Origin: a virus
DNA length: 41,002 nt
Strand: one strand, 5' to 3'
Virus record (IMG/VR): IMGVR_UViG_3300025168_000194
Location: 1-41,002 of that record
The notes beneath the pieces are model-generated. The model did no database searches and had not been told where the DNA came from. It worked only from the letters and a program-made list of their open reading frames with translations. The position numbers were made by a program, and so were the translations under genes. This document shows, piece by piece, positions 1 through 41,002 of the stretch (position 1 is the stretch's first letter; each line of letters starts with the position of its first letter).

Positions 1-191
1 ATACTAAAAACGCTATAGGTGGTGCGCCCATCATAGTAAACCAGTCGGTAAACTTTGCTACAGGTGTCGTACCCACAGTAAGGGCGGAGGTTACAAAGAT
101 GATGCCACAGATAGCAGATGTAACTAAGGGCGCTGTAGCCGAAGCTGCAATGCGTGGTGGTAATTTTAGGAGAGCATTACAAGGTGGCTAA
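1..191 (+). CDS. tail tape measure protein, C-terminal end (partial)
   Basis: An open frame enters from the left edge (codons start at position 3) and stops with TAA at 189-191, leaving about 62 residues. The visible end reads GAPIIVNQSVNF, then TVRAEVTKMMPQIADVTKGA, and finishes with AAMRGGNFRRALQGG. This is the pattern I know from the C-termini of siphophage tape measure proteins (an 'xxvRaEimkmmPqI...AvaeaamRGG' ending). The protein sets tail length and is packed in the tail tube. Position directly before tail-tip genes fits. The next gene starts inside its last codons (GTGGCTAA). Only the tail end is seen, so the family call rests on one short motif and on context. Confidence 0.7.
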   Translation, partial: TKNAIGGAPIIVNQSVNFATGVVPTVRAEVTKMMPQIADVTKGAVAEAAMRGGNFRRALQGG

Positions 192-1065
192 ATTAATATC
201 AATGCCTACGAGTCCGAACTTCGTGAGAAGCAACTGGTCGCTTATAAGAACAGTGGGAACAACGGTAAGTCCGTTTACTGGTAAGACAAAGACACAGGAG
301 TTTGACGGTGTGTACTGGACAGCAGAGGTTTCACTACCGCCAATGAGAAGATCGCAAGCCGCAGAGTGGCAGTCCTTTCTTTTGGAACTAAACGGCACAG
401 TCAACCACTTTAAATTTGCTGACCCTGATGCACTAACAAACACAGGTACATATAGCACTGGACACTTAACATCTGAACTAAGAACAAACAGCAGTTCGGT
501 AACACTTTCTTTTAGTGGCTCAACCATAACAGCAGGTGCTTCTACTTTTGGAAGTGCAAAGGTTGGTGATTTTATAGTTGTTACTGGTGCAACTAATGAA
601 GATAACAATGGAACGCATAAAATAGCAGACGGTGGTTTAACAAGTGCAACAGTAGTCGTAACAACAAGCACATTTACCACAGAATCAAATACTGCAAGTT
701 GCAAAGTTAGAACCAATGTAAAGGGTGCTACAGGATTATCTCTCCTAGCTTCCACAAACGCTGCCAGTGGCACTATTAAAAAAGGAGACTACTTACAGAT
801 ACAATCGGCTGCAAACACCACAGGCACGCCCACACAAATAGTAATGGTTACGGAAGATGCAACTGCTACAAGTGCAGGCGGTAGTGCAAAGGATTTCTAT
901 GGTGTAGCCATACAACCCAAGCTAAGATCAGACCTAGCAACAGGGCATTACGCAGTATTCACAAACCCAAAAGGGACATTTAGGCTCATATCTAATGAGG
1001 TTAGTTGGTCAGCAGACCGAATATCCAACTACGGCATTAGTTTTTCTTGTATTGAGGTAATTTAA
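184..1065 (+). CDS. minor tail protein (tail-tip/distal tail region)
   Basis: 293 residues. I chose the GTG at 184 because AGGAGAG lies at a good distance upstream and because it overlaps the tape-measure stop by 8 bp; ATG 202 is an alternative. The N-terminus (MPTSPNFVRSNWSLIRTVG...) and the phrase QAAEWQSFLLELNGTVNHFK resemble minor tail proteins that follow the tape measure in siphophages, in the position of GTA gp12 (DUF2460) or lambda gpM. Residues about 90-190 are Ser/Thr/Gly-rich and look like an inserted beta domain relative to the compact ends. No enzymatic motif is seen. The role, as a structural link between tail tube and baseplate hub, is inferred from position. Confidence 0.6.
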   Translation: MAKLISMPTSPNFVRSNWSLIRTVGTTVSPFTGKTKTQEFDGVYWTAEVSLPPMRRSQAAEWQSFLLELNGTVNHFKFADPDALTNTGTYSTGHLTSELRTNSSSVTLSFSGSTITAGASTFGSAKVGDFIVVTGATNEDNNGTHKIADGGLTSATVVVTTSTFTTESNTASCKVRTNVKGATGLSLLASTNAASGTIKKGDYLQIQSAANTTGTPTQIVMVTEDATATSAGGSAKDFYGVAIQPKLRSDLATGHYAVFTNPKGTFRLISNEVSWSADRISNYGISFSCIEVI

Positions 1066-1709
1066 TGGCTACTAGGCAGGGTTTAGATAGTTCTATCGTA
1101 AATCGTCTAGGCGCAGACGAACAAGCCTTATTTTTTGCGGTAAAAGCAGAGTTTGATACAGATGACATAAGGGTATGGTCAGGCATAGATGACTTGACAA
1201 TTAGTTCAGAAACATACACTGGCGCAGGTACATTATTGAGTGTAAGTAACGCAGAAGATAATTTAGAATTAAAGTCTAATGGGCTTGTTGTTGCTTTGTC
1301 AGGCATGGACACGACAGTTGTAAATTACGCACTAACAGAGAACTATCAAAACAGACCTATTACTATCTTTATGGGATATGTAATGGGTGGAACAAATGAG
1401 GTAGCAGGAACGCTTACTTTGTTCAAAGGTAGAATGACTAGCCTAGTAATTAACGATACCCCTGAAGGCTCTACGGTTACGATAGATGCGGAAAATAGAC
1501 TTGTAGACCTAGACAGACCTTCTAACCTTAGATACACAAAAGAATCACAAAACTTTTTGCACTCAGGTGATACAGGTTTTAACAGAGTAGCATCCTTACA
1601 AGATAAACAAATTAACTGGGGCAAAGCAGGCGTTGGTGACGGAGCAGGTAGAGGTAGAGGAGAGTCTGAAGCAGGTCATATACCCAATCGTGATGTTTTT
1701 AGACAATGA
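1065..1709 (+). CDS. baseplate hub-like tail protein (DUF2163-like)
   Basis: 214 residues, starting with ATG in a TAATG overlap with the gene before. The order of motifs, IRVWSGIDDLTI then LELKSNGLVVALSGM then LTLFKGRMTSL then STVTIDAENRLVDLDRPSNLRY, matches the DUF2163/baseplate-hub type of phage and gene-transfer-agent tail proteins, where it precedes an NlpC/P60-like gene as here. GTA gp13 is longer; this protein lacks the usual C-terminal part and ends in a Gly/Arg-rich segment (GDGAGRGRGESEAGH). It probably forms part of the tail-tip ring. Translation continues through an ATGA overlap into the next gene. Family assignment is by remembered motif order, not by a search. Confidence 0.6.
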   Translation: MATRQGLDSSIVNRLGADEQALFFAVKAEFDTDDIRVWSGIDDLTISSETYTGAGTLLSVSNAEDNLELKSNGLVVALSGMDTTVVNYALTENYQNRPITIFMGYVMGGTNEVAGTLTLFKGRMTSLVINDTPEGSTVTIDAENRLVDLDRPSNLRYTKESQNFLHSGDTGFNRVASLQDKQINWGKAGVGDGAGRGRGESEAGHIPNRDVFRQ

Positions 1710-2122
1710 AAAAACTACCTAACTGGCAAGCAATGTTTGATTCCTTTGTAGAAAACAATAATTTTGCGTTTAAGTGGGGGCAGAATGATTGTTGTAAGTT
1801 TAGCAATGCGCTAATAAAGCAAATAACAGGCGAAGATTTAATTCCTAAAAAATTAAAGTGGCATGACGAAACAAGTGCCATGAAAGCCATAGCATCATAC
1901 GGTGGTGATTTAGAAACAAGCATAGAGAAAGCCTGCAACGCAAAAGGCGTAGGTGAGATAGATAAAGCCTACATGACTTGCGGTGATCTAGTTGTTTACG
2001 AACAAAGTGTTGGTTCTTTTCTTGTTGGAATGTGCAATGGTTTTGGAATACTTACGCCCACAGATGACGGAATAAATGTTGTTGACTGTTCATTAGCTTA
2101 CAGAGTTTGGAGATTTGATTAA
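1706..2122 (+). CDS. DUF6950-family NlpC/P60-like tail protein
   Basis: 138 residues. The motif FAFKWGQNDCCKFSNALIKQ near residues 20-40 holds the W-G-x-N-D-C signature of the DUF6950 family, a papain-like NlpC/P60 relative found in the tail-tip operons of many siphophages. The Cys would be the nucleophile. A later Gly/Asp stretch (YMTCGDLVVYEQSVGSFLVG) corresponds to the second half of the fold. In other phages the equivalent protein (lambda gpK, GTA gp14) is thought to cleave peptidoglycan during DNA entry. I see no clear catalytic His in the standard place, so activity is uncertain. It sits between the hub-like and J-like genes and overlaps both (ATGA and TAATG). Confidence 0.7.
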   Translation: MKKLPNWQAMFDSFVENNNFAFKWGQNDCCKFSNALIKQITGEDLIPKKLKWHDETSAMKAIASYGGDLETSIEKACNAKGVGEIDKAYMTCGDLVVYEQSVGSFLVGMCNGFGILTPTDDGINVVDCSLAYRVWRFD

Positions 2123-5100
2123 TGGGTAAAGCAATTAAAGCAGCTCTTGTTGCAACAGTTATAGTGGTAACAGGTGGCGCTGCAGCAGCATACTTTGGCA
2201 CTATGGGAATGACTGCAGGTCTTGCAGGCTCATTTGCTTTTGCTTTTGGTGAATACGCAGTTTTTACCTTTGCTTCTACTTTAGTAGCGAGCGCAATAGG
2301 TGGCATGACATCAAAAGGCGTAAACGCTTCTACAGCTAATTTTGGTAATAAATTTTCGGCAAGGGGTGGGTTAGTACCAAGACAGATTGTTTATGGTCAA
2401 TGTCGTGTAGGTGGAACACAAGTACATATTGAAACCAGTGGTACAGATAATTACCTTTTGCACATGGTAATAGTATTAGCAGGACATGAAATAGAAAGCC
2501 TAGAAACATTAAGGCTCAATGATATTAATACTACTACTACCACATCAACAATAAGTGGTTCAACAGTACATACGGTTACTAATTCTGATTTTACCAACAC
2601 AGAGAATGATAATAATTTTGGTAGTGGCAGATTAGTTCGTTACTCCTTTGAAGATGGCAGTCAAACAGCAGCAAATGGTTATATGGATGCACAGCTTACA
2701 AGCATGGGTACAACCGATAAATTTTTAGGTTGTGCTTTTGTATATATACAAATGGTGTTTGATGCAGAAAAGTTTGGTGGCGGTTTGCCTACAGTATCAT
2801 TTGAGGTTAAAGGTAAAAATGTTTACGACCCTAGAACAAGTGCCAATGCAACAACAGATTTGCAAAGATCAAACCCTGCTTTAATTATTAGAGATTTTTT
2901 GGCAGATACACAATATGGATTAAAAGCTAAAGCATCAGAAATTAACGATACAACTAATGCAGGTGGCATTGCATCAGCTGCAAATACTTGCGATCAAACT
3001 GTAACGCTTGCAGATGGTTCAACGACAGAAAGAAGATATACAGCTAACGGATTTACAAACTTTAGTGCAAATGGCACTGGTGTTTTAGAGTCTGTTTTAA
3101 GTTCTATGGCAGGTAAGATGTCTTATGTGAATGGTCAATTTACAGTGTTTGCAGGCGCATCACAAACACCAAGCCTTACAATTACAGATGATGAGTTATT
3201 AGCACCTGTTTCTATTTCAACGAATGCTTCTAGCGGTGATTTATATAACTCAGTCAAACCAATATATGTTGACAGAAGCCTTGATTATCAGTCAACAGAT
3301 GCAGAAGTTTTTGCAGATTCCACCATGCTAAATGAAGATACGCCTAGTGGAGAAAGCACAGCAAATTATGTAAAAAGAATGGAAGTGCAATTACCATTTA
3401 CTGTTACAGATACTATGGCACAACGCTTGGGGCGCATAGCTCTTAAAAGCCAAAGGCAAACAACGACATTATCCGTATTAGTTAGTCTGCAATTCATGCG
3501 GTGTCAACCTAATGACTGGGTATATCTTACAAATGAAAGACTTGGCTACACGCAAAAAGCCTTTGAAGTTTTATCTACAAATATGGAAGCTATGCAGGAT
3601 GATGAAGTAACAGTTATAGCTACTAGATTAAACCTTAAAGAGGTAGAAGCATCTGTATTTAACTTTGCAACTAACGACTACACCACAGGACAAGCAGAAG
3701 GCTCTAATGTGTCAACAGGTGATTACAGTGTAACCGCACCGACAAACCTGTCCCTAGCACAGCAGAACGCTATTGACGGCACGACCAGTAAGGTAGACAT
3801 ACTTGTGAACTGGACTAACAACGCTAGTGATAAAGTGGTGCTTACAGAGATAGCCTATAAGTTAAACGCTGATTCTAACTACACTGCTGACTTTACGGCA
3901 GGCAAGGGCGTAACAAAGGCATCTATTCCCAATGTGGTGGTAGGTAGCACTTACAATGTCAAACTACGACACATAGACCTTAACGGTGTGGCTAGTGCTT
4001 ATACTAGCGCAGTTAATATCACAATTTCTGCAGCTTCCTCTGCGCCATCAGCACCAAGCAGTTTGACTTCTAGCACAGGCAAACAAAATATATTGGTATC
4101 ATGGACAAACCCTAACAATAGTGATCTAAGAGCAGTCAAGGTTTATAGAAGAACTGCAAACACCACGCCAACTGATGACACATACCTTGTAGATACTCTG
4201 TATGGTGAGCCTAATGCAATTACAACTACTATATTTGGCGATCAAGACGGACTAACAGCAGGCACTACCTACTATTTTTGGGTAAGAGCAATCAATCACT
4301 CAGGACAGCATTCAGGTTTTGTAGGCTCTGTAAATGGTACATTCACTGCAGCAGTTATTGGTGATGGCACTATCACAGAACTTAAACTGGCAGATGATGC
4401 TGTTACCAATGCAAAGATAGCAGTAGATGCGATACAAGGAGATGTAATAGCTGCAGGTGCTATCGTTGAGGGCAAATTAGGCACTGACTCAATATCAGCA
4501 GCAAAGATTCAAGCTGACGCAGTAACTTCAGCAAAAATTTTAGCTAATAATATTATTGCATCAAAAATTGCAACAGATGCAATTATAGCTAGACATATTC
4601 AAGCTGACCAAGTAACTGCAGGAAAAATTAATGCTGATGCGGTAACAGCTAGAGAAATAAATGTAAGCACCTTGTCTGCAATTACAGGTAATGTTGGAAC
4701 ATTAAATGCAGGAACAATAGATGCTAACAATATGACAATTAGCAATCTTAATGCAGGTAGTATCACAGCAGGAAATTTAAGCGCAACAAGGATTACTTTA
4801 AATGGTTCAACACTAACTGCAGACGGCAGTGGTTTGAAAATAACATCAGGTGGAGTTAGCGTATCAGAGATAGGAACAAGAGCAGTTGGTTCTATGGTTG
4901 TTAATGGCGCGGCAGGATCAACAGCATTTGGGGATGGTAGAAGCTCTGATAATTTTACAAGCCTTATTCAAGCAACATTTACTACAGCAGAAGGTGGTGA
5001 CTATCAGATTGTCGCTAATTGCATGGTAGGTGGAACTATAAATAATTTAACGCAAGTTGAGTCAAGAATAAGAATTGGCTCAACTGTAATAGCAGATTAT

Positions 5101-5283
5101 AATTCTCCAGTTGGTGGCAATATGTTACAACCCATAATACTTGGCGGTAAGATATCGTTGGCTGCTAACACTAGTTTTACAGCAATTTTTGAAGGTCAAG
5201 TTATACAAGATAATTCAGGCGTAACACCTGCTATATCTGGATTTAGCACAAGAATATCAGCACTAAAACTAAACAAACAATAA
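2122..5283 (+). CDS. tail-tip attachment/host-specificity protein (J-like)
   Basis: 1053 residues. Residues 1-65 are hydrophobic and Gly/Ala-rich, as in many J-like proteins. Residues about 75-540 form the tip body (GLVPRQIVYGQCRVGGTQVH; later MAQRLGRIALKSQRQTTTLS, the phage-tail_3 pattern). Two fibronectin type III-like units follow at about 540-740 (APTNLSLAQQN...VNWTNNASD and APSSLTSSTGK...VSWTNPNNSD). Residues 745-890 are a repetitive shaft built of A-D-A-V/I-x-x-x-K-I units. The last 130 residues form a beta-rich tip (GSMVVNGAAGSTAFGDG onward). This is the likely receptor-contacting hub protein. The shaft resembles the partial fibre gene starting at 40599, suggesting shared fibre architecture. 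Confidence 0.85.
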   Translation: MGKAIKAALVATVIVVTGGAAAAYFGTMGMTAGLAGSFAFAFGEYAVFTFASTLVASAIGGMTSKGVNASTANFGNKFSARGGLVPRQIVYGQCRVGGTQVHIETSGTDNYLLHMVIVLAGHEIESLETLRLNDINTTTTTSTISGSTVHTVTNSDFTNTENDNNFGSGRLVRYSFEDGSQTAANGYMDAQLTSMGTTDKFLGCAFVYIQMVFDAEKFGGGLPTVSFEVKGKNVYDPRTSANATTDLQRSNPALIIRDFLADTQYGLKAKASEINDTTNAGGIASAANTCDQTVTLADGSTTERRYTANGFTNFSANGTGVLESVLSSMAGKMSYVNGQFTVFAGASQTPSLTITDDELLAPVSISTNASSGDLYNSVKPIYVDRSLDYQSTDAEVFADSTMLNEDTPSGESTANYVKRMEVQLPFTVTDTMAQRLGRIALKSQRQTTTLSVLVSLQFMRCQPNDWVYLTNERLGYTQKAFEVLSTNMEAMQDDEVTVIATRLNLKEVEASVFNFATNDYTTGQAEGSNVSTGDYSVTAPTNLSLAQQNAIDGTTSKVDILVNWTNNASDKVVLTEIAYKLNADSNYTADFTAGKGVTKASIPNVVVGSTYNVKLRHIDLNGVASAYTSAVNITISAASSAPSAPSSLTSSTGKQNILVSWTNPNNSDLRAVKVYRRTANTTPTDDTYLVDTLYGEPNAITTTIFGDQDGLTAGTTYYFWVRAINHSGQHSGFVGSVNGTFTAAVIGDGTITELKLADDAVTNAKIAVDAIQGDVIAAGAIVEGKLGTDSISAAKIQADAVTSAKILANNIIASKIATDAIIARHIQADQVTAGKINADAVTAREINVSTLSAITGNVGTLNAGTIDANNMTISNLNAGSITAGNLSATRITLNGSTLTADGSGLKITSGGVSVSEIGTRAVGSMVVNGAAGSTAFGDGRSSDNFTSLIQATFTTAEGGDYQIVANCMVGGTINNLTQVESRIRIGSTVIADYNSPVGGNMLQPIILGGKISLAANTSFTAIFEGQVIQDNSGVTPAISGFSTRISALKLNKQ

Positions 5284-5516
5284 TGAGTAAAATATTTGCA
5301 CCAACACCAGAAAATCCTCTTACAACAACACAAAAAATAAGAAATTTAAGGTTGTTTATGCTACAAGATTGTGATTGGACTGTAGCTGTAGATAGTCCAC
5401 TATCAGATAGCAAAAAAGCAGAGTGGGTTACTTACAGACAGGCACTAAGAGATTTGCCAAGTAGCTATACTGATGATGATAATTATAATGATGTTACATT
5501 TCCAACAGAGCCATAG
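5283..5516 (+). CDS. phage tail assembly chaperone-like protein
   Basis: 77 residues, starting in a TAATG overlap with the J-like gene. The sequence RNLRLFMLQDCDWTVAVDSP then EWVTYRQALRDLPSSY matches the 'RN.LL..tDWt...D..l....k..W..YRqaLRDlp' signature of Pfam Phage_tail_APC (PF16778) and tail-fibre assembly proteins. Such small proteins follow tail-fibre or tip genes and are thought to assist fibre folding or attachment. The motif fills nearly the whole protein. The Trp, YRQALRDLP and following acidic tail are all intact. Confidence 0.75.
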   Translation: MSKIFAPTPENPLTTTQKIRNLRLFMLQDCDWTVAVDSPLSDSKKAEWVTYRQALRDLPSSYTDDDNYNDVTFPTEP

Positions 5517-5525
5517 GAGTAAATT

Positions 5526-5909
5526 ATGAGAGACGAAGGAAGATTTCAAGGAGACATGGATAGAAACGAAGTAGAAATGGACTTAAATAAGTTCATGGCT
5601 ATGGTGCAAGAAATCGGTGCGCTTAAAGATAAGATCAGAGACTTGGAGGATGAGTCAACCAAGAACCCACATCAAAGGTGGATATTCTTAGCCAGTGCTA
5701 TTGATTCATGGCGTATCTTTCCAAGGATATTCGTAGTGGTTTATATCTATCTAATGTATGAATCTGTCATGTGGTTTATGGCATTGCCTGAACCCAACAT
5801 AGAACAGTCAGCATTGGTATCTGTGGTGGTAGGTGCAATGGGTGTAGTCTTTGGAGTTTACTCAGGTAAGACAGGACAGAGCAAAGGATTTAAGGGTGAG
5901 GAGAAATAG
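5526..5909 (+). CDS. membrane protein, candidate holin
   Basis: 127 residues with a strong ribosome site (ATAGGAGTAAATTATG). Residues 1-50 are charged and helical (DLNKFMAMVQEIGALKDKIR, a short coiled coil). Two hydrophobic segments follow: about 66-86 (IFPRIFVVVYIYLMYESVMW) and about 96-115 (SALVSVVVGAMGVVFGVYSG). The tail is short and basic. Two transmembrane helices, small size and closeness to lysis genes suit a class II holin, but phages carry many small membrane proteins and I do not recognise a named holin family. It could instead be a superinfection-exclusion or anchor protein. It is the first gene after the tail-tip block. Confidence 0.45.
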   Translation: MRDEGRFQGDMDRNEVEMDLNKFMAMVQEIGALKDKIRDLEDESTKNPHQRWIFLASAIDSWRIFPRIFVVVYIYLMYESVMWFMALPEPNIEQSALVSVVVGAMGVVFGVYSGKTGQSKGFKGEEK

Positions 5910-6001
5910 TTTTACCCCTAATTAAATTATGTTAGGATTATAAAAAAACTGTTCTAAGATTAGACATAAAATAGCAATGCTGTAGTTTCATAGGATTTCT
6001 T

Positions 6002-7129
6002 ATGAACGACAAAGACCAAAAAAAACACGATTACCTAATCGCCTGGGCCGCACTAATGTTTCTTGTAACTCTGGTAGCAGGATTTTCAGTTAATGTTAAC
6101 GCTCAGTCAAACCAACAGTCAGGCACGGCTTGTGTGAACGGTTCACAGTATTGTGAGAACAATAGCCTTGATACGGTGAACACGACAACGACCACAAATA
6201 CAAATTCAAACACGAACACAAACACCAACACGAATACTTCTACTGCAACAAACACGAATAATAATTCCAATACAAATGTTTCTACTAATACTAATACCTC
6301 TACTAACACAAACACAAACACAAATCAAAACACAAACTTAAATACAAATGTAAATACTTCTACAGCTAGTTCAACCTCAAATAACACTAATACAAATAAT
6401 AATGTTAATACTTCTACATCTAACTCAACTGTCAACTCAACTGTTAATCAAAATGTAAATAACACAAATAATTCTACTTCTAACAATACGAATCAAAATA
6501 CAAATATAAATAAATCAGAGTCAGAATCTAATGTGCAGACTAATAATGTTAATCAAAATAATAATAATACTCAGTCTGATAACACAAACAGAAACATTAA
6601 TGAATCCAACAGCACGCAGACCATAAATCAAAACATAAAGTCTGAAGCTCCTCCTGCATCTGCAATAGCACCTAGCATCATGAGTTACAGTCAAGACTTA
6701 TGTACCACTGGTGTATCAGGAGCATTTCAAGGACAGGTCTTTGGTTTCTCAGGCGGTAAAACTGTTACAGACAAAAACTGTGAAAGGCTCAAACTATCTA
6801 AGTACTTATACGACATGGGCATGAAAGTAGCATCAGTAGCTTTGTTATGCCAAGACGAAAGAGTTTTCAAGGCTATGTCAATGGCAGGCACGCCCTGCCC
6901 TTACGAGGGAAAGATAGGCAAAGATGCAAAAGCAGAGTGGGATAAAAATAAATCCAAAAGACCTGATGTAGATGATGCTGAAGCTGAATACATAAAGCAA
7001 TGCACACATGAAGCTAATCCAAATAGAGAAAAAATAAATAAAGATGTTGTAGGCTTGGTTCAAAAGACTTACACAAGAAAAACCAAAACCAACAAACAAT
7101 GCAAAAAAGAGTTCTATGCTACGCAGTAG
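6002..7129 (+). CDS. exported Asn/Thr-rich low-complexity protein
   Basis: 375 residues. A hydrophobic segment at about 14-35 (AWAALMFLVTLVAGFSVNVNA) ends in an Ala-x-Ala-like site, so it is a signal peptide or anchor. Residues about 60-215 are an extreme Asn/Thr/Ser tract of NTN/NTS units. The C-terminal 150 residues are a compact Cys-containing domain (SYSQDLCTTGVSG, KNCERLKLSKYLYDMGMKVA, ALLCQDERVFKAM, GTPCPYEGKIG). Domains of that last kind (C-x-R-L-K-x-S-x-x-L-Y-D-M-G) recur in phage proteins of unknown function near the lysis genes. Paired Cys suggest a periplasmic or outside location with disulfides. The final 31 bp overlap the start of the next exported protein. Function unknown. Confidence 0.7.
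   Translation: MNDKDQKKHDYLIAWAALMFLVTLVAGFSVNVNAQSNQQSGTACVNGSQYCENNSLDTVNTTTTTNTNSNTNTNTNTNTSTATNTNNNSNTNVSTNTNTSTNTNTNTNQNTNLNTNVNTSTASSTSNNTNTNNNVNTSTSNSTVNSTVNQNVNNTNNSTSNNTNQNTNINKSESESNVQTNNVNQNNNNTQSDNTNRNINESNSTQTINQNIKSEAPPASAIAPSIMSYSQDLCTTGVSGAFQGQVFGFSGGKTVTDKNCERLKLSKYLYDMGMKVASVALLCQDERVFKAMSMAGTPCPYEGKIGKDAKAEWDKNKSKRPDVDDAEAEYIKQCTHEANPNREKINKDVVGLVQKTYTRKTKTNKQCKKEFYATQ
6180..6600 (+). repeat. Asn-Thr/Ser codon repeat tract
   Basis: Degenerate AAYACN/AAYTCN repeats encode (NT)n and (NS)n runs inside the gene at 6002-7129. The unit is imperfect, synonymous codons vary, and 'ACTTCTAC' blocks recur at intervals (for example near 6235, 6295, 6355, 6410). That pattern fits selection on the protein rather than recent slippage alone. 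Expansion or contraction between related genomes is likely. Confidence 0.7.
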
Positions 7130-9351
7130 CTAGTCTGCTATCCTTTAGTGTATATGGACAGTACACCTATGAAGCAGGACAAGATTTATTCCATCTGCAA
7201 ACAAACGCCAACAACTTTGAGGGCGAGTTAGCATACGAGGTTTCTGATGATGGTATTAGCCCTGCAATTGATCTTTCTTTTGATTTTACTTTCTACGGCT
7301 CTACATTTACACAGGCAAGGATGGCGACGAATGGATGCCTACATTTTGGTAATAGTGGTAGCTATTGCAATGACTATACTCCTGACCCTATTAACGGACA
7401 GCACACTTTTACAATATATCCATTTTGGACAGACTTAATTAGAGACAGCAATTCTCGCATGAAGTCTTGGGGTGATAACAGCAAGATGATCTTCGGTTGG
7501 TATGATTTAAGGGAGTACAACAGAAGCAATACAGACAACAGCTTTGAAGTAATACTCTGGAACAACAACTCCTTTGACATACGCTACGGTGCATTAGAAA
7601 TTATCAACCATGATGTACTAATAGGTGAAGTAGGCTCTAACAAAACAAACTCATACACCTATTATCACCATGATGAATGTTCTACCGGAACTACAAACTC
7701 TAGTGCTTGCGTAAACACTAACTGGAATAACACAGCAATAAATACAACATTAGAGAACGGTGGTTCTTTATACGGTTCAGGCAGTGGCAACGGTGTAGAT
7801 TGTAGCAATGTCCTTAATGATTCTAGTTGCACAGGATATGCTGACGCTTTTTTAACACAACAATGCAATATCACTGATCTTTATAGTGAGTCATGCCCTA
7901 ATTATTGGCAGGCATTTGATCAACAAGAATGTGATAACGACCCACAGTATGCACCTTTCTGTGCAGGCTACAGACAAGAAGATTCAGTAGCTTTCTTTGA
8001 TGATGAGCAGGTTGACTATGGTTTCGTAGATGAGCAACAACAGTTTGCAACAGGTATATTCACAGACGATCACCATGACAATCACGGTTTTGAAGAACAA
8101 TTTACTATCATAGAAGTATTTGAAGAAGAAATGTTTCCACCCTTTGAGGATTTTGGAAACAACCCAAATGAATATTTTTCAGAGCCTATGGTTGATGATA
8201 TTTTAATATTCCATGATTCAGACCCTTTGCCTTTTATAGATGATTTTGACCTACATCATGACGAGCCATTTCACCAAGAAGATATGTTGCTAGATGAGTT
8301 TATATTCCAAGAAACATTCCTGGTAGAAGATTACAGCGAGCCTGAAACATTCATAGAATTTAACTCCATAGACGATTTAGAGGAATGGTTTGAGGAAGAA
8401 ACCAATGAACACTTTGAGGAAACGCTAGAAGAAAGGCTTGCAGACCTTGACGAACCCGAAGAAGAATTCATAGAGGAAATATTTGAAGAAGAAGCTGTAG
8501 AAGAAATCTTTGAGGAAATAGAAGAACGACAAGAGATCATGGAAGAAGAAAGAATAGCCGAGAGACAGGAAGAAGAACGGGAAGAAACCTTTGATGAGGT
8601 GGCAGAAGAGTTTGCAGCAGTTGAGTCGGACACTCCTACAGGAAAAAACAAGTTAATGGTTACGGCATTGAATGTAGTTAGGGCAGGTATAAAAACAGCA
8701 TCTAACAGCTATTCACAAGCTACTGGTGGCGTTTCTTCTAATAACACAAGTAACAACACCTCTAGCGTAAATTCAAGCACAGCAAGCAATTCATCATCAA
8801 GTGGCGGAATTAGCACATCTAGTAGCCCAAGTGCATCTGACCAGTTCGCAAGTGCAACACAACAAACAAACCAAGTTCTTTCCATGCAAAGTGATGTGGG
8901 TGGTTCTAATAACGCAACAATGTCTATAACGCCTTTACCAACATTTGATAACTCAGCATCTATGGTTGTGGCTGACGTGCAGGTGCAAAATGTGCAGGGT
9001 GAAATTGACACGGCATCTTCAGGAGTAATGACATCTTCAGAAGCAGATCAGATCGCAGACAAGATTATTGCGGCTAATATAGAAGCACAACAGGAAGAAA
9101 TAGAGCAAGAGCAACAAGATACAGGTGAGTATGGAGATGAATCAAAATTGATAGCATTAATTGGATATGTGCCTAGCTTTAATGCTTACACAGAAACAGT
9201 AGTTCCTGATGCTCAAGATTGGTACTCTAGTCAAACTATATACGCATCTGCTACACTTAATGACAATACTAATGCTTTTTATGGATTAGTGAATGATAAC
9301 TTACAAGGTCTCAGTCAAATGATTAGTGACCAACCTAATATTTGGAGATAA
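7099..9351 (+). CDS. exported NIDO-like, Glu-rich protein of unknown function
   Basis: 750 residues, starting with ATG inside the end of the previous gene; no Shine-Dalgarno is seen, so translation may be coupled. A clear signal peptide ends near residue 20 (SFSVYG/Q). Residues about 40-175 resemble a NIDO (nidogen-type extracellular) domain: LSFDFTFYGSTFTQARMATNG, then FTIYPFWTDL, then KMIFGWYDLREYN and NNSFDIRYGALEI. Residues 190-290 carry many Cys (SSCTGY, CNITDLYSESCPNYW, CDNDPQYAPFCAGY). Residues 300-430 are Asp/Phe/His-rich. Residues 430-520 form a Glu-rich helix (EEEFIEEIFEEEAVEEIFEE). Residues 550-620 are a Ser/Asn linker, followed by a C-terminal domain. A secreted or virion-exposed adhesin-like protein is the best guess; the NIDO call is from memory. 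Confidence 0.6.
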   Translation: MQKRVLCYAVASLLSFSVYGQYTYEAGQDLFHLQTNANNFEGELAYEVSDDGISPAIDLSFDFTFYGSTFTQARMATNGCLHFGNSGSYCNDYTPDPINGQHTFTIYPFWTDLIRDSNSRMKSWGDNSKMIFGWYDLREYNRSNTDNSFEVILWNNNSFDIRYGALEIINHDVLIGEVGSNKTNSYTYYHHDECSTGTTNSSACVNTNWNNTAINTTLENGGSLYGSGSGNGVDCSNVLNDSSCTGYADAFLTQQCNITDLYSESCPNYWQAFDQQECDNDPQYAPFCAGYRQEDSVAFFDDEQVDYGFVDEQQQFATGIFTDDHHDNHGFEEQFTIIEVFEEEMFPPFEDFGNNPNEYFSEPMVDDILIFHDSDPLPFIDDFDLHHDEPFHQEDMLLDEFIFQETFLVEDYSEPETFIEFNSIDDLEEWFEEETNEHFEETLEERLADLDEPEEEFIEEIFEEEAVEEIFEEIEERQEIMEEERIAERQEEEREETFDEVAEEFAAVESDTPTGKNKLMVTALNVVRAGIKTASNSYSQATGGVSSNNTSNNTSSVNSSTASNSSSSGGISTSSSPSASDQFASATQQTNQVLSMQSDVGGSNNATMSITPLPTFDNSASMVVADVQVQNVQGEIDTASSGVMTSSEADQIADKIIAANIEAQQEEIEQEQQDTGEYGDESKLIALIGYVPSFNAYTETVVPDAQDWYSSQTIYASATLNDNTNAFYGLVNDNLQGLSQMISDQPNIWR

Positions 9352-9354
9352 TCA

Positions 9355-9714
9355 ATGGATTGGTTTCAAAATAAAACAACGCAAATAATTGCTCTTGTCG
9401 GCATCGTAGGAACGCTAGCAGGCTTTGGCTACACTGGGGCAGAATATGTCAACAGACTAGAAAACCTAGAAGCTAAAATTGGTGGCATAAGTGAAGCAGA
9501 GGACAATGTGCAAGTCATTGAAGAACGCTTTGCTGCTATAGAAACATCTGTACAGTTCTTGGAAAAAGAAATAGACAATATTGAAGTTCCTGATGTAACT
9601 GAAATTAAGACAGACATAGCTACGATCATTGCTGACTTACAAAGTCTCAACAGCAACCTAGAGAAATTAGAAACTAAGCTAGAAAAGAAAGACAGCAATC
9701 CACTAAACGGATAA
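9355..9714 (+). CDS. membrane-anchored coiled-coil protein (i-spanin-like)
   Basis: 119 residues, with GGAGATAATCAATG at its start. One N-terminal transmembrane segment at about 10-30 (TQIIALVGIVGTLAGFGYTG) is followed by a long coiled coil (VNRLENLEAKIGGI, VQFLEKEIDNIEV, LQSLNSNLEKLETKLEKK). The shape, inner-membrane anchor plus periplasmic coiled coil, is that of an inner-membrane spanin. It is directly followed, in TAATG overlap, by a short lipoprotein gene. A better spanin pair lies at 10119-10806, so this may be a second pair or an unrelated anchor with an XhlA-like layout. Confidence 0.5.
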   Translation: MDWFQNKTTQIIALVGIVGTLAGFGYTGAEYVNRLENLEAKIGGISEAEDNVQVIEERFAAIETSVQFLEKEIDNIEVPDVTEIKTDIATIIADLQSLNSNLEKLETKLEKKDSNPLNG

Positions 9715-9917
9715 TGCGACTTTTTATTTTTAGCGTGGTGCTTACTGCTTGTGCTACCGCACCAGTAAAGAAAGAATGGAACGACAAGTACGACACTGCT
9801 CAATGGCGTAAACAATTTAATGAATGTAGAAAGTTGTTGTACACAGCCTATCCTGAAGAAGTGCAAAGAGATGAATGGTCTGAATGTATGAACAAGGACT
9901 ATGCAAGAAGTAATTGA
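9714..9917 (+). CDS. small lipoprotein (possible o-spanin)
   Basis: 67 residues. The N-terminus MRLFIFSVVLTAC holds a lipobox (V-L-T-A-C) with Cys at residue 13, so the mature part would be a lipid-anchored protein of about 55 residues. It is rich in charged and aromatic residues (WRKQFNECRKLLY, DEWSECMNKDYARSN), with two further Cys. Start and stop overlap both neighbours. By position after a transmembrane coiled-coil gene it could act as an outer-membrane partner. It lacks the Pro-rich character of classical Rz1. Confidence 0.5.
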   Translation: MRLFIFSVVLTACATAPVKKEWNDKYDTAQWRKQFNECRKLLYTAYPEEVQRDEWSECMNKDYARSN

Positions 9918-10119
9918 GTGGATAATAAGTTTATTTGTACATCATTATCAAATAAGGGTGTCGTTCAACAAAGAGTATGGTGATGCAGATGACAAGGTTT
10001 ACATAAGCAAAAAGATTCTAGTGCAAAAGGAAAACCATTTGAAGTTCCGTGATCTCAATAACAAGACCATAGAGTACAGAAGTGCAGGTGGCTTGAATTA
10101 CATCATTGAGGATATGTGA
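9901..10119 (+). CDS. hypothetical protein
   Basis: 72 residues. ATG 9901 lies 17 bp inside the lipoprotein gene, with AAGGA just before it. The N-terminus is amphipathic or weakly hydrophobic (VIEWIISLFVHHYQIRV); the rest is mixed beta (KVYISKKILVQKENHLKFRD, TIEYRSAGGLNYIIEDM). No family recognised. The stop TGA shares bases with the ATG of the next gene (TGATG), so it belongs to the same transcript as the lysis genes. Confidence 0.5.
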   Translation: MQEVIEWIISLFVHHYQIRVSFNKEYGDADDKVYISKKILVQKENHLKFRDLNNKTIEYRSAGGLNYIIEDM

Positions 10120-10514
10120 TGCAACAGATATTTATAGGAATTATTTTGATGCTAGGTTTTGCAAGCTATTATTTCTATAGTCAAAATCAAATACTTACAG
10201 CGAACAACGCAGCACTGGAGAGCGCAGTTGCCATACAGGAAGAAACAATTGCAACCATACAAGCAGACTTTGAGATGCAGGCACAACAGCTACAAGACCT
10301 CACCGTCAAGAGCCAAGCTGCACAACTAGAACTTAATAGATACACACAGTTTATACAGAACTATGAGTTAGCATCTGAAATACTGGCTGACCCAGTGAAA
10401 ATGGAGAGGAAAATAAATAATGGTACAAAGCATATCATGGAAAACATTGAGCAAATCAGCAGTGATGTTGACGGTCTTGATAATGGCTTGCAGTTGCAGT
10501 CTACTTCCGACTAG
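10119..10514 (+). CDS. Rz-like inner-membrane spanin
   Basis: 131 residues from ATG 10119 (GAGGA six bases upstream; a GTG three bases earlier is possible). One N-terminal transmembrane segment (IFIGIILMLGFASYYFYS) is followed by a coiled coil rich in Gln, Ala and Glu (QILTANNAALESAVAIQEET through LQDLTVKSQAAQLELNRY) and a polar C-terminus. This is the classical Rz layout: inner-membrane anchor and periplasmic helix that joins an outer-membrane lipoprotein for the last step of lysis. The next gene, a lipoprotein, starts out of frame inside its last third, which is the typical Rz/Rz1 arrangement. Sequence alone does not name the family, but topology plus overlap is strong. Confidence 0.75.
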   Translation: MQQIFIGIILMLGFASYYFYSQNQILTANNAALESAVAIQEETIATIQADFEMQAQQLQDLTVKSQAAQLELNRYTQFIQNYELASEILADPVKMERKINNGTKHIMENIEQISSDVDGLDNGLQLQSTSD

Positions 10515-10806
10515 AGAAATACAAGTAACCGCAAAACCAATAGAACGCAAGATAGTGCAACCTATCATGCCTAGAGAAATAGACCTTAGAGAGTTGCAGT
10601 GGATAGCCGTTACACCTGATAACTACGAGCAACAATTAGCTAGAATAAAAGAGCAAGAGGGTGAGTTAGTGTTCCTAGCTATGACGATTCCTGACTATGA
10701 AGTCATGGCATACAATATGCAAGAGATCAAAAGATACATCACAGAACTAAAGGATGTGGTGGTTTACTATAGAAAAGTAACTACCGAAAACCCAAAAGAA
10801 AATTAA
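10420..10806 (+). CDS. Rz1-like lipoprotein (outer-membrane spanin)
   Basis: 128 residues, in a different frame from the Rz-like gene and overlapping it by 95 bp. GGAGAGG at 10403-10409 supports ATG 10420; ATG 10465 is an alternative giving a minimal signal. The hydrophobic stretch AVMLTVLIMAC ends in a lipobox-type Cys, followed by SCSLLPTREIQVTAKP. The mature part is longer than lambda Rz1 and has a Pro-containing first half (ERKIVQPIMPREIDLRELQW) and a C-terminal helix (MQEIKRYITELKDVVVYY). It would anchor in the outer membrane and bind the Rz-like protein. Similar long o-spanin candidates occur in other marine phages as I recall. Confidence 0.7.
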   Translation: MVQSISWKTLSKSAVMLTVLIMACSCSLLPTREIQVTAKPIERKIVQPIMPREIDLRELQWIAVTPDNYEQQLARIKEQEGELVFLAMTIPDYEVMAYNMQEIKRYITELKDVVVYYRKVTTENPKEN

Positions 10807-10843
10807 TAAGTGAACCCTGCGACTTCACCAAGGACAAAAGCTA

Positions 10844-10873
10844 GATTGTATAAAACCCGCATAATATACAATC
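10844..10873. repeat. 9-bp inverted repeat in a 168-bp gap (10807-10974)
   Basis: GATTGTATA (10844-10852) and TATACAATC (10865-10873) are perfect inverted arms around a 12-nt spacer. A related half-site, ATTATACAATT, sits about 30 bp further on (near 10900). A small GTGAA/TTCAC hairpin lies near 10810. The gap otherwise holds no gene; it ends in the AGGAG ribosome site for the gene at 10975. The repeat could be an operator or a weak terminator; there is no T-run directly after it. Confidence 0.5.
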
Positions 10874-10974
10874 ACAAGGCACTGCAAGGTTCTAATCAAT
10901 TATACAATTTTTTATTAAAACTTCCAAAAAATGATTAAATCTGATAGCCTTAAATTTTCATATAGGAGAATAAT

Positions 10975-11136
10975 ATGGGAATGATAGGAGAGTGGATAGG
11001 GATTATCACAGGCGTAGTATGTTTAGCATCTATTATCTGTGCATTAACTCCGACTCCGAAAGACGATGCAATGATCGGAAAGTTCTATAAATTTTTAGAA
11101 CTGATGGCATTGAACATTGGTAAAGCTAAACAGTAA
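10975..11136 (+). CDS. small single-pass membrane protein (holin-like candidate)
   Basis: 53 residues with an ideal ribosome site (TATAGGAGAATAATATG). The N-terminal half is one hydrophobic helix (GMIGEWIGIITGVVCLASII). It is followed by the phrase LTPTPKDDAMIGKFYKFLEL and a basic end (NIGKAKQ). I recall similar small proteins with a 'TPTPKDD..IGK.Y' segment in many phages near endolysin genes, of unknown or presumed holin-associated function. It precedes the nuclease and endolysin genes, separated by a small hairpin. One helix would fit a class III/pinholin-like or antiholin role, but this is only context. Confidence 0.6.
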   Translation: MGMIGEWIGIITGVVCLASIICALTPTPKDDAMIGKFYKFLELMALNIGKAKQ

Positions 11137-11143
11137 TAACCAA

Positions 11144-11159
11144 AGGTGCAGAAGCACCT
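11144..11159 (+). terminator. small hairpin between genes
   Basis: AGGTGC (11144-11149), loop AGAA, GCACCT (11154-11159), followed by ATTTAATTT. The stem is only 6 bp and the T-tract is interrupted. It may be a weak terminator, or a structure affecting translation of the gene that begins ten bases later without a Shine-Dalgarno. Confidence 0.4.
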
Positions 11160-11168
11160 ATTTAATTT

Positions 11169-11561
11169 ATGGCAACAGTAACACCATTCGTATATAACGC
11201 TATTCTTGAAAGGGTCGTAGATGGAGACACCATTGATGTTACTCTTGACTTAGGATTCAGTGTCTTTCTTCACAAACAACGCTGCAGGTTGGCAGGCATA
11301 GACACCCCTGAGTCAAGAACTCGCAACCTTGCTGAAAAGGCATTAGGCAAAAAGGCATCAGCAAGACTTAAAGAAGTTTGCGTAGGCTCATTCAAAATAC
11401 AATCACTAGGCAAAGGTAAATATGGCAGAATACTTGCAATTCCTTATACAGAAGATGGTCAAGACATTTGTCAGATGCTTGTCCAAGAAGGACACGCAGT
11501 TGAATACTGGGGTGGAACTAAAACAGCAAAAGTCAGAGATGACGGAACTTGGGGTGAATAA
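11169..11561 (+). CDS. staphylococcal nuclease-like endonuclease (SNase family)
   Basis: 130 residues. The SNase motifs are all present: VVDGDT at 16-21, RLAGIDTPE at 40-48 and KYGRILA at 84-90. The residues matching S. aureus nuclease Asp21, Arg35, Asp40, Glu43 and Arg87 are Asp20, Arg40, Asp45, Glu48 and Arg87. It should cleave DNA or RNA with calcium. No signal peptide is present, so it acts in the infected cell, perhaps degrading host DNA or processing nucleic acid late in infection. The predicted start lacks a Shine-Dalgarno. It lies directly before the endolysin gene. Confidence 0.85.
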   Translation: MATVTPFVYNAILERVVDGDTIDVTLDLGFSVFLHKQRCRLAGIDTPESRTRNLAEKALGKKASARLKEVCVGSFKIQSLGKGKYGRILAIPYTEDGQDICQMLVQEGHAVEYWGGTKTAKVRDDGTWGE

Positions 11562-11562
11562 T

Positions 11563-12006
11563 ATGCACATATCAGATGAAGGCGTAATGTTGGTAAAGAA
11601 GGCAGAGGGTTGCAAATTAGAAGCATATCAATGTGCTGCAGGTGTGTGGACTATAGGTTATGGTTCAACACATGGCGTACAAAAGGGTGATGTTTGGTCG
11701 CAAGAGAAAGCAGAGATAATGCTTATAGATGAACTAGAAGAATACGGTAAGTATGTAGAAGAATTAGTTACCATACCTCTAAATCAATGTCAGTTTGATG
11801 CTCTTACTTCTTGGACATTTAACTTAGGACCAAGCAACCTGCGAAGTAGCACACTGTTACAGGTCTTAAATCAAGGCGATTACGAGGGCGTTCCATATCA
11901 AATAAAAAGATGGAATAAAGTTTCAGGGCAAGTCAATGATGGTCTTATTCGCAGACGAGAAGCGGAAGCATTGTTATTTGAGGGTAAACAGTGGGAACAT
12001 GTTTAA
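11563..12006 (+). CDS. endolysin, GH24 lysozyme (muramidase)
   Basis: 147 residues from ATG 11563, which follows GGGGTGAATAAT and sits one base after the nuclease stop. The start gives the standard N-terminus (ISDEGVMLVKKAEGCKLEAY). The active-site pattern is Glu15, 8 residues, Cys24, 5 residues, Thr30, then IGYG. This is the T4/P22-lysozyme family pattern in which the usual Asp is replaced by Cys, a known variant. LNQCQFDALTSWTFNLG and the RRREAEALLFEG ending are also typical of the family. It cuts peptidoglycan glycan strands. No signal or anchor sequence is seen, so it should need a holin. Confidence 0.92.
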   Translation: MHISDEGVMLVKKAEGCKLEAYQCAAGVWTIGYGSTHGVQKGDVWSQEKAEIMLIDELEEYGKYVEELVTIPLNQCQFDALTSWTFNLGPSNLRSSTLLQVLNQGDYEGVPYQIKRWNKVSGQVNDGLIRRREAEALLFEGKQWEHV

Positions 12007-12222
12007 ATGGCTCTCAGCAAGACACAGAACAAAAGGCTTGGGGTAATACTAAGTGTTATGTTTAAAGAAGAAACGCCACAGGAGATGCTAGAGGATGTCA
12101 TACGACATGGTTTCGTAGAAAAACTTGATAATACTTTTCAACTCACAGATAAAGGCATTGATGAAAAAAACCGACTCTGCACTCTGTCAGGACTTAATAT
12201 CAAATACACTAGCGAAAAGTAG
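12007..12222 (+). CDS. hypothetical protein
   Basis: 71 residues, starting directly after the endolysin stop and ending one base before the converging oxygenase gene. It is helical in the first half (SKTQNKRLGVILSVMFKEET, PQEMLEDVIRHGFVEKL), followed by FQLTDKGIDEKNRL, a segment that looks like a winged-helix wing. It could be a small DNA-binding or lysis-linked protein. No family recognised. Confidence 0.55.
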   Translation: MALSKTQNKRLGVILSVMFKEETPQEMLEDVIRHGFVEKLDNTFQLTDKGIDEKNRLCTLSGLNIKYTSEK

Positions 12223-12223
12223 A

Positions 12224-12781
12224 CTAAACCCAGTCAGCACCTTCGTACCATCCAACAAGGCTGAAACGCTCGCCCTTAGTTACCTTAGTAACTCTGTGAT
12301 AGAGAAAAGACGGAAATACTAATATTGTGCCTTTTTCTCTTAGCTTCTTTTTATCTAAGCTACCTAAATCTTTATTGAATTCAAAGTCTCCGCCTACATA
12401 ATCTATGCTATCGGATAGCTGTACCGTGATACTGAGCTTACGCTGTGAGCAATGATCAAAGATATTAGAGTCCATGTGATAATCATAGAAATCGCCCTTG
12501 CCATACTTAGCTATTTGAAAATCTTGAAACCCATTTAAGTGAACACCAAAGCATTCACGATTTGCCATTGTGATGTACTGGTGCATTATGCGATCTAGGT
12601 AAACACCGTTTTGAGAATCATAAGCACATGGCAGTATGTTTGACGATCTTGTAAGTTTGTCTATGTTGGAGACATTGCCAACCTCTGCTTCCTTAGTGTT
12701 ACCCTCAAAGTAGAGAGCCTTAATTGCTTCGCAATGTTCCTCGCTTAGTTCTGCTTGCCAAGAATAGCAATAGGTGTTCAT
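12224..12781 (-). CDS. 2-oxoglutarate/Fe(II)-dependent oxygenase (prolyl-4-hydroxylase-like)
   Basis: 185 residues. The iron-binding facial triad is visible: His102-x-Asp104 in FYDYHMDSN and His162 in PSFLYHRVTKV, with Arg172 (GERFSLVGW) placed to bind 2-oxoglutarate. The segment QLSDSIDYVGGDFEF is the expected strand region of PiuC/P4Hc-like phage oxygenases. Phages often carry such enzymes; the substrate (protein side chain, nucleic acid base or small molecule) cannot be told. It is the last gene of the minus-strand operon starting from promoter A, and its ATG overlaps the stop of a 31-codon gene (TAATG). Confidence 0.85.
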   Translation of the reverse strand: MNTYCYSWQAELSEEHCEAIKALYFEGNTKEAEVGNVSNIDKLTRSSNILPCAYDSQNGVYLDRIMHQYITMANRECFGVHLNGFQDFQIAKYGKGDFYDYHMDSNIFDHCSQRKLSITVQLSDSIDYVGGDFEFNKDLGSLDKKKLREKGTILVFPSFLYHRVTKVTKGERFSLVGWYEGADWV

Positions 12782-12876
12782 TACACAATTTTTCCAAACA
12801 TATACAACAATGCTAGTAAATTTTCTCTAGGCAGGTGTTGTAAATGCTTTGGTATTTCTATTCCTCTAACTATCAT
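12781..12876 (-). CDS. 31-residue microprotein upstream of the oxygenase
   Basis: Thirty-one codons: MIVRGIEIPKHLQHLPRENL then LALLYMFGKIV. AGGGAG lies eight bases before the ATG, and the TAA shares its last base with the ATG of the oxygenase gene. Good ribosome site plus end-to-start coupling argue for a real gene. It might be an independent small protein or a leader peptide that couples translation. No family recognised. Confidence 0.5.
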   Translation of the reverse strand: MIVRGIEIPKHLQHLPRENLLALLYMFGKIV

Positions 12877-12877
12877 T

Positions 12878-13084
12878 TTAATTCTCCCTAGTATTTACGC
12901 CGTTAAGTTTTCTTTTAATAAGCTCAGTTAATATCTTAACTCTTACTTTAGGTTTAGTAGCAGCAGATACAAACAAGTCTTTTAACTCACTATTCATTAG
13001 TTCTTTGACATAAAAATGTTCCATAACTACCTTTCCTGTTTTTTTGTCCTTAGTTTTTTGACTTTTTTTATATTTAATTGGCAT
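12878..13084 (-). CDS. hypothetical basic protein
   Basis: 68 residues, very Lys-rich at the start (PIKYKKSQKTKDKKTGKVVM). A helical second half follows (LMNSELKDLFVSAATKP, VRVKILTELIKRKLNGV). It may bind nucleic acid through its charge. No family recognised. It overlaps the gene before it by 11 bp and is part of the promoter A operon. Confidence 0.55.
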   Translation of the reverse strand: MPIKYKKSQKTKDKKTGKVVMEHFYVKELMNSELKDLFVSAATKPKVRVKILTELIKRKLNGVNTREN

Positions 13085-13301
13085 CTTTTTTTACTAAATC
13101 TATTATTTCATTAACTATTTCTTTTCCTTCCTTTTCGCTAGGAGCGCAATCAACAGCCATTTTTGTGTAAAACTCAATTCCTATGTATATCATATGCACA
13201 ACGCCAAGTTCTTCATATTTCTCAGTAAGGTCACACAATCCAAAAAATAATTCATCATGGATTTTTTTAAGTATTAATTCTTTTTTTGCCTTAGTTGTCA
13301 T
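13074..13301 (-). CDS. hypothetical protein
   Basis: 75 residues from ATG 13301, preceded by GGGGGAG five bases away; a GTG six bases earlier is a poorer start. The protein is helical and acidic (KKIHDELFFGLCDLTEKYEE, EKEGKEIVNEIIDLVKKD). No family recognised. Its start overlaps the stop region of the 47-residue membrane gene at 13291-13434. Confidence 0.55.
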   Translation of the reverse strand: MTTKAKKELILKKIHDELFFGLCDLTEKYEELGVVHMIYIGIEFYTKMAVDCAPSEKEGKEIVNEIIDLVKKDAN

Positions 13302-13434
13302 TATCACTCCCCCACTTAGCGTGTATTACATCTTCTAATTCACCTTTTTCATTATTGACTATAAAATCAATTACTATCCATGCCATAAACCAAACAGCTA
13401 AAGGCACTACTACAATCCAAAATACATAATTCAT
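13291..13434 (-). CDS. 47-residue single-pass membrane protein
   Basis: It reads MNYVFWIVVVPLAVWFMAWI followed by VIDFIVNNEKGELEDVIHAK and a short polar end. One strong transmembrane helix lies at the N-terminus with a charged C-terminus. The ATG overlaps the preceding stop as ATGA, so it is translationally coupled to the gene at 13431-13685. Small membrane proteins in early phage operons are often host-takeover or exclusion factors, but nothing here shows which. Confidence 0.55.
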   Translation of the reverse strand: MNYVFWIVVVPLAVWFMAWIVIDFIVNNEKGELEDVIHAKWGSDNDN

Positions 13435-13685
13435 ATTTTTGTTATTTTGTCTGAATTTATCTTATTACCGTTTTTGTCAATAATAGTATATTGTTCTAAT
13501 AAGCGTTTAAGCATAAAGTCTGCAAACTCTGAATAGATAACTGCATCACTTTCAGGCTTATCCAGTTCTTTTATAATTCTATCAATAGAATACTGTTCAT
13601 CAGATTTGACAGTGTTGTTTTTTACATATTGTTTTAATGCTCTTTTCATTATTACCGTATCTGCTCTAAATAAATTCTTATACAT
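13431..13685 (-). CDS. hypothetical protein
   Basis: 84 residues with a strong ribosome site (ATAGGAGTAATTATG). Mixed helical content: TVIMKRALKQYVKNNTVKSD, SIDRIIKELDKPESDAVIYS, FMLKRLLEQYTIIDKNG. No motif or family recognised. It stands between two tiny membrane-protein genes in the promoter A operon. Confidence 0.55.
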   Translation of the reverse strand: MYKNLFRADTVIMKRALKQYVKNNTVKSDEQYSIDRIIKELDKPESDAVIYSEFADFMLKRLLEQYTIIDKNGNKINSDKITKI

Positions 13686-13693
13686 AATTACTC

Positions 13694-13792
13694 CTATAAT
13701 TTTCCCTTAACCCATAAAACCATTGCTAAAAATATACCACAAGCACCGTAAAGTGCTAATAATCCCAGTATTACATTTATGAATGTTTCCAT
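13694..13792 (-). CDS. 32-residue membrane microprotein
   Basis: It reads METFINVILGLLALYGACGI then FLAMVLWVKGKL, a single hydrophobic helix with a basic end. The ATG overlaps the stop of the preceding gene (TAATG) and the stop is followed at once by the next gene's AGGAG. This packing supports a real gene. Function unknown. Confidence 0.5.
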   Translation of the reverse strand: METFINVILGLLALYGACGIFLAMVLWVKGKL

Positions 13793-13980
13793 TAGTGCAG
13801 AGTTATTTCTCTACAGCCATTTTTAATAAATGAACTTAGGTCATACCAGTCGGATTCAGACAAAATGTTTTCTACCTCAGCTACTGTCATACTCATAAAG
13901 TCTGCTTGATATTTTATTGATAGTTTTGCCATCTTCTTTTCTAGTGGCGACATTTCTTTAAATTCGTTATTAACTGACAT
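13792..13980 (-). CDS. hypothetical protein
   Basis: 62 residues from ATG 13980, chosen because AGAGAGG lies six bases upstream; the longer open frame above it is the alternative frame of another small gene. Helical, with Met-rich middle (LEKKMAKLSIKYQADFMSM, TVAEVENILSESDWYDLSSF). It ends with an exposed Cys (IKNGCREITLH). No family recognised. Confidence 0.55.
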   Translation of the reverse strand: MSVNNEFKEMSPLEKKMAKLSIKYQADFMSMTVAEVENILSESDWYDLSSFIKNGCREITLH

Positions 13981-14146
13981 TTGAAACCTCTCTGGGTTCG
14001 TAACTAGCTGTCTGGCCCGAAGCCCACACCCTGTCAACGCGTCTCTTAGCGTCGGCTTCCCTGTTGTAGGTGGCAATTTTCTTGTGCTCACCGTACCTAC
14101 CAATATGGGAAAAATACTGGTAGACGTCATATACGGTTGTATTCAT
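13970..14146 (-). CDS. 58-residue hypothetical protein
   Basis: It reads MNTTVYDVYQYFSHIGRYGE then HKKIATYNREADAKRRVDRV then WASGQTASYEPREVSNVS. Its ATG overlaps the preceding stop (ATGA), and its tail carries the ribosome site of the next gene. Base composition is richer in G+C than the neighbours. The Tyr/Arg-rich sequence with YNREADAKRRV looks like a small beta-hairpin/helix fold of the kind that displays a sequence along a chain ('...Y.s.eeA..a...'). Function unknown. Confidence 0.6.
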   Translation of the reverse strand: MNTTVYDVYQYFSHIGRYGEHKKIATYNREADAKRRVDRVWASGQTASYEPREVSNVS

Positions 14147-14352
14147 TTTGTTTCTTCCATATCTTTATCCCTGTTATTGTTTTCTTTTACCATAAGGTTA
14201 ATAACATTTGTAAAGTTAGATTCTGACAATTTTGGCATGATTGCTTCAACCATCTTATATAAAGTATTTTGTGAAGATTTTTTAAGAATTTCAGCAAAGT
14301 CAACTCTAATCCAAGTATCTTGAATAAACTGTTTCATATTTTTAGGCTTCAT
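14143..14352 (-). CDS. hypothetical protein
   Basis: 69 residues, Lys- and Asn-rich and probably all helical: MKQFIQDTWIRVDFAEILKK, NTLYKMVEAIMPKLSESNF, TNVINLMVKENNNRDKD. Start and stop overlap both neighbours. No family recognised. Confidence 0.55.
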   Translation of the reverse strand: MKPKNMKQFIQDTWIRVDFAEILKKSSQNTLYKMVEAIMPKLSESNFTNVINLMVKENNNRDKDMEETK

Positions 14353-14636
14353 TATGCTGCCCCTTCTTTTGCATACACATATCTTGGATAAATGCCTTTA
14401 ATATCCTTTTGGCTCATGCCTGTTATATTTTCTAGCATCACATGATCTCTAGCAGGACTATAAGTACAAGCCCAAGCATAACCTGTTCCGCAATACAGTT
14501 TGCCTTGATAAGTATAGGTGTGGTAATTACGTTGATACATACCAGCATCAACACATTGAATAGGAACAATCCCATGTTTTTCAAAGTTCTCTTTTGTTGG
14601 CTTATCGCCCCATGTATAATCAATTAATATTGTCAT
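14352..14636 (-). CDS. hypothetical protein, first gene of promoter A operon
   Basis: 94 residues with GGGAGG before the ATG. It opens with a WGDKPTKENFEKHGIVPIQC stretch and continues MYQRNYHTYTYQGKLYC, TGYAWACTYSPARDHVM, GMSQKDIKGIYPRYVY. Several conserved-looking Trp, Tyr and Cys suggest a compact folded domain. I recall look-alikes in other marine phages without a function. It is the first gene downstream of the promoter embedded in vsr. Confidence 0.55.
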   Translation of the reverse strand: MTILIDYTWGDKPTKENFEKHGIVPIQCVDAGMYQRNYHTYTYQGKLYCGTGYAWACTYSPARDHVMLENITGMSQKDIKGIYPRYVYAKEGAA

Positions 14637-14673
14637 TTTATTTTGCCTCCCGGCTTTATCATGTTATGTGCCT

Positions 14674-14720
14674 ATTATACTGCTGTTTTCAGCTTATCGT
14701 AAACCTTTTTTGGAATAATA
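14674..14720 (-). promoter_or_regulatory. early promoter A with operator-like block, inside vsr
   Basis: Read on the minus strand: ATTATTCCAAAAAAGGTTTA (14717-14698 region), -35 TTTACG (14703-14698), 18-bp spacer, -10 TATAAT (14679-14674). The TAA inside the -10 is the vsr stop codon. The plus-strand 19-mer GTAAACCTTTTTTGGAATA (14699-14717) is identical to those at 23355 and 29690. It should drive the operon 14636-12224. Confidence 0.75.
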
Positions 14721-15109
14721 TTATTGTACAGTCTTTTAAGTCTGCCGGGCTTTACTATCTGGCATTCCCATATTGTCTCAACTTTCCAACCGAGTCTACG
14801 TAAATCCCTACGGTTTTTTGCGTCCCTCTTTCTGTTGGCTGCGAACTTGTCAACCCAGAACTCAGTGTTGGTCTTTGGAACTTTCCTACCCTTCTTGCAG
14901 TTGTGCTTGTGCCAGAAACAGCCGTTGACGAATACGCACGTGTTGTATCCGGGCATAACAATGTCGGGTTTACCCGGTAAGTCCTTTCTGTGCAGCGAGA
15001 ATCTAAGTCCCATACTGTGCAGATAGCTTCTTACGAGAATCTCCGGCTTTGTGTTCTTTGACTTTATGCAGGACATGATGCGGCTTCTTTGTGCTGTTGG
15101 ATTTTTCAT
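14675..15109 (-). CDS. vsr: Vsr-like very-short-patch mismatch endonuclease
   Basis: 144 residues. Family motifs: RSRIMSCIKSKNTKPE with Glu23, GLRFSLHRKDLPGKPDIV with catalytic-type Asp49, then VFVNGCFWHKHNCKKG (63-73) with the zinc-binding His/Cys cluster, and later WVDKFAANRKRDAKNRRDL and LGWKVETIWECQI. Vsr nicks at T:G mismatches formed by deamination of 5-methylcytosine and normally accompanies a C5 methyltransferase; one is present at 18341-19387. The last 15 residues (from about NIIPKKVYDKL to the stop) coincide with promoter A, so the C-terminus may be shaped by the promoter. It is the last gene of the promoter B operon. Confidence 0.9.
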   Translation of the reverse strand: MKNPTAQRSRIMSCIKSKNTKPEILVRSYLHSMGLRFSLHRKDLPGKPDIVMPGYNTCVFVNGCFWHKHNCKKGRKVPKTNTEFWVDKFAANRKRDAKNRRDLRRLGWKVETIWECQIVKPGRLKRLYNNIIPKKVYDKLKTAV

Positions 15110-15453
15110 CAGAAGGGCAGGTCGTTGTCCGGTTCTGGTTCTGTTGTCCAGGATTTAGTTTCCCATAGTTTCCTTGCCCACTCTTGCCCGAAAGTTGCCG
15201 GCAGTCCGAAACTAGCGAAGAACTTGTACTCGTCGCCGAACTTAACGTGCAGCTGGGAGTGGTGATGCTGGCATAGTGGTATTGCGTTTCTGTCATTGGC
15301 TTTAAGTGAAATGCCCCTGTGTCCGTCGTAGGGTTTCATAAGGTGGTGAGCCTGCACATCACCGGAATGTGAATAGTAGCCCGCCTTGCATATAAGACAA
15401 GGCAGGGTTCTTATCCACTTAAGGTGTTTACTGTCAGTAAACCTCTTTGCCAT
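15109..15453 (-). CDS. HNH-type zinc nuclease-like protein (DUF968-like)
   Basis: 114 residues. It holds the motifs LPCLICKAGYYSHSG, VQAHHLMKPYDGHRG, NDRNAIPLCQHHHSQLHV and GDEYKFFASFG, which form the Cys/His pattern of DUF968/HNH proteins of phage recombination regions. This could be a structure-specific or nicking nuclease. The C-terminus is EPEPDNDLPF, closely resembling the acidic-hydrophobic tip of bacterial SSB (...DDDIPF) that recruits repair enzymes. It lies between the SSB-like gene and vsr, joined by overlaps (ATGA at the vsr start). Confidence 0.75.
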   Translation of the reverse strand: MAKRFTDSKHLKWIRTLPCLICKAGYYSHSGDVQAHHLMKPYDGHRGISLKANDRNAIPLCQHHHSQLHVKFGDEYKFFASFGLPATFGQEWARKLWETKSWTTEPEPDNDLPF

Positions 15454-15833
15454 TAGAAAGGTATCTTCTTAGCCATAGCGTCTACGTCAGCGGTGTTACC
15501 GTCCTCTGTCATTTCTTGGAAGCCTATGCTGGTGAACGGCGTACCGTCCTTTGATTCCTTTGCCCAGCAACCCTGCTTGTAGACGACTCCGTCAATGGTT
15601 ACCTTGCCGCCCATGTCCGGCGTCTTGTCGCTGCGCTTCTCGTTGTTGAGGTGCAGCAGACCTATAGACATCATCATCTCGTACTTCTCCTCGCCCTGCT
15701 TGTCAAAGCTCTTGACTATAGCACCGTACTTAGTTTTGCCGTTTATCACGAACGGCCCCTTTCTCAGTATCTTCGCGTCGTTCTCATGCCAAAGATAGCC
15801 TTTCTTTTCGTCGTCGTATTGCTTATCGCTCAT
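15453..15833 (-). CDS. candidate single-stranded DNA-binding protein
   Basis: 126 residues with ATAGGAG upstream. The middle reads KILRKGPFVINGKTKYGAIV then SIGLLHLNN, GGKVTIDGVVYKQGCWAKES and GTPFTSIGFQEM, an all-beta pattern like DUF736 and other OB-fold-like phage proteins. The C-terminus is ...DVDAMAKKIPF, ending in Ile-Pro-Phe as SSB proteins do. It lies in the same operon as an annealing protein and exonuclease, where an SSB is expected and no other is seen. The OB-fold call is an inference from strand pattern and context. Confidence 0.55.
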   Translation of the reverse strand: MSDKQYDDEKKGYLWHENDAKILRKGPFVINGKTKYGAIVKSFDKQGEEKYEMMMSIGLLHLNNEKRSDKTPDMGGKVTIDGVVYKQGCWAKESKDGTPFTSIGFQEMTEDGNTADVDAMAKKIPF

Positions 15834-16104
15834 TTTTACTTACTCCTATAAGTTTGTATTCATAACCCTTTCTGTTAAACATTCTTCTCTTCTCAACAAC
15901 CTCGCCTATCATTGGTAGGTTGTACTTCACTCTATGCGGCTTTTTCCGCAATTCTCTTATGGCTGCGCTTATGGAAGGCTCACCATATAATACACCGGTC
16001 TTATGCTGTATAACTTCCTGTAGATTCCAGAAAGTCCACCAATTACCGTTACTCATGCACCTGTACACGCACTCAACCAAAGAAAACTTACTCACTGTAG
16101 GCAT
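15823..16104 (-). CDS. small winged-helix-like protein
   Basis: 93 residues. The first part (FSLVECVYRCMSNGNWWTFW, NLQEVIQHKTGVLYGEPSIS, AAIRELRKKPHRV) follows the helix-turn-helix order 'open helix, Trp-Thr turn, recognition helix SISAAIRELRK', and the wing is VEKRRMFNRKGYEYKLI. It is probably a DNA-binding protein used in recombination or regulation. The ATG overlaps the end of the annealing-protein gene; a GTG nine bases later is an alternative start. Confidence 0.55.
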   Translation of the reverse strand: MPTVSKFSLVECVYRCMSNGNWWTFWNLQEVIQHKTGVLYGEPSISAAIRELRKKPHRVKYNLPMIGEVVEKRRMFNRKGYEYKLIGVSKNER

Positions 16105-16759
16105 CTATGAGTTTGTCGTACGCATCTTTGTCCTGGTCGTTCTCACCTAGGTCATTGTAGGCTTTCTCAACGTTAGATGAATTCTTAGAGAATAACTTCT
16201 TCCTATCATCCTCGGAGAGATCGGCTACAGACTTTCTAAACGCGTTTATGTAATCATTGGTGGTTTTGTGGCTGCTAGCCTTCTTTCCGTCAATGCTCAT
16301 AAGCACGTACGCTTTTGCGCTTCTTACCGCATTTAGGCCGGGCTTGACCTCTCTGTCAATTAAATCCTCGCCCCTGTATATGTGCGCACCCAGACCGAAC
16401 ATTGACATGCACTTAGTAAGACAGCGCATCTTGGTGTTAGCCACGTCAACGACGTTCCAGTCTTTTTTTGCATTATTATTGTAGTCTGTTACAGCTAACC
16501 ACATACTGCGGCTGACGCCCTGTATCGTTACCGTGCAATGCACAGAGGCGGAACCGTCGGGATAGACCATGCAATCTAGTGAACCGTAAGTCGGATTATC
16601 AAACTCCCTAAACTCATAGTCTACTTCCGGGAAATACTTCTGTACCTCCTGCCACATGTCGGTCCAGCTAAGGTAATCAAACTTACCCTTCTTGTCCTTA
16701 ATTTTATCCATGCTAACCTTGTTCAAGGTTTCCCATATGTCTTTATAGTTTGCACTCAT
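16088..16759 (-). CDS. single-strand annealing protein (DUF1071/Sak3-like)
   Basis: 223 residues from ATG 16759, which overlaps the exonuclease stop (ATGA). The DUF1071 signature is complete: FDYLSWTDMWQEVQKYFPE (28-46), SVHCTVTIQGVSRSMWLAV (72-90), TDYNNNA, ANTKMRCLTKCMSMFGLGAH (108-127), IYRGEDL. This family (Rad52-superfamily Sak3-type annealing proteins) pairs complementary single strands in phage recombination, working with an exonuclease. The partner is the adjacent RecB-like gene. The C-terminal 80 residues are charged and variable, as is usual. Confidence 0.87.
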   Translation of the reverse strand: MSANYKDIWETLNKVSMDKIKDKKGKFDYLSWTDMWQEVQKYFPEVDYEFREFDNPTYGSLDCMVYPDGSASVHCTVTIQGVSRSMWLAVTDYNNNAKKDWNVVDVANTKMRCLTKCMSMFGLGAHIYRGEDLIDREVKPGLNAVRSAKAYVLMSIDGKKASSHKTTNDYINAFRKSVADLSEDDRKKLFSKNSSNVEKAYNDLGENDQDKDAYDKLIDAYSE

Positions 16760-17532
16760 TTTATACCCCACAGTTTTTTAGCAGCCGCAACGTCAGCCGG
16801 GTTATTCCAGCGCCAGTCGTCAAAGTCCGGATAGAACAATGAAGCCACTTGGTTAATATCATCCGAATAGGAAAGAACGTTCATCATTGCTAACGAAGCC
16901 TTTCGCAATTCCTCTAATCTCTCGTCTATGTTAGTTATAGCGACCGTAACTACCTCTGCTTTAGTTTTGGTAACGTGTATGAAGTCGGCTACAGCGTCGC
17001 AATTCTCTGCGTAGGCGTACAGGCTTAGCTGTCGGCATATGCTTGAAGGTGTCTTAGGCATCATGCGTCCGGTTGTCTTTATGTCCCTTATCATTCCAGG
17101 ATATTGAAGGTCAATGAAGCCTATGACTGGAATCGGCAGGTCAAAGTCTATCTCTATTCTTTTCTGTATGGATTCCGGCTTGCCTAGCTCTCTATAGAAT
17201 GGCATTGCAACCTCTAGGTATCTCTCTATGTTACCCCTCTCCAGTCTAACCTTGTCGTAGTCGTATTCATTGGACTTCTTGTTCTCTATCCACCTTTCGT
17301 CAAATATGTTAAGCGCCATGTTTATAGGTGCCGCAATATCGTTGCCCTCGTAGTCAAATGCCCAACTAATGGCGTCGTCTATAGCCGTGCCCCGCCACAT
17401 AGCCGGATTAGACGGCCCTCTATGACCGCTGACCTTTAGAATCCAGGACGCAGGATTTGATATGAACTGGTTGATGGAACTAGCGGACAGATGCTTTATT
17501 CCGTGCGCTTCAAATGGATTGTTATTACTCAT
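16756..17532 (-). CDS. RecB-like PD-(D/E)XK exonuclease
   Basis: 258 residues. Motifs of the RecB/lambda-exo-like nuclease fold: HLSASSINQFISNPASW (14-30), NPAMWRGTAIDDAI (42-55), IGFIDLQYPGMIRDIKTTG (137-155) with Asp141, Asp150 and Lys152 as the catalytic core, and QLSLYAYAEN (168-177) as the QxxxY motif. It should resect dsDNA ends to make substrate for the annealing protein encoded by the overlapping downstream gene. It is the first gene of the promoter B minus-strand operon. GAGGTAATTAA precedes its ATG. Confidence 0.85.
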   Translation of the reverse strand: MSNNNPFEAHGIKHLSASSINQFISNPASWILKVSGHRGPSNPAMWRGTAIDDAISWAFDYEGNDIAAPINMALNIFDERWIENKKSNEYDYDKVRLERGNIERYLEVAMPFYRELGKPESIQKRIEIDFDLPIPVIGFIDLQYPGMIRDIKTTGRMMPKTPSSICRQLSLYAYAENCDAVADFIHVTKTKAEVVTVAITNIDERLEELRKASLAMMNVLSYSDDINQVASLFYPDFDDWRWNNPADVAAAKKLWGIK

Positions 17533-17554
17533 TTAATTACCTCTAATTTATGTC

Positions 17555-17606
17555 TTGTCAATTAATGTATAAGTGATTATAATTCATATTTGGAATAATT
17601 AAAACC
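17555..17606 (+). promoter_or_regulatory. plus-strand promoter for the Cro-like gene, with operator-like site
   Basis: TTGTCA (17555-17560), 17-bp spacer, TATAAT (17578-17583). The sequence TTTGGAATAAT at 17589-17599 lies at the expected start of transcription, so a bound regulator would block it. The leader to ATG 17612 is short and has no Shine-Dalgarno. Confidence 0.7.
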
Positions 17607-17611
17607 TTTTT
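17576..17611 (-). promoter_or_regulatory. early promoter B (minus strand)
   Basis: On the minus strand: AAAAAGG, -35 TTTTAA (17604-17599), 17-bp spacer that contains TTATTCCAAA, -10 TATAAT (17581-17576). It has the same AAAAAGGTTT-to-TATAAT layout as promoters A, C and D. It should drive 17532-14675 (recombination operon). The -10 overlaps that of the plus-strand promoter. Confidence 0.65.
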
Positions 17612-17821
17612 ATGCAGCTAAAATCATATCTGACAGAAAACAAACACACCCAAATGTCTTTCATAGAACTAATGGAGATGGCTACAGGCGTAAGGGTTCC
17701 GCAAGGCACATTCGCTAAGTGGATAACCGGTTCTCGTATTCCGAGAAAGCGTGAGATGATTATTCTTTACGAGATTACCGAAGGTCAGGTGCAACCAAAC
17801 GATTTTTACATCAAGGAATAA
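17612..17821 (+). CDS. Cro/CI-like helix-turn-helix regulator
   Basis: 69 residues. It has the size of a Cro protein and a helix-turn-helix arrangement: MSFIELMEMATGVRVPQGTF, then AKWITGSRIPRKREMIILYE, then ITEGQVQPNDFYIKE. The second helix plus 'W.tG.RiPr...m..i...T.g.v.p.dfy' is typical of small phage repressors. It is the only obvious regulator in the window and stands at the divergent promoter pair B. I infer that it binds the TTTGGAATAAT-type sites there and at 23414. No recombinase or CI-type peptidase domain accompanies it. Confidence 0.75.
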   Translation: MQLKSYLTENKHTQMSFIELMEMATGVRVPQGTFAKWITGSRIPRKREMIILYEITEGQVQPNDFYIKE

Positions 17822-17823
17822 AA

Positions 17824-18348
17824 ATGGAAACTAAGAAAGAAATAGTAAACGTTGAACTGGAAAAACTAGTTCCGTACGAAAACAATTCAAGAAACCACAC
17901 AGACGAGCAGATTTCACAGATAGCCAGTTCAATAGACGAATTCGGTTTCACTAATCCGGTCTTGATTGACGAGAACAATTCAGTATTGGCTGGGCACGGA
18001 AGAGTCAAGGCAGCTGAGCTACTATCGCTTAAAGACATACCAACAGTTAAGATACTAGGCCTCACAGAAAAGCAGAAAAAAGCCTATGTTATTGCAGACA
18101 ATAAACTAGCATTAAACGCCACATGGAATGACGAAGTCCTACAGAACGAGCTTCAAGACCTATTCAACAGCGACTTTGACCTAAGCATACTCGGTATGAA
18201 CGAAAACGAGATAAACAGCTTTCTTGGCGATTCTCTTAACAACATAGCGGACGAGAAAGACTACGTAGGTGCAGAGGAAATAACGCTTGATGACATAGAT
18301 GACTTCAAACACGAGTGTCCTAGATGCGGTTTCAACTTCAATGACTGA
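17824..18348 (+). CDS. ParB/Srx-like protein paired with methyltransferase
   Basis: 174 residues. The N-terminal 85 residues are a ParB-like domain: VELEKLVPYENNSRNHTDEQ, IASSIDEFGFTNPVLIDEN, VLAGHGRVKAAELLSL (GHGR at 57-60), IPTVKILGLTEKQKKAYVIA. Such domains are often fused to, or encoded next to, phage DNA methyltransferases; some ParB-type domains bind nucleotide triphosphates. The C-terminus has one CPRCGF knuckle (165-170), as if cut from a longer zinc-binding or fused form. The last 8 bp overlap the methyltransferase start. Confidence 0.8.
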   Translation: METKKEIVNVELEKLVPYENNSRNHTDEQISQIASSIDEFGFTNPVLIDENNSVLAGHGRVKAAELLSLKDIPTVKILGLTEKQKKAYVIADNKLALNATWNDEVLQNELQDLFNSDFDLSILGMNENEINSFLGDSLNNIADEKDYVGAEEITLDDIDDFKHECPRCGFNFND

Positions 18349-19387
18349 CGGCAGAAAACACGGACCTTGGTATTTCAAGGACCTTGAAAGCATAAATAAA
18401 ACCGGAGTCAACGTATTTAGCACCTTTAGTTGCGGCGGCGGCTCAACTATGGGATACAAACTAGCTGGATGCAACGTAAAGGGTTGCCTAGAGATAGACG
18501 ATAAGCTGATGGAGATGTACATAGAAAACCACAAGCCCAAGTACAGCTACAAGATGGCTATACAGGACTTCAACAAGAAACCATTTGAGGAGATTCCAGA
18601 CGACCTTAAGGACCTTGACATACTAGACGGCTCACCGCCATGCTCGGTTTTCAGCACGGCAGGGGCAAGGGAAAAGAAATGGGGTAAGGAATATTATTTC
18701 AGAGAGGGCCAGGAGGTACAGAAACTTGACGATCTATTCTTTCACTTCGTTGAAACAGCTAACAAGCTCCAGCCAAAGATTGTAATAGCCGAAAACGTGC
18801 GCGGTTTGATTCTCGGAAATGCCAGAGGTTACGTGAAGGAGATATTCATAGCGCTTGACAAAGCAGGCTACGACGTGCAGTTGTTCGTGCTGAACGCCGC
18901 TAAAATGGGCGTTCCACAGTCAAGGGTAAGAACATTTTTTGTAGCCAGGCGAAAAGACCTTCAACTATGTAAACTAGAGTTGGACTTCAACGAGCCTAAC
19001 CTATCCTTCTTTGACGCAATGAAGGGTTCAAATAAGATACAGGAAAGAAAGCAGATAAGGCACACTTTGAACGACATGTGGAGAGCGACCAAGCCCGGAA
19101 AGAACCTAGGCTCAGCTAACGATAAGGGTCATTTTTTCAGTCTCTACAAGATAAATCCTAATCTTCCGGTCAACACGGTGACGGCTAACGGACCCACGCA
19201 CATTCTTTGGGATAAACCATACTATCTATCAGACCAGGAGCTCATAAGACTGCAGACGTTTCCAGAGGATTACAACTTTATGAAACAACAGACTCAATAC
19301 GTGACTGGAATGTCAGTACCTCCATACATGATCCAAAGACTGGTGCTGGAGATAAACAGGCAATGGAAGCTGCCTACTTTACGTTGA
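18341..19387 (+). CDS. C5-cytosine DNA methyltransferase
   Basis: 348 residues from ATG 18341. Motif I VFSTFSCGGGSTMGYKLAG (25-43), motif IV DGSPPCSVFS with catalytic Cys101, motif VI ENVRGL (151-156), motif VIII QSRVR (193-197), and late motifs LIRLQTFPEDYNF and TGMSVPPYM are all present, so the enzyme should be active. The region between motifs VIII and IX, which reads target sequence, is short. It most likely protects phage DNA from restriction; the Vsr-like nuclease would repair deaminated sites. The 3' end runs 14 bp into the convergent primase-helicase gene. Confidence 0.9.
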   Translation: MTDGRKHGPWYFKDLESINKTGVNVFSTFSCGGGSTMGYKLAGCNVKGCLEIDDKLMEMYIENHKPKYSYKMAIQDFNKKPFEEIPDDLKDLDILDGSPPCSVFSTAGAREKKWGKEYYFREGQEVQKLDDLFFHFVETANKLQPKIVIAENVRGLILGNARGYVKEIFIALDKAGYDVQLFVLNAAKMGVPQSRVRTFFVARRKDLQLCKLELDFNEPNLSFFDAMKGSNKIQERKQIRHTLNDMWRATKPGKNLGSANDKGHFFSLYKINPNLPVNTVTANGPTHILWDKPYYLSDQELIRLQTFPEDYNFMKQQTQYVTGMSVPPYMIQRLVLEINRQWKLPTLR

Positions 19388-21092
19388 ACTGATCTAAATA
19401 GGCCGTGTCCCAGTCAACTTCATCTATGTCGTTGTACTTCTCAAAACACCGTCTGTCGGTGTTGTACTTAAACTTGCACTCGCCTATCTTTCCGTACAAG
19501 TCCTGCTCCCTAATCTTTCTGGTTATCACGTTTGTTGAGTTGTCCTCAAAGTCCCTGTGAACGGTAAGTACGGCATCGGATTGATTGTGCCAGTGGCTAG
19601 CACCGGATATGTCGTACGCCGTCGGCGGTAGATAGTTTCCGTCGTTCGTCTTGGGTAGCTTTGTTGGATGGGCTATAACCCAGCAGACTATCTCGTAAAC
19701 CCTACTAAACCTTTTGCAAAGCGATATGAAGTCTCTGATGTGTTCGTCCTCTCTCTGGTTTCCCTGCCTAGCAGCCGAAACCTCGTTGAATGGGTCTATG
19801 ACCAAACCGTTTATTCCGTGCTTATAGACGGCTGACTGGGCTACTGAAAGTATAAGTTGTATTGATGGTATAGCGTCCTTGGTCTCTATGAAGAAGAAAT
19901 GGTTATTTATGAAATCCAGTCCGGCATGTAGCTCTGATTTAGTCATGCGGTTCTTAACCCCCTCGTCAAAGGGTTTTCTGAGATACATCTGCACCAATCG
20001 CCTTATGTGCATTGAAGTAGAGTGCTCTGGTGAGAATAGCGCGAATTTCCATCCGTTCCTCTCAGCTAGGTTTATAAGTATCTGATCCAAAAAAACCGAC
20101 TTACCGTGGTTAGGTATTCCGGTAATGACGTGAAACGTACCAGTCATTATCTTGTAGATGTCGTCCAGACCCTCCATGCCGATCTCTATTGGCTTCTCAT
20201 AGTCACCCTCATACAGATCGTTTAACTGCGAAAAGTAGTCCGAAGCAGTGTAGAGCCCCTCTATAGGATACGGAACGGCAAGCTCAACTATCTCCCTAAG
20301 TTTCATAGGGCCGTGTTTGATCAGAACCTCGTTGGCGTCCTTGCAGTTATCTGGAATCTCAACGTACCAGCATATGTCCTTTCCGAACCTATGTAATAAC
20401 TCCTTATGCAGAGCCTTTCCGCTATCGTCGTTGTCAGTGAACAATATTATCTTTGTAGCAGTCAACTTGCAGTTCTCTAATGCAGAAAACCTTTTGTCGT
20501 TGTTCTCACCCTTAAATTCCTTGGGCGCACCATTTGGCAAAGTCGTTCCATAATCAAAGCCGATCTCTGCAAGAGCCAACACGTCAAACTCACCCTCGGT
20601 AAATATGACAACGTCCGAACCGCACACGCGATCGTAGTTATACAATATTGACTTAGCGTTGGCAGACTGTCTGAATTTCTTGTCCCTAGTTCTATACTTA
20701 ACGTTTGTAAGCTCTCCTAATTCGTCAAAATACTGGAAGGCGCACCATTCGTTTTCCTGCACGACCTTATATCTATCGCAGGTGTCCTTACTTATCTTTC
20801 TCTCTTTCATGTATTCATAGAAAGAAGCTTGGGGTTTATCAGGAACGATTGGCGGACTGGGCCGTACATAGCTTATCTTTCTTTTAGGCTCGTATATAGA
20901 GCCGGTTCCCTTTCCACCAGTCCACTCGCAGTGATGGCATTTCCAGACAACGCTGTCGTTTGTTATCGTGACTGATAACGGATTGTCTCTAGGATTGTGG
21001 GGTGGTTGGCACTGAGGGCACTTGACCTTCTGGTTGCCTTCCTGCTGGTGGCTTAGGTTTATGTTGTTATCTCTGAGTGTCTTATCAATCAT
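19374..21092 (-). CDS. T7 gp4-like primase-helicase
   Basis: 572 residues. N-terminal zinc ribbon Cys25-x2-Cys28 and Cys52-x2-Cys55; TOPRIM primase core IFTEGEFDVLALAE (163-176, Glu166) and LFTDNDDSGKAL (217-228); RecA-type helicase with Walker A GIPNHGKS (325-332), FSPEHS (353-358), Walker B GLVIDPFNEV (429-438) and IAHPTK. The full bifunctional T7 gp4/Twinkle layout is present. It would unwind and prime at phage forks. No DNA polymerase gene is in the window. It is the last large gene of the promoter C operon. Confidence 0.93.
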   Translation of the reverse strand: MIDKTLRDNNINLSHQQEGNQKVKCPQCQPPHNPRDNPLSVTITNDSVVWKCHHCEWTGGKGTGSIYEPKRKISYVRPSPPIVPDKPQASFYEYMKERKISKDTCDRYKVVQENEWCAFQYFDELGELTNVKYRTRDKKFRQSANAKSILYNYDRVCGSDVVIFTEGEFDVLALAEIGFDYGTTLPNGAPKEFKGENNDKRFSALENCKLTATKIILFTDNDDSGKALHKELLHRFGKDICWYVEIPDNCKDANEVLIKHGPMKLREIVELAVPYPIEGLYTASDYFSQLNDLYEGDYEKPIEIGMEGLDDIYKIMTGTFHVITGIPNHGKSVFLDQILINLAERNGWKFALFSPEHSTSMHIRRLVQMYLRKPFDEGVKNRMTKSELHAGLDFINNHFFFIETKDAIPSIQLILSVAQSAVYKHGINGLVIDPFNEVSAARQGNQREDEHIRDFISLCKRFSRVYEIVCWVIAHPTKLPKTNDGNYLPPTAYDISGASHWHNQSDAVLTVHRDFEDNSTNVITRKIREQDLYGKIGECKFKYNTDRRCFEKYNDIDEVDWDTAYLDQFNVK

Positions 21093-21094
21093 AA

Positions 21095-21181
21095 TTAGTC
21101 AGCTAAGAAATAGAATATGAAAAGCGGTAGGCTTATGATCAATGTTATCTTTATGATGTGTCTGTGAAATATTTCTTCCAT
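21095..21181 (-). CDS. 28-residue membrane microprotein
   Basis: It reads MEEIFHRHIIKITLIISLPL then FIFYFLAD: a charged start and one hydrophobic helix. AGGATAAAATG gives a ribosome site inside the end of the O-like gene, and only two bases separate its stop from the start of the primase-helicase gene. It might be a small membrane protein or simply couple translation. Function unknown. Confidence 0.4.
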   Translation of the reverse strand: MEEIFHRHIIKITLIISLPLFIFYFLAD

Positions 21182-21182
21182 T

Positions 21183-21809
21183 TTATCCTGCAAGGTTGTT
21201 AAGGTTCTTATTTTTAATCGGTTTGTCAAGAAAGTCCAAATACCTCTGCTGATTTAGAAAGGTTGAAGCGTGAGGAATAAACTTCTCCTCTGTCAGTATG
21301 TTCTCCTGCGCAAAAACCTTGGTAGCGTAGATGATCTTTGAATAGTGTTTCTCGTCGTACTTTGAGAAACAGACGCTAGCTTGGTGCTTTCCGACCTTTC
21401 TTGGATAGTGTTTCCAGAACATCTCAAACTCTAGTATATATTCTTTAGTGTTATCTTTAGTATTGGTGGTCGTTGGTGACACTAGGCTAGTATCCTGTAC
21501 AACCTTATGGGTAGTGTTGTCAGCAACACTAGGGGTAACGTTCAGAGTCAGATGATAGCGATTTGAAGTGTAGCCTCCGTTGTCAAGTTTTCTGCGCTCT
21601 ACCCTCAGCAATCCCATATCCTCAAACTCCTTGATTGCGTTCTGTATCGTCCTGGTTGTTTCCAGACCGATCATTCTAGCTAGGTGTTTGTAGGACGGAT
21701 AGCAAGTACCCTTTTCGTCAGCGTAGTTAGCCAGTATGACCAACACAAGTTTCTTCGTCGGTGATAGGCCGTTGATTTTCAAAGCCTGATTGAGACATTC
21801 TATTGACAT
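21183..21809 (-). CDS. O-like replication initiator with N-terminal helix-turn-helix
   Basis: 208 residues. The N-terminal 80 residues are a HTH_36/replication-protein-type winged helix (LNQALKINGLSPTKKLVLVI, LANYADEKGTCYPSYKHLAR, MIGLETTRTIQNAIKEFEDM). Residues 90-125 are a Thr/Asn/Val-rich linker. The C-terminus has FEMFWKHYPRKVGKHQASVC and EKFIPHASTFLNQQRYLDF, the pattern found in phage replication proteins that recruit the helicase. The linker DNA holds short inverted and direct repeats, as the lambda origin does within gene O. It is followed by the primase-helicase gene. Confidence 0.75.
   Translation of the reverse strand: MSIECLNQALKINGLSPTKKLVLVILANYADEKGTCYPSYKHLARMIGLETTRTIQNAIKEFEDMGLLRVERRKLDNGGYTSNRYHLTLNVTPSVADNTTHKVVQDTSLVSPTTTNTKDNTKEYILEFEMFWKHYPRKVGKHQASVCFSKYDEKHYSKIIYATKVFAQENILTEEKFIPHASTFLNQQRYLDFLDKPIKNKNLNNLAG
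21446..21533. other. candidate replication origin within the O-like gene
   Basis: A perfect hairpin TAGTGTTG-TCAG-CAACACTA lies at 21512-21531. TAGTGTTA recurs at 21446-21453 and ACACTAGG at 21479-21486 and 21526-21533. These iteron-like repeats sit in the DNA encoding the unstructured linker of the initiator, the place where lambda has its origin. Spacing is not strictly regular, and no AT-rich block of known type was proven. Confidence 0.45.
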
Positions 21810-21873
21810 ATTATTTCCTTTATTTGAATGGCAGTTTTATAGGTCTGCCAACTCTTTATTCCATTAATGAATA

Positions 21874-22059
21874 TTATATTATATCTTTATCCATTTCCGC
21901 AAAAAGCCTTCCGACCTTTTTCATTCGGTCCTTTATTGCAAGGTCAACGAACTTACTAAACACCAATCCGTGTTTCTGGCAGAACTCCTTTGCAGTACTC
22001 TTGGTTTCCTTGGGGCAGTTAACAGCTTCAAGCCCATACCTTTTCATGTTGTCTGGCAT
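21874..22059 (-). CDS. hypothetical protein
   Basis: 61 residues; AAGGTGA precedes the ATG, which overlaps the upstream stop (TAATG). The sequence (KRYGLEAVNCPKETKSTAKE, FCQKHGLVFSKFVDLAIKDR, MKKVGRLFAEM) looks like one helix pair with a ribbon-helix-helix-like feel (...SKFVDLAIKDRM). It could be a small DNA-binding protein. Between its end and the O-like gene start lie 64 bases with only the AAAGGAAATAAT ribosome site recognised. Confidence 0.5.
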   Translation of the reverse strand: MPDNMKRYGLEAVNCPKETKSTAKEFCQKHGLVFSKFVDLAIKDRMKKVGRLFAEMDKDII

Positions 22060-22304
22060 TAGCTCACCTTCTGGAAATAATGGTCGTTAGAGTTGCATAT
22101 GGAATCCCACTTGCTCCGCCTAACTTTTCTCCAAGACCTAGAGTTAAACAACTGCTTAGACTTAAAGTAGTCTTTGATATATACCCACTTGTAGCCGAGC
22201 CTAACGGCCCGGACGCCTATGCCTATGTTAATTCCCTTGACGGCATTCTTAATAGACATATTGTTAAACCTATATAGTTCGTAATTTTGCTTTTTACTTT
22301 TCAT
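22059..22304 (-). CDS. hypothetical basic protein
   Basis: 81 residues from ATG 22304 with GAGGT upstream; a longer upstream extension would overlap the previous gene and lacks a ribosome site. The protein is very basic (KSKKQNYELYRFNNMSIKNA, VGIRAV-type Gly stretch, YFKSKQLFNSRSWRKVRRSK). The phrase NMSIKNAVKGINIGIGVRAV followed by RLGYKWVYIKDY resembles a helix-turn-helix with a following wing. It may bind DNA. No family recognised. Confidence 0.55.
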   Translation of the reverse strand: MKSKKQNYELYRFNNMSIKNAVKGINIGIGVRAVRLGYKWVYIKDYFKSKQLFNSRSWRKVRRSKWDSICNSNDHYFQKVS

Positions 22305-22315
22305 AAGTTCTACCT

Positions 22316-22672
22316 CTATCCGTGTGGAAAAAGACTTTTCATTTCTTTTTCTAAATCTAAAAGACAATAAAATTCAATTCTTTCATTGTTGGATTCTTCT
22401 AAGTTATATTTAACAAGCAGGTCTATAACTCCAGAACGAATCTGTAAAAACCGATTTATTTTATCTTTAGGAACTTCATTCTGTTTGACAGATATGAATT
22501 CGTTAAGAATAATTGAAAGAGCAAAGGGTAGTTTATCCCAATCATCTGTAGGAAAAGATACATAAGTGGGCTTTTCCTTATAGTTGATTATCCATTCATA
22601 TAAAGCCAGGAGTTTTTCCCAGTGCTCTGATGAAAGCGCTTCTTTAACGTTAATCACTTTTTGATTATTCAT
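22316..22672 (-). CDS. hypothetical protein
   Basis: 118 residues from ATG 22672, chosen for the GAGGTGA site about seven bases upstream; a GTG nine bases earlier is possible. Mostly helical (EALSSEHWEKLLALYEWIIN, KLPFALSIILNEFISVKQNE, RFLQIRSGVIDLLVKYNLEE, LLDLEKEMKSLFPHG). AT-rich compared with the primase-helicase gene. No family recognised. Confidence 0.55.
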   Translation of the reverse strand: MNNQKVINVKEALSSEHWEKLLALYEWIINYKEKPTYVSFPTDDWDKLPFALSIILNEFISVKQNEVPKDKINRFLQIRSGVIDLLVKYNLEESNNERIEFYCLLDLEKEMKSLFPHG

Positions 22673-22886
22673 ATAGCTCACCTCTGTTCAGATCGGATTC
22701 ATCCCTTAGGCTCGTATACTGGAAGTTAATGTACTCCTTGAATATATCATCAAGATTTTTAGCGTTGACCACACTGGTGTTAAGCAGCGCAATCTTTATC
22801 TCGGCTTTGAGCCTTAGATATTCCCAGATCAACAGATCGTCAACAGAGTCCTGTATCTCCTGCATTGTTTCTTTTGTCAGGTGCAT
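22665..22886 (-). CDS. hypothetical protein
   Basis: 73 residues; AAGGAGA precedes the ATG and the ATG overlaps the preceding stop (TAATG). Helical and acidic: TMQEIQDSVDDLLIWEYLRL, KAEIKIALLNTSVVNAKNLD, DIFKEYINFQYTSLRDE. No family recognised. Confidence 0.55.
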   Translation of the reverse strand: MHLTKETMQEIQDSVDDLLIWEYLRLKAEIKIALLNTSVVNAKNLDDIFKEYINFQYTSLRDESDLNRGELYE

Positions 22887-23290
22887 TATAGAGTCTCCTT
22901 GAATTTATTAAGCATCTCTACATCATCATGCTTGATAATTGTTTCGGGCATTACTAACAACATTATTGTTAGATATATTTCAATAAACCTTTCTTCTAAT
23001 TTATGTTTCGTTCCAGTTATACCGAAGTAATTTTTCACATGACCAACCTGCCAATGTCTAGTAGGCTTCACACCTAACTTACAATACATGGACAGGTCTC
23101 TCTTAGTGCAACTAAGATTCCATAAAGGGATGTTAGTTTTATTTTGGTTATCAGGATTACTTTCATAAAGTATCTGTTCTGCAAACTGGTCCCAGAAAGG
23201 GACACCCGGTTTTTGCATAGCAACTATCTTATTACGTAGTTTATCTTTAGTCGTTTCTTTGGTGAAATACTTAAGTGTTGAGTCATTCAT
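22886..23290 (-). CDS. hypothetical protein, first gene of promoter C minus operon
   Basis: 134 residues with AGGTATAAAATG. Features are a basic N-terminal part (LKYFTKETTKDKLRNKIVAM), PGVPFWDQFAEQIL, a Cys-containing middle (LWNLSCTKRDLSMYCKLGVK), TRHWQVGHVKNYFGITGTKH, and a hydrophobic helix (EIYLTIMLLVM). The YFGITG segment and preceding helices resemble a helix-turn-helix with its recognition helix. Function unknown; being promoter-proximal it may be among the earliest proteins made. Confidence 0.55.
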   Translation of the reverse strand: MNDSTLKYFTKETTKDKLRNKIVAMQKPGVPFWDQFAEQILYESNPDNQNKTNIPLWNLSCTKRDLSMYCKLGVKPTRHWQVGHVKNYFGITGTKHKLEERFIEIYLTIMLLVMPETIIKHDDVEMLNKFKETL

Positions 23291-23329
23291 TTTATACCTG
23301 CTCTGTGAGCATTAATTTATTAAGTACCC

Positions 23330-23373
23330 ATACTAACGCACATTTTGAATAATAGTAAACCTTTTTTGGAATA
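23330..23373 (-). promoter_or_regulatory. early promoter C (minus strand)
   Basis: On the minus strand: TATTCCAAAAAAGGTTTAC (23373-23355), -35 TTTACT (23359-23354), 18-bp spacer containing ATTATTCAAAA, -10 TAGTAT (23335-23330). It has the same layout as promoters A and D. It drives 23290-19374. The 23291-23449 gap contains only this and the opposing promoter. Confidence 0.75.
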
Positions 23374-23382
23374 TTTATTTAT

Positions 23383-23428
23383 TTGTATAGTGAAAAGGCT
23401 TTGTTTATAATCATTTTTGGAATAATAT
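23383..23428 (+). promoter_or_regulatory. plus-strand promoter before the terminase genes
   Basis: TTGTAT (23383-23388), 17-bp spacer, TATAAT (23406-23411), followed directly by CATTTTTGGAATAATATG (23412-23429). The placement of TTTGGAATAAT just after the -10 repeats that of the Cro-like gene promoter. It probably starts transcription of 23450-28082. Confidence 0.65.
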
Positions 23429-23449
23429 GTTGGTAATAACAAAGAATAT

Positions 23450-24007
23450 ATGAGCAAAAAAAACAATACAGCCAAATTGACTGAAAGCCTAAAGCTGAAA
23501 ATTAGAAACGAATTTGTTCAAGGCTTAGGCGAAAAAGACAGCAAGAAGTTCCCAACATTAGACGAGCTCATAAAGAAACACAAGGTGGCACAAAGCACTC
23601 TATATAGAACCGCCCAGAATGAGAACTGGAAACTGCAGAAGGACCAGTTCCAACAAAGCTACCTAGAAAAACTTGACAGGGCTCGGACAAAAGAGATGGC
23701 TGAGGAATCCATAAAGATGGACAACAACTCAATCAATCTAGCTAAGGCTCTCTACCAGACAGTCGGACAGGTGATACAAAAGAACAACAGCGACATTAGG
23801 AACGGAAGAAAGGGATTGCCGCCTACCCAGATCAACGCACTCGCTAACGCGGCTGTCGTTGCTCAAAGACTGGCGAAACTTGCTTTAGGAGAAGCTACAC
23901 ATAACATAGATGCAAAAGTCACAGAAAATGACAGCTTCAGAAGAGCTATGGAACTGCTTGACTCAGTTGAATCCAGCAGAAGCAAAGGCGATAGAACTAC
24001 GCACTGA
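23450..24007 (+). CDS. terS: terminase small subunit
   Basis: 185 residues. The N-terminal part (LKIRNEFVQGLGEKDSKKFP, TLDELIKKHKVAQSTLYRTA, QNENWKLQKDQFQQSYLEKL) is a helix-turn-helix DNA-binding domain of the TerS type ('hkVa.sTlYr.a..e.W...r...'). The central helices (INLAKALYQTVGQVIQKNNS, NALANAAVVAQRLAKLALGE) would form the oligomer core. It recognises the packaging site. The C-terminus overlaps the large subunit gene by up to 98 bp. Position right before TerL makes the call firm although sequence signatures are weak. Confidence 0.8.
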   Translation: MSKKNNTAKLTESLKLKIRNEFVQGLGEKDSKKFPTLDELIKKHKVAQSTLYRTAQNENWKLQKDQFQQSYLEKLDRARTKEMAEESIKMDNNSINLAKALYQTVGQVIQKNNSDIRNGRKGLPPTQINALANAAVVAQRLAKLALGEATHNIDAKVTENDSFRRAMELLDSVESSRSKGDRTTH

Positions 24008-25214
24008 CTGGCTGGAAACTGCAAGAGACAAACAGCTACAGCCACAGCTTGACCACTATATCTGGTTGATTCTAGCCGGTAGAGGTTGGGGCAAGACAAG
24101 AACTGGAGCCCAGGACATAGCGCTCTACGCTCTAAGGAATCCAGACGTAACCTGCGCCGTCGTGGCGCCAACAGCAGGAGACCTTAGACGAGTTTGCTTC
24201 GGCGGACCTAGCGGACTGGTAAACATAATACCGAAAGACTGTCTATCAAGTAACAAGAGCATAAAGGGTTATTCATCCAGTATGTCGGAGCTTAGGCTTC
24301 ATAACGGAAGCAAGATAGTCGGCTATGCCGCATCAGAACCGGAAAGGTTAAGGGGACCGCAGTTCCATAGGGCTTGGTGCGACGAGATAGCCGCTTGGAG
24401 ATACCCCGAGGCATTTGACCAGTTAATGTTCGGTTTGCGACTGGGCGACAATCCACAATGCGTTATCACAACGACACCTAAACCGGTAAAGATAATAAAG
24501 GATTTGATTTCCAGAGACGACGTAACCGTCACGTCTGGTAATACATTTGAGAATGAAGCTAACTTAGCAGATAGCGCTTTAGCAATGTTAAGGGATAAGT
24601 ACGAGGGAACAACACTAGGGCGCCAAGAATTATACGCGGAGCTTATAGAGAATTTAGAGGGCGCTCTATGGACCTCAAAGCTGATAGACGAAGCAAGACT
24701 GCCGGAAAGCGAGGAAAAGGAACTTAAGCAAATCATTGTTGCCATTGACCCAGCCGTTACCAATAATGAGGACTCAGACGAAACAGGAATACTTGTGGTT
24801 GGCAAAGATATGAATAATGAGTATTATGTACTTGAAGATGTTTCGGGAAAGTACAGTCCCGACGCATGGGCTAGAAAAGCCATAAACAGTTATTACGACT
24901 GGAACGCTGACAGAATAGTTGCGGAGGTTAATAACGGTGGCGATTTGGTGGAGAGACTATTAAGAGGTATGGATTTGAATATACCCTACAGGTCTGTAAG
25001 GGCTACTAGAGGAAAACTGGTGAGAGCCGAGCCTGTAGCAGCGCTTTATGAACAAAGACGTGTTCATCACATTGGTTACTTTCCAGAGCTTGAATCACAG
25101 ATGTGCAGCTACATTGGAGAAACTAGACCGAGTCCGGATAGATTGGATGCCCTAGTTTGGGGCATAACAGAACTAAGTAAATCTAAAGGCGAAGTAAACT
25201 GGAGAATAAGCTGA
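23910..25214 (+). CDS. terL: terminase large subunit
   Basis: 434 residues from ATG 23910 (ATG 23928 is also possible; neither has a strong ribosome site, so coupling to terS is likely). Walker A AGRGWGKTRTG (56-66), Walker B HRAWCDE (153-159), coupling motif CVITTTPKP (184-192), and RNase H-like nuclease residues Asp280 (IIVAIDPAV), the acidic site in RIVAEVNNGGD, and DRLDALVWG near the C-terminus. It is the ATP-driven DNA packaging motor and cutter. It is slightly short but complete for the Terminase_6-type family. Confidence 0.95.
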   Translation: MQKSQKMTASEELWNCLTQLNPAEAKAIELRTDWLETARDKQLQPQLDHYIWLILAGRGWGKTRTGAQDIALYALRNPDVTCAVVAPTAGDLRRVCFGGPSGLVNIIPKDCLSSNKSIKGYSSSMSELRLHNGSKIVGYAASEPERLRGPQFHRAWCDEIAAWRYPEAFDQLMFGLRLGDNPQCVITTTPKPVKIIKDLISRDDVTVTSGNTFENEANLADSALAMLRDKYEGTTLGRQELYAELIENLEGALWTSKLIDEARLPESEEKELKQIIVAIDPAVTNNEDSDETGILVVGKDMNNEYYVLEDVSGKYSPDAWARKAINSYYDWNADRIVAEVNNGGDLVERLLRGMDLNIPYRSVRATRGKLVRAEPVAALYEQRRVHHIGYFPELESQMCSYIGETRPSPDRLDALVWGITELSKSKGEVNWRIS

Positions 25215-27235
25215 TGGCAGAACAAACATTTCTACAAAAACTGTTTAACAATAAACCTGTTGAACGGAAGAACACAAACATGATGGGTTACTTTGGTGTA
25301 GGAACCGAAGAAGGCAAGACCTATAAATACGCGGACCTAGCAAAAGAGGGCTACCTAAAAAACGCAATCGTCTACAGGTGCGTGAATGAGATAAGCAAAG
25401 GCGCAAGTGCAGTGCCTTTTATTATCAAAGCAGGCGATCAAATCATAGAACAGCATCCACTCATAGATTTATTAAAGCGACCTAATCCCTTGCAATCTTA
25501 CAGCGAGTTCTTTAACAGCCTGTTCGGTTATGTCTTACTCAGTGGCAATGCTTACATACTAAAGACTGGTTCTGATATGGGTGCGCCAAAGGAACTGCAT
25601 CAGCTTAGACCTGATCGTATAACTATTAAAGGCAGTGGTAAGCCCATACCTGAGAAGTATGAATACATGGTTAATGGAAGGGTCGCTAACAGCTATCTCA
25701 TTGATCAGGAAAACGGATTCAGCGAACTTAAACACATTAAACTATGGAATCCTCTGGATGATTACTACGGTCTCAGTCCAATGAGTGCCGCGGCAGTTGA
25801 GGTGGATCAATTTAACATGTCCAGCAAGCACAATGTCAATCTTCTGCAGAACGGAGCAAGACCGAGTGGCGCAGTAGTATTCAAGCCACAGGATGATGCA
25901 GGCTTTGCAGTTAATCTAAGTGAATCTCAAAGACAGCAACTAATCACTGATATGAACAATAGGTTCACTGGCGCAAACAATGCAGGCAGACCTTTGTTGC
26001 TAGAGGGAGACTTTGACTGGAAAGAGATGGGCCTCAGTCCTAAGGACATGGATTTTCTAAACCTAAAGCACATGAGTGCCACGGACATAGCCTTATGTTT
26101 TGGTGTCCCTAGTCAGCTTGTAGGAGTTCCTGATAGTCAGACCTACGCCAATGTAGCAGAAGCAAGACTTGCTTTGTATGAAGAAACAATTATTCCGCAT
26201 CTCAGAAAGATGGCATCCGATCTCAACGAATGGTTAGTGCCACTGTTTGACGACCGCCTGACCCTAGAGTTTGATATAGATTCTATTCCTGCCCTGTCAG
26301 AGAGAGTCAAGAGAACCTACGAGAATGTAACCTCTGCGGTAAGAGAGGGCATCATGACCAGGAATGAAGCAAGGCAACAGCTTGGCTTAGAGCCGGTTGA
26401 CGGCGCTGACGATCTATACATATCAGCCAACCTATTTCCACTCACTGACGAGGGCGTGGACAAACCTGAGAATCCGGTCAACGAGGAAGATTTAGAGGAT
26501 TACGACGACGAGGAAACCGATAAGGAAATAGCATTGCTGCTGCAGGAGGAAAAGGCGCTGTCCGACATTGATACCGTGCCGACCGACGGAATGGTGACAG
26601 AGGCTAGAAGAGGGTTGGACTGGAGAAAGGAGTTCAATCGCGGCGGAACCGCCGTAGGCGTAGCAAGGGCTAATTCAATAGTCGCCCGGGAAAATCTATC
26701 AATATCAACCATCAAAAGAATGTACAGCTTTTTCAGCAGGCACGAGGTAGACAAACAAGGCCAGGGATTTGATCGCGGTGAGGAAGGCTATCCAAGCGCA
26801 GGACGTATTGCCTGGGCTCTATGGGGCGGAGACGCAGGATTCTCATGGGCCAAGAAGAAGCGACAGCAGATAATCACCGAGGAGGATAAGGAGTTTGCCC
26901 TGCAGGAACACGTTGAGGTGAAAGAGGACGAGAAGGCCCTAACCGGAAAGGTTAAGGAAGGTCTAAAAAAAAAGGTGGAGGACCATAACGAGAAGCACGG
27001 CAACAGTAAGACGAAAAGAGCCAATCTGAGAATGCTAGAAGCGGTCTTTAGGAGAGGTGTAGGTGCATACAGAACGAATCCATCAAGCGTTAGACCTAGC
27101 GTTAGTTCTCCAGACCAATGGGCTTACGCGAGGGTTAACAGCTTCCTGAGGGCTTTATCTTCCGGTAAGTTCAGAGGTGGCAGACACGACACTGATCTGT
27201 TTCCGAAGGGCCATCCGCTATCCAGTAAGACCTGA
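25214..27235 (+). CDS. portal protein (HK97-type) with C-terminal accessory domains
   Basis: 673 residues. Residues 1-410 are a phage portal of the HK97 family: AIVYRCVNEISKGASAVPF, HPLIDLLKRPNPLQSYSEFF, GNAYILKTG, LHQLRPDRI, YYGLSPMSAAAVEVDQF, LLQNGARPSGAVV, ALCFGVPSQLVGV, MTRNEARQQLGLEPV. Residues 430-480 are an acidic linker. Residues 480-575 hold an extra domain (MVTEARRGLDWRKEFNRGGT, ISTIKRMYSFFSRHEVD, YPSAGRIAWALWGGDAGFSW). Residues 610-670 hold another (LRMLEAVFRRGVGAYRTNPS, QWAYARVNSFLRAL). Ordinary portals end near 410. The extra modules, which I have seen in other phage structural proteins, are uncharacterised. Confidence 0.9.
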   Translation: MAEQTFLQKLFNNKPVERKNTNMMGYFGVGTEEGKTYKYADLAKEGYLKNAIVYRCVNEISKGASAVPFIIKAGDQIIEQHPLIDLLKRPNPLQSYSEFFNSLFGYVLLSGNAYILKTGSDMGAPKELHQLRPDRITIKGSGKPIPEKYEYMVNGRVANSYLIDQENGFSELKHIKLWNPLDDYYGLSPMSAAAVEVDQFNMSSKHNVNLLQNGARPSGAVVFKPQDDAGFAVNLSESQRQQLITDMNNRFTGANNAGRPLLLEGDFDWKEMGLSPKDMDFLNLKHMSATDIALCFGVPSQLVGVPDSQTYANVAEARLALYEETIIPHLRKMASDLNEWLVPLFDDRLTLEFDIDSIPALSERVKRTYENVTSAVREGIMTRNEARQQLGLEPVDGADDLYISANLFPLTDEGVDKPENPVNEEDLEDYDDEETDKEIALLLQEEKALSDIDTVPTDGMVTEARRGLDWRKEFNRGGTAVGVARANSIVARENLSISTIKRMYSFFSRHEVDKQGQGFDRGEEGYPSAGRIAWALWGGDAGFSWAKKKRQQIITEEDKEFALQEHVEVKEDEKALTGKVKEGLKKKVEDHNEKHGNSKTKRANLRMLEAVFRRGVGAYRTNPSSVRPSVSSPDQWAYARVNSFLRALSSGKFRGGRHDTDLFPKGHPLSSKT

Positions 27236-27257
27236 TTCATAGGAAACGGAGAGTCTT

Positions 27258-28082
27258 TTGAATCGGGCAACCAATCGCAAGAAACTAAACAACTTCCGGC
27301 AGGGAAGGATAAACACAAGGCTAGAGGTCAGGAGACAACTGGTACTCAGGAACAATCTTGAAAAGAGGTTCTACAGAAAGATGAACACTCTCTTTAGAAA
27401 GTTCGTCAACGTGCACATGCACTTATACAGTCAATACGGTATATATGAGCCCGAAGTGGCGACACAGTCGCTTAACGAGGACTTCTTTCCGCTCATACTC
27501 GCCCACTACAAAAGGATATTCCAGTCAATATACAAACTCAACGAGGACAAGTACGAGTATTTAAGAAAAGCGGACGAAGCCTTTGTGTTTGGAAGAAGCG
27601 TGGACTTTGAGGCCGTAGTCGCTCAATACTTCACCGGCAGGCAATTGATATTAGCTGGCATATCAGCAAGAATGTCAAACCGAATAGGTAAGCTGATTGA
27701 GCAGGGAAGGGCTGACAATCTAACGCTACCGCAGATAGCCAAATCGGTTTCGGAAAAGTTCCTTCCAATCAGCAGAAGTCGTGCAGCCTTGATAGCTAGA
27801 ACCGAAACTCACAACGCGGCTTCATTCGCAAACCACGCATATCACGCAACAGTGGAGAAGGACTTAGGCGTCAAGATGCTTAAAAAGTGGGTAGCAACGA
27901 ATGACGCAAGAACCAGACCGGCCCATTCAGCAGCCAGTGGACAGATAGTTGACATGTCTGAGGATTTCATTGTTGGCGGTGCGCCTATGGGCTTCGCAGG
28001 GGACTCCAAGGGTGGTGCGGCAAACGTGGTGAACTGCAGGTGCGTTATAGTCTACGCCGACGAGAGGGACATGGAGAGCTAG
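27258..28082 (+). CDS. phage head morphogenesis protein (Mu F-like)
   Basis: 274 residues, TTG start with GGAGAG upstream. The C-terminal half carries the Phage_Mu_F signature: RSRAALIARTETHNAASFAN, MLKKWVATNDARTRPAHSAA, SGQIVDMSEDF, PMGFAGDSKGGAANVVNCRC, VIVYADE. This family helps assemble the head, and relatives of lambda gpC/SPP1 gp7 act at the portal. The N-terminal 120 residues are helical and basic. It stands after the portal, as usual. The gap after it separates it from the prohead protease by a minus-strand pair. Confidence 0.9.
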   Translation: MNRATNRKKLNNFRQGRINTRLEVRRQLVLRNNLEKRFYRKMNTLFRKFVNVHMHLYSQYGIYEPEVATQSLNEDFFPLILAHYKRIFQSIYKLNEDKYEYLRKADEAFVFGRSVDFEAVVAQYFTGRQLILAGISARMSNRIGKLIEQGRADNLTLPQIAKSVSEKFLPISRSRAALIARTETHNAASFANHAYHATVEKDLGVKMLKKWVATNDARTRPAHSAASGQIVDMSEDFIVGGAPMGFAGDSKGGAANVVNCRCVIVYADERDMES

Positions 28083-28088
28083 TGTTGA

Positions 28089-28128
28089 TAGTGGGTTAAC
28101 AGAGACACTTTAACCAAGAGACCCACTA
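28089..28128. repeat. nested hairpin in the 28083-28242 gap
   Basis: TAGTGGGT (28089-28096) pairs with ACCCACTA (28121-28128). Inside, TTAA (28096-28099) can pair with TTAA (28110-28113), giving a nested stem with an eight-base bulge; GGTTAA/TTAACC is an alternative stem. There is no T-run, so it is not a standard terminator. The rest of the 160-bp gap shows no gene and contains a TATAAT-like sequence on the minus strand near 28186. Confidence 0.45.
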
Positions 28129-28242
28129 CCATTTACAGCATCACTAGAAAGACTGTCATTTACCTCTCAGCCAGTGCCATTTTTATTATAACGCATCAAG
28201 CGTCAATTCTAAGAAACATACAAAAGTGGGCCGTAAATACCT

Positions 28243-29415
28243 TTACTTCTGATTGAACTCGTAATCCTTGGTAATAACTCCAACCTCTTTGCTACCTCTG
28301 AAATGCGCTCTAACGAATGTGTGTCTGCCGTTTGCCAATTTTCTCATGTGCTTGCGAACGCTATGAAAGGCAGTTCCAGAGCTTCTACAGCTACCGCTTG
28401 ATCCATCTTTGGTAGATTGATTTCCGTAGAGGTTTATCTTCAGGTTCTTATGCGCAAACTTAGGCTTGCTACTAAGAGCCGTTGTTGTGAACTTGGTCGG
28501 CGTGTCAATAAAGACATTTTGCCTGCCCTCAACGTCCTTCTCGTCAATTATCGTCGGATGTTGCAGAGCAATCATAAAGTATCTAAACCTGTTTATAATT
28601 TCCATGATAAACGTTCTGGACAGTTCACCGTTTACTTTGAGATGCTCGTTGTCACCTATCAGATATTTAGTGAGTGGGCTGTCAGCAAGTTGTATTTTGT
28701 AGTAAAAGCTGCCGTCCTCCAACCTGGTCGCGTTATGTCCGAAATATATCGTGTACTGGTTCAAGTCCCATACGAAGTGTTTGTTAGCCTTATCCCATAT
28801 CAGCATCTGGAAAGAGAAGCATCCTGACACTGACTCGCGATCGTCAAATATATCTGATACGCCCTCTGGTAAAGTTTTACTTCTCCCAAAAATTCTTCTG
28901 AAAAAACTTGGCGTATGGTCTAGTTTATATTCTGCAAGAGCTTCCTGGTAATCCTCATTGTGGTCGTGTATCAAAATATTGTTTATCGTGTGCTCTGTTT
29001 CAACCTGCAGGAATACAGATTTATACGGTAGGTAGTAAAGCAGTTCCTTCTCTATCGTGTTGTGCTCCTTTTCCGTCAGTCCATCATCCTCGCATATGTC
29101 AAGATAGAATTTAGCGGCCTGAGATACCTGCTGTGCAAAGAGCTTTTGCTCACTGTAGACAATGTCTCTTGGCAGCAAAGAAATGTTACCAGAGAAATTT
29201 TTCTGGTAGGCATAGTCAAACGACATATCCCTCGTGTACCCGTAGTATTGAATGTGTGCTTCCACCGGATTATCCACCTTTTTTAAACCCTCCGTCTGTT
29301 TGTAATTTGGAGCAGGCAGAAAGGTCCGACCGAACTTTACTTGATTCTTGTCTGATGCGTTAGGCTGTATGAGTTGATGTCCGTGCAGAAGTTTCTGTAA
29401 TATTAGATTGTTCAT
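28243..29415 (-). CDS. hypothetical protein, minus-strand island in head block
   Basis: 390 residues, ATGA overlap with the gene before it. No known enzyme motif is seen. The body is mixed (NPVEAHIQYYGYTRDMSFDY, FAQQVSQAAKFYLDICEDDG, YLPYKSVFLQVETEHTINNI, FSFQMLIWDKANKHFVWDLN, RTFIMEIINRFRYFMIALQH). The C-terminal 45 residues (SGTAFHSVRKHMRKLANGRH then VRAHFRGSKEVGVITKDYEF) follow an 'R.H.R.l..G....V..H.RG....GV..K.Y' pattern that I recall from other uncharacterised phage proteins. Its own promoter (D) and opposite strand suggest expression separate from the structural genes. It may be an early host-interaction protein. Confidence 0.6.
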   Translation of the reverse strand: MNNLILQKLLHGHQLIQPNASDKNQVKFGRTFLPAPNYKQTEGLKKVDNPVEAHIQYYGYTRDMSFDYAYQKNFSGNISLLPRDIVYSEQKLFAQQVSQAAKFYLDICEDDGLTEKEHNTIEKELLYYLPYKSVFLQVETEHTINNILIHDHNEDYQEALAEYKLDHTPSFFRRIFGRSKTLPEGVSDIFDDRESVSGCFSFQMLIWDKANKHFVWDLNQYTIYFGHNATRLEDGSFYYKIQLADSPLTKYLIGDNEHLKVNGELSRTFIMEIINRFRYFMIALQHPTIIDEKDVEGRQNVFIDTPTKFTTTALSSKPKFAHKNLKINLYGNQSTKDGSSGSCRSSGTAFHSVRKHMRKLANGRHTFVRAHFRGSKEVGVITKDYEFNQK

Positions 29416-29636
29416 TTTATCTCGCTTAGCAATTTATCCTGTACTCTCTTCATTCCTTTAAGTTCACTACGAGCAATTTTTATATCGCTCTCATTAGCAG
29501 TCTTTTCAACATATGTGTCGTCATGTTTATAGAATTGTCTATTATCAATAAAGAATTGTAGATTAGCTTCGTATTCGCAAATTGCGTATTCCAGAGCCAT
29601 TCTCAGTGCATCCTGTTCAAGTTTAGTAAGTTTCAT
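29412..29636 (-). CDS. hypothetical protein
   Basis: 74 residues with GGGAGATAAAATG. It is helical throughout: LEQDALRMALEYAICEYEAN, LQFFIDNRQFYKHDDTYVEK, ESDIKIARSELKGMKRVQDK. A coiled-coil-like dimer is plausible. It is the first gene after promoter D and overlaps the 390-residue gene. No family recognised. Confidence 0.6.
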   Translation of the reverse strand: MKLTKLEQDALRMALEYAICEYEANLQFFIDNRQFYKHDDTYVEKTANESDIKIARSELKGMKRVQDKLLSEIK

Positions 29637-29664
29637 TTTATCTCCCGTTTCAATTTATAACTTA

Positions 29665-29708
29665 ATTATATGCAAGTATCTGCTAATTAGTAAACCTTTT
29701 TTGGAATA
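29665..29708 (-). promoter_or_regulatory. early promoter D (minus strand)
   Basis: On the minus strand: TATTCCAAAAAAGGTTTAC (29708-29690), -35 TTTACT (29694-29689), 18-bp spacer, -10 TATAAT (29670-29665). It shares 19 identical bases with promoters A and C and drives 29636-28243. The rest of the 29637-29775 gap shows no clear plus-strand promoter for the protease gene, though TATATATTG-type sequences occur near 29730. Confidence 0.75.
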
Positions 29709-29775
29709 TTATTAATTGAACTAAATATTGACTATATATTGTGCTTATGTTTCCCTTTATGTACTATATGTGGAT

Positions 29776-30843
29776 ATGCCTATTCCGAAACCGACAAGTA
29801 GCGAAAGCAGGCAGAACTTTTTAAAAAGATGTATGGGAGATGACACTATGACGAGTGAATATACCGATTCAGATCAACGCCTAGCCGTCTGTAACACAAG
29901 TTACGATTCTTACAAAGAAGATTCCATTGAGAATGAAGATAAGGAAGAAATACGCAAGGACGTATTTGACAACCCCGGAGAGGCAGCAGCCAGGGCAAAG
30001 CAGATAGGATGCGAAGGCATTCACTCACACGACGAGGACGGTAACAAGGTTTTCATGCCGTGTGCAACACACGAAGAGTATACCGAGCTAACCGGTGACG
30101 AAGTCTCAGGTTACAAACCTAAGAAGCCCAAGAAAAAAGACACAGACGAAGTCCTAGAGACTATCGCAGAACTCAAAGACATCATTGAAGTAAAATCAGA
30201 CCTTGAGATAATCAAGGCCTATGATGACGAAGATGACGAGATTAAAGAGTACGGCAGATTTGAGGGCTATGGTTCAGTATTCGGAAACAAGGACCTTGGA
30301 AATGACGTCATAGAGAAAGGCGCTTTCGCTAAATCAATACGAAGAAGAAAAGCGAAAGGCGTGAAACTCTTATACCAACACAAGTCAGATATGCCTATAG
30401 GCGTGTTTGATGAAATCAAAGAGGATGATCACGGCCTAGTTGTCAAGGGTAGACTTGCCCTTAAAACACAGGCAGGTGCAGAAGCCTACGAATTATTAAA
30501 GATGGGAGCCTTAGACGGTCTATCAATAGGCTTTAGAGTAAACCCACAAGAAGTTTCATACGATAAGCGTGCAAACAAACGCATTATCAAAGAAGTAGAT
30601 TTAATGGAAGTGTCGCTAGTAACCTTTCCCATGAACCCTCAGGCAACTGTTCGTTCAGTGAAAGGCGAAGAAATTTCCATTAGGGAATGGGAAAACGGAT
30701 TGCGTGATGCTTTCAGTCTCTCTCGTTCAGAAGCAAAAGTAGCTGCAAAAGCAGTGACTAAGTGTTTTGATCAACGAGAGGTTGATGAAAGTGCAGAATT
30801 GGTAGATGCCATAAAAGAACTAACTTTAACCTTAAAAACTTAA
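29776..30843 (+). CDS. prohead (capsid maturation) protease with N-terminal extension
   Basis: 355 residues from ATG 29776, giving the familiar start MPIPKPTSSESRQNFLKRCM; no good ribosome site is seen. Residues 1-45 are that 'PKP.s.Es...Fi.RCM.d..m..ey.d..QR.AvC' module. Residues 65-110 are a small Cys/His module (GCEGIHSHDEDGNKVFMPCA). Residues 140-300 are the HK97-type U35 serine protease: GRFEGYGSVFGNKDLGNDVI, LLYQHKSDMPIG with His202, GALDGLSIGFR with Ser250, EVDLMEVSLVTFPMNPQA. It cleaves scaffold/capsid N-termini during head maturation. It is followed by the capsid gene. Confidence 0.92.
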   Translation: MPIPKPTSSESRQNFLKRCMGDDTMTSEYTDSDQRLAVCNTSYDSYKEDSIENEDKEEIRKDVFDNPGEAAARAKQIGCEGIHSHDEDGNKVFMPCATHEEYTELTGDEVSGYKPKKPKKKDTDEVLETIAELKDIIEVKSDLEIIKAYDDEDDEIKEYGRFEGYGSVFGNKDLGNDVIEKGAFAKSIRRRKAKGVKLLYQHKSDMPIGVFDEIKEDDHGLVVKGRLALKTQAGAEAYELLKMGALDGLSIGFRVNPQEVSYDKRANKRIIKEVDLMEVSLVTFPMNPQATVRSVKGEEISIREWENGLRDAFSLSRSEAKVAAKAVTKCFDQREVDESAELVDAIKELTLTLKT

Positions 30844-30855
30844 TAGGAGTAAATT

Positions 30856-32070
30856 ATGTCGGAAGATATAAAGAACGCTATTTCAGACTTGGGTCAAACT
30901 TTCAGCGAATTTAAGAAAGTTAATGACGAGAGACTGGAAAACATTGAGAAAGGCGAGAGCACAGCATATAACGAAGAAAAATTATCTCAGATAGAAGCCA
31001 AATTGGATTCCTATGAGGAAATGAATCAGAAGTTAACAACTGCTGCAGCTAACGCTGAACAAATCAAGGAGCAAGTTTCAAAAATTGAGACAATGGTCAC
31101 CAGACCAGACTCAGGCTTTGAATCTAAGCAAGTTGACGAGTATCTCAACGCTTTTGATAGATACTGCAGAAAAGGACTTGAAGGTCTTGATGCGGTAGAG
31201 AAGAAAGCATTAACTGTCAGCAATGACTCAACAGGCGGATATTTAGCACCACCAGAATATGTGAGAGAGTTACTAAAAACTGTAACTGAAATCTCACCTA
31301 TCAGAAGTATTGCTAGAGTTCGTTCCACAGGCGCACGAAGCATCCAAGTCCCTAAAAGAGACGGACAATTCGCTGCACAGTGGGTATCAGAAAGTGGCAC
31401 TAGAAGTGAGACTACTGGATATTCAGTTGGACTTGAAGAAATCCCTGCACACGAAATGTATGCACTAGTGGATATCTCCGAGCAAGACTTAGAAGATACA
31501 GTGTTTGATCTTGAAGCAGAAATGCAGTCAGAGTTTGCAGAGCAATTTGCAAAAGCTGAAGGTAATGCTTTTGTCGTTGGTGATTCAGTTGGTAAACCTC
31601 ATGGATTCATGGATCACTCAGGTGTATCCCATGTGAACTCAGGAGATGCTGACGAGATTACTGCTGATGGACTTATCTCATTGGTACACAATGTTAAGTC
31701 TGATTATTCAAGAAACGGAACTTTTGTGTTTAACAGAACTTCCCTTGCTAAGATCAGAAAACTTAAAGATACTGCAGGTCAGTATGTGTTCCAAGCAGGA
31801 ATGTCTTTACAAGGTGGTGTGACAAACACTATCTTAGGTATGCCTTATGTTGAAGCTACTGATATGCCAAGTGAAGGTGCTAACACTTTCCCAGTTGCAT
31901 ACGGTGATTTCCGTAGGGGTTATATGATTGTTGATAGAGTTAATCTAGCTGTATTGCGTGACCCATTCACACAAGCTACTACTGGTAATGTAAGATACAT
32001 TGCTAGAAAGCGTGTTGGTGGACAGGTAATTCAGAAAGAAGCTATCTCTAAACTCAAATGTTCTACATAA
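30856..32070 (+). CDS. major capsid protein (HK97 fold)
   Basis: 404 residues with ATAGGAGTAAATTATG. Residues 1-95 are a coiled-coil delta/scaffold domain (ISDLGQTFSEFKKVNDERLE, KLSQIEAKLDSYEEMNQKLT). The HK97 capsid follows: SNDSTGGYLAPPEYVRELLK, SPIRSIARVRSTGARSIQVP, WVSESGTRSETT, DISEQDLEDTVFDLEAEM, FAKAEGNAFVVGDSVGKPHG, NRTSLAKIRKLKDTAGQYVF, LGMPYVEATDMP, VAYGDFRRGYMIVDRVNLAV. The protease upstream likely removes the delta domain. It forms the icosahedral shell. Confidence 0.95.
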   Translation: MSEDIKNAISDLGQTFSEFKKVNDERLENIEKGESTAYNEEKLSQIEAKLDSYEEMNQKLTTAAANAEQIKEQVSKIETMVTRPDSGFESKQVDEYLNAFDRYCRKGLEGLDAVEKKALTVSNDSTGGYLAPPEYVRELLKTVTEISPIRSIARVRSTGARSIQVPKRDGQFAAQWVSESGTRSETTGYSVGLEEIPAHEMYALVDISEQDLEDTVFDLEAEMQSEFAEQFAKAEGNAFVVGDSVGKPHGFMDHSGVSHVNSGDADEITADGLISLVHNVKSDYSRNGTFVFNRTSLAKIRKLKDTAGQYVFQAGMSLQGGVTNTILGMPYVEATDMPSEGANTFPVAYGDFRRGYMIVDRVNLAVLRDPFTQATTGNVRYIARKRVGGQVIQKEAISKLKCST

Positions 32071-32080
32071 GGGGTAAATT

Positions 32081-32542
32081 ATGCAAGATTTAACAAATAA
32101 TATTGTTGTAAGTAACTCAATCATCAATGCTGTTAAGACTGCAGGTGCTAATGGCACAACTGTAGACCTTAAAGGCTTTGAAGAAGCAACTGCAATCGTA
32201 GATGTTGGCGCAGAGGGTGATACTCTTTCTTCATCAATCTACTTTGAAATCTCACTAGAGCATTCTGATGATGACTCAACCTTTACCGACTTGGTTCAGG
32301 CTGATGTTATCAACGGAACTATTGCTGCAGGTGGAATTTGGTTGAAACTGGATGGCACTACAGACGGTGACCCGGGAACAACTGGCGGTGATTGGCAGAT
32401 TGGGTATGTAGGTGGCAAACGCTATTTGAGATTGGTACTAGCGAAAGCAGGTACACACTCAAACGGTACGCCTATTAGTGGTGTAATTGTTAAGAGCAGA
32501 CCTCGTGTTGCTCCTAAAGCAAATACAGTACATAACGCTTAA
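32081..32542 (+). CDS. candidate head decoration/structural protein
   Basis: 153 residues with AAGGGGTAAATTATG. Mostly beta: VVSNSIINAVKTAGANGTTV, DLKGFEEATAIVDVG, IYFEISLEHSDDDSTFTDLV, DWQIGYVGGKRYLRLVLAKA, GTPISGVIVKSRPRVAPKAN. This 'dG.tvDlkg...a..vv..G.....i.f..e..dd...ft.v' pattern recurs in small proteins encoded right after phage major capsid genes. It is probably a capsid surface or accessory head protein. A hairpin follows it, suggesting that the capsid transcript ends or is processed there. Confidence 0.65.
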   Translation: MQDLTNNIVVSNSIINAVKTAGANGTTVDLKGFEEATAIVDVGAEGDTLSSSIYFEISLEHSDDDSTFTDLVQADVINGTIAAGGIWLKLDGTTDGDPGTTGGDWQIGYVGGKRYLRLVLAKAGTHSNGTPISGVIVKSRPRVAPKANTVHNA

Positions 32543-32555
32543 TTGAGCAAACTTT

Positions 32556-32575
32556 GGGGGGATTAATTTCCCCCC
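32556..32575 (+). terminator. strong G/C hairpin after the capsid genes
   Basis: GGGGGG (32556-32561) pairs with CCCCCC (32570-32575) around an 8-nt AT loop, with one more A-T pair possible inside. The following bases are TCTTTACAGG, a poor T-tract, so termination may be partial. It lies between the capsid/decoration genes and the next head genes, where many phages place a terminator or stabiliser. Confidence 0.6.
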
Positions 32576-32593
32576 TCTTTACAGGTAGAAACT

Positions 32594-32962
32594 ATGTCAA
32601 GAAAATTTAAAATAATCGTTCCTAAACCTGCTTCAAGCAATGAGAAGGGAACTGATATAAGGCTTTACAAGGCTAACGAGATCGTGGACTCAGAAGGGCA
32701 ATGGCAAGATGATGTCATGGAAACTTTTATAAACAACGGTTGGGCTATGGAAGTCAAGGTAGATTCAATTGAAGAAACCGTACAGGTAGAAGCAGAAGTC
32801 AAAGAAGTTAAACGAGCTAGAAATGAAAAAGGTCAACTAAAAGCAGACGACCCTAGCACTCCTGATGTGAATGAAGCATGGGAAGGTGGAGAAGCACCCA
32901 AGAAAAAAACAACTGCAAAGAAAAAAACTACCAAGAAAACAACAAAGAAAGCATCAAGCTAG
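32594..32962 (+). CDS. hypothetical protein with Lys-rich histone-like tail
   Basis: 122 residues. The N-terminal 60 residues are a small folded domain (MSRKFKIIVPKPASS, DIRLYKANEIVDSEGQWQDD, VMETFINNGWAMEVK). The C-terminus is KKKTTAKKKTTKKTTKKAS, a histone-H1-like or nucleic-acid-binding tail. Between them is RARNEKGQLKADDPSTPDVN. It sits among head genes, so it may bind packaged DNA or be a head-tail connector accessory. No family recognised. Confidence 0.6.
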   Translation: MSRKFKIIVPKPASSNEKGTDIRLYKANEIVDSEGQWQDDVMETFINNGWAMEVKVDSIEETVQVEAEVKEVKRARNEKGQLKADDPSTPDVNEAWEGGEAPKKKTTAKKKTTKKTTKKASS

Positions 32963-33033
32963 ATTCTTTGTTATAGTTAAACAAGCAGATGCTTACGAAA
33001 TGGTAGATACCATGCAATTTATAGGAAGTTTTA

Positions 33034-33384
33034 ATGAGTGCAGGTTATCATCATTTCATCATAGAGCAGGGCGCAACATTTGGTCAGACCCTAACTCTTA
33101 AAGATTCATCAGATGCGGTTATTAATTTAACTGGATTCTCAGGCGCAATGCAGTTTAGAGAAAACCCTGATGCAAGTTCATCCATCCTAGATATAACAAC
33201 AGCTAACAGTCGTATGACTATGGGTGGCAATGCAGGAACAATAGCACTGGCAGTTAGTGCCACAGATACAGCAGCACTTACCGCATCAGACGGTGTGTTT
33301 GATTTAGAGATCACCAGTGGCGCAGGTGTGGTTAGCAGGCTCATAGAAGGTACTTACAGCATACGCAGGAACATAACTAGATGA
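33034..33384 (+). CDS. beta-rich structural protein (BppU-like fold suspected)
   Basis: 116 residues with GGAAG upstream. The pattern HHFIIEQGATFGQTLTLKDS, AVINLTGFSGAMQFRENPDA, MTMGGNAGTIALAVSATDTA, DGVFDLEITSGAGVVSRLIE, GTYSIRRNITR is an all-beta domain like N-terminal domains of phage baseplate upper proteins, and similar small proteins precede marine-phage fibre genes. Its stop overlaps the start of the fibre gene (ATGA), so it is probably an adaptor for the fibre. The 71-bp gap before it holds no other gene. Confidence 0.6.
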   Translation: MSAGYHHFIIEQGATFGQTLTLKDSSDAVINLTGFSGAMQFRENPDASSSILDITTANSRMTMGGNAGTIALAVSATDTAALTASDGVFDLEITSGAGVVSRLIEGTYSIRRNITR

Positions 33385-36300
33385 GTTCCGTAGACTCCAT
33401 AACAATAACCAATACTGATGTAACAAATCAGATAGAGATAACCTCTACTGACGGTATATCAATAACAACGGTTGGCACGCAAGGTCTAGCAGGACCAAGT
33501 GCGATCATGGCTCGTGGTATAGATCAAACCACAGCAACAAGCACTAACAACGGTGCAACGCTTGTTTACGATCATGGCAACGAGAAATGGACTGCATCTA
33601 ATACAACCGCAGGACAGCAACTTACACAAATAGTTTACAACCTACAACTTAACGGCAGTGGCGCAACTGTTACAGGAATACTAGATGAAGATAACATGGC
33701 TTCAAATAGTGCCGTTAAACTTGCAACGCAACAAAGCATCAAAGCCTATGTAGACACACAACTTACCGCAGCAGACTTAGATTTAACAGACGGAGATGGT
33801 AACAACCTATCCATAGACTTAGATTCACAGACACTAGGCTTGATAGGTGGAGATGGTATTGATTCTACTATTAGCAGTACAAACTTTACTTTTGCCTTAG
33901 ATTCAACAGTTGCTAGGTTAAGTGCTGCACAAACATTTACAAACAAGACTCTCACAAGTCCAGTACTCAACGGCACACTTTCAGGAAGTGCTTTTCTTGA
34001 TGAGGACAACTTTAGTTCTAACAGTGCAATTGCCGTAGCTTCCCAACAATCCATCAAGGCTTATGTAGATGCAGCTATCACAGCCGAAGATTTAGATATA
34101 ACAGACGGTACAACTAGCATAGCGATTGATCTTGATAGTGAGACACTATCATTATTAGGTGGCACAGGCTTAACATCCACAGCAAGCGGTAACGGTGTTA
34201 CTTTTGCCATAGATAATACAGTAGCCACCTTAACTGGCACACAAACACTCACAAACAAAACAGTAGATGCAGATAACAACACCTTATCTAACATAGAGGT
34301 AGATAACTTCAAGGCATCTGCAATCGTCATAGAATCAGAGGGCATAGGCTCTAACGATAACGACACAACCCTACCCACAAGTGCTGCAGTCAAAAATTAT
34401 GTGGACACCGCACTTACTGCAGAAGATTTAGACATTACGGACGGAAGCAACACAGGCTCTATAGATTTAGACTCAGAAACGCTTGGAATACTAGGTGGCA
34501 CAGGAGTAGATTCTGCCCTAAGTGGTAATAACATAACCCTTTCCATAGATAACACCGTAGCAACGCTTACAGGCACGCAGACACTAACAAACAAGACACT
34601 TACGCAACCTAAGTTAAACGGCTCAATAGCAGTCACAACTACTGGCACAGAGTTAAACATTCTTGACGGAGATACCTCAGCATCATCCGTAGTGATATTA
34701 GATGCAGATCAAATCATCCTTAATGATAATGGCACAATGAAACAGCTAGCCGTAACAAGGCTAGACACTTATGTTTCAGGAACAACCGCCACACTAACGA
34801 ACAAGACCTTAACCAGTCCAGTATTAAACGGAAGTCTCTCAGGTACAGCATTTTTAGATGAAGATAACCTAGCATCTGACTCAGCTACAAAGGTTGCATC
34901 CCAACAGTCAATTAAGGCTTATGTTGATGCAAACATAACCGCACAAGACCTAGACATAAGTGATGGCTCTAGCACTATCGCTATAGACCTAGATTCAGAG
35001 ACTTTATCTTTGCTCGGTGGTACAGGTGTAACTTCTACCGCTTCAGGCAACGGAGTAACATTTGCCATAGGTCAAGCGGTAGGCACATCAGACAATGTAG
35101 AGTTTGGCACAGTGACAGCAGACCTTACTGGTACAGCAACTCTTGCAACATTAGCAACAACAGTAACAGCTACCGCAAACAACAGTACGGATGAAACTGT
35201 ATTCCCAACATTTGTAGACGGTGCAACTGGTACGCAAGGCATAGAGACAGATACAGGTCTCACTTATAATCCGTCAACAGGCTTATTGACATCAACAGGA
35301 TTTGCAGGTGCTTTAACTGGCAACGCTACCACAGCAACAACTTTAGCCACCGCAAGAACAATTGGCGGCACATCATTTGACGGTTCTGCAGATATTGCCG
35401 TAGCACTATCAGCAACAGCAACGGCTTTAGCAACTGCTAGATCAATAGCCCTATCGGGAGATGTAACTGCTTCAGGGGTGAACTTTGACGGAACAGGCAA
35501 TATAACCCTAAGTACAACAATAGCTGCTAACAGCGTGGCTCTTGGAACAGATACAACTGGTGATTATGTAGGCACTGTAACAGGTGGCACAGGTATTGAT
35601 TCCACAGGTGCAACAAGTGGTGAGGGCATAGCCCACACACTAAGCCTTGACCTTAACGAACTACCCACAGAGACAACCATTGCTGATGATGACTTTATTG
35701 CTATGGTGGATGCAACGGATGATGCTTCAGGCAAGATAACCTTTGAGAACTTAGAAGATGCCATATTTAGTTCCGTAAGTGGAGATATTGCCATTGCAGA
35801 GGATGGCACAGCTACCATACAGGCTAACAGTGTCGCATTAAGCACAGATACCACAGGAAACTATGTTGCAGGTATTAGTGGCACTACCAACGAGATAGAA
35901 GTATCGGGTTCAGGCAGTGAGGGTGCGACAGTAACGGTAGGCTTGCCCGATAATGTAACTATATCAGGTAACTTAACTGTAAACGGTACAACAACCACAA
36001 CAGATACCAATGAACTACATGTAAATGACCCATTAATTAAGTTAGCCAAAGACAACACAGCTAACTCACTGGACATAGGCTTCTACGGACAGTACAGGGC
36101 ATCAGGTTCTAACAACCAATTCACAGGTCTATTTAGAGATCAAAACGATAGCGGTAAATACAAACTCTTTGAACTCTTAGAAGCAGAGCCTACAACCACA
36201 GTTAATACAAGCGGTACTGGATTCCAAATAGCTACATTGGTAGCAAACTTAGAGGGTGCTGTAACAGGCAACGCAGCTACGGCTACTAAACTAGCAACCA

Positions 36301-39300
36301 CAAGAGCAATAGCACTATCAGGAGATGTGGTAGGTACTGCTAACTTTGACGGTTCTGCAGGCATATCCATAAGCACAACCATACAAGCAAACTCAGTTGC
36401 ATTAGGTACAGACACCACAGGCAACTATATATCTACTATCACAGGTACATCTAACGAGATAGAAGTAAGCGGTAGTGGTAGCGAAACAGCAACGGTAACT
36501 ATTGGCTTGCCGTCAGCTACAGAGATTACAACCTCTCTGGGCGTAGGTGGTGGCTCTACTAACGGTGTCGTTATAGAGCAAGGCGCAATTAAGATTAAAA
36601 ATGGCGGCACTCAGTCAAACATTCTATTTTATTGTGAGTCTAGTAATGCTCACTATGTTAAATTACAAGCCCCTGCACATAGTGCATTTAGTGGCAACCC
36701 AACATTAACTCTACCTGCAAGCACTGGAACGATAGTCGGTTCAGGAGATAGCGGTACAGTTAGCAATTCAATGTTGGCAAATTCAAGTGTCAACTTTGGT
36801 GGCGTAACTCTTGCACTAGGGGCAAGCGATACAACTCCTGCATTTAACCTACAAGATGCAACTGGTTATCCGACTTCGTCTTTAACTGGGACGATTACCA
36901 ATGCACAGTTAGCAGGCAGTATTGCAAATGCAAAATTAGCCAATTCCACAGTTAGCTTTGGCGGAATATCTCTTGCTCTCGGTGCTTCTGATGCAACGCC
37001 TGCATTTGACCTAGCTGATGCTACAAACTACCCAACAAGCAGTCTTACAGGAACTATAACCAACGCACAGCTTGCAGGCTCTATAGCTAACGCAAAACTT
37101 GCCAATAGCAGTATTACAGTTAGTGATGGTTCTAATACAAGTGCAGTTGCTTTGGGTGGCACAATCACTTATGCAGCAGGTGAAGGCTTAGATGTTGCGG
37201 AGAGTTCAGGAACAGTAACCTACTCTGCAGAAGATGCTACAAGTTCAAACAAAGGTATAGCTTCGTTTACAGGTGATTTTGCTGTAAGCAGTGGTGCAGT
37301 ATCTTTAGGCACATCAGGTGTAACCGCAGCAAGTTATGGTAGTGCAACGGCTATACCAGTAATCGCAATAGATGCTAAAGGCAGAATCACAGGTGCAAGC
37401 ACAGCCAACATATCAACTAGCTTTACGCTAACAGACGGCTCTACCAGTCAAACGATAAGCGGTGGTGATACCTTAACAGTAGCAGGCACAAGCAATGAGG
37501 TTAATGTAGCCGTAAGTGCAACTGATACTTTGACTATTGGATTGCCAAATGATGTAACTGTTTCAAATGACTTAACCGTAAGCGGAAACTTAACAGTTGC
37601 AGGTAGCACAACAAGTACAGGACCAGTCCTGACAGATAACAACTTCACAGGTCTTGCAAACGCCAACACAGGCAACTCAACAGACTTTGGTTTTTACGGT
37701 AAGTATGTAGAGTCAGCAACCACTAAGTACGGTGGTATGTTCTTTGATGCTTCTACCGACAACACATTTAGAATATTTGTAGACACCCAAACACAACCAA
37801 GCACTACAGTTAATACAGGCGCTACAGGATATGCTGCAGCTAATCTAATCATGGGTGCTTTGACAACATCAGGCATAACGCTTGGTAGCACAGCAGTCAC
37901 ATCCACAGGTGCGGAACTAAACATCTTAGACGGTGTAACATCCACGACAGCAGAACTTAACATTCTTGATGGCGTAACAAGTACAACAGCAGAACTAAAC
38001 ATAGTAGACGGCAACACAAGTGCTACAGCAACTACATTAGCAGATGCAGACAGGGTGGTTGTAAATGACAACGGCACTATGGTACAGGTTGCACTTACAG
38101 ACTTTGAGACCTACTTTGAGACAGCATTAGACACCCTTAACAATGTAACAAGCATAGGTACTCTCACATCCTTAACAGTAAGCGGTGATGTAACTGTAGA
38201 CACCAACACAATCAAAGTTGACAGCAGTAACAACAGGGTAGGCATCTTGAATGCTTCGCCTGATGTTTCACTGGATATTGGTAGTGCAACAGATGCAGTT
38301 CATGTACCAGTGGGTACAACAGCACAAAGACCTACAGGTGCAGCAGGTTATTTCAGATACAACTCTACAACAGGTGGATTTGAAGGGTTCACAGACGAGT
38401 GGGGTGCAATCGCAGGTGGTGGCGGTGGTGCTTCAGCAATGGAGACCAACAACTTTACAGGAGACGGAAGCACAACGGCTTTCACTCTTAGCAGTTCAGT
38501 AGGCAGTGAGAATGACCTAATAGTATTTATAGAGGGTGTATTCCAAAACAAAGCTGACTATGCAGCAAGTGGCACGACCATTACATTTGATACCGCACCT
38601 GCTAATACAAGAAAGGTTGTTGTATTTCATGTTAGAACTGCTATATCAGGCTCTAGTGTATTGCAGAATGGTTTTACTGGTAATGGTTCAACGACAGCAT
38701 TTACTTTAAGTGCAGCACCTAATAACGAAAATAATACACAGGTCTATTTAAACGGTGTTTATCAAAACAAAAGCACATACACCACAAGCGGAACAACACT
38801 AACATTTAGCACTGCTCCTGCTAACTCAGTTGCGATTGAGGTCATTGTTTTATCACAGACATCTATTAATGTGCCTGCATCAAACGCAGTAACCACAAGC
38901 ACGATAGCAGACGGCAATGTAACCACAAATAAGATCAATGATGATGCCGTAACACTGGCTAAGATGGCAGGTCTTGCTAGAGGTAAGCTAATAGTAGGAG
39001 ATGCTTCAGGCAATCCAAGTGCTTTGGCTCTAGGCTCTGCAAACTATGTTCTTACATCAGACGGTACGGATGTTTCATGGGCAGCTTCACAAGTAGAGGA
39101 ATCACCTACATTCACAGGTAATGTTGCAGTTGGCGGAACTCTAGGAGTAACAGGAACAGCTACATTTACAGGCTTAGTAGATGCTGCAACTATTGACGGT
39201 GTAAATTTTAAAGTTAATGGTGGTCAAGGGTCTGACGGACAGGTATTAACTTCAACAGGTTCAGGTGTTGCATGGGAAGATGCAAGTGGCGGTGGTGCAA

Positions 39301-40583
39301 CAAGTATCAATGGCTTATCTGATGCTAAAACATTTGGTACTGGCTCAATCATGCTTGGAGATACAACTACAGGAACACTTAGCAATGCTAATTACAATAT
39401 TGGTATTGGTGTTGATATGTTGCACAGTCTTACAAGTGGCTATGCAAATATGGCAATAGGGTATGAATCTTGCAGGGATTTAACTACTGGACATAATAAT
39501 GTTGCACTTGGTCATGCAACTCTTTATGAAAACACAAGCGGAGAACAAAATGTCGCAATAGGTTCTAATGCACTGCAAAATAATACCACAGGAGATTATA
39601 ATGTTGCAGTCGGTAAGTCGGCGATGTCAGCAAACACTGATAAACATTATAGTACAGGAATTGGTTTTGAAGCATTAAAATCAGAAGCTACTTCAGGCTC
39701 TAATACTGCAGTTGGTGGTCTTGCAATGATGACTTCTAATGGTGCCTCAAATTGTACTGCTGTAGGAAAACAAGCAGGATATTTGATGACAACTGGAGAC
39801 TACAATACTTTTATAGGCTCAAATTGTGGTTTCAACACAACTTCATCAACTCAAAATACTGCCGTAGGATATACAGCTTTATATTCAAATGAAACAGGTA
39901 ACAGAAATACTGCACTAGGGCAAAGAGCAGGATTTGGATATACAGGTTCAGAAAATGTATTTATAGGTAATGAATCAGGAGAAGGTTCTTCTTCAGGAAA
40001 CTTTAATACTTTTGTTGGACACCAAGCAGGTGAAGCTACCAATGGTTCTAGCAATATTATTTTAGGAAATGCAACATCTATAGGCTCTGTTTCAAATAGA
40101 TATGTTATTGGAAACTCTAACAATGGAACAGGTACACAGGATTATGCAGTAGCTTTTGTTAGAAGTAGTGATTGGTCAAGAATCTTATTAGGTGGCACTT
40201 CTATTGCTGCAAGTTCTGACGAAAGAATGAAAAAAGATATTGCTAATCATACATTAGGTCTTTCATTTATAAATCGTTTAAGACCAGTAAACTTTAAATG
40301 GAAAGCACCAAGCGAATTCCCTGAAAGTTTTACAAGTTTTGACAGTGAAACAACAACAGCTACGAGGACAGATTGGCAAACAGGTTTAATTGCACAAGAA
40401 GTTAAAGCAGCAATGGATGCTGAAGGCATAGAAACAGAAAAGTTTGATGTTTGGAATGAAGAAGAAGATGGTTCACAAGCGTTAAGCCCTGCACAATTGA
40501 TAATGCCTTTAATTAAAGCATTACAAGAAGCAGATGATAAAATAGATGCTTTGACAGCAAGAATTGAAACTTTAGAGGGATAA
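33381..40583 (+). CDS. giant tail fibre protein with S74 intramolecular chaperone
   Basis: 2400 residues, the largest gene. The N-terminus (TITNTDVTNQIEITSTDGIS, GLAGPSAIMARGIDQT) resembles fibre attachment regions. Four related units of about 100 residues with (F/I)LDEDN...QQSIKAYVD...LDITDG...LTNKTLT follow at 33675-35070. More Gly/Thr-rich beta repeats, a 13-residue triple repeat (VTSTTAELNILDG), two FTG(D/N)GSTTAFTL domains and about ten YadA-head-like N-(V/T)-A-(V/I)-G units come next. The C-terminus is a Peptidase_S74 domain: SSDERMKKDIANHTLGLSFI with predicted self-cleavage before Ser2279, RLRPVNFKWK, TGLIAQEVKAAMD, and a terminal coiled coil. It is likely a trimeric receptor-binding fibre. 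Confidence 0.9.
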   Translation: MSSVDSITITNTDVTNQIEITSTDGISITTVGTQGLAGPSAIMARGIDQTTATSTNNGATLVYDHGNEKWTASNTTAGQQLTQIVYNLQLNGSGATVTGILDEDNMASNSAVKLATQQSIKAYVDTQLTAADLDLTDGDGNNLSIDLDSQTLGLIGGDGIDSTISSTNFTFALDSTVARLSAAQTFTNKTLTSPVLNGTLSGSAFLDEDNFSSNSAIAVASQQSIKAYVDAAITAEDLDITDGTTSIAIDLDSETLSLLGGTGLTSTASGNGVTFAIDNTVATLTGTQTLTNKTVDADNNTLSNIEVDNFKASAIVIESEGIGSNDNDTTLPTSAAVKNYVDTALTAEDLDITDGSNTGSIDLDSETLGILGGTGVDSALSGNNITLSIDNTVATLTGTQTLTNKTLTQPKLNGSIAVTTTGTELNILDGDTSASSVVILDADQIILNDNGTMKQLAVTRLDTYVSGTTATLTNKTLTSPVLNGSLSGTAFLDEDNLASDSATKVASQQSIKAYVDANITAQDLDISDGSSTIAIDLDSETLSLLGGTGVTSTASGNGVTFAIGQAVGTSDNVEFGTVTADLTGTATLATLATTVTATANNSTDETVFPTFVDGATGTQGIETDTGLTYNPSTGLLTSTGFAGALTGNATTATTLATARTIGGTSFDGSADIAVALSATATALATARSIALSGDVTASGVNFDGTGNITLSTTIAANSVALGTDTTGDYVGTVTGGTGIDSTGATSGEGIAHTLSLDLNELPTETTIADDDFIAMVDATDDASGKITFENLEDAIFSSVSGDIAIAEDGTATIQANSVALSTDTTGNYVAGISGTTNEIEVSGSGSEGATVTVGLPDNVTISGNLTVNGTTTTTDTNELHVNDPLIKLAKDNTANSLDIGFYGQYRASGSNNQFTGLFRDQNDSGKYKLFELLEAEPTTTVNTSGTGFQIATLVANLEGAVTGNAATATKLATTRAIALSGDVVGTANFDGSAGISISTTIQANSVALGTDTTGNYISTITGTSNEIEVSGSGSETATVTIGLPSATEITTSLGVGGGSTNGVVIEQGAIKIKNGGTQSNILFYCESSNAHYVKLQAPAHSAFSGNPTLTLPASTGTIVGSGDSGTVSNSMLANSSVNFGGVTLALGASDTTPAFNLQDATGYPTSSLTGTITNAQLAGSIANAKLANSTVSFGGISLALGASDATPAFDLADATNYPTSSLTGTITNAQLAGSIANAKLANSSITVSDGSNTSAVALGGTITYAAGEGLDVAESSGTVTYSAEDATSSNKGIASFTGDFAVSSGAVSLGTSGVTAASYGSATAIPVIAIDAKGRITGASTANISTSFTLTDGSTSQTISGGDTLTVAGTSNEVNVAVSATDTLTIGLPNDVTVSNDLTVSGNLTVAGSTTSTGPVLTDNNFTGLANANTGNSTDFGFYGKYVESATTKYGGMFFDASTDNTFRIFVDTQTQPSTTVNTGATGYAAANLIMGALTTSGITLGSTAVTSTGAELNILDGVTSTTAELNILDGVTSTTAELNIVDGNTSATATTLADADRVVVNDNGTMVQVALTDFETYFETALDTLNNVTSIGTLTSLTVSGDVTVDTNTIKVDSSNNRVGILNASPDVSLDIGSATDAVHVPVGTTAQRPTGAAGYFRYNSTTGGFEGFTDEWGAIAGGGGGASAMETNNFTGDGSTTAFTLSSSVGSENDLIVFIEGVFQNKADYAASGTTITFDTAPANTRKVVVFHVRTAISGSSVLQNGFTGNGSTTAFTLSAAPNNENNTQVYLNGVYQNKSTYTTSGTTLTFSTAPANSVAIEVIVLSQTSINVPASNAVTTSTIADGNVTTNKINDDAVTLAKMAGLARGKLIVGDASGNPSALALGSANYVLTSDGTDVSWAASQVEESPTFTGNVAVGGTLGVTGTATFTGLVDAATIDGVNFKVNGGQGSDGQVLTSTGSGVAWEDASGGGATSINGLSDAKTFGTGSIMLGDTTTGTLSNANYNIGIGVDMLHSLTSGYANMAIGYESCRDLTTGHNNVALGHATLYENTSGEQNVAIGSNALQNNTTGDYNVAVGKSAMSANTDKHYSTGIGFEALKSEATSGSNTAVGGLAMMTSNGASNCTAVGKQAGYLMTTGDYNTFIGSNCGFNTTSSTQNTAVGYTALYSNETGNRNTALGQRAGFGYTGSENVFIGNESGEGSSSGNFNTFVGHQAGEATNGSSNIILGNATSIGSVSNRYVIGNSNNGTGTQDYAVAFVRSSDWSRILLGGTSIAASSDERMKKDIANHTLGLSFINRLRPVNFKWKAPSEFPESFTSFDSETTTATRTDWQTGLIAQEVKAAMDAEGIETEKFDVWNEEEDGSQALSPAQLIMPLIKALQEADDKIDALTARIETLEG
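33675..35070 (+). repeat. four diverged ~100-residue repeats in the fibre gene
   Basis: Units begin near 33675, 33994, 34360 and 34849. Each encodes versions of DEDN(M/F/L)(A/S)S, QQSIKAYVD, LD(I/L)(T/S)DG, LGG(T/D)G(V/I/L), and LTNKTLTSPVLNG. The third unit is shortened and diverged. Synonymous differences indicate old duplications under protein selection. Confidence 0.7.
37896..38012 (+). repeat. three tandem 39-bp repeats in the fibre gene
   Basis: Three 13-codon units starting at 37896, 37935 and 37974 encode VTSTGAELNILDG, VTSTTAELNILDG and VTSTTAELNIVDG. Codon choice differs between copies. A further single copy (TTGTELNILDGDT) occurs near 34645, so the unit is a shared building block of the shaft. 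Confidence 0.8.
38448..38860 (+). repeat. duplicated FTGxGSTTAFTL domain in the fibre gene
   Basis: Two domains of about 65 residues start at 38448 (NNFTGDGSTTAFTLSS) and 38667 (NGFTGNGSTTAFTLSA). Both continue with V(F/Y)(I/L)(E/N)GV(F/Y)QNK, SGTT(I/L)TF and APAN. Similar units are common in phage appendage proteins. They differ in DNA sequence, so the duplication is not recent. Confidence 0.7.
39390..40080 (+). repeat. YadA-head-like repeats before the S74 domain
   Basis: About ten units of 20-25 residues with the core N-x-A-(V/I/L)-G-x-x-A-(L/G) and turn TTG/TSG (for example NVALGHATLYENTSGEQ, NVAIGSNALQNNTTGDY, NTAVGYTALYSNETGNR). This matches the left-handed beta-roll of trimeric autotransporter heads and phage fibre tips. 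It probably forms the receptor-binding end next to the chaperone. Confidence 0.75.
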
Positions 40584-40598
40584 GGAGATAATAATATT

Positions 40599-41002
40599 AT
40601 GGCAAACACAAAAGTAACACAGGAACTCATAGCAGATGATGCTATAGGCGCAGATCAACTTGCAGCAAGTGCGGTCGTAACTGCTTCCATAGTAGACGAT
40701 AACATCACGCAGGCTAAGATTGCGGATGATGCAGTGGGTGCTGATCAGTTGGCATCAAGTGCCGTGGTAACAGCTTCCGTTGTTGATGCGAATATTACAA
40801 CTGCCAAGATAGCAGATGATGCGGTAACAGGGGCAAAGATAGAGAACGCAGTAACCATTGCAACATCAGCCACCTCACCGCTTATGGTGGCAACTACAAG
40901 TGCGAGGATTACACAGGTGGCATTAACATCCAGTTCTAATGCTGTGGCTTGGGATTCAGCAGCAGCAGCCAACGCCTATCATGTAACCACAGAGAACACG
41001 AC
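40599..41002 (+). CDS. fibre-like repeat protein, N-terminal part (runs off the window)
   Basis: ATG 40599 preceded by TAAGGAGATAATAATATT; 134 codons are visible and the frame is open at the right edge. The start MANTKVTQELIADDAIGADQ is followed by repeated units of the form A-D-D-A-(V/I)-G-A-D-Q-L-A-x-S-A-V-V-T-A-S and D-x-N-I-T-x-A-K-I. Later come TSPLMVATTSARITQVALTS and WDSAAAANAYHVTTENT. The same A-D-A-V...A-K-I unit occurs in the shaft of the tail-tip protein (residues 745-890). A second fibre or fibre-like structural protein is likely. Confidence 0.7.
   Translation, partial: MANTKVTQELIADDAIGADQLAASAVVTASIVDDNITQAKIADDAVGADQLASSAVVTASVVDANITTAKIADDAVTGAKIENAVTIATSATSPLMVATTSARITQVALTSSSNAVAWDSAAAANAYHVTTENT

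Follow-up and report, generated by a model that had tools for sequence, protein, structure and literature searches.

A composite promoter-operator element and its putative Cro-like regulator in an uncultured phage

Several minus-strand operons of a virus genome are headed by promoters that look alike, which raises the question whether these promoters are controlled together and, if so, by which protein. The DNA analysed was a stretch of 41,002 nucleotides (the window), for which an earlier note had proposed one shared promoter design at four loci, A to D. When the window was scanned, the 19-mer GTAAACCTTTTTTGGAATA was found exactly at plus-strand positions 14699-14717, 23355-23373 and 29690-29708, at A, C and D, as had been claimed. 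At up to 3 mismatches 0.02 copies were expected, no shuffle reached 3 copies, and no further match was present in the window. On the minus strand, the three loci read TATTCCAAAAAAGG-TTTAC(G/T)-N18-TATAAT, with TAGTAT as the -10 at C, and each is followed by a run of minus-strand ORFs; spacer, -10 and position before an operon were thus as first described. In the composite element that A, C and D have in common, TATTCC-N5-RGG abuts the upstream edge of the -35 of a predicted sigma-70-type promoter. The coordinates of all features are collected in Table 1.

Table 1. Promoters, predicted operators, operons and regulator gene in the window
Feature	Position	Strand	Description
Promoter A	14674-14717	-	operator TATTCCAAAAAAGG 14717-14704; -35 TTTACG 14703-14698; N18; -10 TATAAT 14679-14674
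Promoter C	23330-23373	-	operator TATTCCAAAAAAGG 23373-23360; -35 TTTACT 23359-23354; N18; -10 TAGTAT 23335-23330
Promoter D	29665-29708	-	operator TATTCCAAAAAAGG 29708-29695; -35 TTTACT 29694-29689; N18; -10 TATAAT 29670-29665
Regulator promoter	17555-17599	+	-35 TTGTCA 17555-17560; N17; -10 TATAAT 17578-17583; operator ATTCATATTTGGAAT 17582-17596
Candidate promoter of operon B	17576-17604	-	putative; -35 TTTTAA 17604-17599; N17; -10 TATAAT
Terminase (late) promoter	23400-23429	+	-35 TTTGTT; N17 containing TTTTTGGAA; -10 TAATAT; operator half-site 23414-23429
Regulator gene	17612-17821	+	Cro-like helix-turn-helix regulator, 69 aa; proposed binder (homolog profiles, predicted fold)
Operon A	12224-14636	-	small ORFs without assigned function; 2OG-Fe(II) oxygenase 12224-12781
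Operon B	14675-17532	-	PD-(D/E)XK exonuclease-like, Sak-like annealing protein, small ORFs, HNH-like, Vsr-like (last two labels from sequence reading only)
Operon C	19374-23290	-	O-like replication initiation protein, primase-helicase, small ORFs
Operon D	28243-29636	-	two genes without assigned function

The surroundings of the three promoters differ. Promoter A lies within the 3' end of a Vsr-like ORF (14675-15109), the stop codon of which is inside the -10. Promoter C heads the replication operon and is divergent from a terminase small subunit-like gene, a position kept in relatives. Promoter D marks the start of a minus-strand island within the late module; relatives have unrelated genes at the same place.

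In the relatives, 60 non-redundant promoters of the form TATTCC-N5-(A/G)GG-TT(T/G)AC were found at the same genomic places, on a single strand per record in 13 of the 13 records with sites, each of which held 1-5 early-type sites. Among 80 loci picked without use of the motif, 24 sites were detected at up to 1 mismatch, compared with 0 for reversed or permuted motifs. The spacing was strict: GGTT followed WWTTCC at N6 in 38 cases, at N5 in 2 cases and at N7 in 4. The genes behind the promoter at equivalent places are often unrelated. Conservation of the 19-mer as codons was ruled out because two vsr orthologs read it in different frames. A 19-mer match in record L026 of the collection has no promoter-like -10 and looks like chance. 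Loss of the motif in relatives that keep the operons, which the earlier note had named as an outcome against its proposal, was not seen for A, C and D, because the relatives retain the motif at the same places. That these three putative promoters form a co-regulated family is well supported. Terminase and capsid matches in isolates reached at most ~51% identity (Microcystis, Roseobacter and Rhizobium phages among others), and a host search against genome contigs gave no match.

Locus B (17576-17611) lacks the 19-mer. L028 and L041, which are the closest relatives, have AAAATTGTTT and AAAAATGTTT in place of its AAAAAGGTTT, and both lack AAAAAGG, while TTATAATTCATATTTGGAATAATT is unchanged in them. 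Because AAAAAGGTTT is missing in the closest relatives and the overlapping regulator operator is retained, B was removed as a fourth member, and the joint control once proposed for all four loci is kept for A, C and D. TTATAATTCATATTTGGAATAATT is a predicted operator located right after the -10 of the plus-strand regulator promoter, and this predicted operator of the regulator gene is the true conserved feature of B. In the regulator's own promoter, ATTCATATTTGGAAT covers the -10/start region, as an autoregulatory-type inverted repeat in the core promoter like those of the Aca systems. A minus-strand promoter TTTTAA-N17-TATAAT may also be present at B; the operator would lie within its spacer, a layout unlike that of A, C and D.

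Profile searches with the 69-aa regulator alone gave no useful match, and no significant match of this protein to PF01381 (HTH_3) was obtained; homologs were required. Of these, 26 of 34 matched PF01381 with E no higher than 1, the best E being 2.3e-06. A fold predicted from the single sequence was poor and was replaced by a model built from the alignment. This model is all-helical with a pLDDT of 95, and its best PDB matches are Cro/CI-like (TM about 0.7, E above 0.05), including the N-terminal domain of TP901-1 CI and YdaS. The regulator was assigned to the HTH_3 family with a predicted Cro/CI-like fold. Downstream of it are a ParB-like and a cytosine methyltransferase-like gene, both named by sequence reading only.

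Palindromic operators are predicted at the promoter of the regulator gene, also in relatives. Dyads found without bias have a CC-N5-GG core with flanks specific to the regulator class. The half-site GGAAT was present in 24 of 25 upstream regions of PQxT regulators and in 2 of 21 of NPxTN regulators, where GGTTA was found instead in 14 of 21; these classes represent few evolutionary events. GGTTGCA-type promoters in S[HKR]xA loci were not clearly above the control. By these counts, the predicted half-site varies with the recognition helix of the regulator. The upstream block of A, C and D is half of the predicted palindromic operator TTCC-N5-GGAA. The two halves of the early operator are not symmetric (TATTCC / GGTTT), and its spacing is N6 in place of the N5 of the symmetric sites. 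The earlier suggestion that a CC-A6-GG block mediates control gains indirect support through the Cro-like protein, from the operators at its own promoter and the half-sites that track its helix; the 10-mer as the whole control site is not supported, being the core of TATTCC-N5-RGG. The plus-strand terminase promoter, whose boxes were assigned from conservation, contains the upstream block once more (23414-23429). Covariation of half-site and regulator was not significant at the terminase slot. In total, three 19-mer sites and two other related sites were found in the window, all at promoters.

From this arrangement we infer that A, C and D, with related sites, form the regulon of one autoregulated Cro-like protein that represses early operons from sites adjacent to the -35, a reading that we hold with a confidence just above even. 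The sites would be members of one operator family that this protein recognises, probably as a dimer. On entry, host RNA polymerase would fire the early promoters; the regulator would build up, and its binding beside the -35 would lower the early operons together. Its own operator, on the -10/start region and common to the divergent operon B, would provide negative autoregulation and limit its level, and another predicted operator lies inside the terminase promoter. The early timing of the operons is plausible from their gene content. A repressor on early, own and terminase promoters leaves the onset of late genes unexplained by itself.

The same protein could instead activate A, C and D from about -41 via sigma region 4, aiding a weak -35, and repress its own and the terminase promoter from core sites, in which case the operons would be delayed-early. 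Lambda CI activates PRM in this way from OR2, by contact with sigma region 4 from a site centred near -41/-42. The operators at A, C and D resemble OR2 in this centre and in touching the -35, with the difference that many promoters, not one, carry them. The centre of TATTCC-N5-RGG is at about -40 to -42 in A, C and D and at -39.5 to -41.5 in promoters with spacers of 16-18, which fits a class II site near -41.5, a position typical of activators. Operator and -35 stand at a constant distance while the -35/-10 spacer varies (often 16 or 18), and the -35 is mostly a weak TTTAC; the regulator's own promoter is near consensus. However, some copies with a full TTGACA retain the operator, and 69-aa regulators of such kind are usually repressors. 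The small helix-turn-helix regulators of the Aca kind are repressors (PMC9410906). Repression was considered somewhat more likely. Also in its favour, the orthologous exonuclease operon (B) has a -40 site in L011 and L012, whereas in L028 and the window the predicted operator is within the spacer. Activation is possible but doubtful. An extended version appears unlikely. In it, a family of integrase-less phages would depend on one Cro-like protein as its only temporal switch; from -41 the protein would activate all early operons, and from core sites it would repress its own gene and the packaging promoter, with the unit as a header for cargo (including anti-restriction genes) swapped between slots and phages.

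Still less probable is that the block is a UP element only, an A-tract that strengthens a host-polymerase promoter and was copied around the genome without a dedicated regulator. The proximal UP subsite is an A-tract just upstream of the -35; AAAAAA stands at this position, and most copies have an A-rich centre. However, the centre can be ATTTA, GTTTT, GTAAT or AGTCT with the CC and GG spacing fixed, and the same half-site occurs downstream of the -10 of other promoters. A pure UP element, for which conservation would be limited to the upstream A/T tract, was rejected because of this fixed spacing. Binding of the site by a host regulator is highly improbable, given that the half-site follows the recognition helix of the phage regulator and an operator sits on the promoter of that very gene.

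The proposed repressor circuit shares with the Cro/CI switches of lambdoid and similar phages a small helix-turn-helix regulator, predicted palindromic operators and proposed autoregulation at a divergent promoter, and differs from them in that its operators are distributed among a number of distinct operons, always in the same promoter geometry. PF00589 integrase was found in none of 23 records, many of them fragments, which may speak against the prophage immunity of an integrating phage. In cluster A mycobacteriophages (L5, Trixie), which are temperate and carry genes for prophage inheritance, 20-30 asymmetric stoperators, all copies of one site in one orientation and most of them outside promoters, halt elongation, and their sequence is matched to the repressor of each phage (PMC6550527). 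The one-orientation repeat matched to a regulator is alike, but here the sites are few, short of 20-30, and each is joined to a promoter. Aca repressors are likewise small helix-turn-helix phage proteins with inverted-repeat sites in strong early-gene promoters; they control their own operon (PMC9410906), whereas the present site heads several others and no acr gene was identified here. A conserved promoter unit before exchangeable early and anti-defence genes, usable as bait for genes, is known from archaeal viruses (PMC11065993), where the promoters are archaeal and not of the sigma-70 type with an operator.

The putative circuit looks like one-protein control for exchangeable genes. For a large uncultured phage group it would make control readable, with one regulator, one operator code, conserved promoter places and changing genes. 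Used as bait in viral metagenomes, the unit could lead to new early and anti-defence genes, since the genes that follow it are variable and include ArdC anti-restriction genes. The way in which the half-site changes with the recognition helix would make Cro-like specificity testable without phage culture.

The 19-mer GTAAACCTTTTTTGGAATA was found as three exact copies in the window (the entire virus record, 41,002 bases; G+C 41%), all on the plus strand, with a chance expectation of 0.02 even when three mismatches were allowed. Read on the minus strand, promoters A, C, and D each carry TATTCCAAAAAAGG with TTTAC(G/T) directly after it and then, past a spacer of 18 bp, TATAAT or TAGTAT. The single promoter design that the earlier note had proposed was thus borne out for these three by the exact 19-mers and the common −35/spacer/−10 layout. 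Site B, listed there as a fourth locus of this design, shares only AAACCTTTTT with the others and did not hold up. What is strongly conserved at B is TTATAATTCATATTTGGAATAATT: the two closest relatives, both lacking AAAAAGG, have it unchanged. The spacer of promoter C contains a degenerate additional half-site, TTTTGAATAATAG. A separate promoter without operator, TTGTGC-N17-TACTAT, lies ahead of the prohead protease-like gene and is kept in distant relatives, e.g. loci L015, L063, and L090. The tail genes are followed by two adjacent long low-complexity proteins, one Asn/Thr-rich and the other Glu-rich.

A scan of viral contigs detected the exact 19-mer in 36 stretches. To avoid selection by motif, 80 loci were gathered via the primase protein. 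Allowing up to one mismatch gave 24 sites in them and allowing up to two gave 30; the reversed or permuted motif gave 0. In whole records, some of which are fragments, sites were confined to one strand in 13 of 13 records with sites, and the reversed pattern gave zero matches. Equivalent places were occupied: A after an HNH-like gene, C opposite a terminase small subunit-like gene, D opposite a prohead protease-like gene, and in some relatives B opposite a helix-turn-helix gene. A further place is ahead of the replication initiator gene. (The names terminase small subunit-like, prohead protease-like, HNH-like, Vsr-like, ParB-like, and methyltransferase-like come from reading sequence and neighborhood.) Behind the promoter in slot A, 15 distinct ORFs fell into 11 families, and some gene families turn up in different slots in different phages. 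An ArdC-type anti-restriction protein directly follows the promoter in two relatives, and L008 also has a member of this family. Because the places are the same and the genes behind them differ, the promoter is conserved while its cargo is exchanged. Operon D forms a minus-strand island inside the plus-strand late module; its place holds unrelated genes in relatives L036 and L044.

Features in the window and in two related loci
Feature	Location	Strand
19-mer GTAAACCTTTTTTGGAATA (A, C, D)	14699, 23355, 29690	+
Vsr-like gene	14675-15109	-
Half-site ATTCATATTTGGAAT	17582-17596	
69-aa regulator gene	17612-17821	+
Leader hairpin region	23299-23328	-
Half-site TTTTGAATAATAG	23341-23353	+
Operon D	28243-29636	-
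TTGTGC-N17-TACTAT promoter	29739-29767	+
Low-complexity proteins	6002-7129, 7099-9351	+
ArdC-type protein (PF08401 + PF18818)	L007:3555-4439	-
ArdC-type protein (PF08401 + PF18818)	L088:18722-19603	+

Promoter A of the window is the coding 3′ end of the Vsr-like gene, with the stop codon inside the −10. In relatives L028 and L214 the identical 19-mer lies inside the end of the vsr ortholog, but in a different reading frame. A variant of it stands after the stop codon of vsr in L070 and after that of the HNH gene in L041, which has no vsr at slot A. Retention across different frames and outside codons indicates that selection acts on the DNA here. Only a few relatives have the Vsr-like gene; with the HNH-like gene on one side and promoter A on the other, it looks as if inserted ahead of the promoter.

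Sixty non-redundant promoters gave the consensus TATTCC-N5-(A/G)GG-TT(T/G)AC, in which TATTCC and GGTT were demanded by the search, so that only the other columns and a spacing test are informative about conservation. The best −10 was mostly 16-18 bp downstream, with a secondary group at 14, and its mean score was 3.04 versus 1.10 in shuffled tails, shuffle and Fisher values being computed without regard to relatedness. For the spacing test, 160 WWTTCC sites, non-redundant and intergenic, were taken from loci whose regulator is of the PQxT type (a recognition-helix class), the right half not being presupposed; GGTT followed at N6 in 38, at N5 in 2, and at N7 in 4, and GGAA at N5 or N6 in 12. 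Full TTGACA in some variants places the −35 immediately after GG. With 16-18-bp spacers, the CC-N6-GG center would lie at about −39.5 to −41.5 in standard numbering. The block center is A-rich, yet ATTTA, GTTTT, GTAAT, and AGTCT also occur, so an A-tract alone does not account for the block. Some early leaders have a small hairpin, e.g. GCTC(ACA)GAGC, just 5′ of the ribosome-binding site (9 of 42 leaders, 1.0 expected); ATAAATTGA is likewise frequent in early leaders.

The same half-site recurs at other promoters. That of the 69-aa gene has it over the −10/presumed start (ATTCATATTTGGAAT in the window; ATTCCATTTAGGAAT, ATTCCAAAAAGGAAT, and others in relatives), and that of the terminase has it in the stretch separating −35 from −10. 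Palindromic dyads, counted in intergenic DNA with no preset motif, had a CC-N5-GG core and class-specific flanks: TTC-N7-GAA and TCC-N5-GGA with PQxT, CCC-N5-GGG with S[HKR]xA, and ACC-N5-GGT with NPxTN regulators. Among non-redundant PQxT cases, 24 of 25 had GGAAT upstream of the regulator gene (4.0 expected). Of the 21 NPxTN cases, 2 had GGAAT there and 14 had GGTTA instead (3.6 expected). Slot A had the half-site in 10/13 PQxT versus 0/6 S[HKR]xA loci; at the terminase slot the difference was not significant. Since the classes reflect few evolutionary events, this match is suggestive, not decisive, in pointing to the 69-aa protein as candidate binder. Through its homologs (26 of 34 in the Cro/C1 HTH_3 family) the protein belongs to that family, and its modeled all-helical fold (pLDDT 95) resembles TP901-1 CI and YdaS domains.

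Phage lambda CI activates at PRM, and the operator position and weak −35 boxes would allow similar activation of A, C, and D. However, the exonuclease operon (B) carries a −40 site in relatives L011 and L012, whereas in the window and in L028 its operator lies in the spacer; both arrangements would be repressive if the logic is conserved. The Aca families also argue against activation: these small HTH proteins of phages, whose operators lie in strong early promoters, are repressors in direct tests (PMC9410906). Because of this site swap and the Aca analogy, repression would be roughly twice as likely as activation. A simple early-to-late switch would not explain why the terminase promoter has an operator; the label early for the operons rests on gene content.

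No tyrosine integrase was detected in these phages, whose records are partly fragments. The nearest arrangements are lambdoid Cro/CI switches, cluster A mycobacteriophages with dispersed, repressor-matched sites (PMC6550527), Aca autorepressors (PMC9410906), and archaeal viruses with conserved regulatory sequences ahead of early genes (PMC11065993). Unlike all four, the present phages, with no tyrosine integrase detected, have one promoter-joined operator per operon, at several operons and with fixed geometry.
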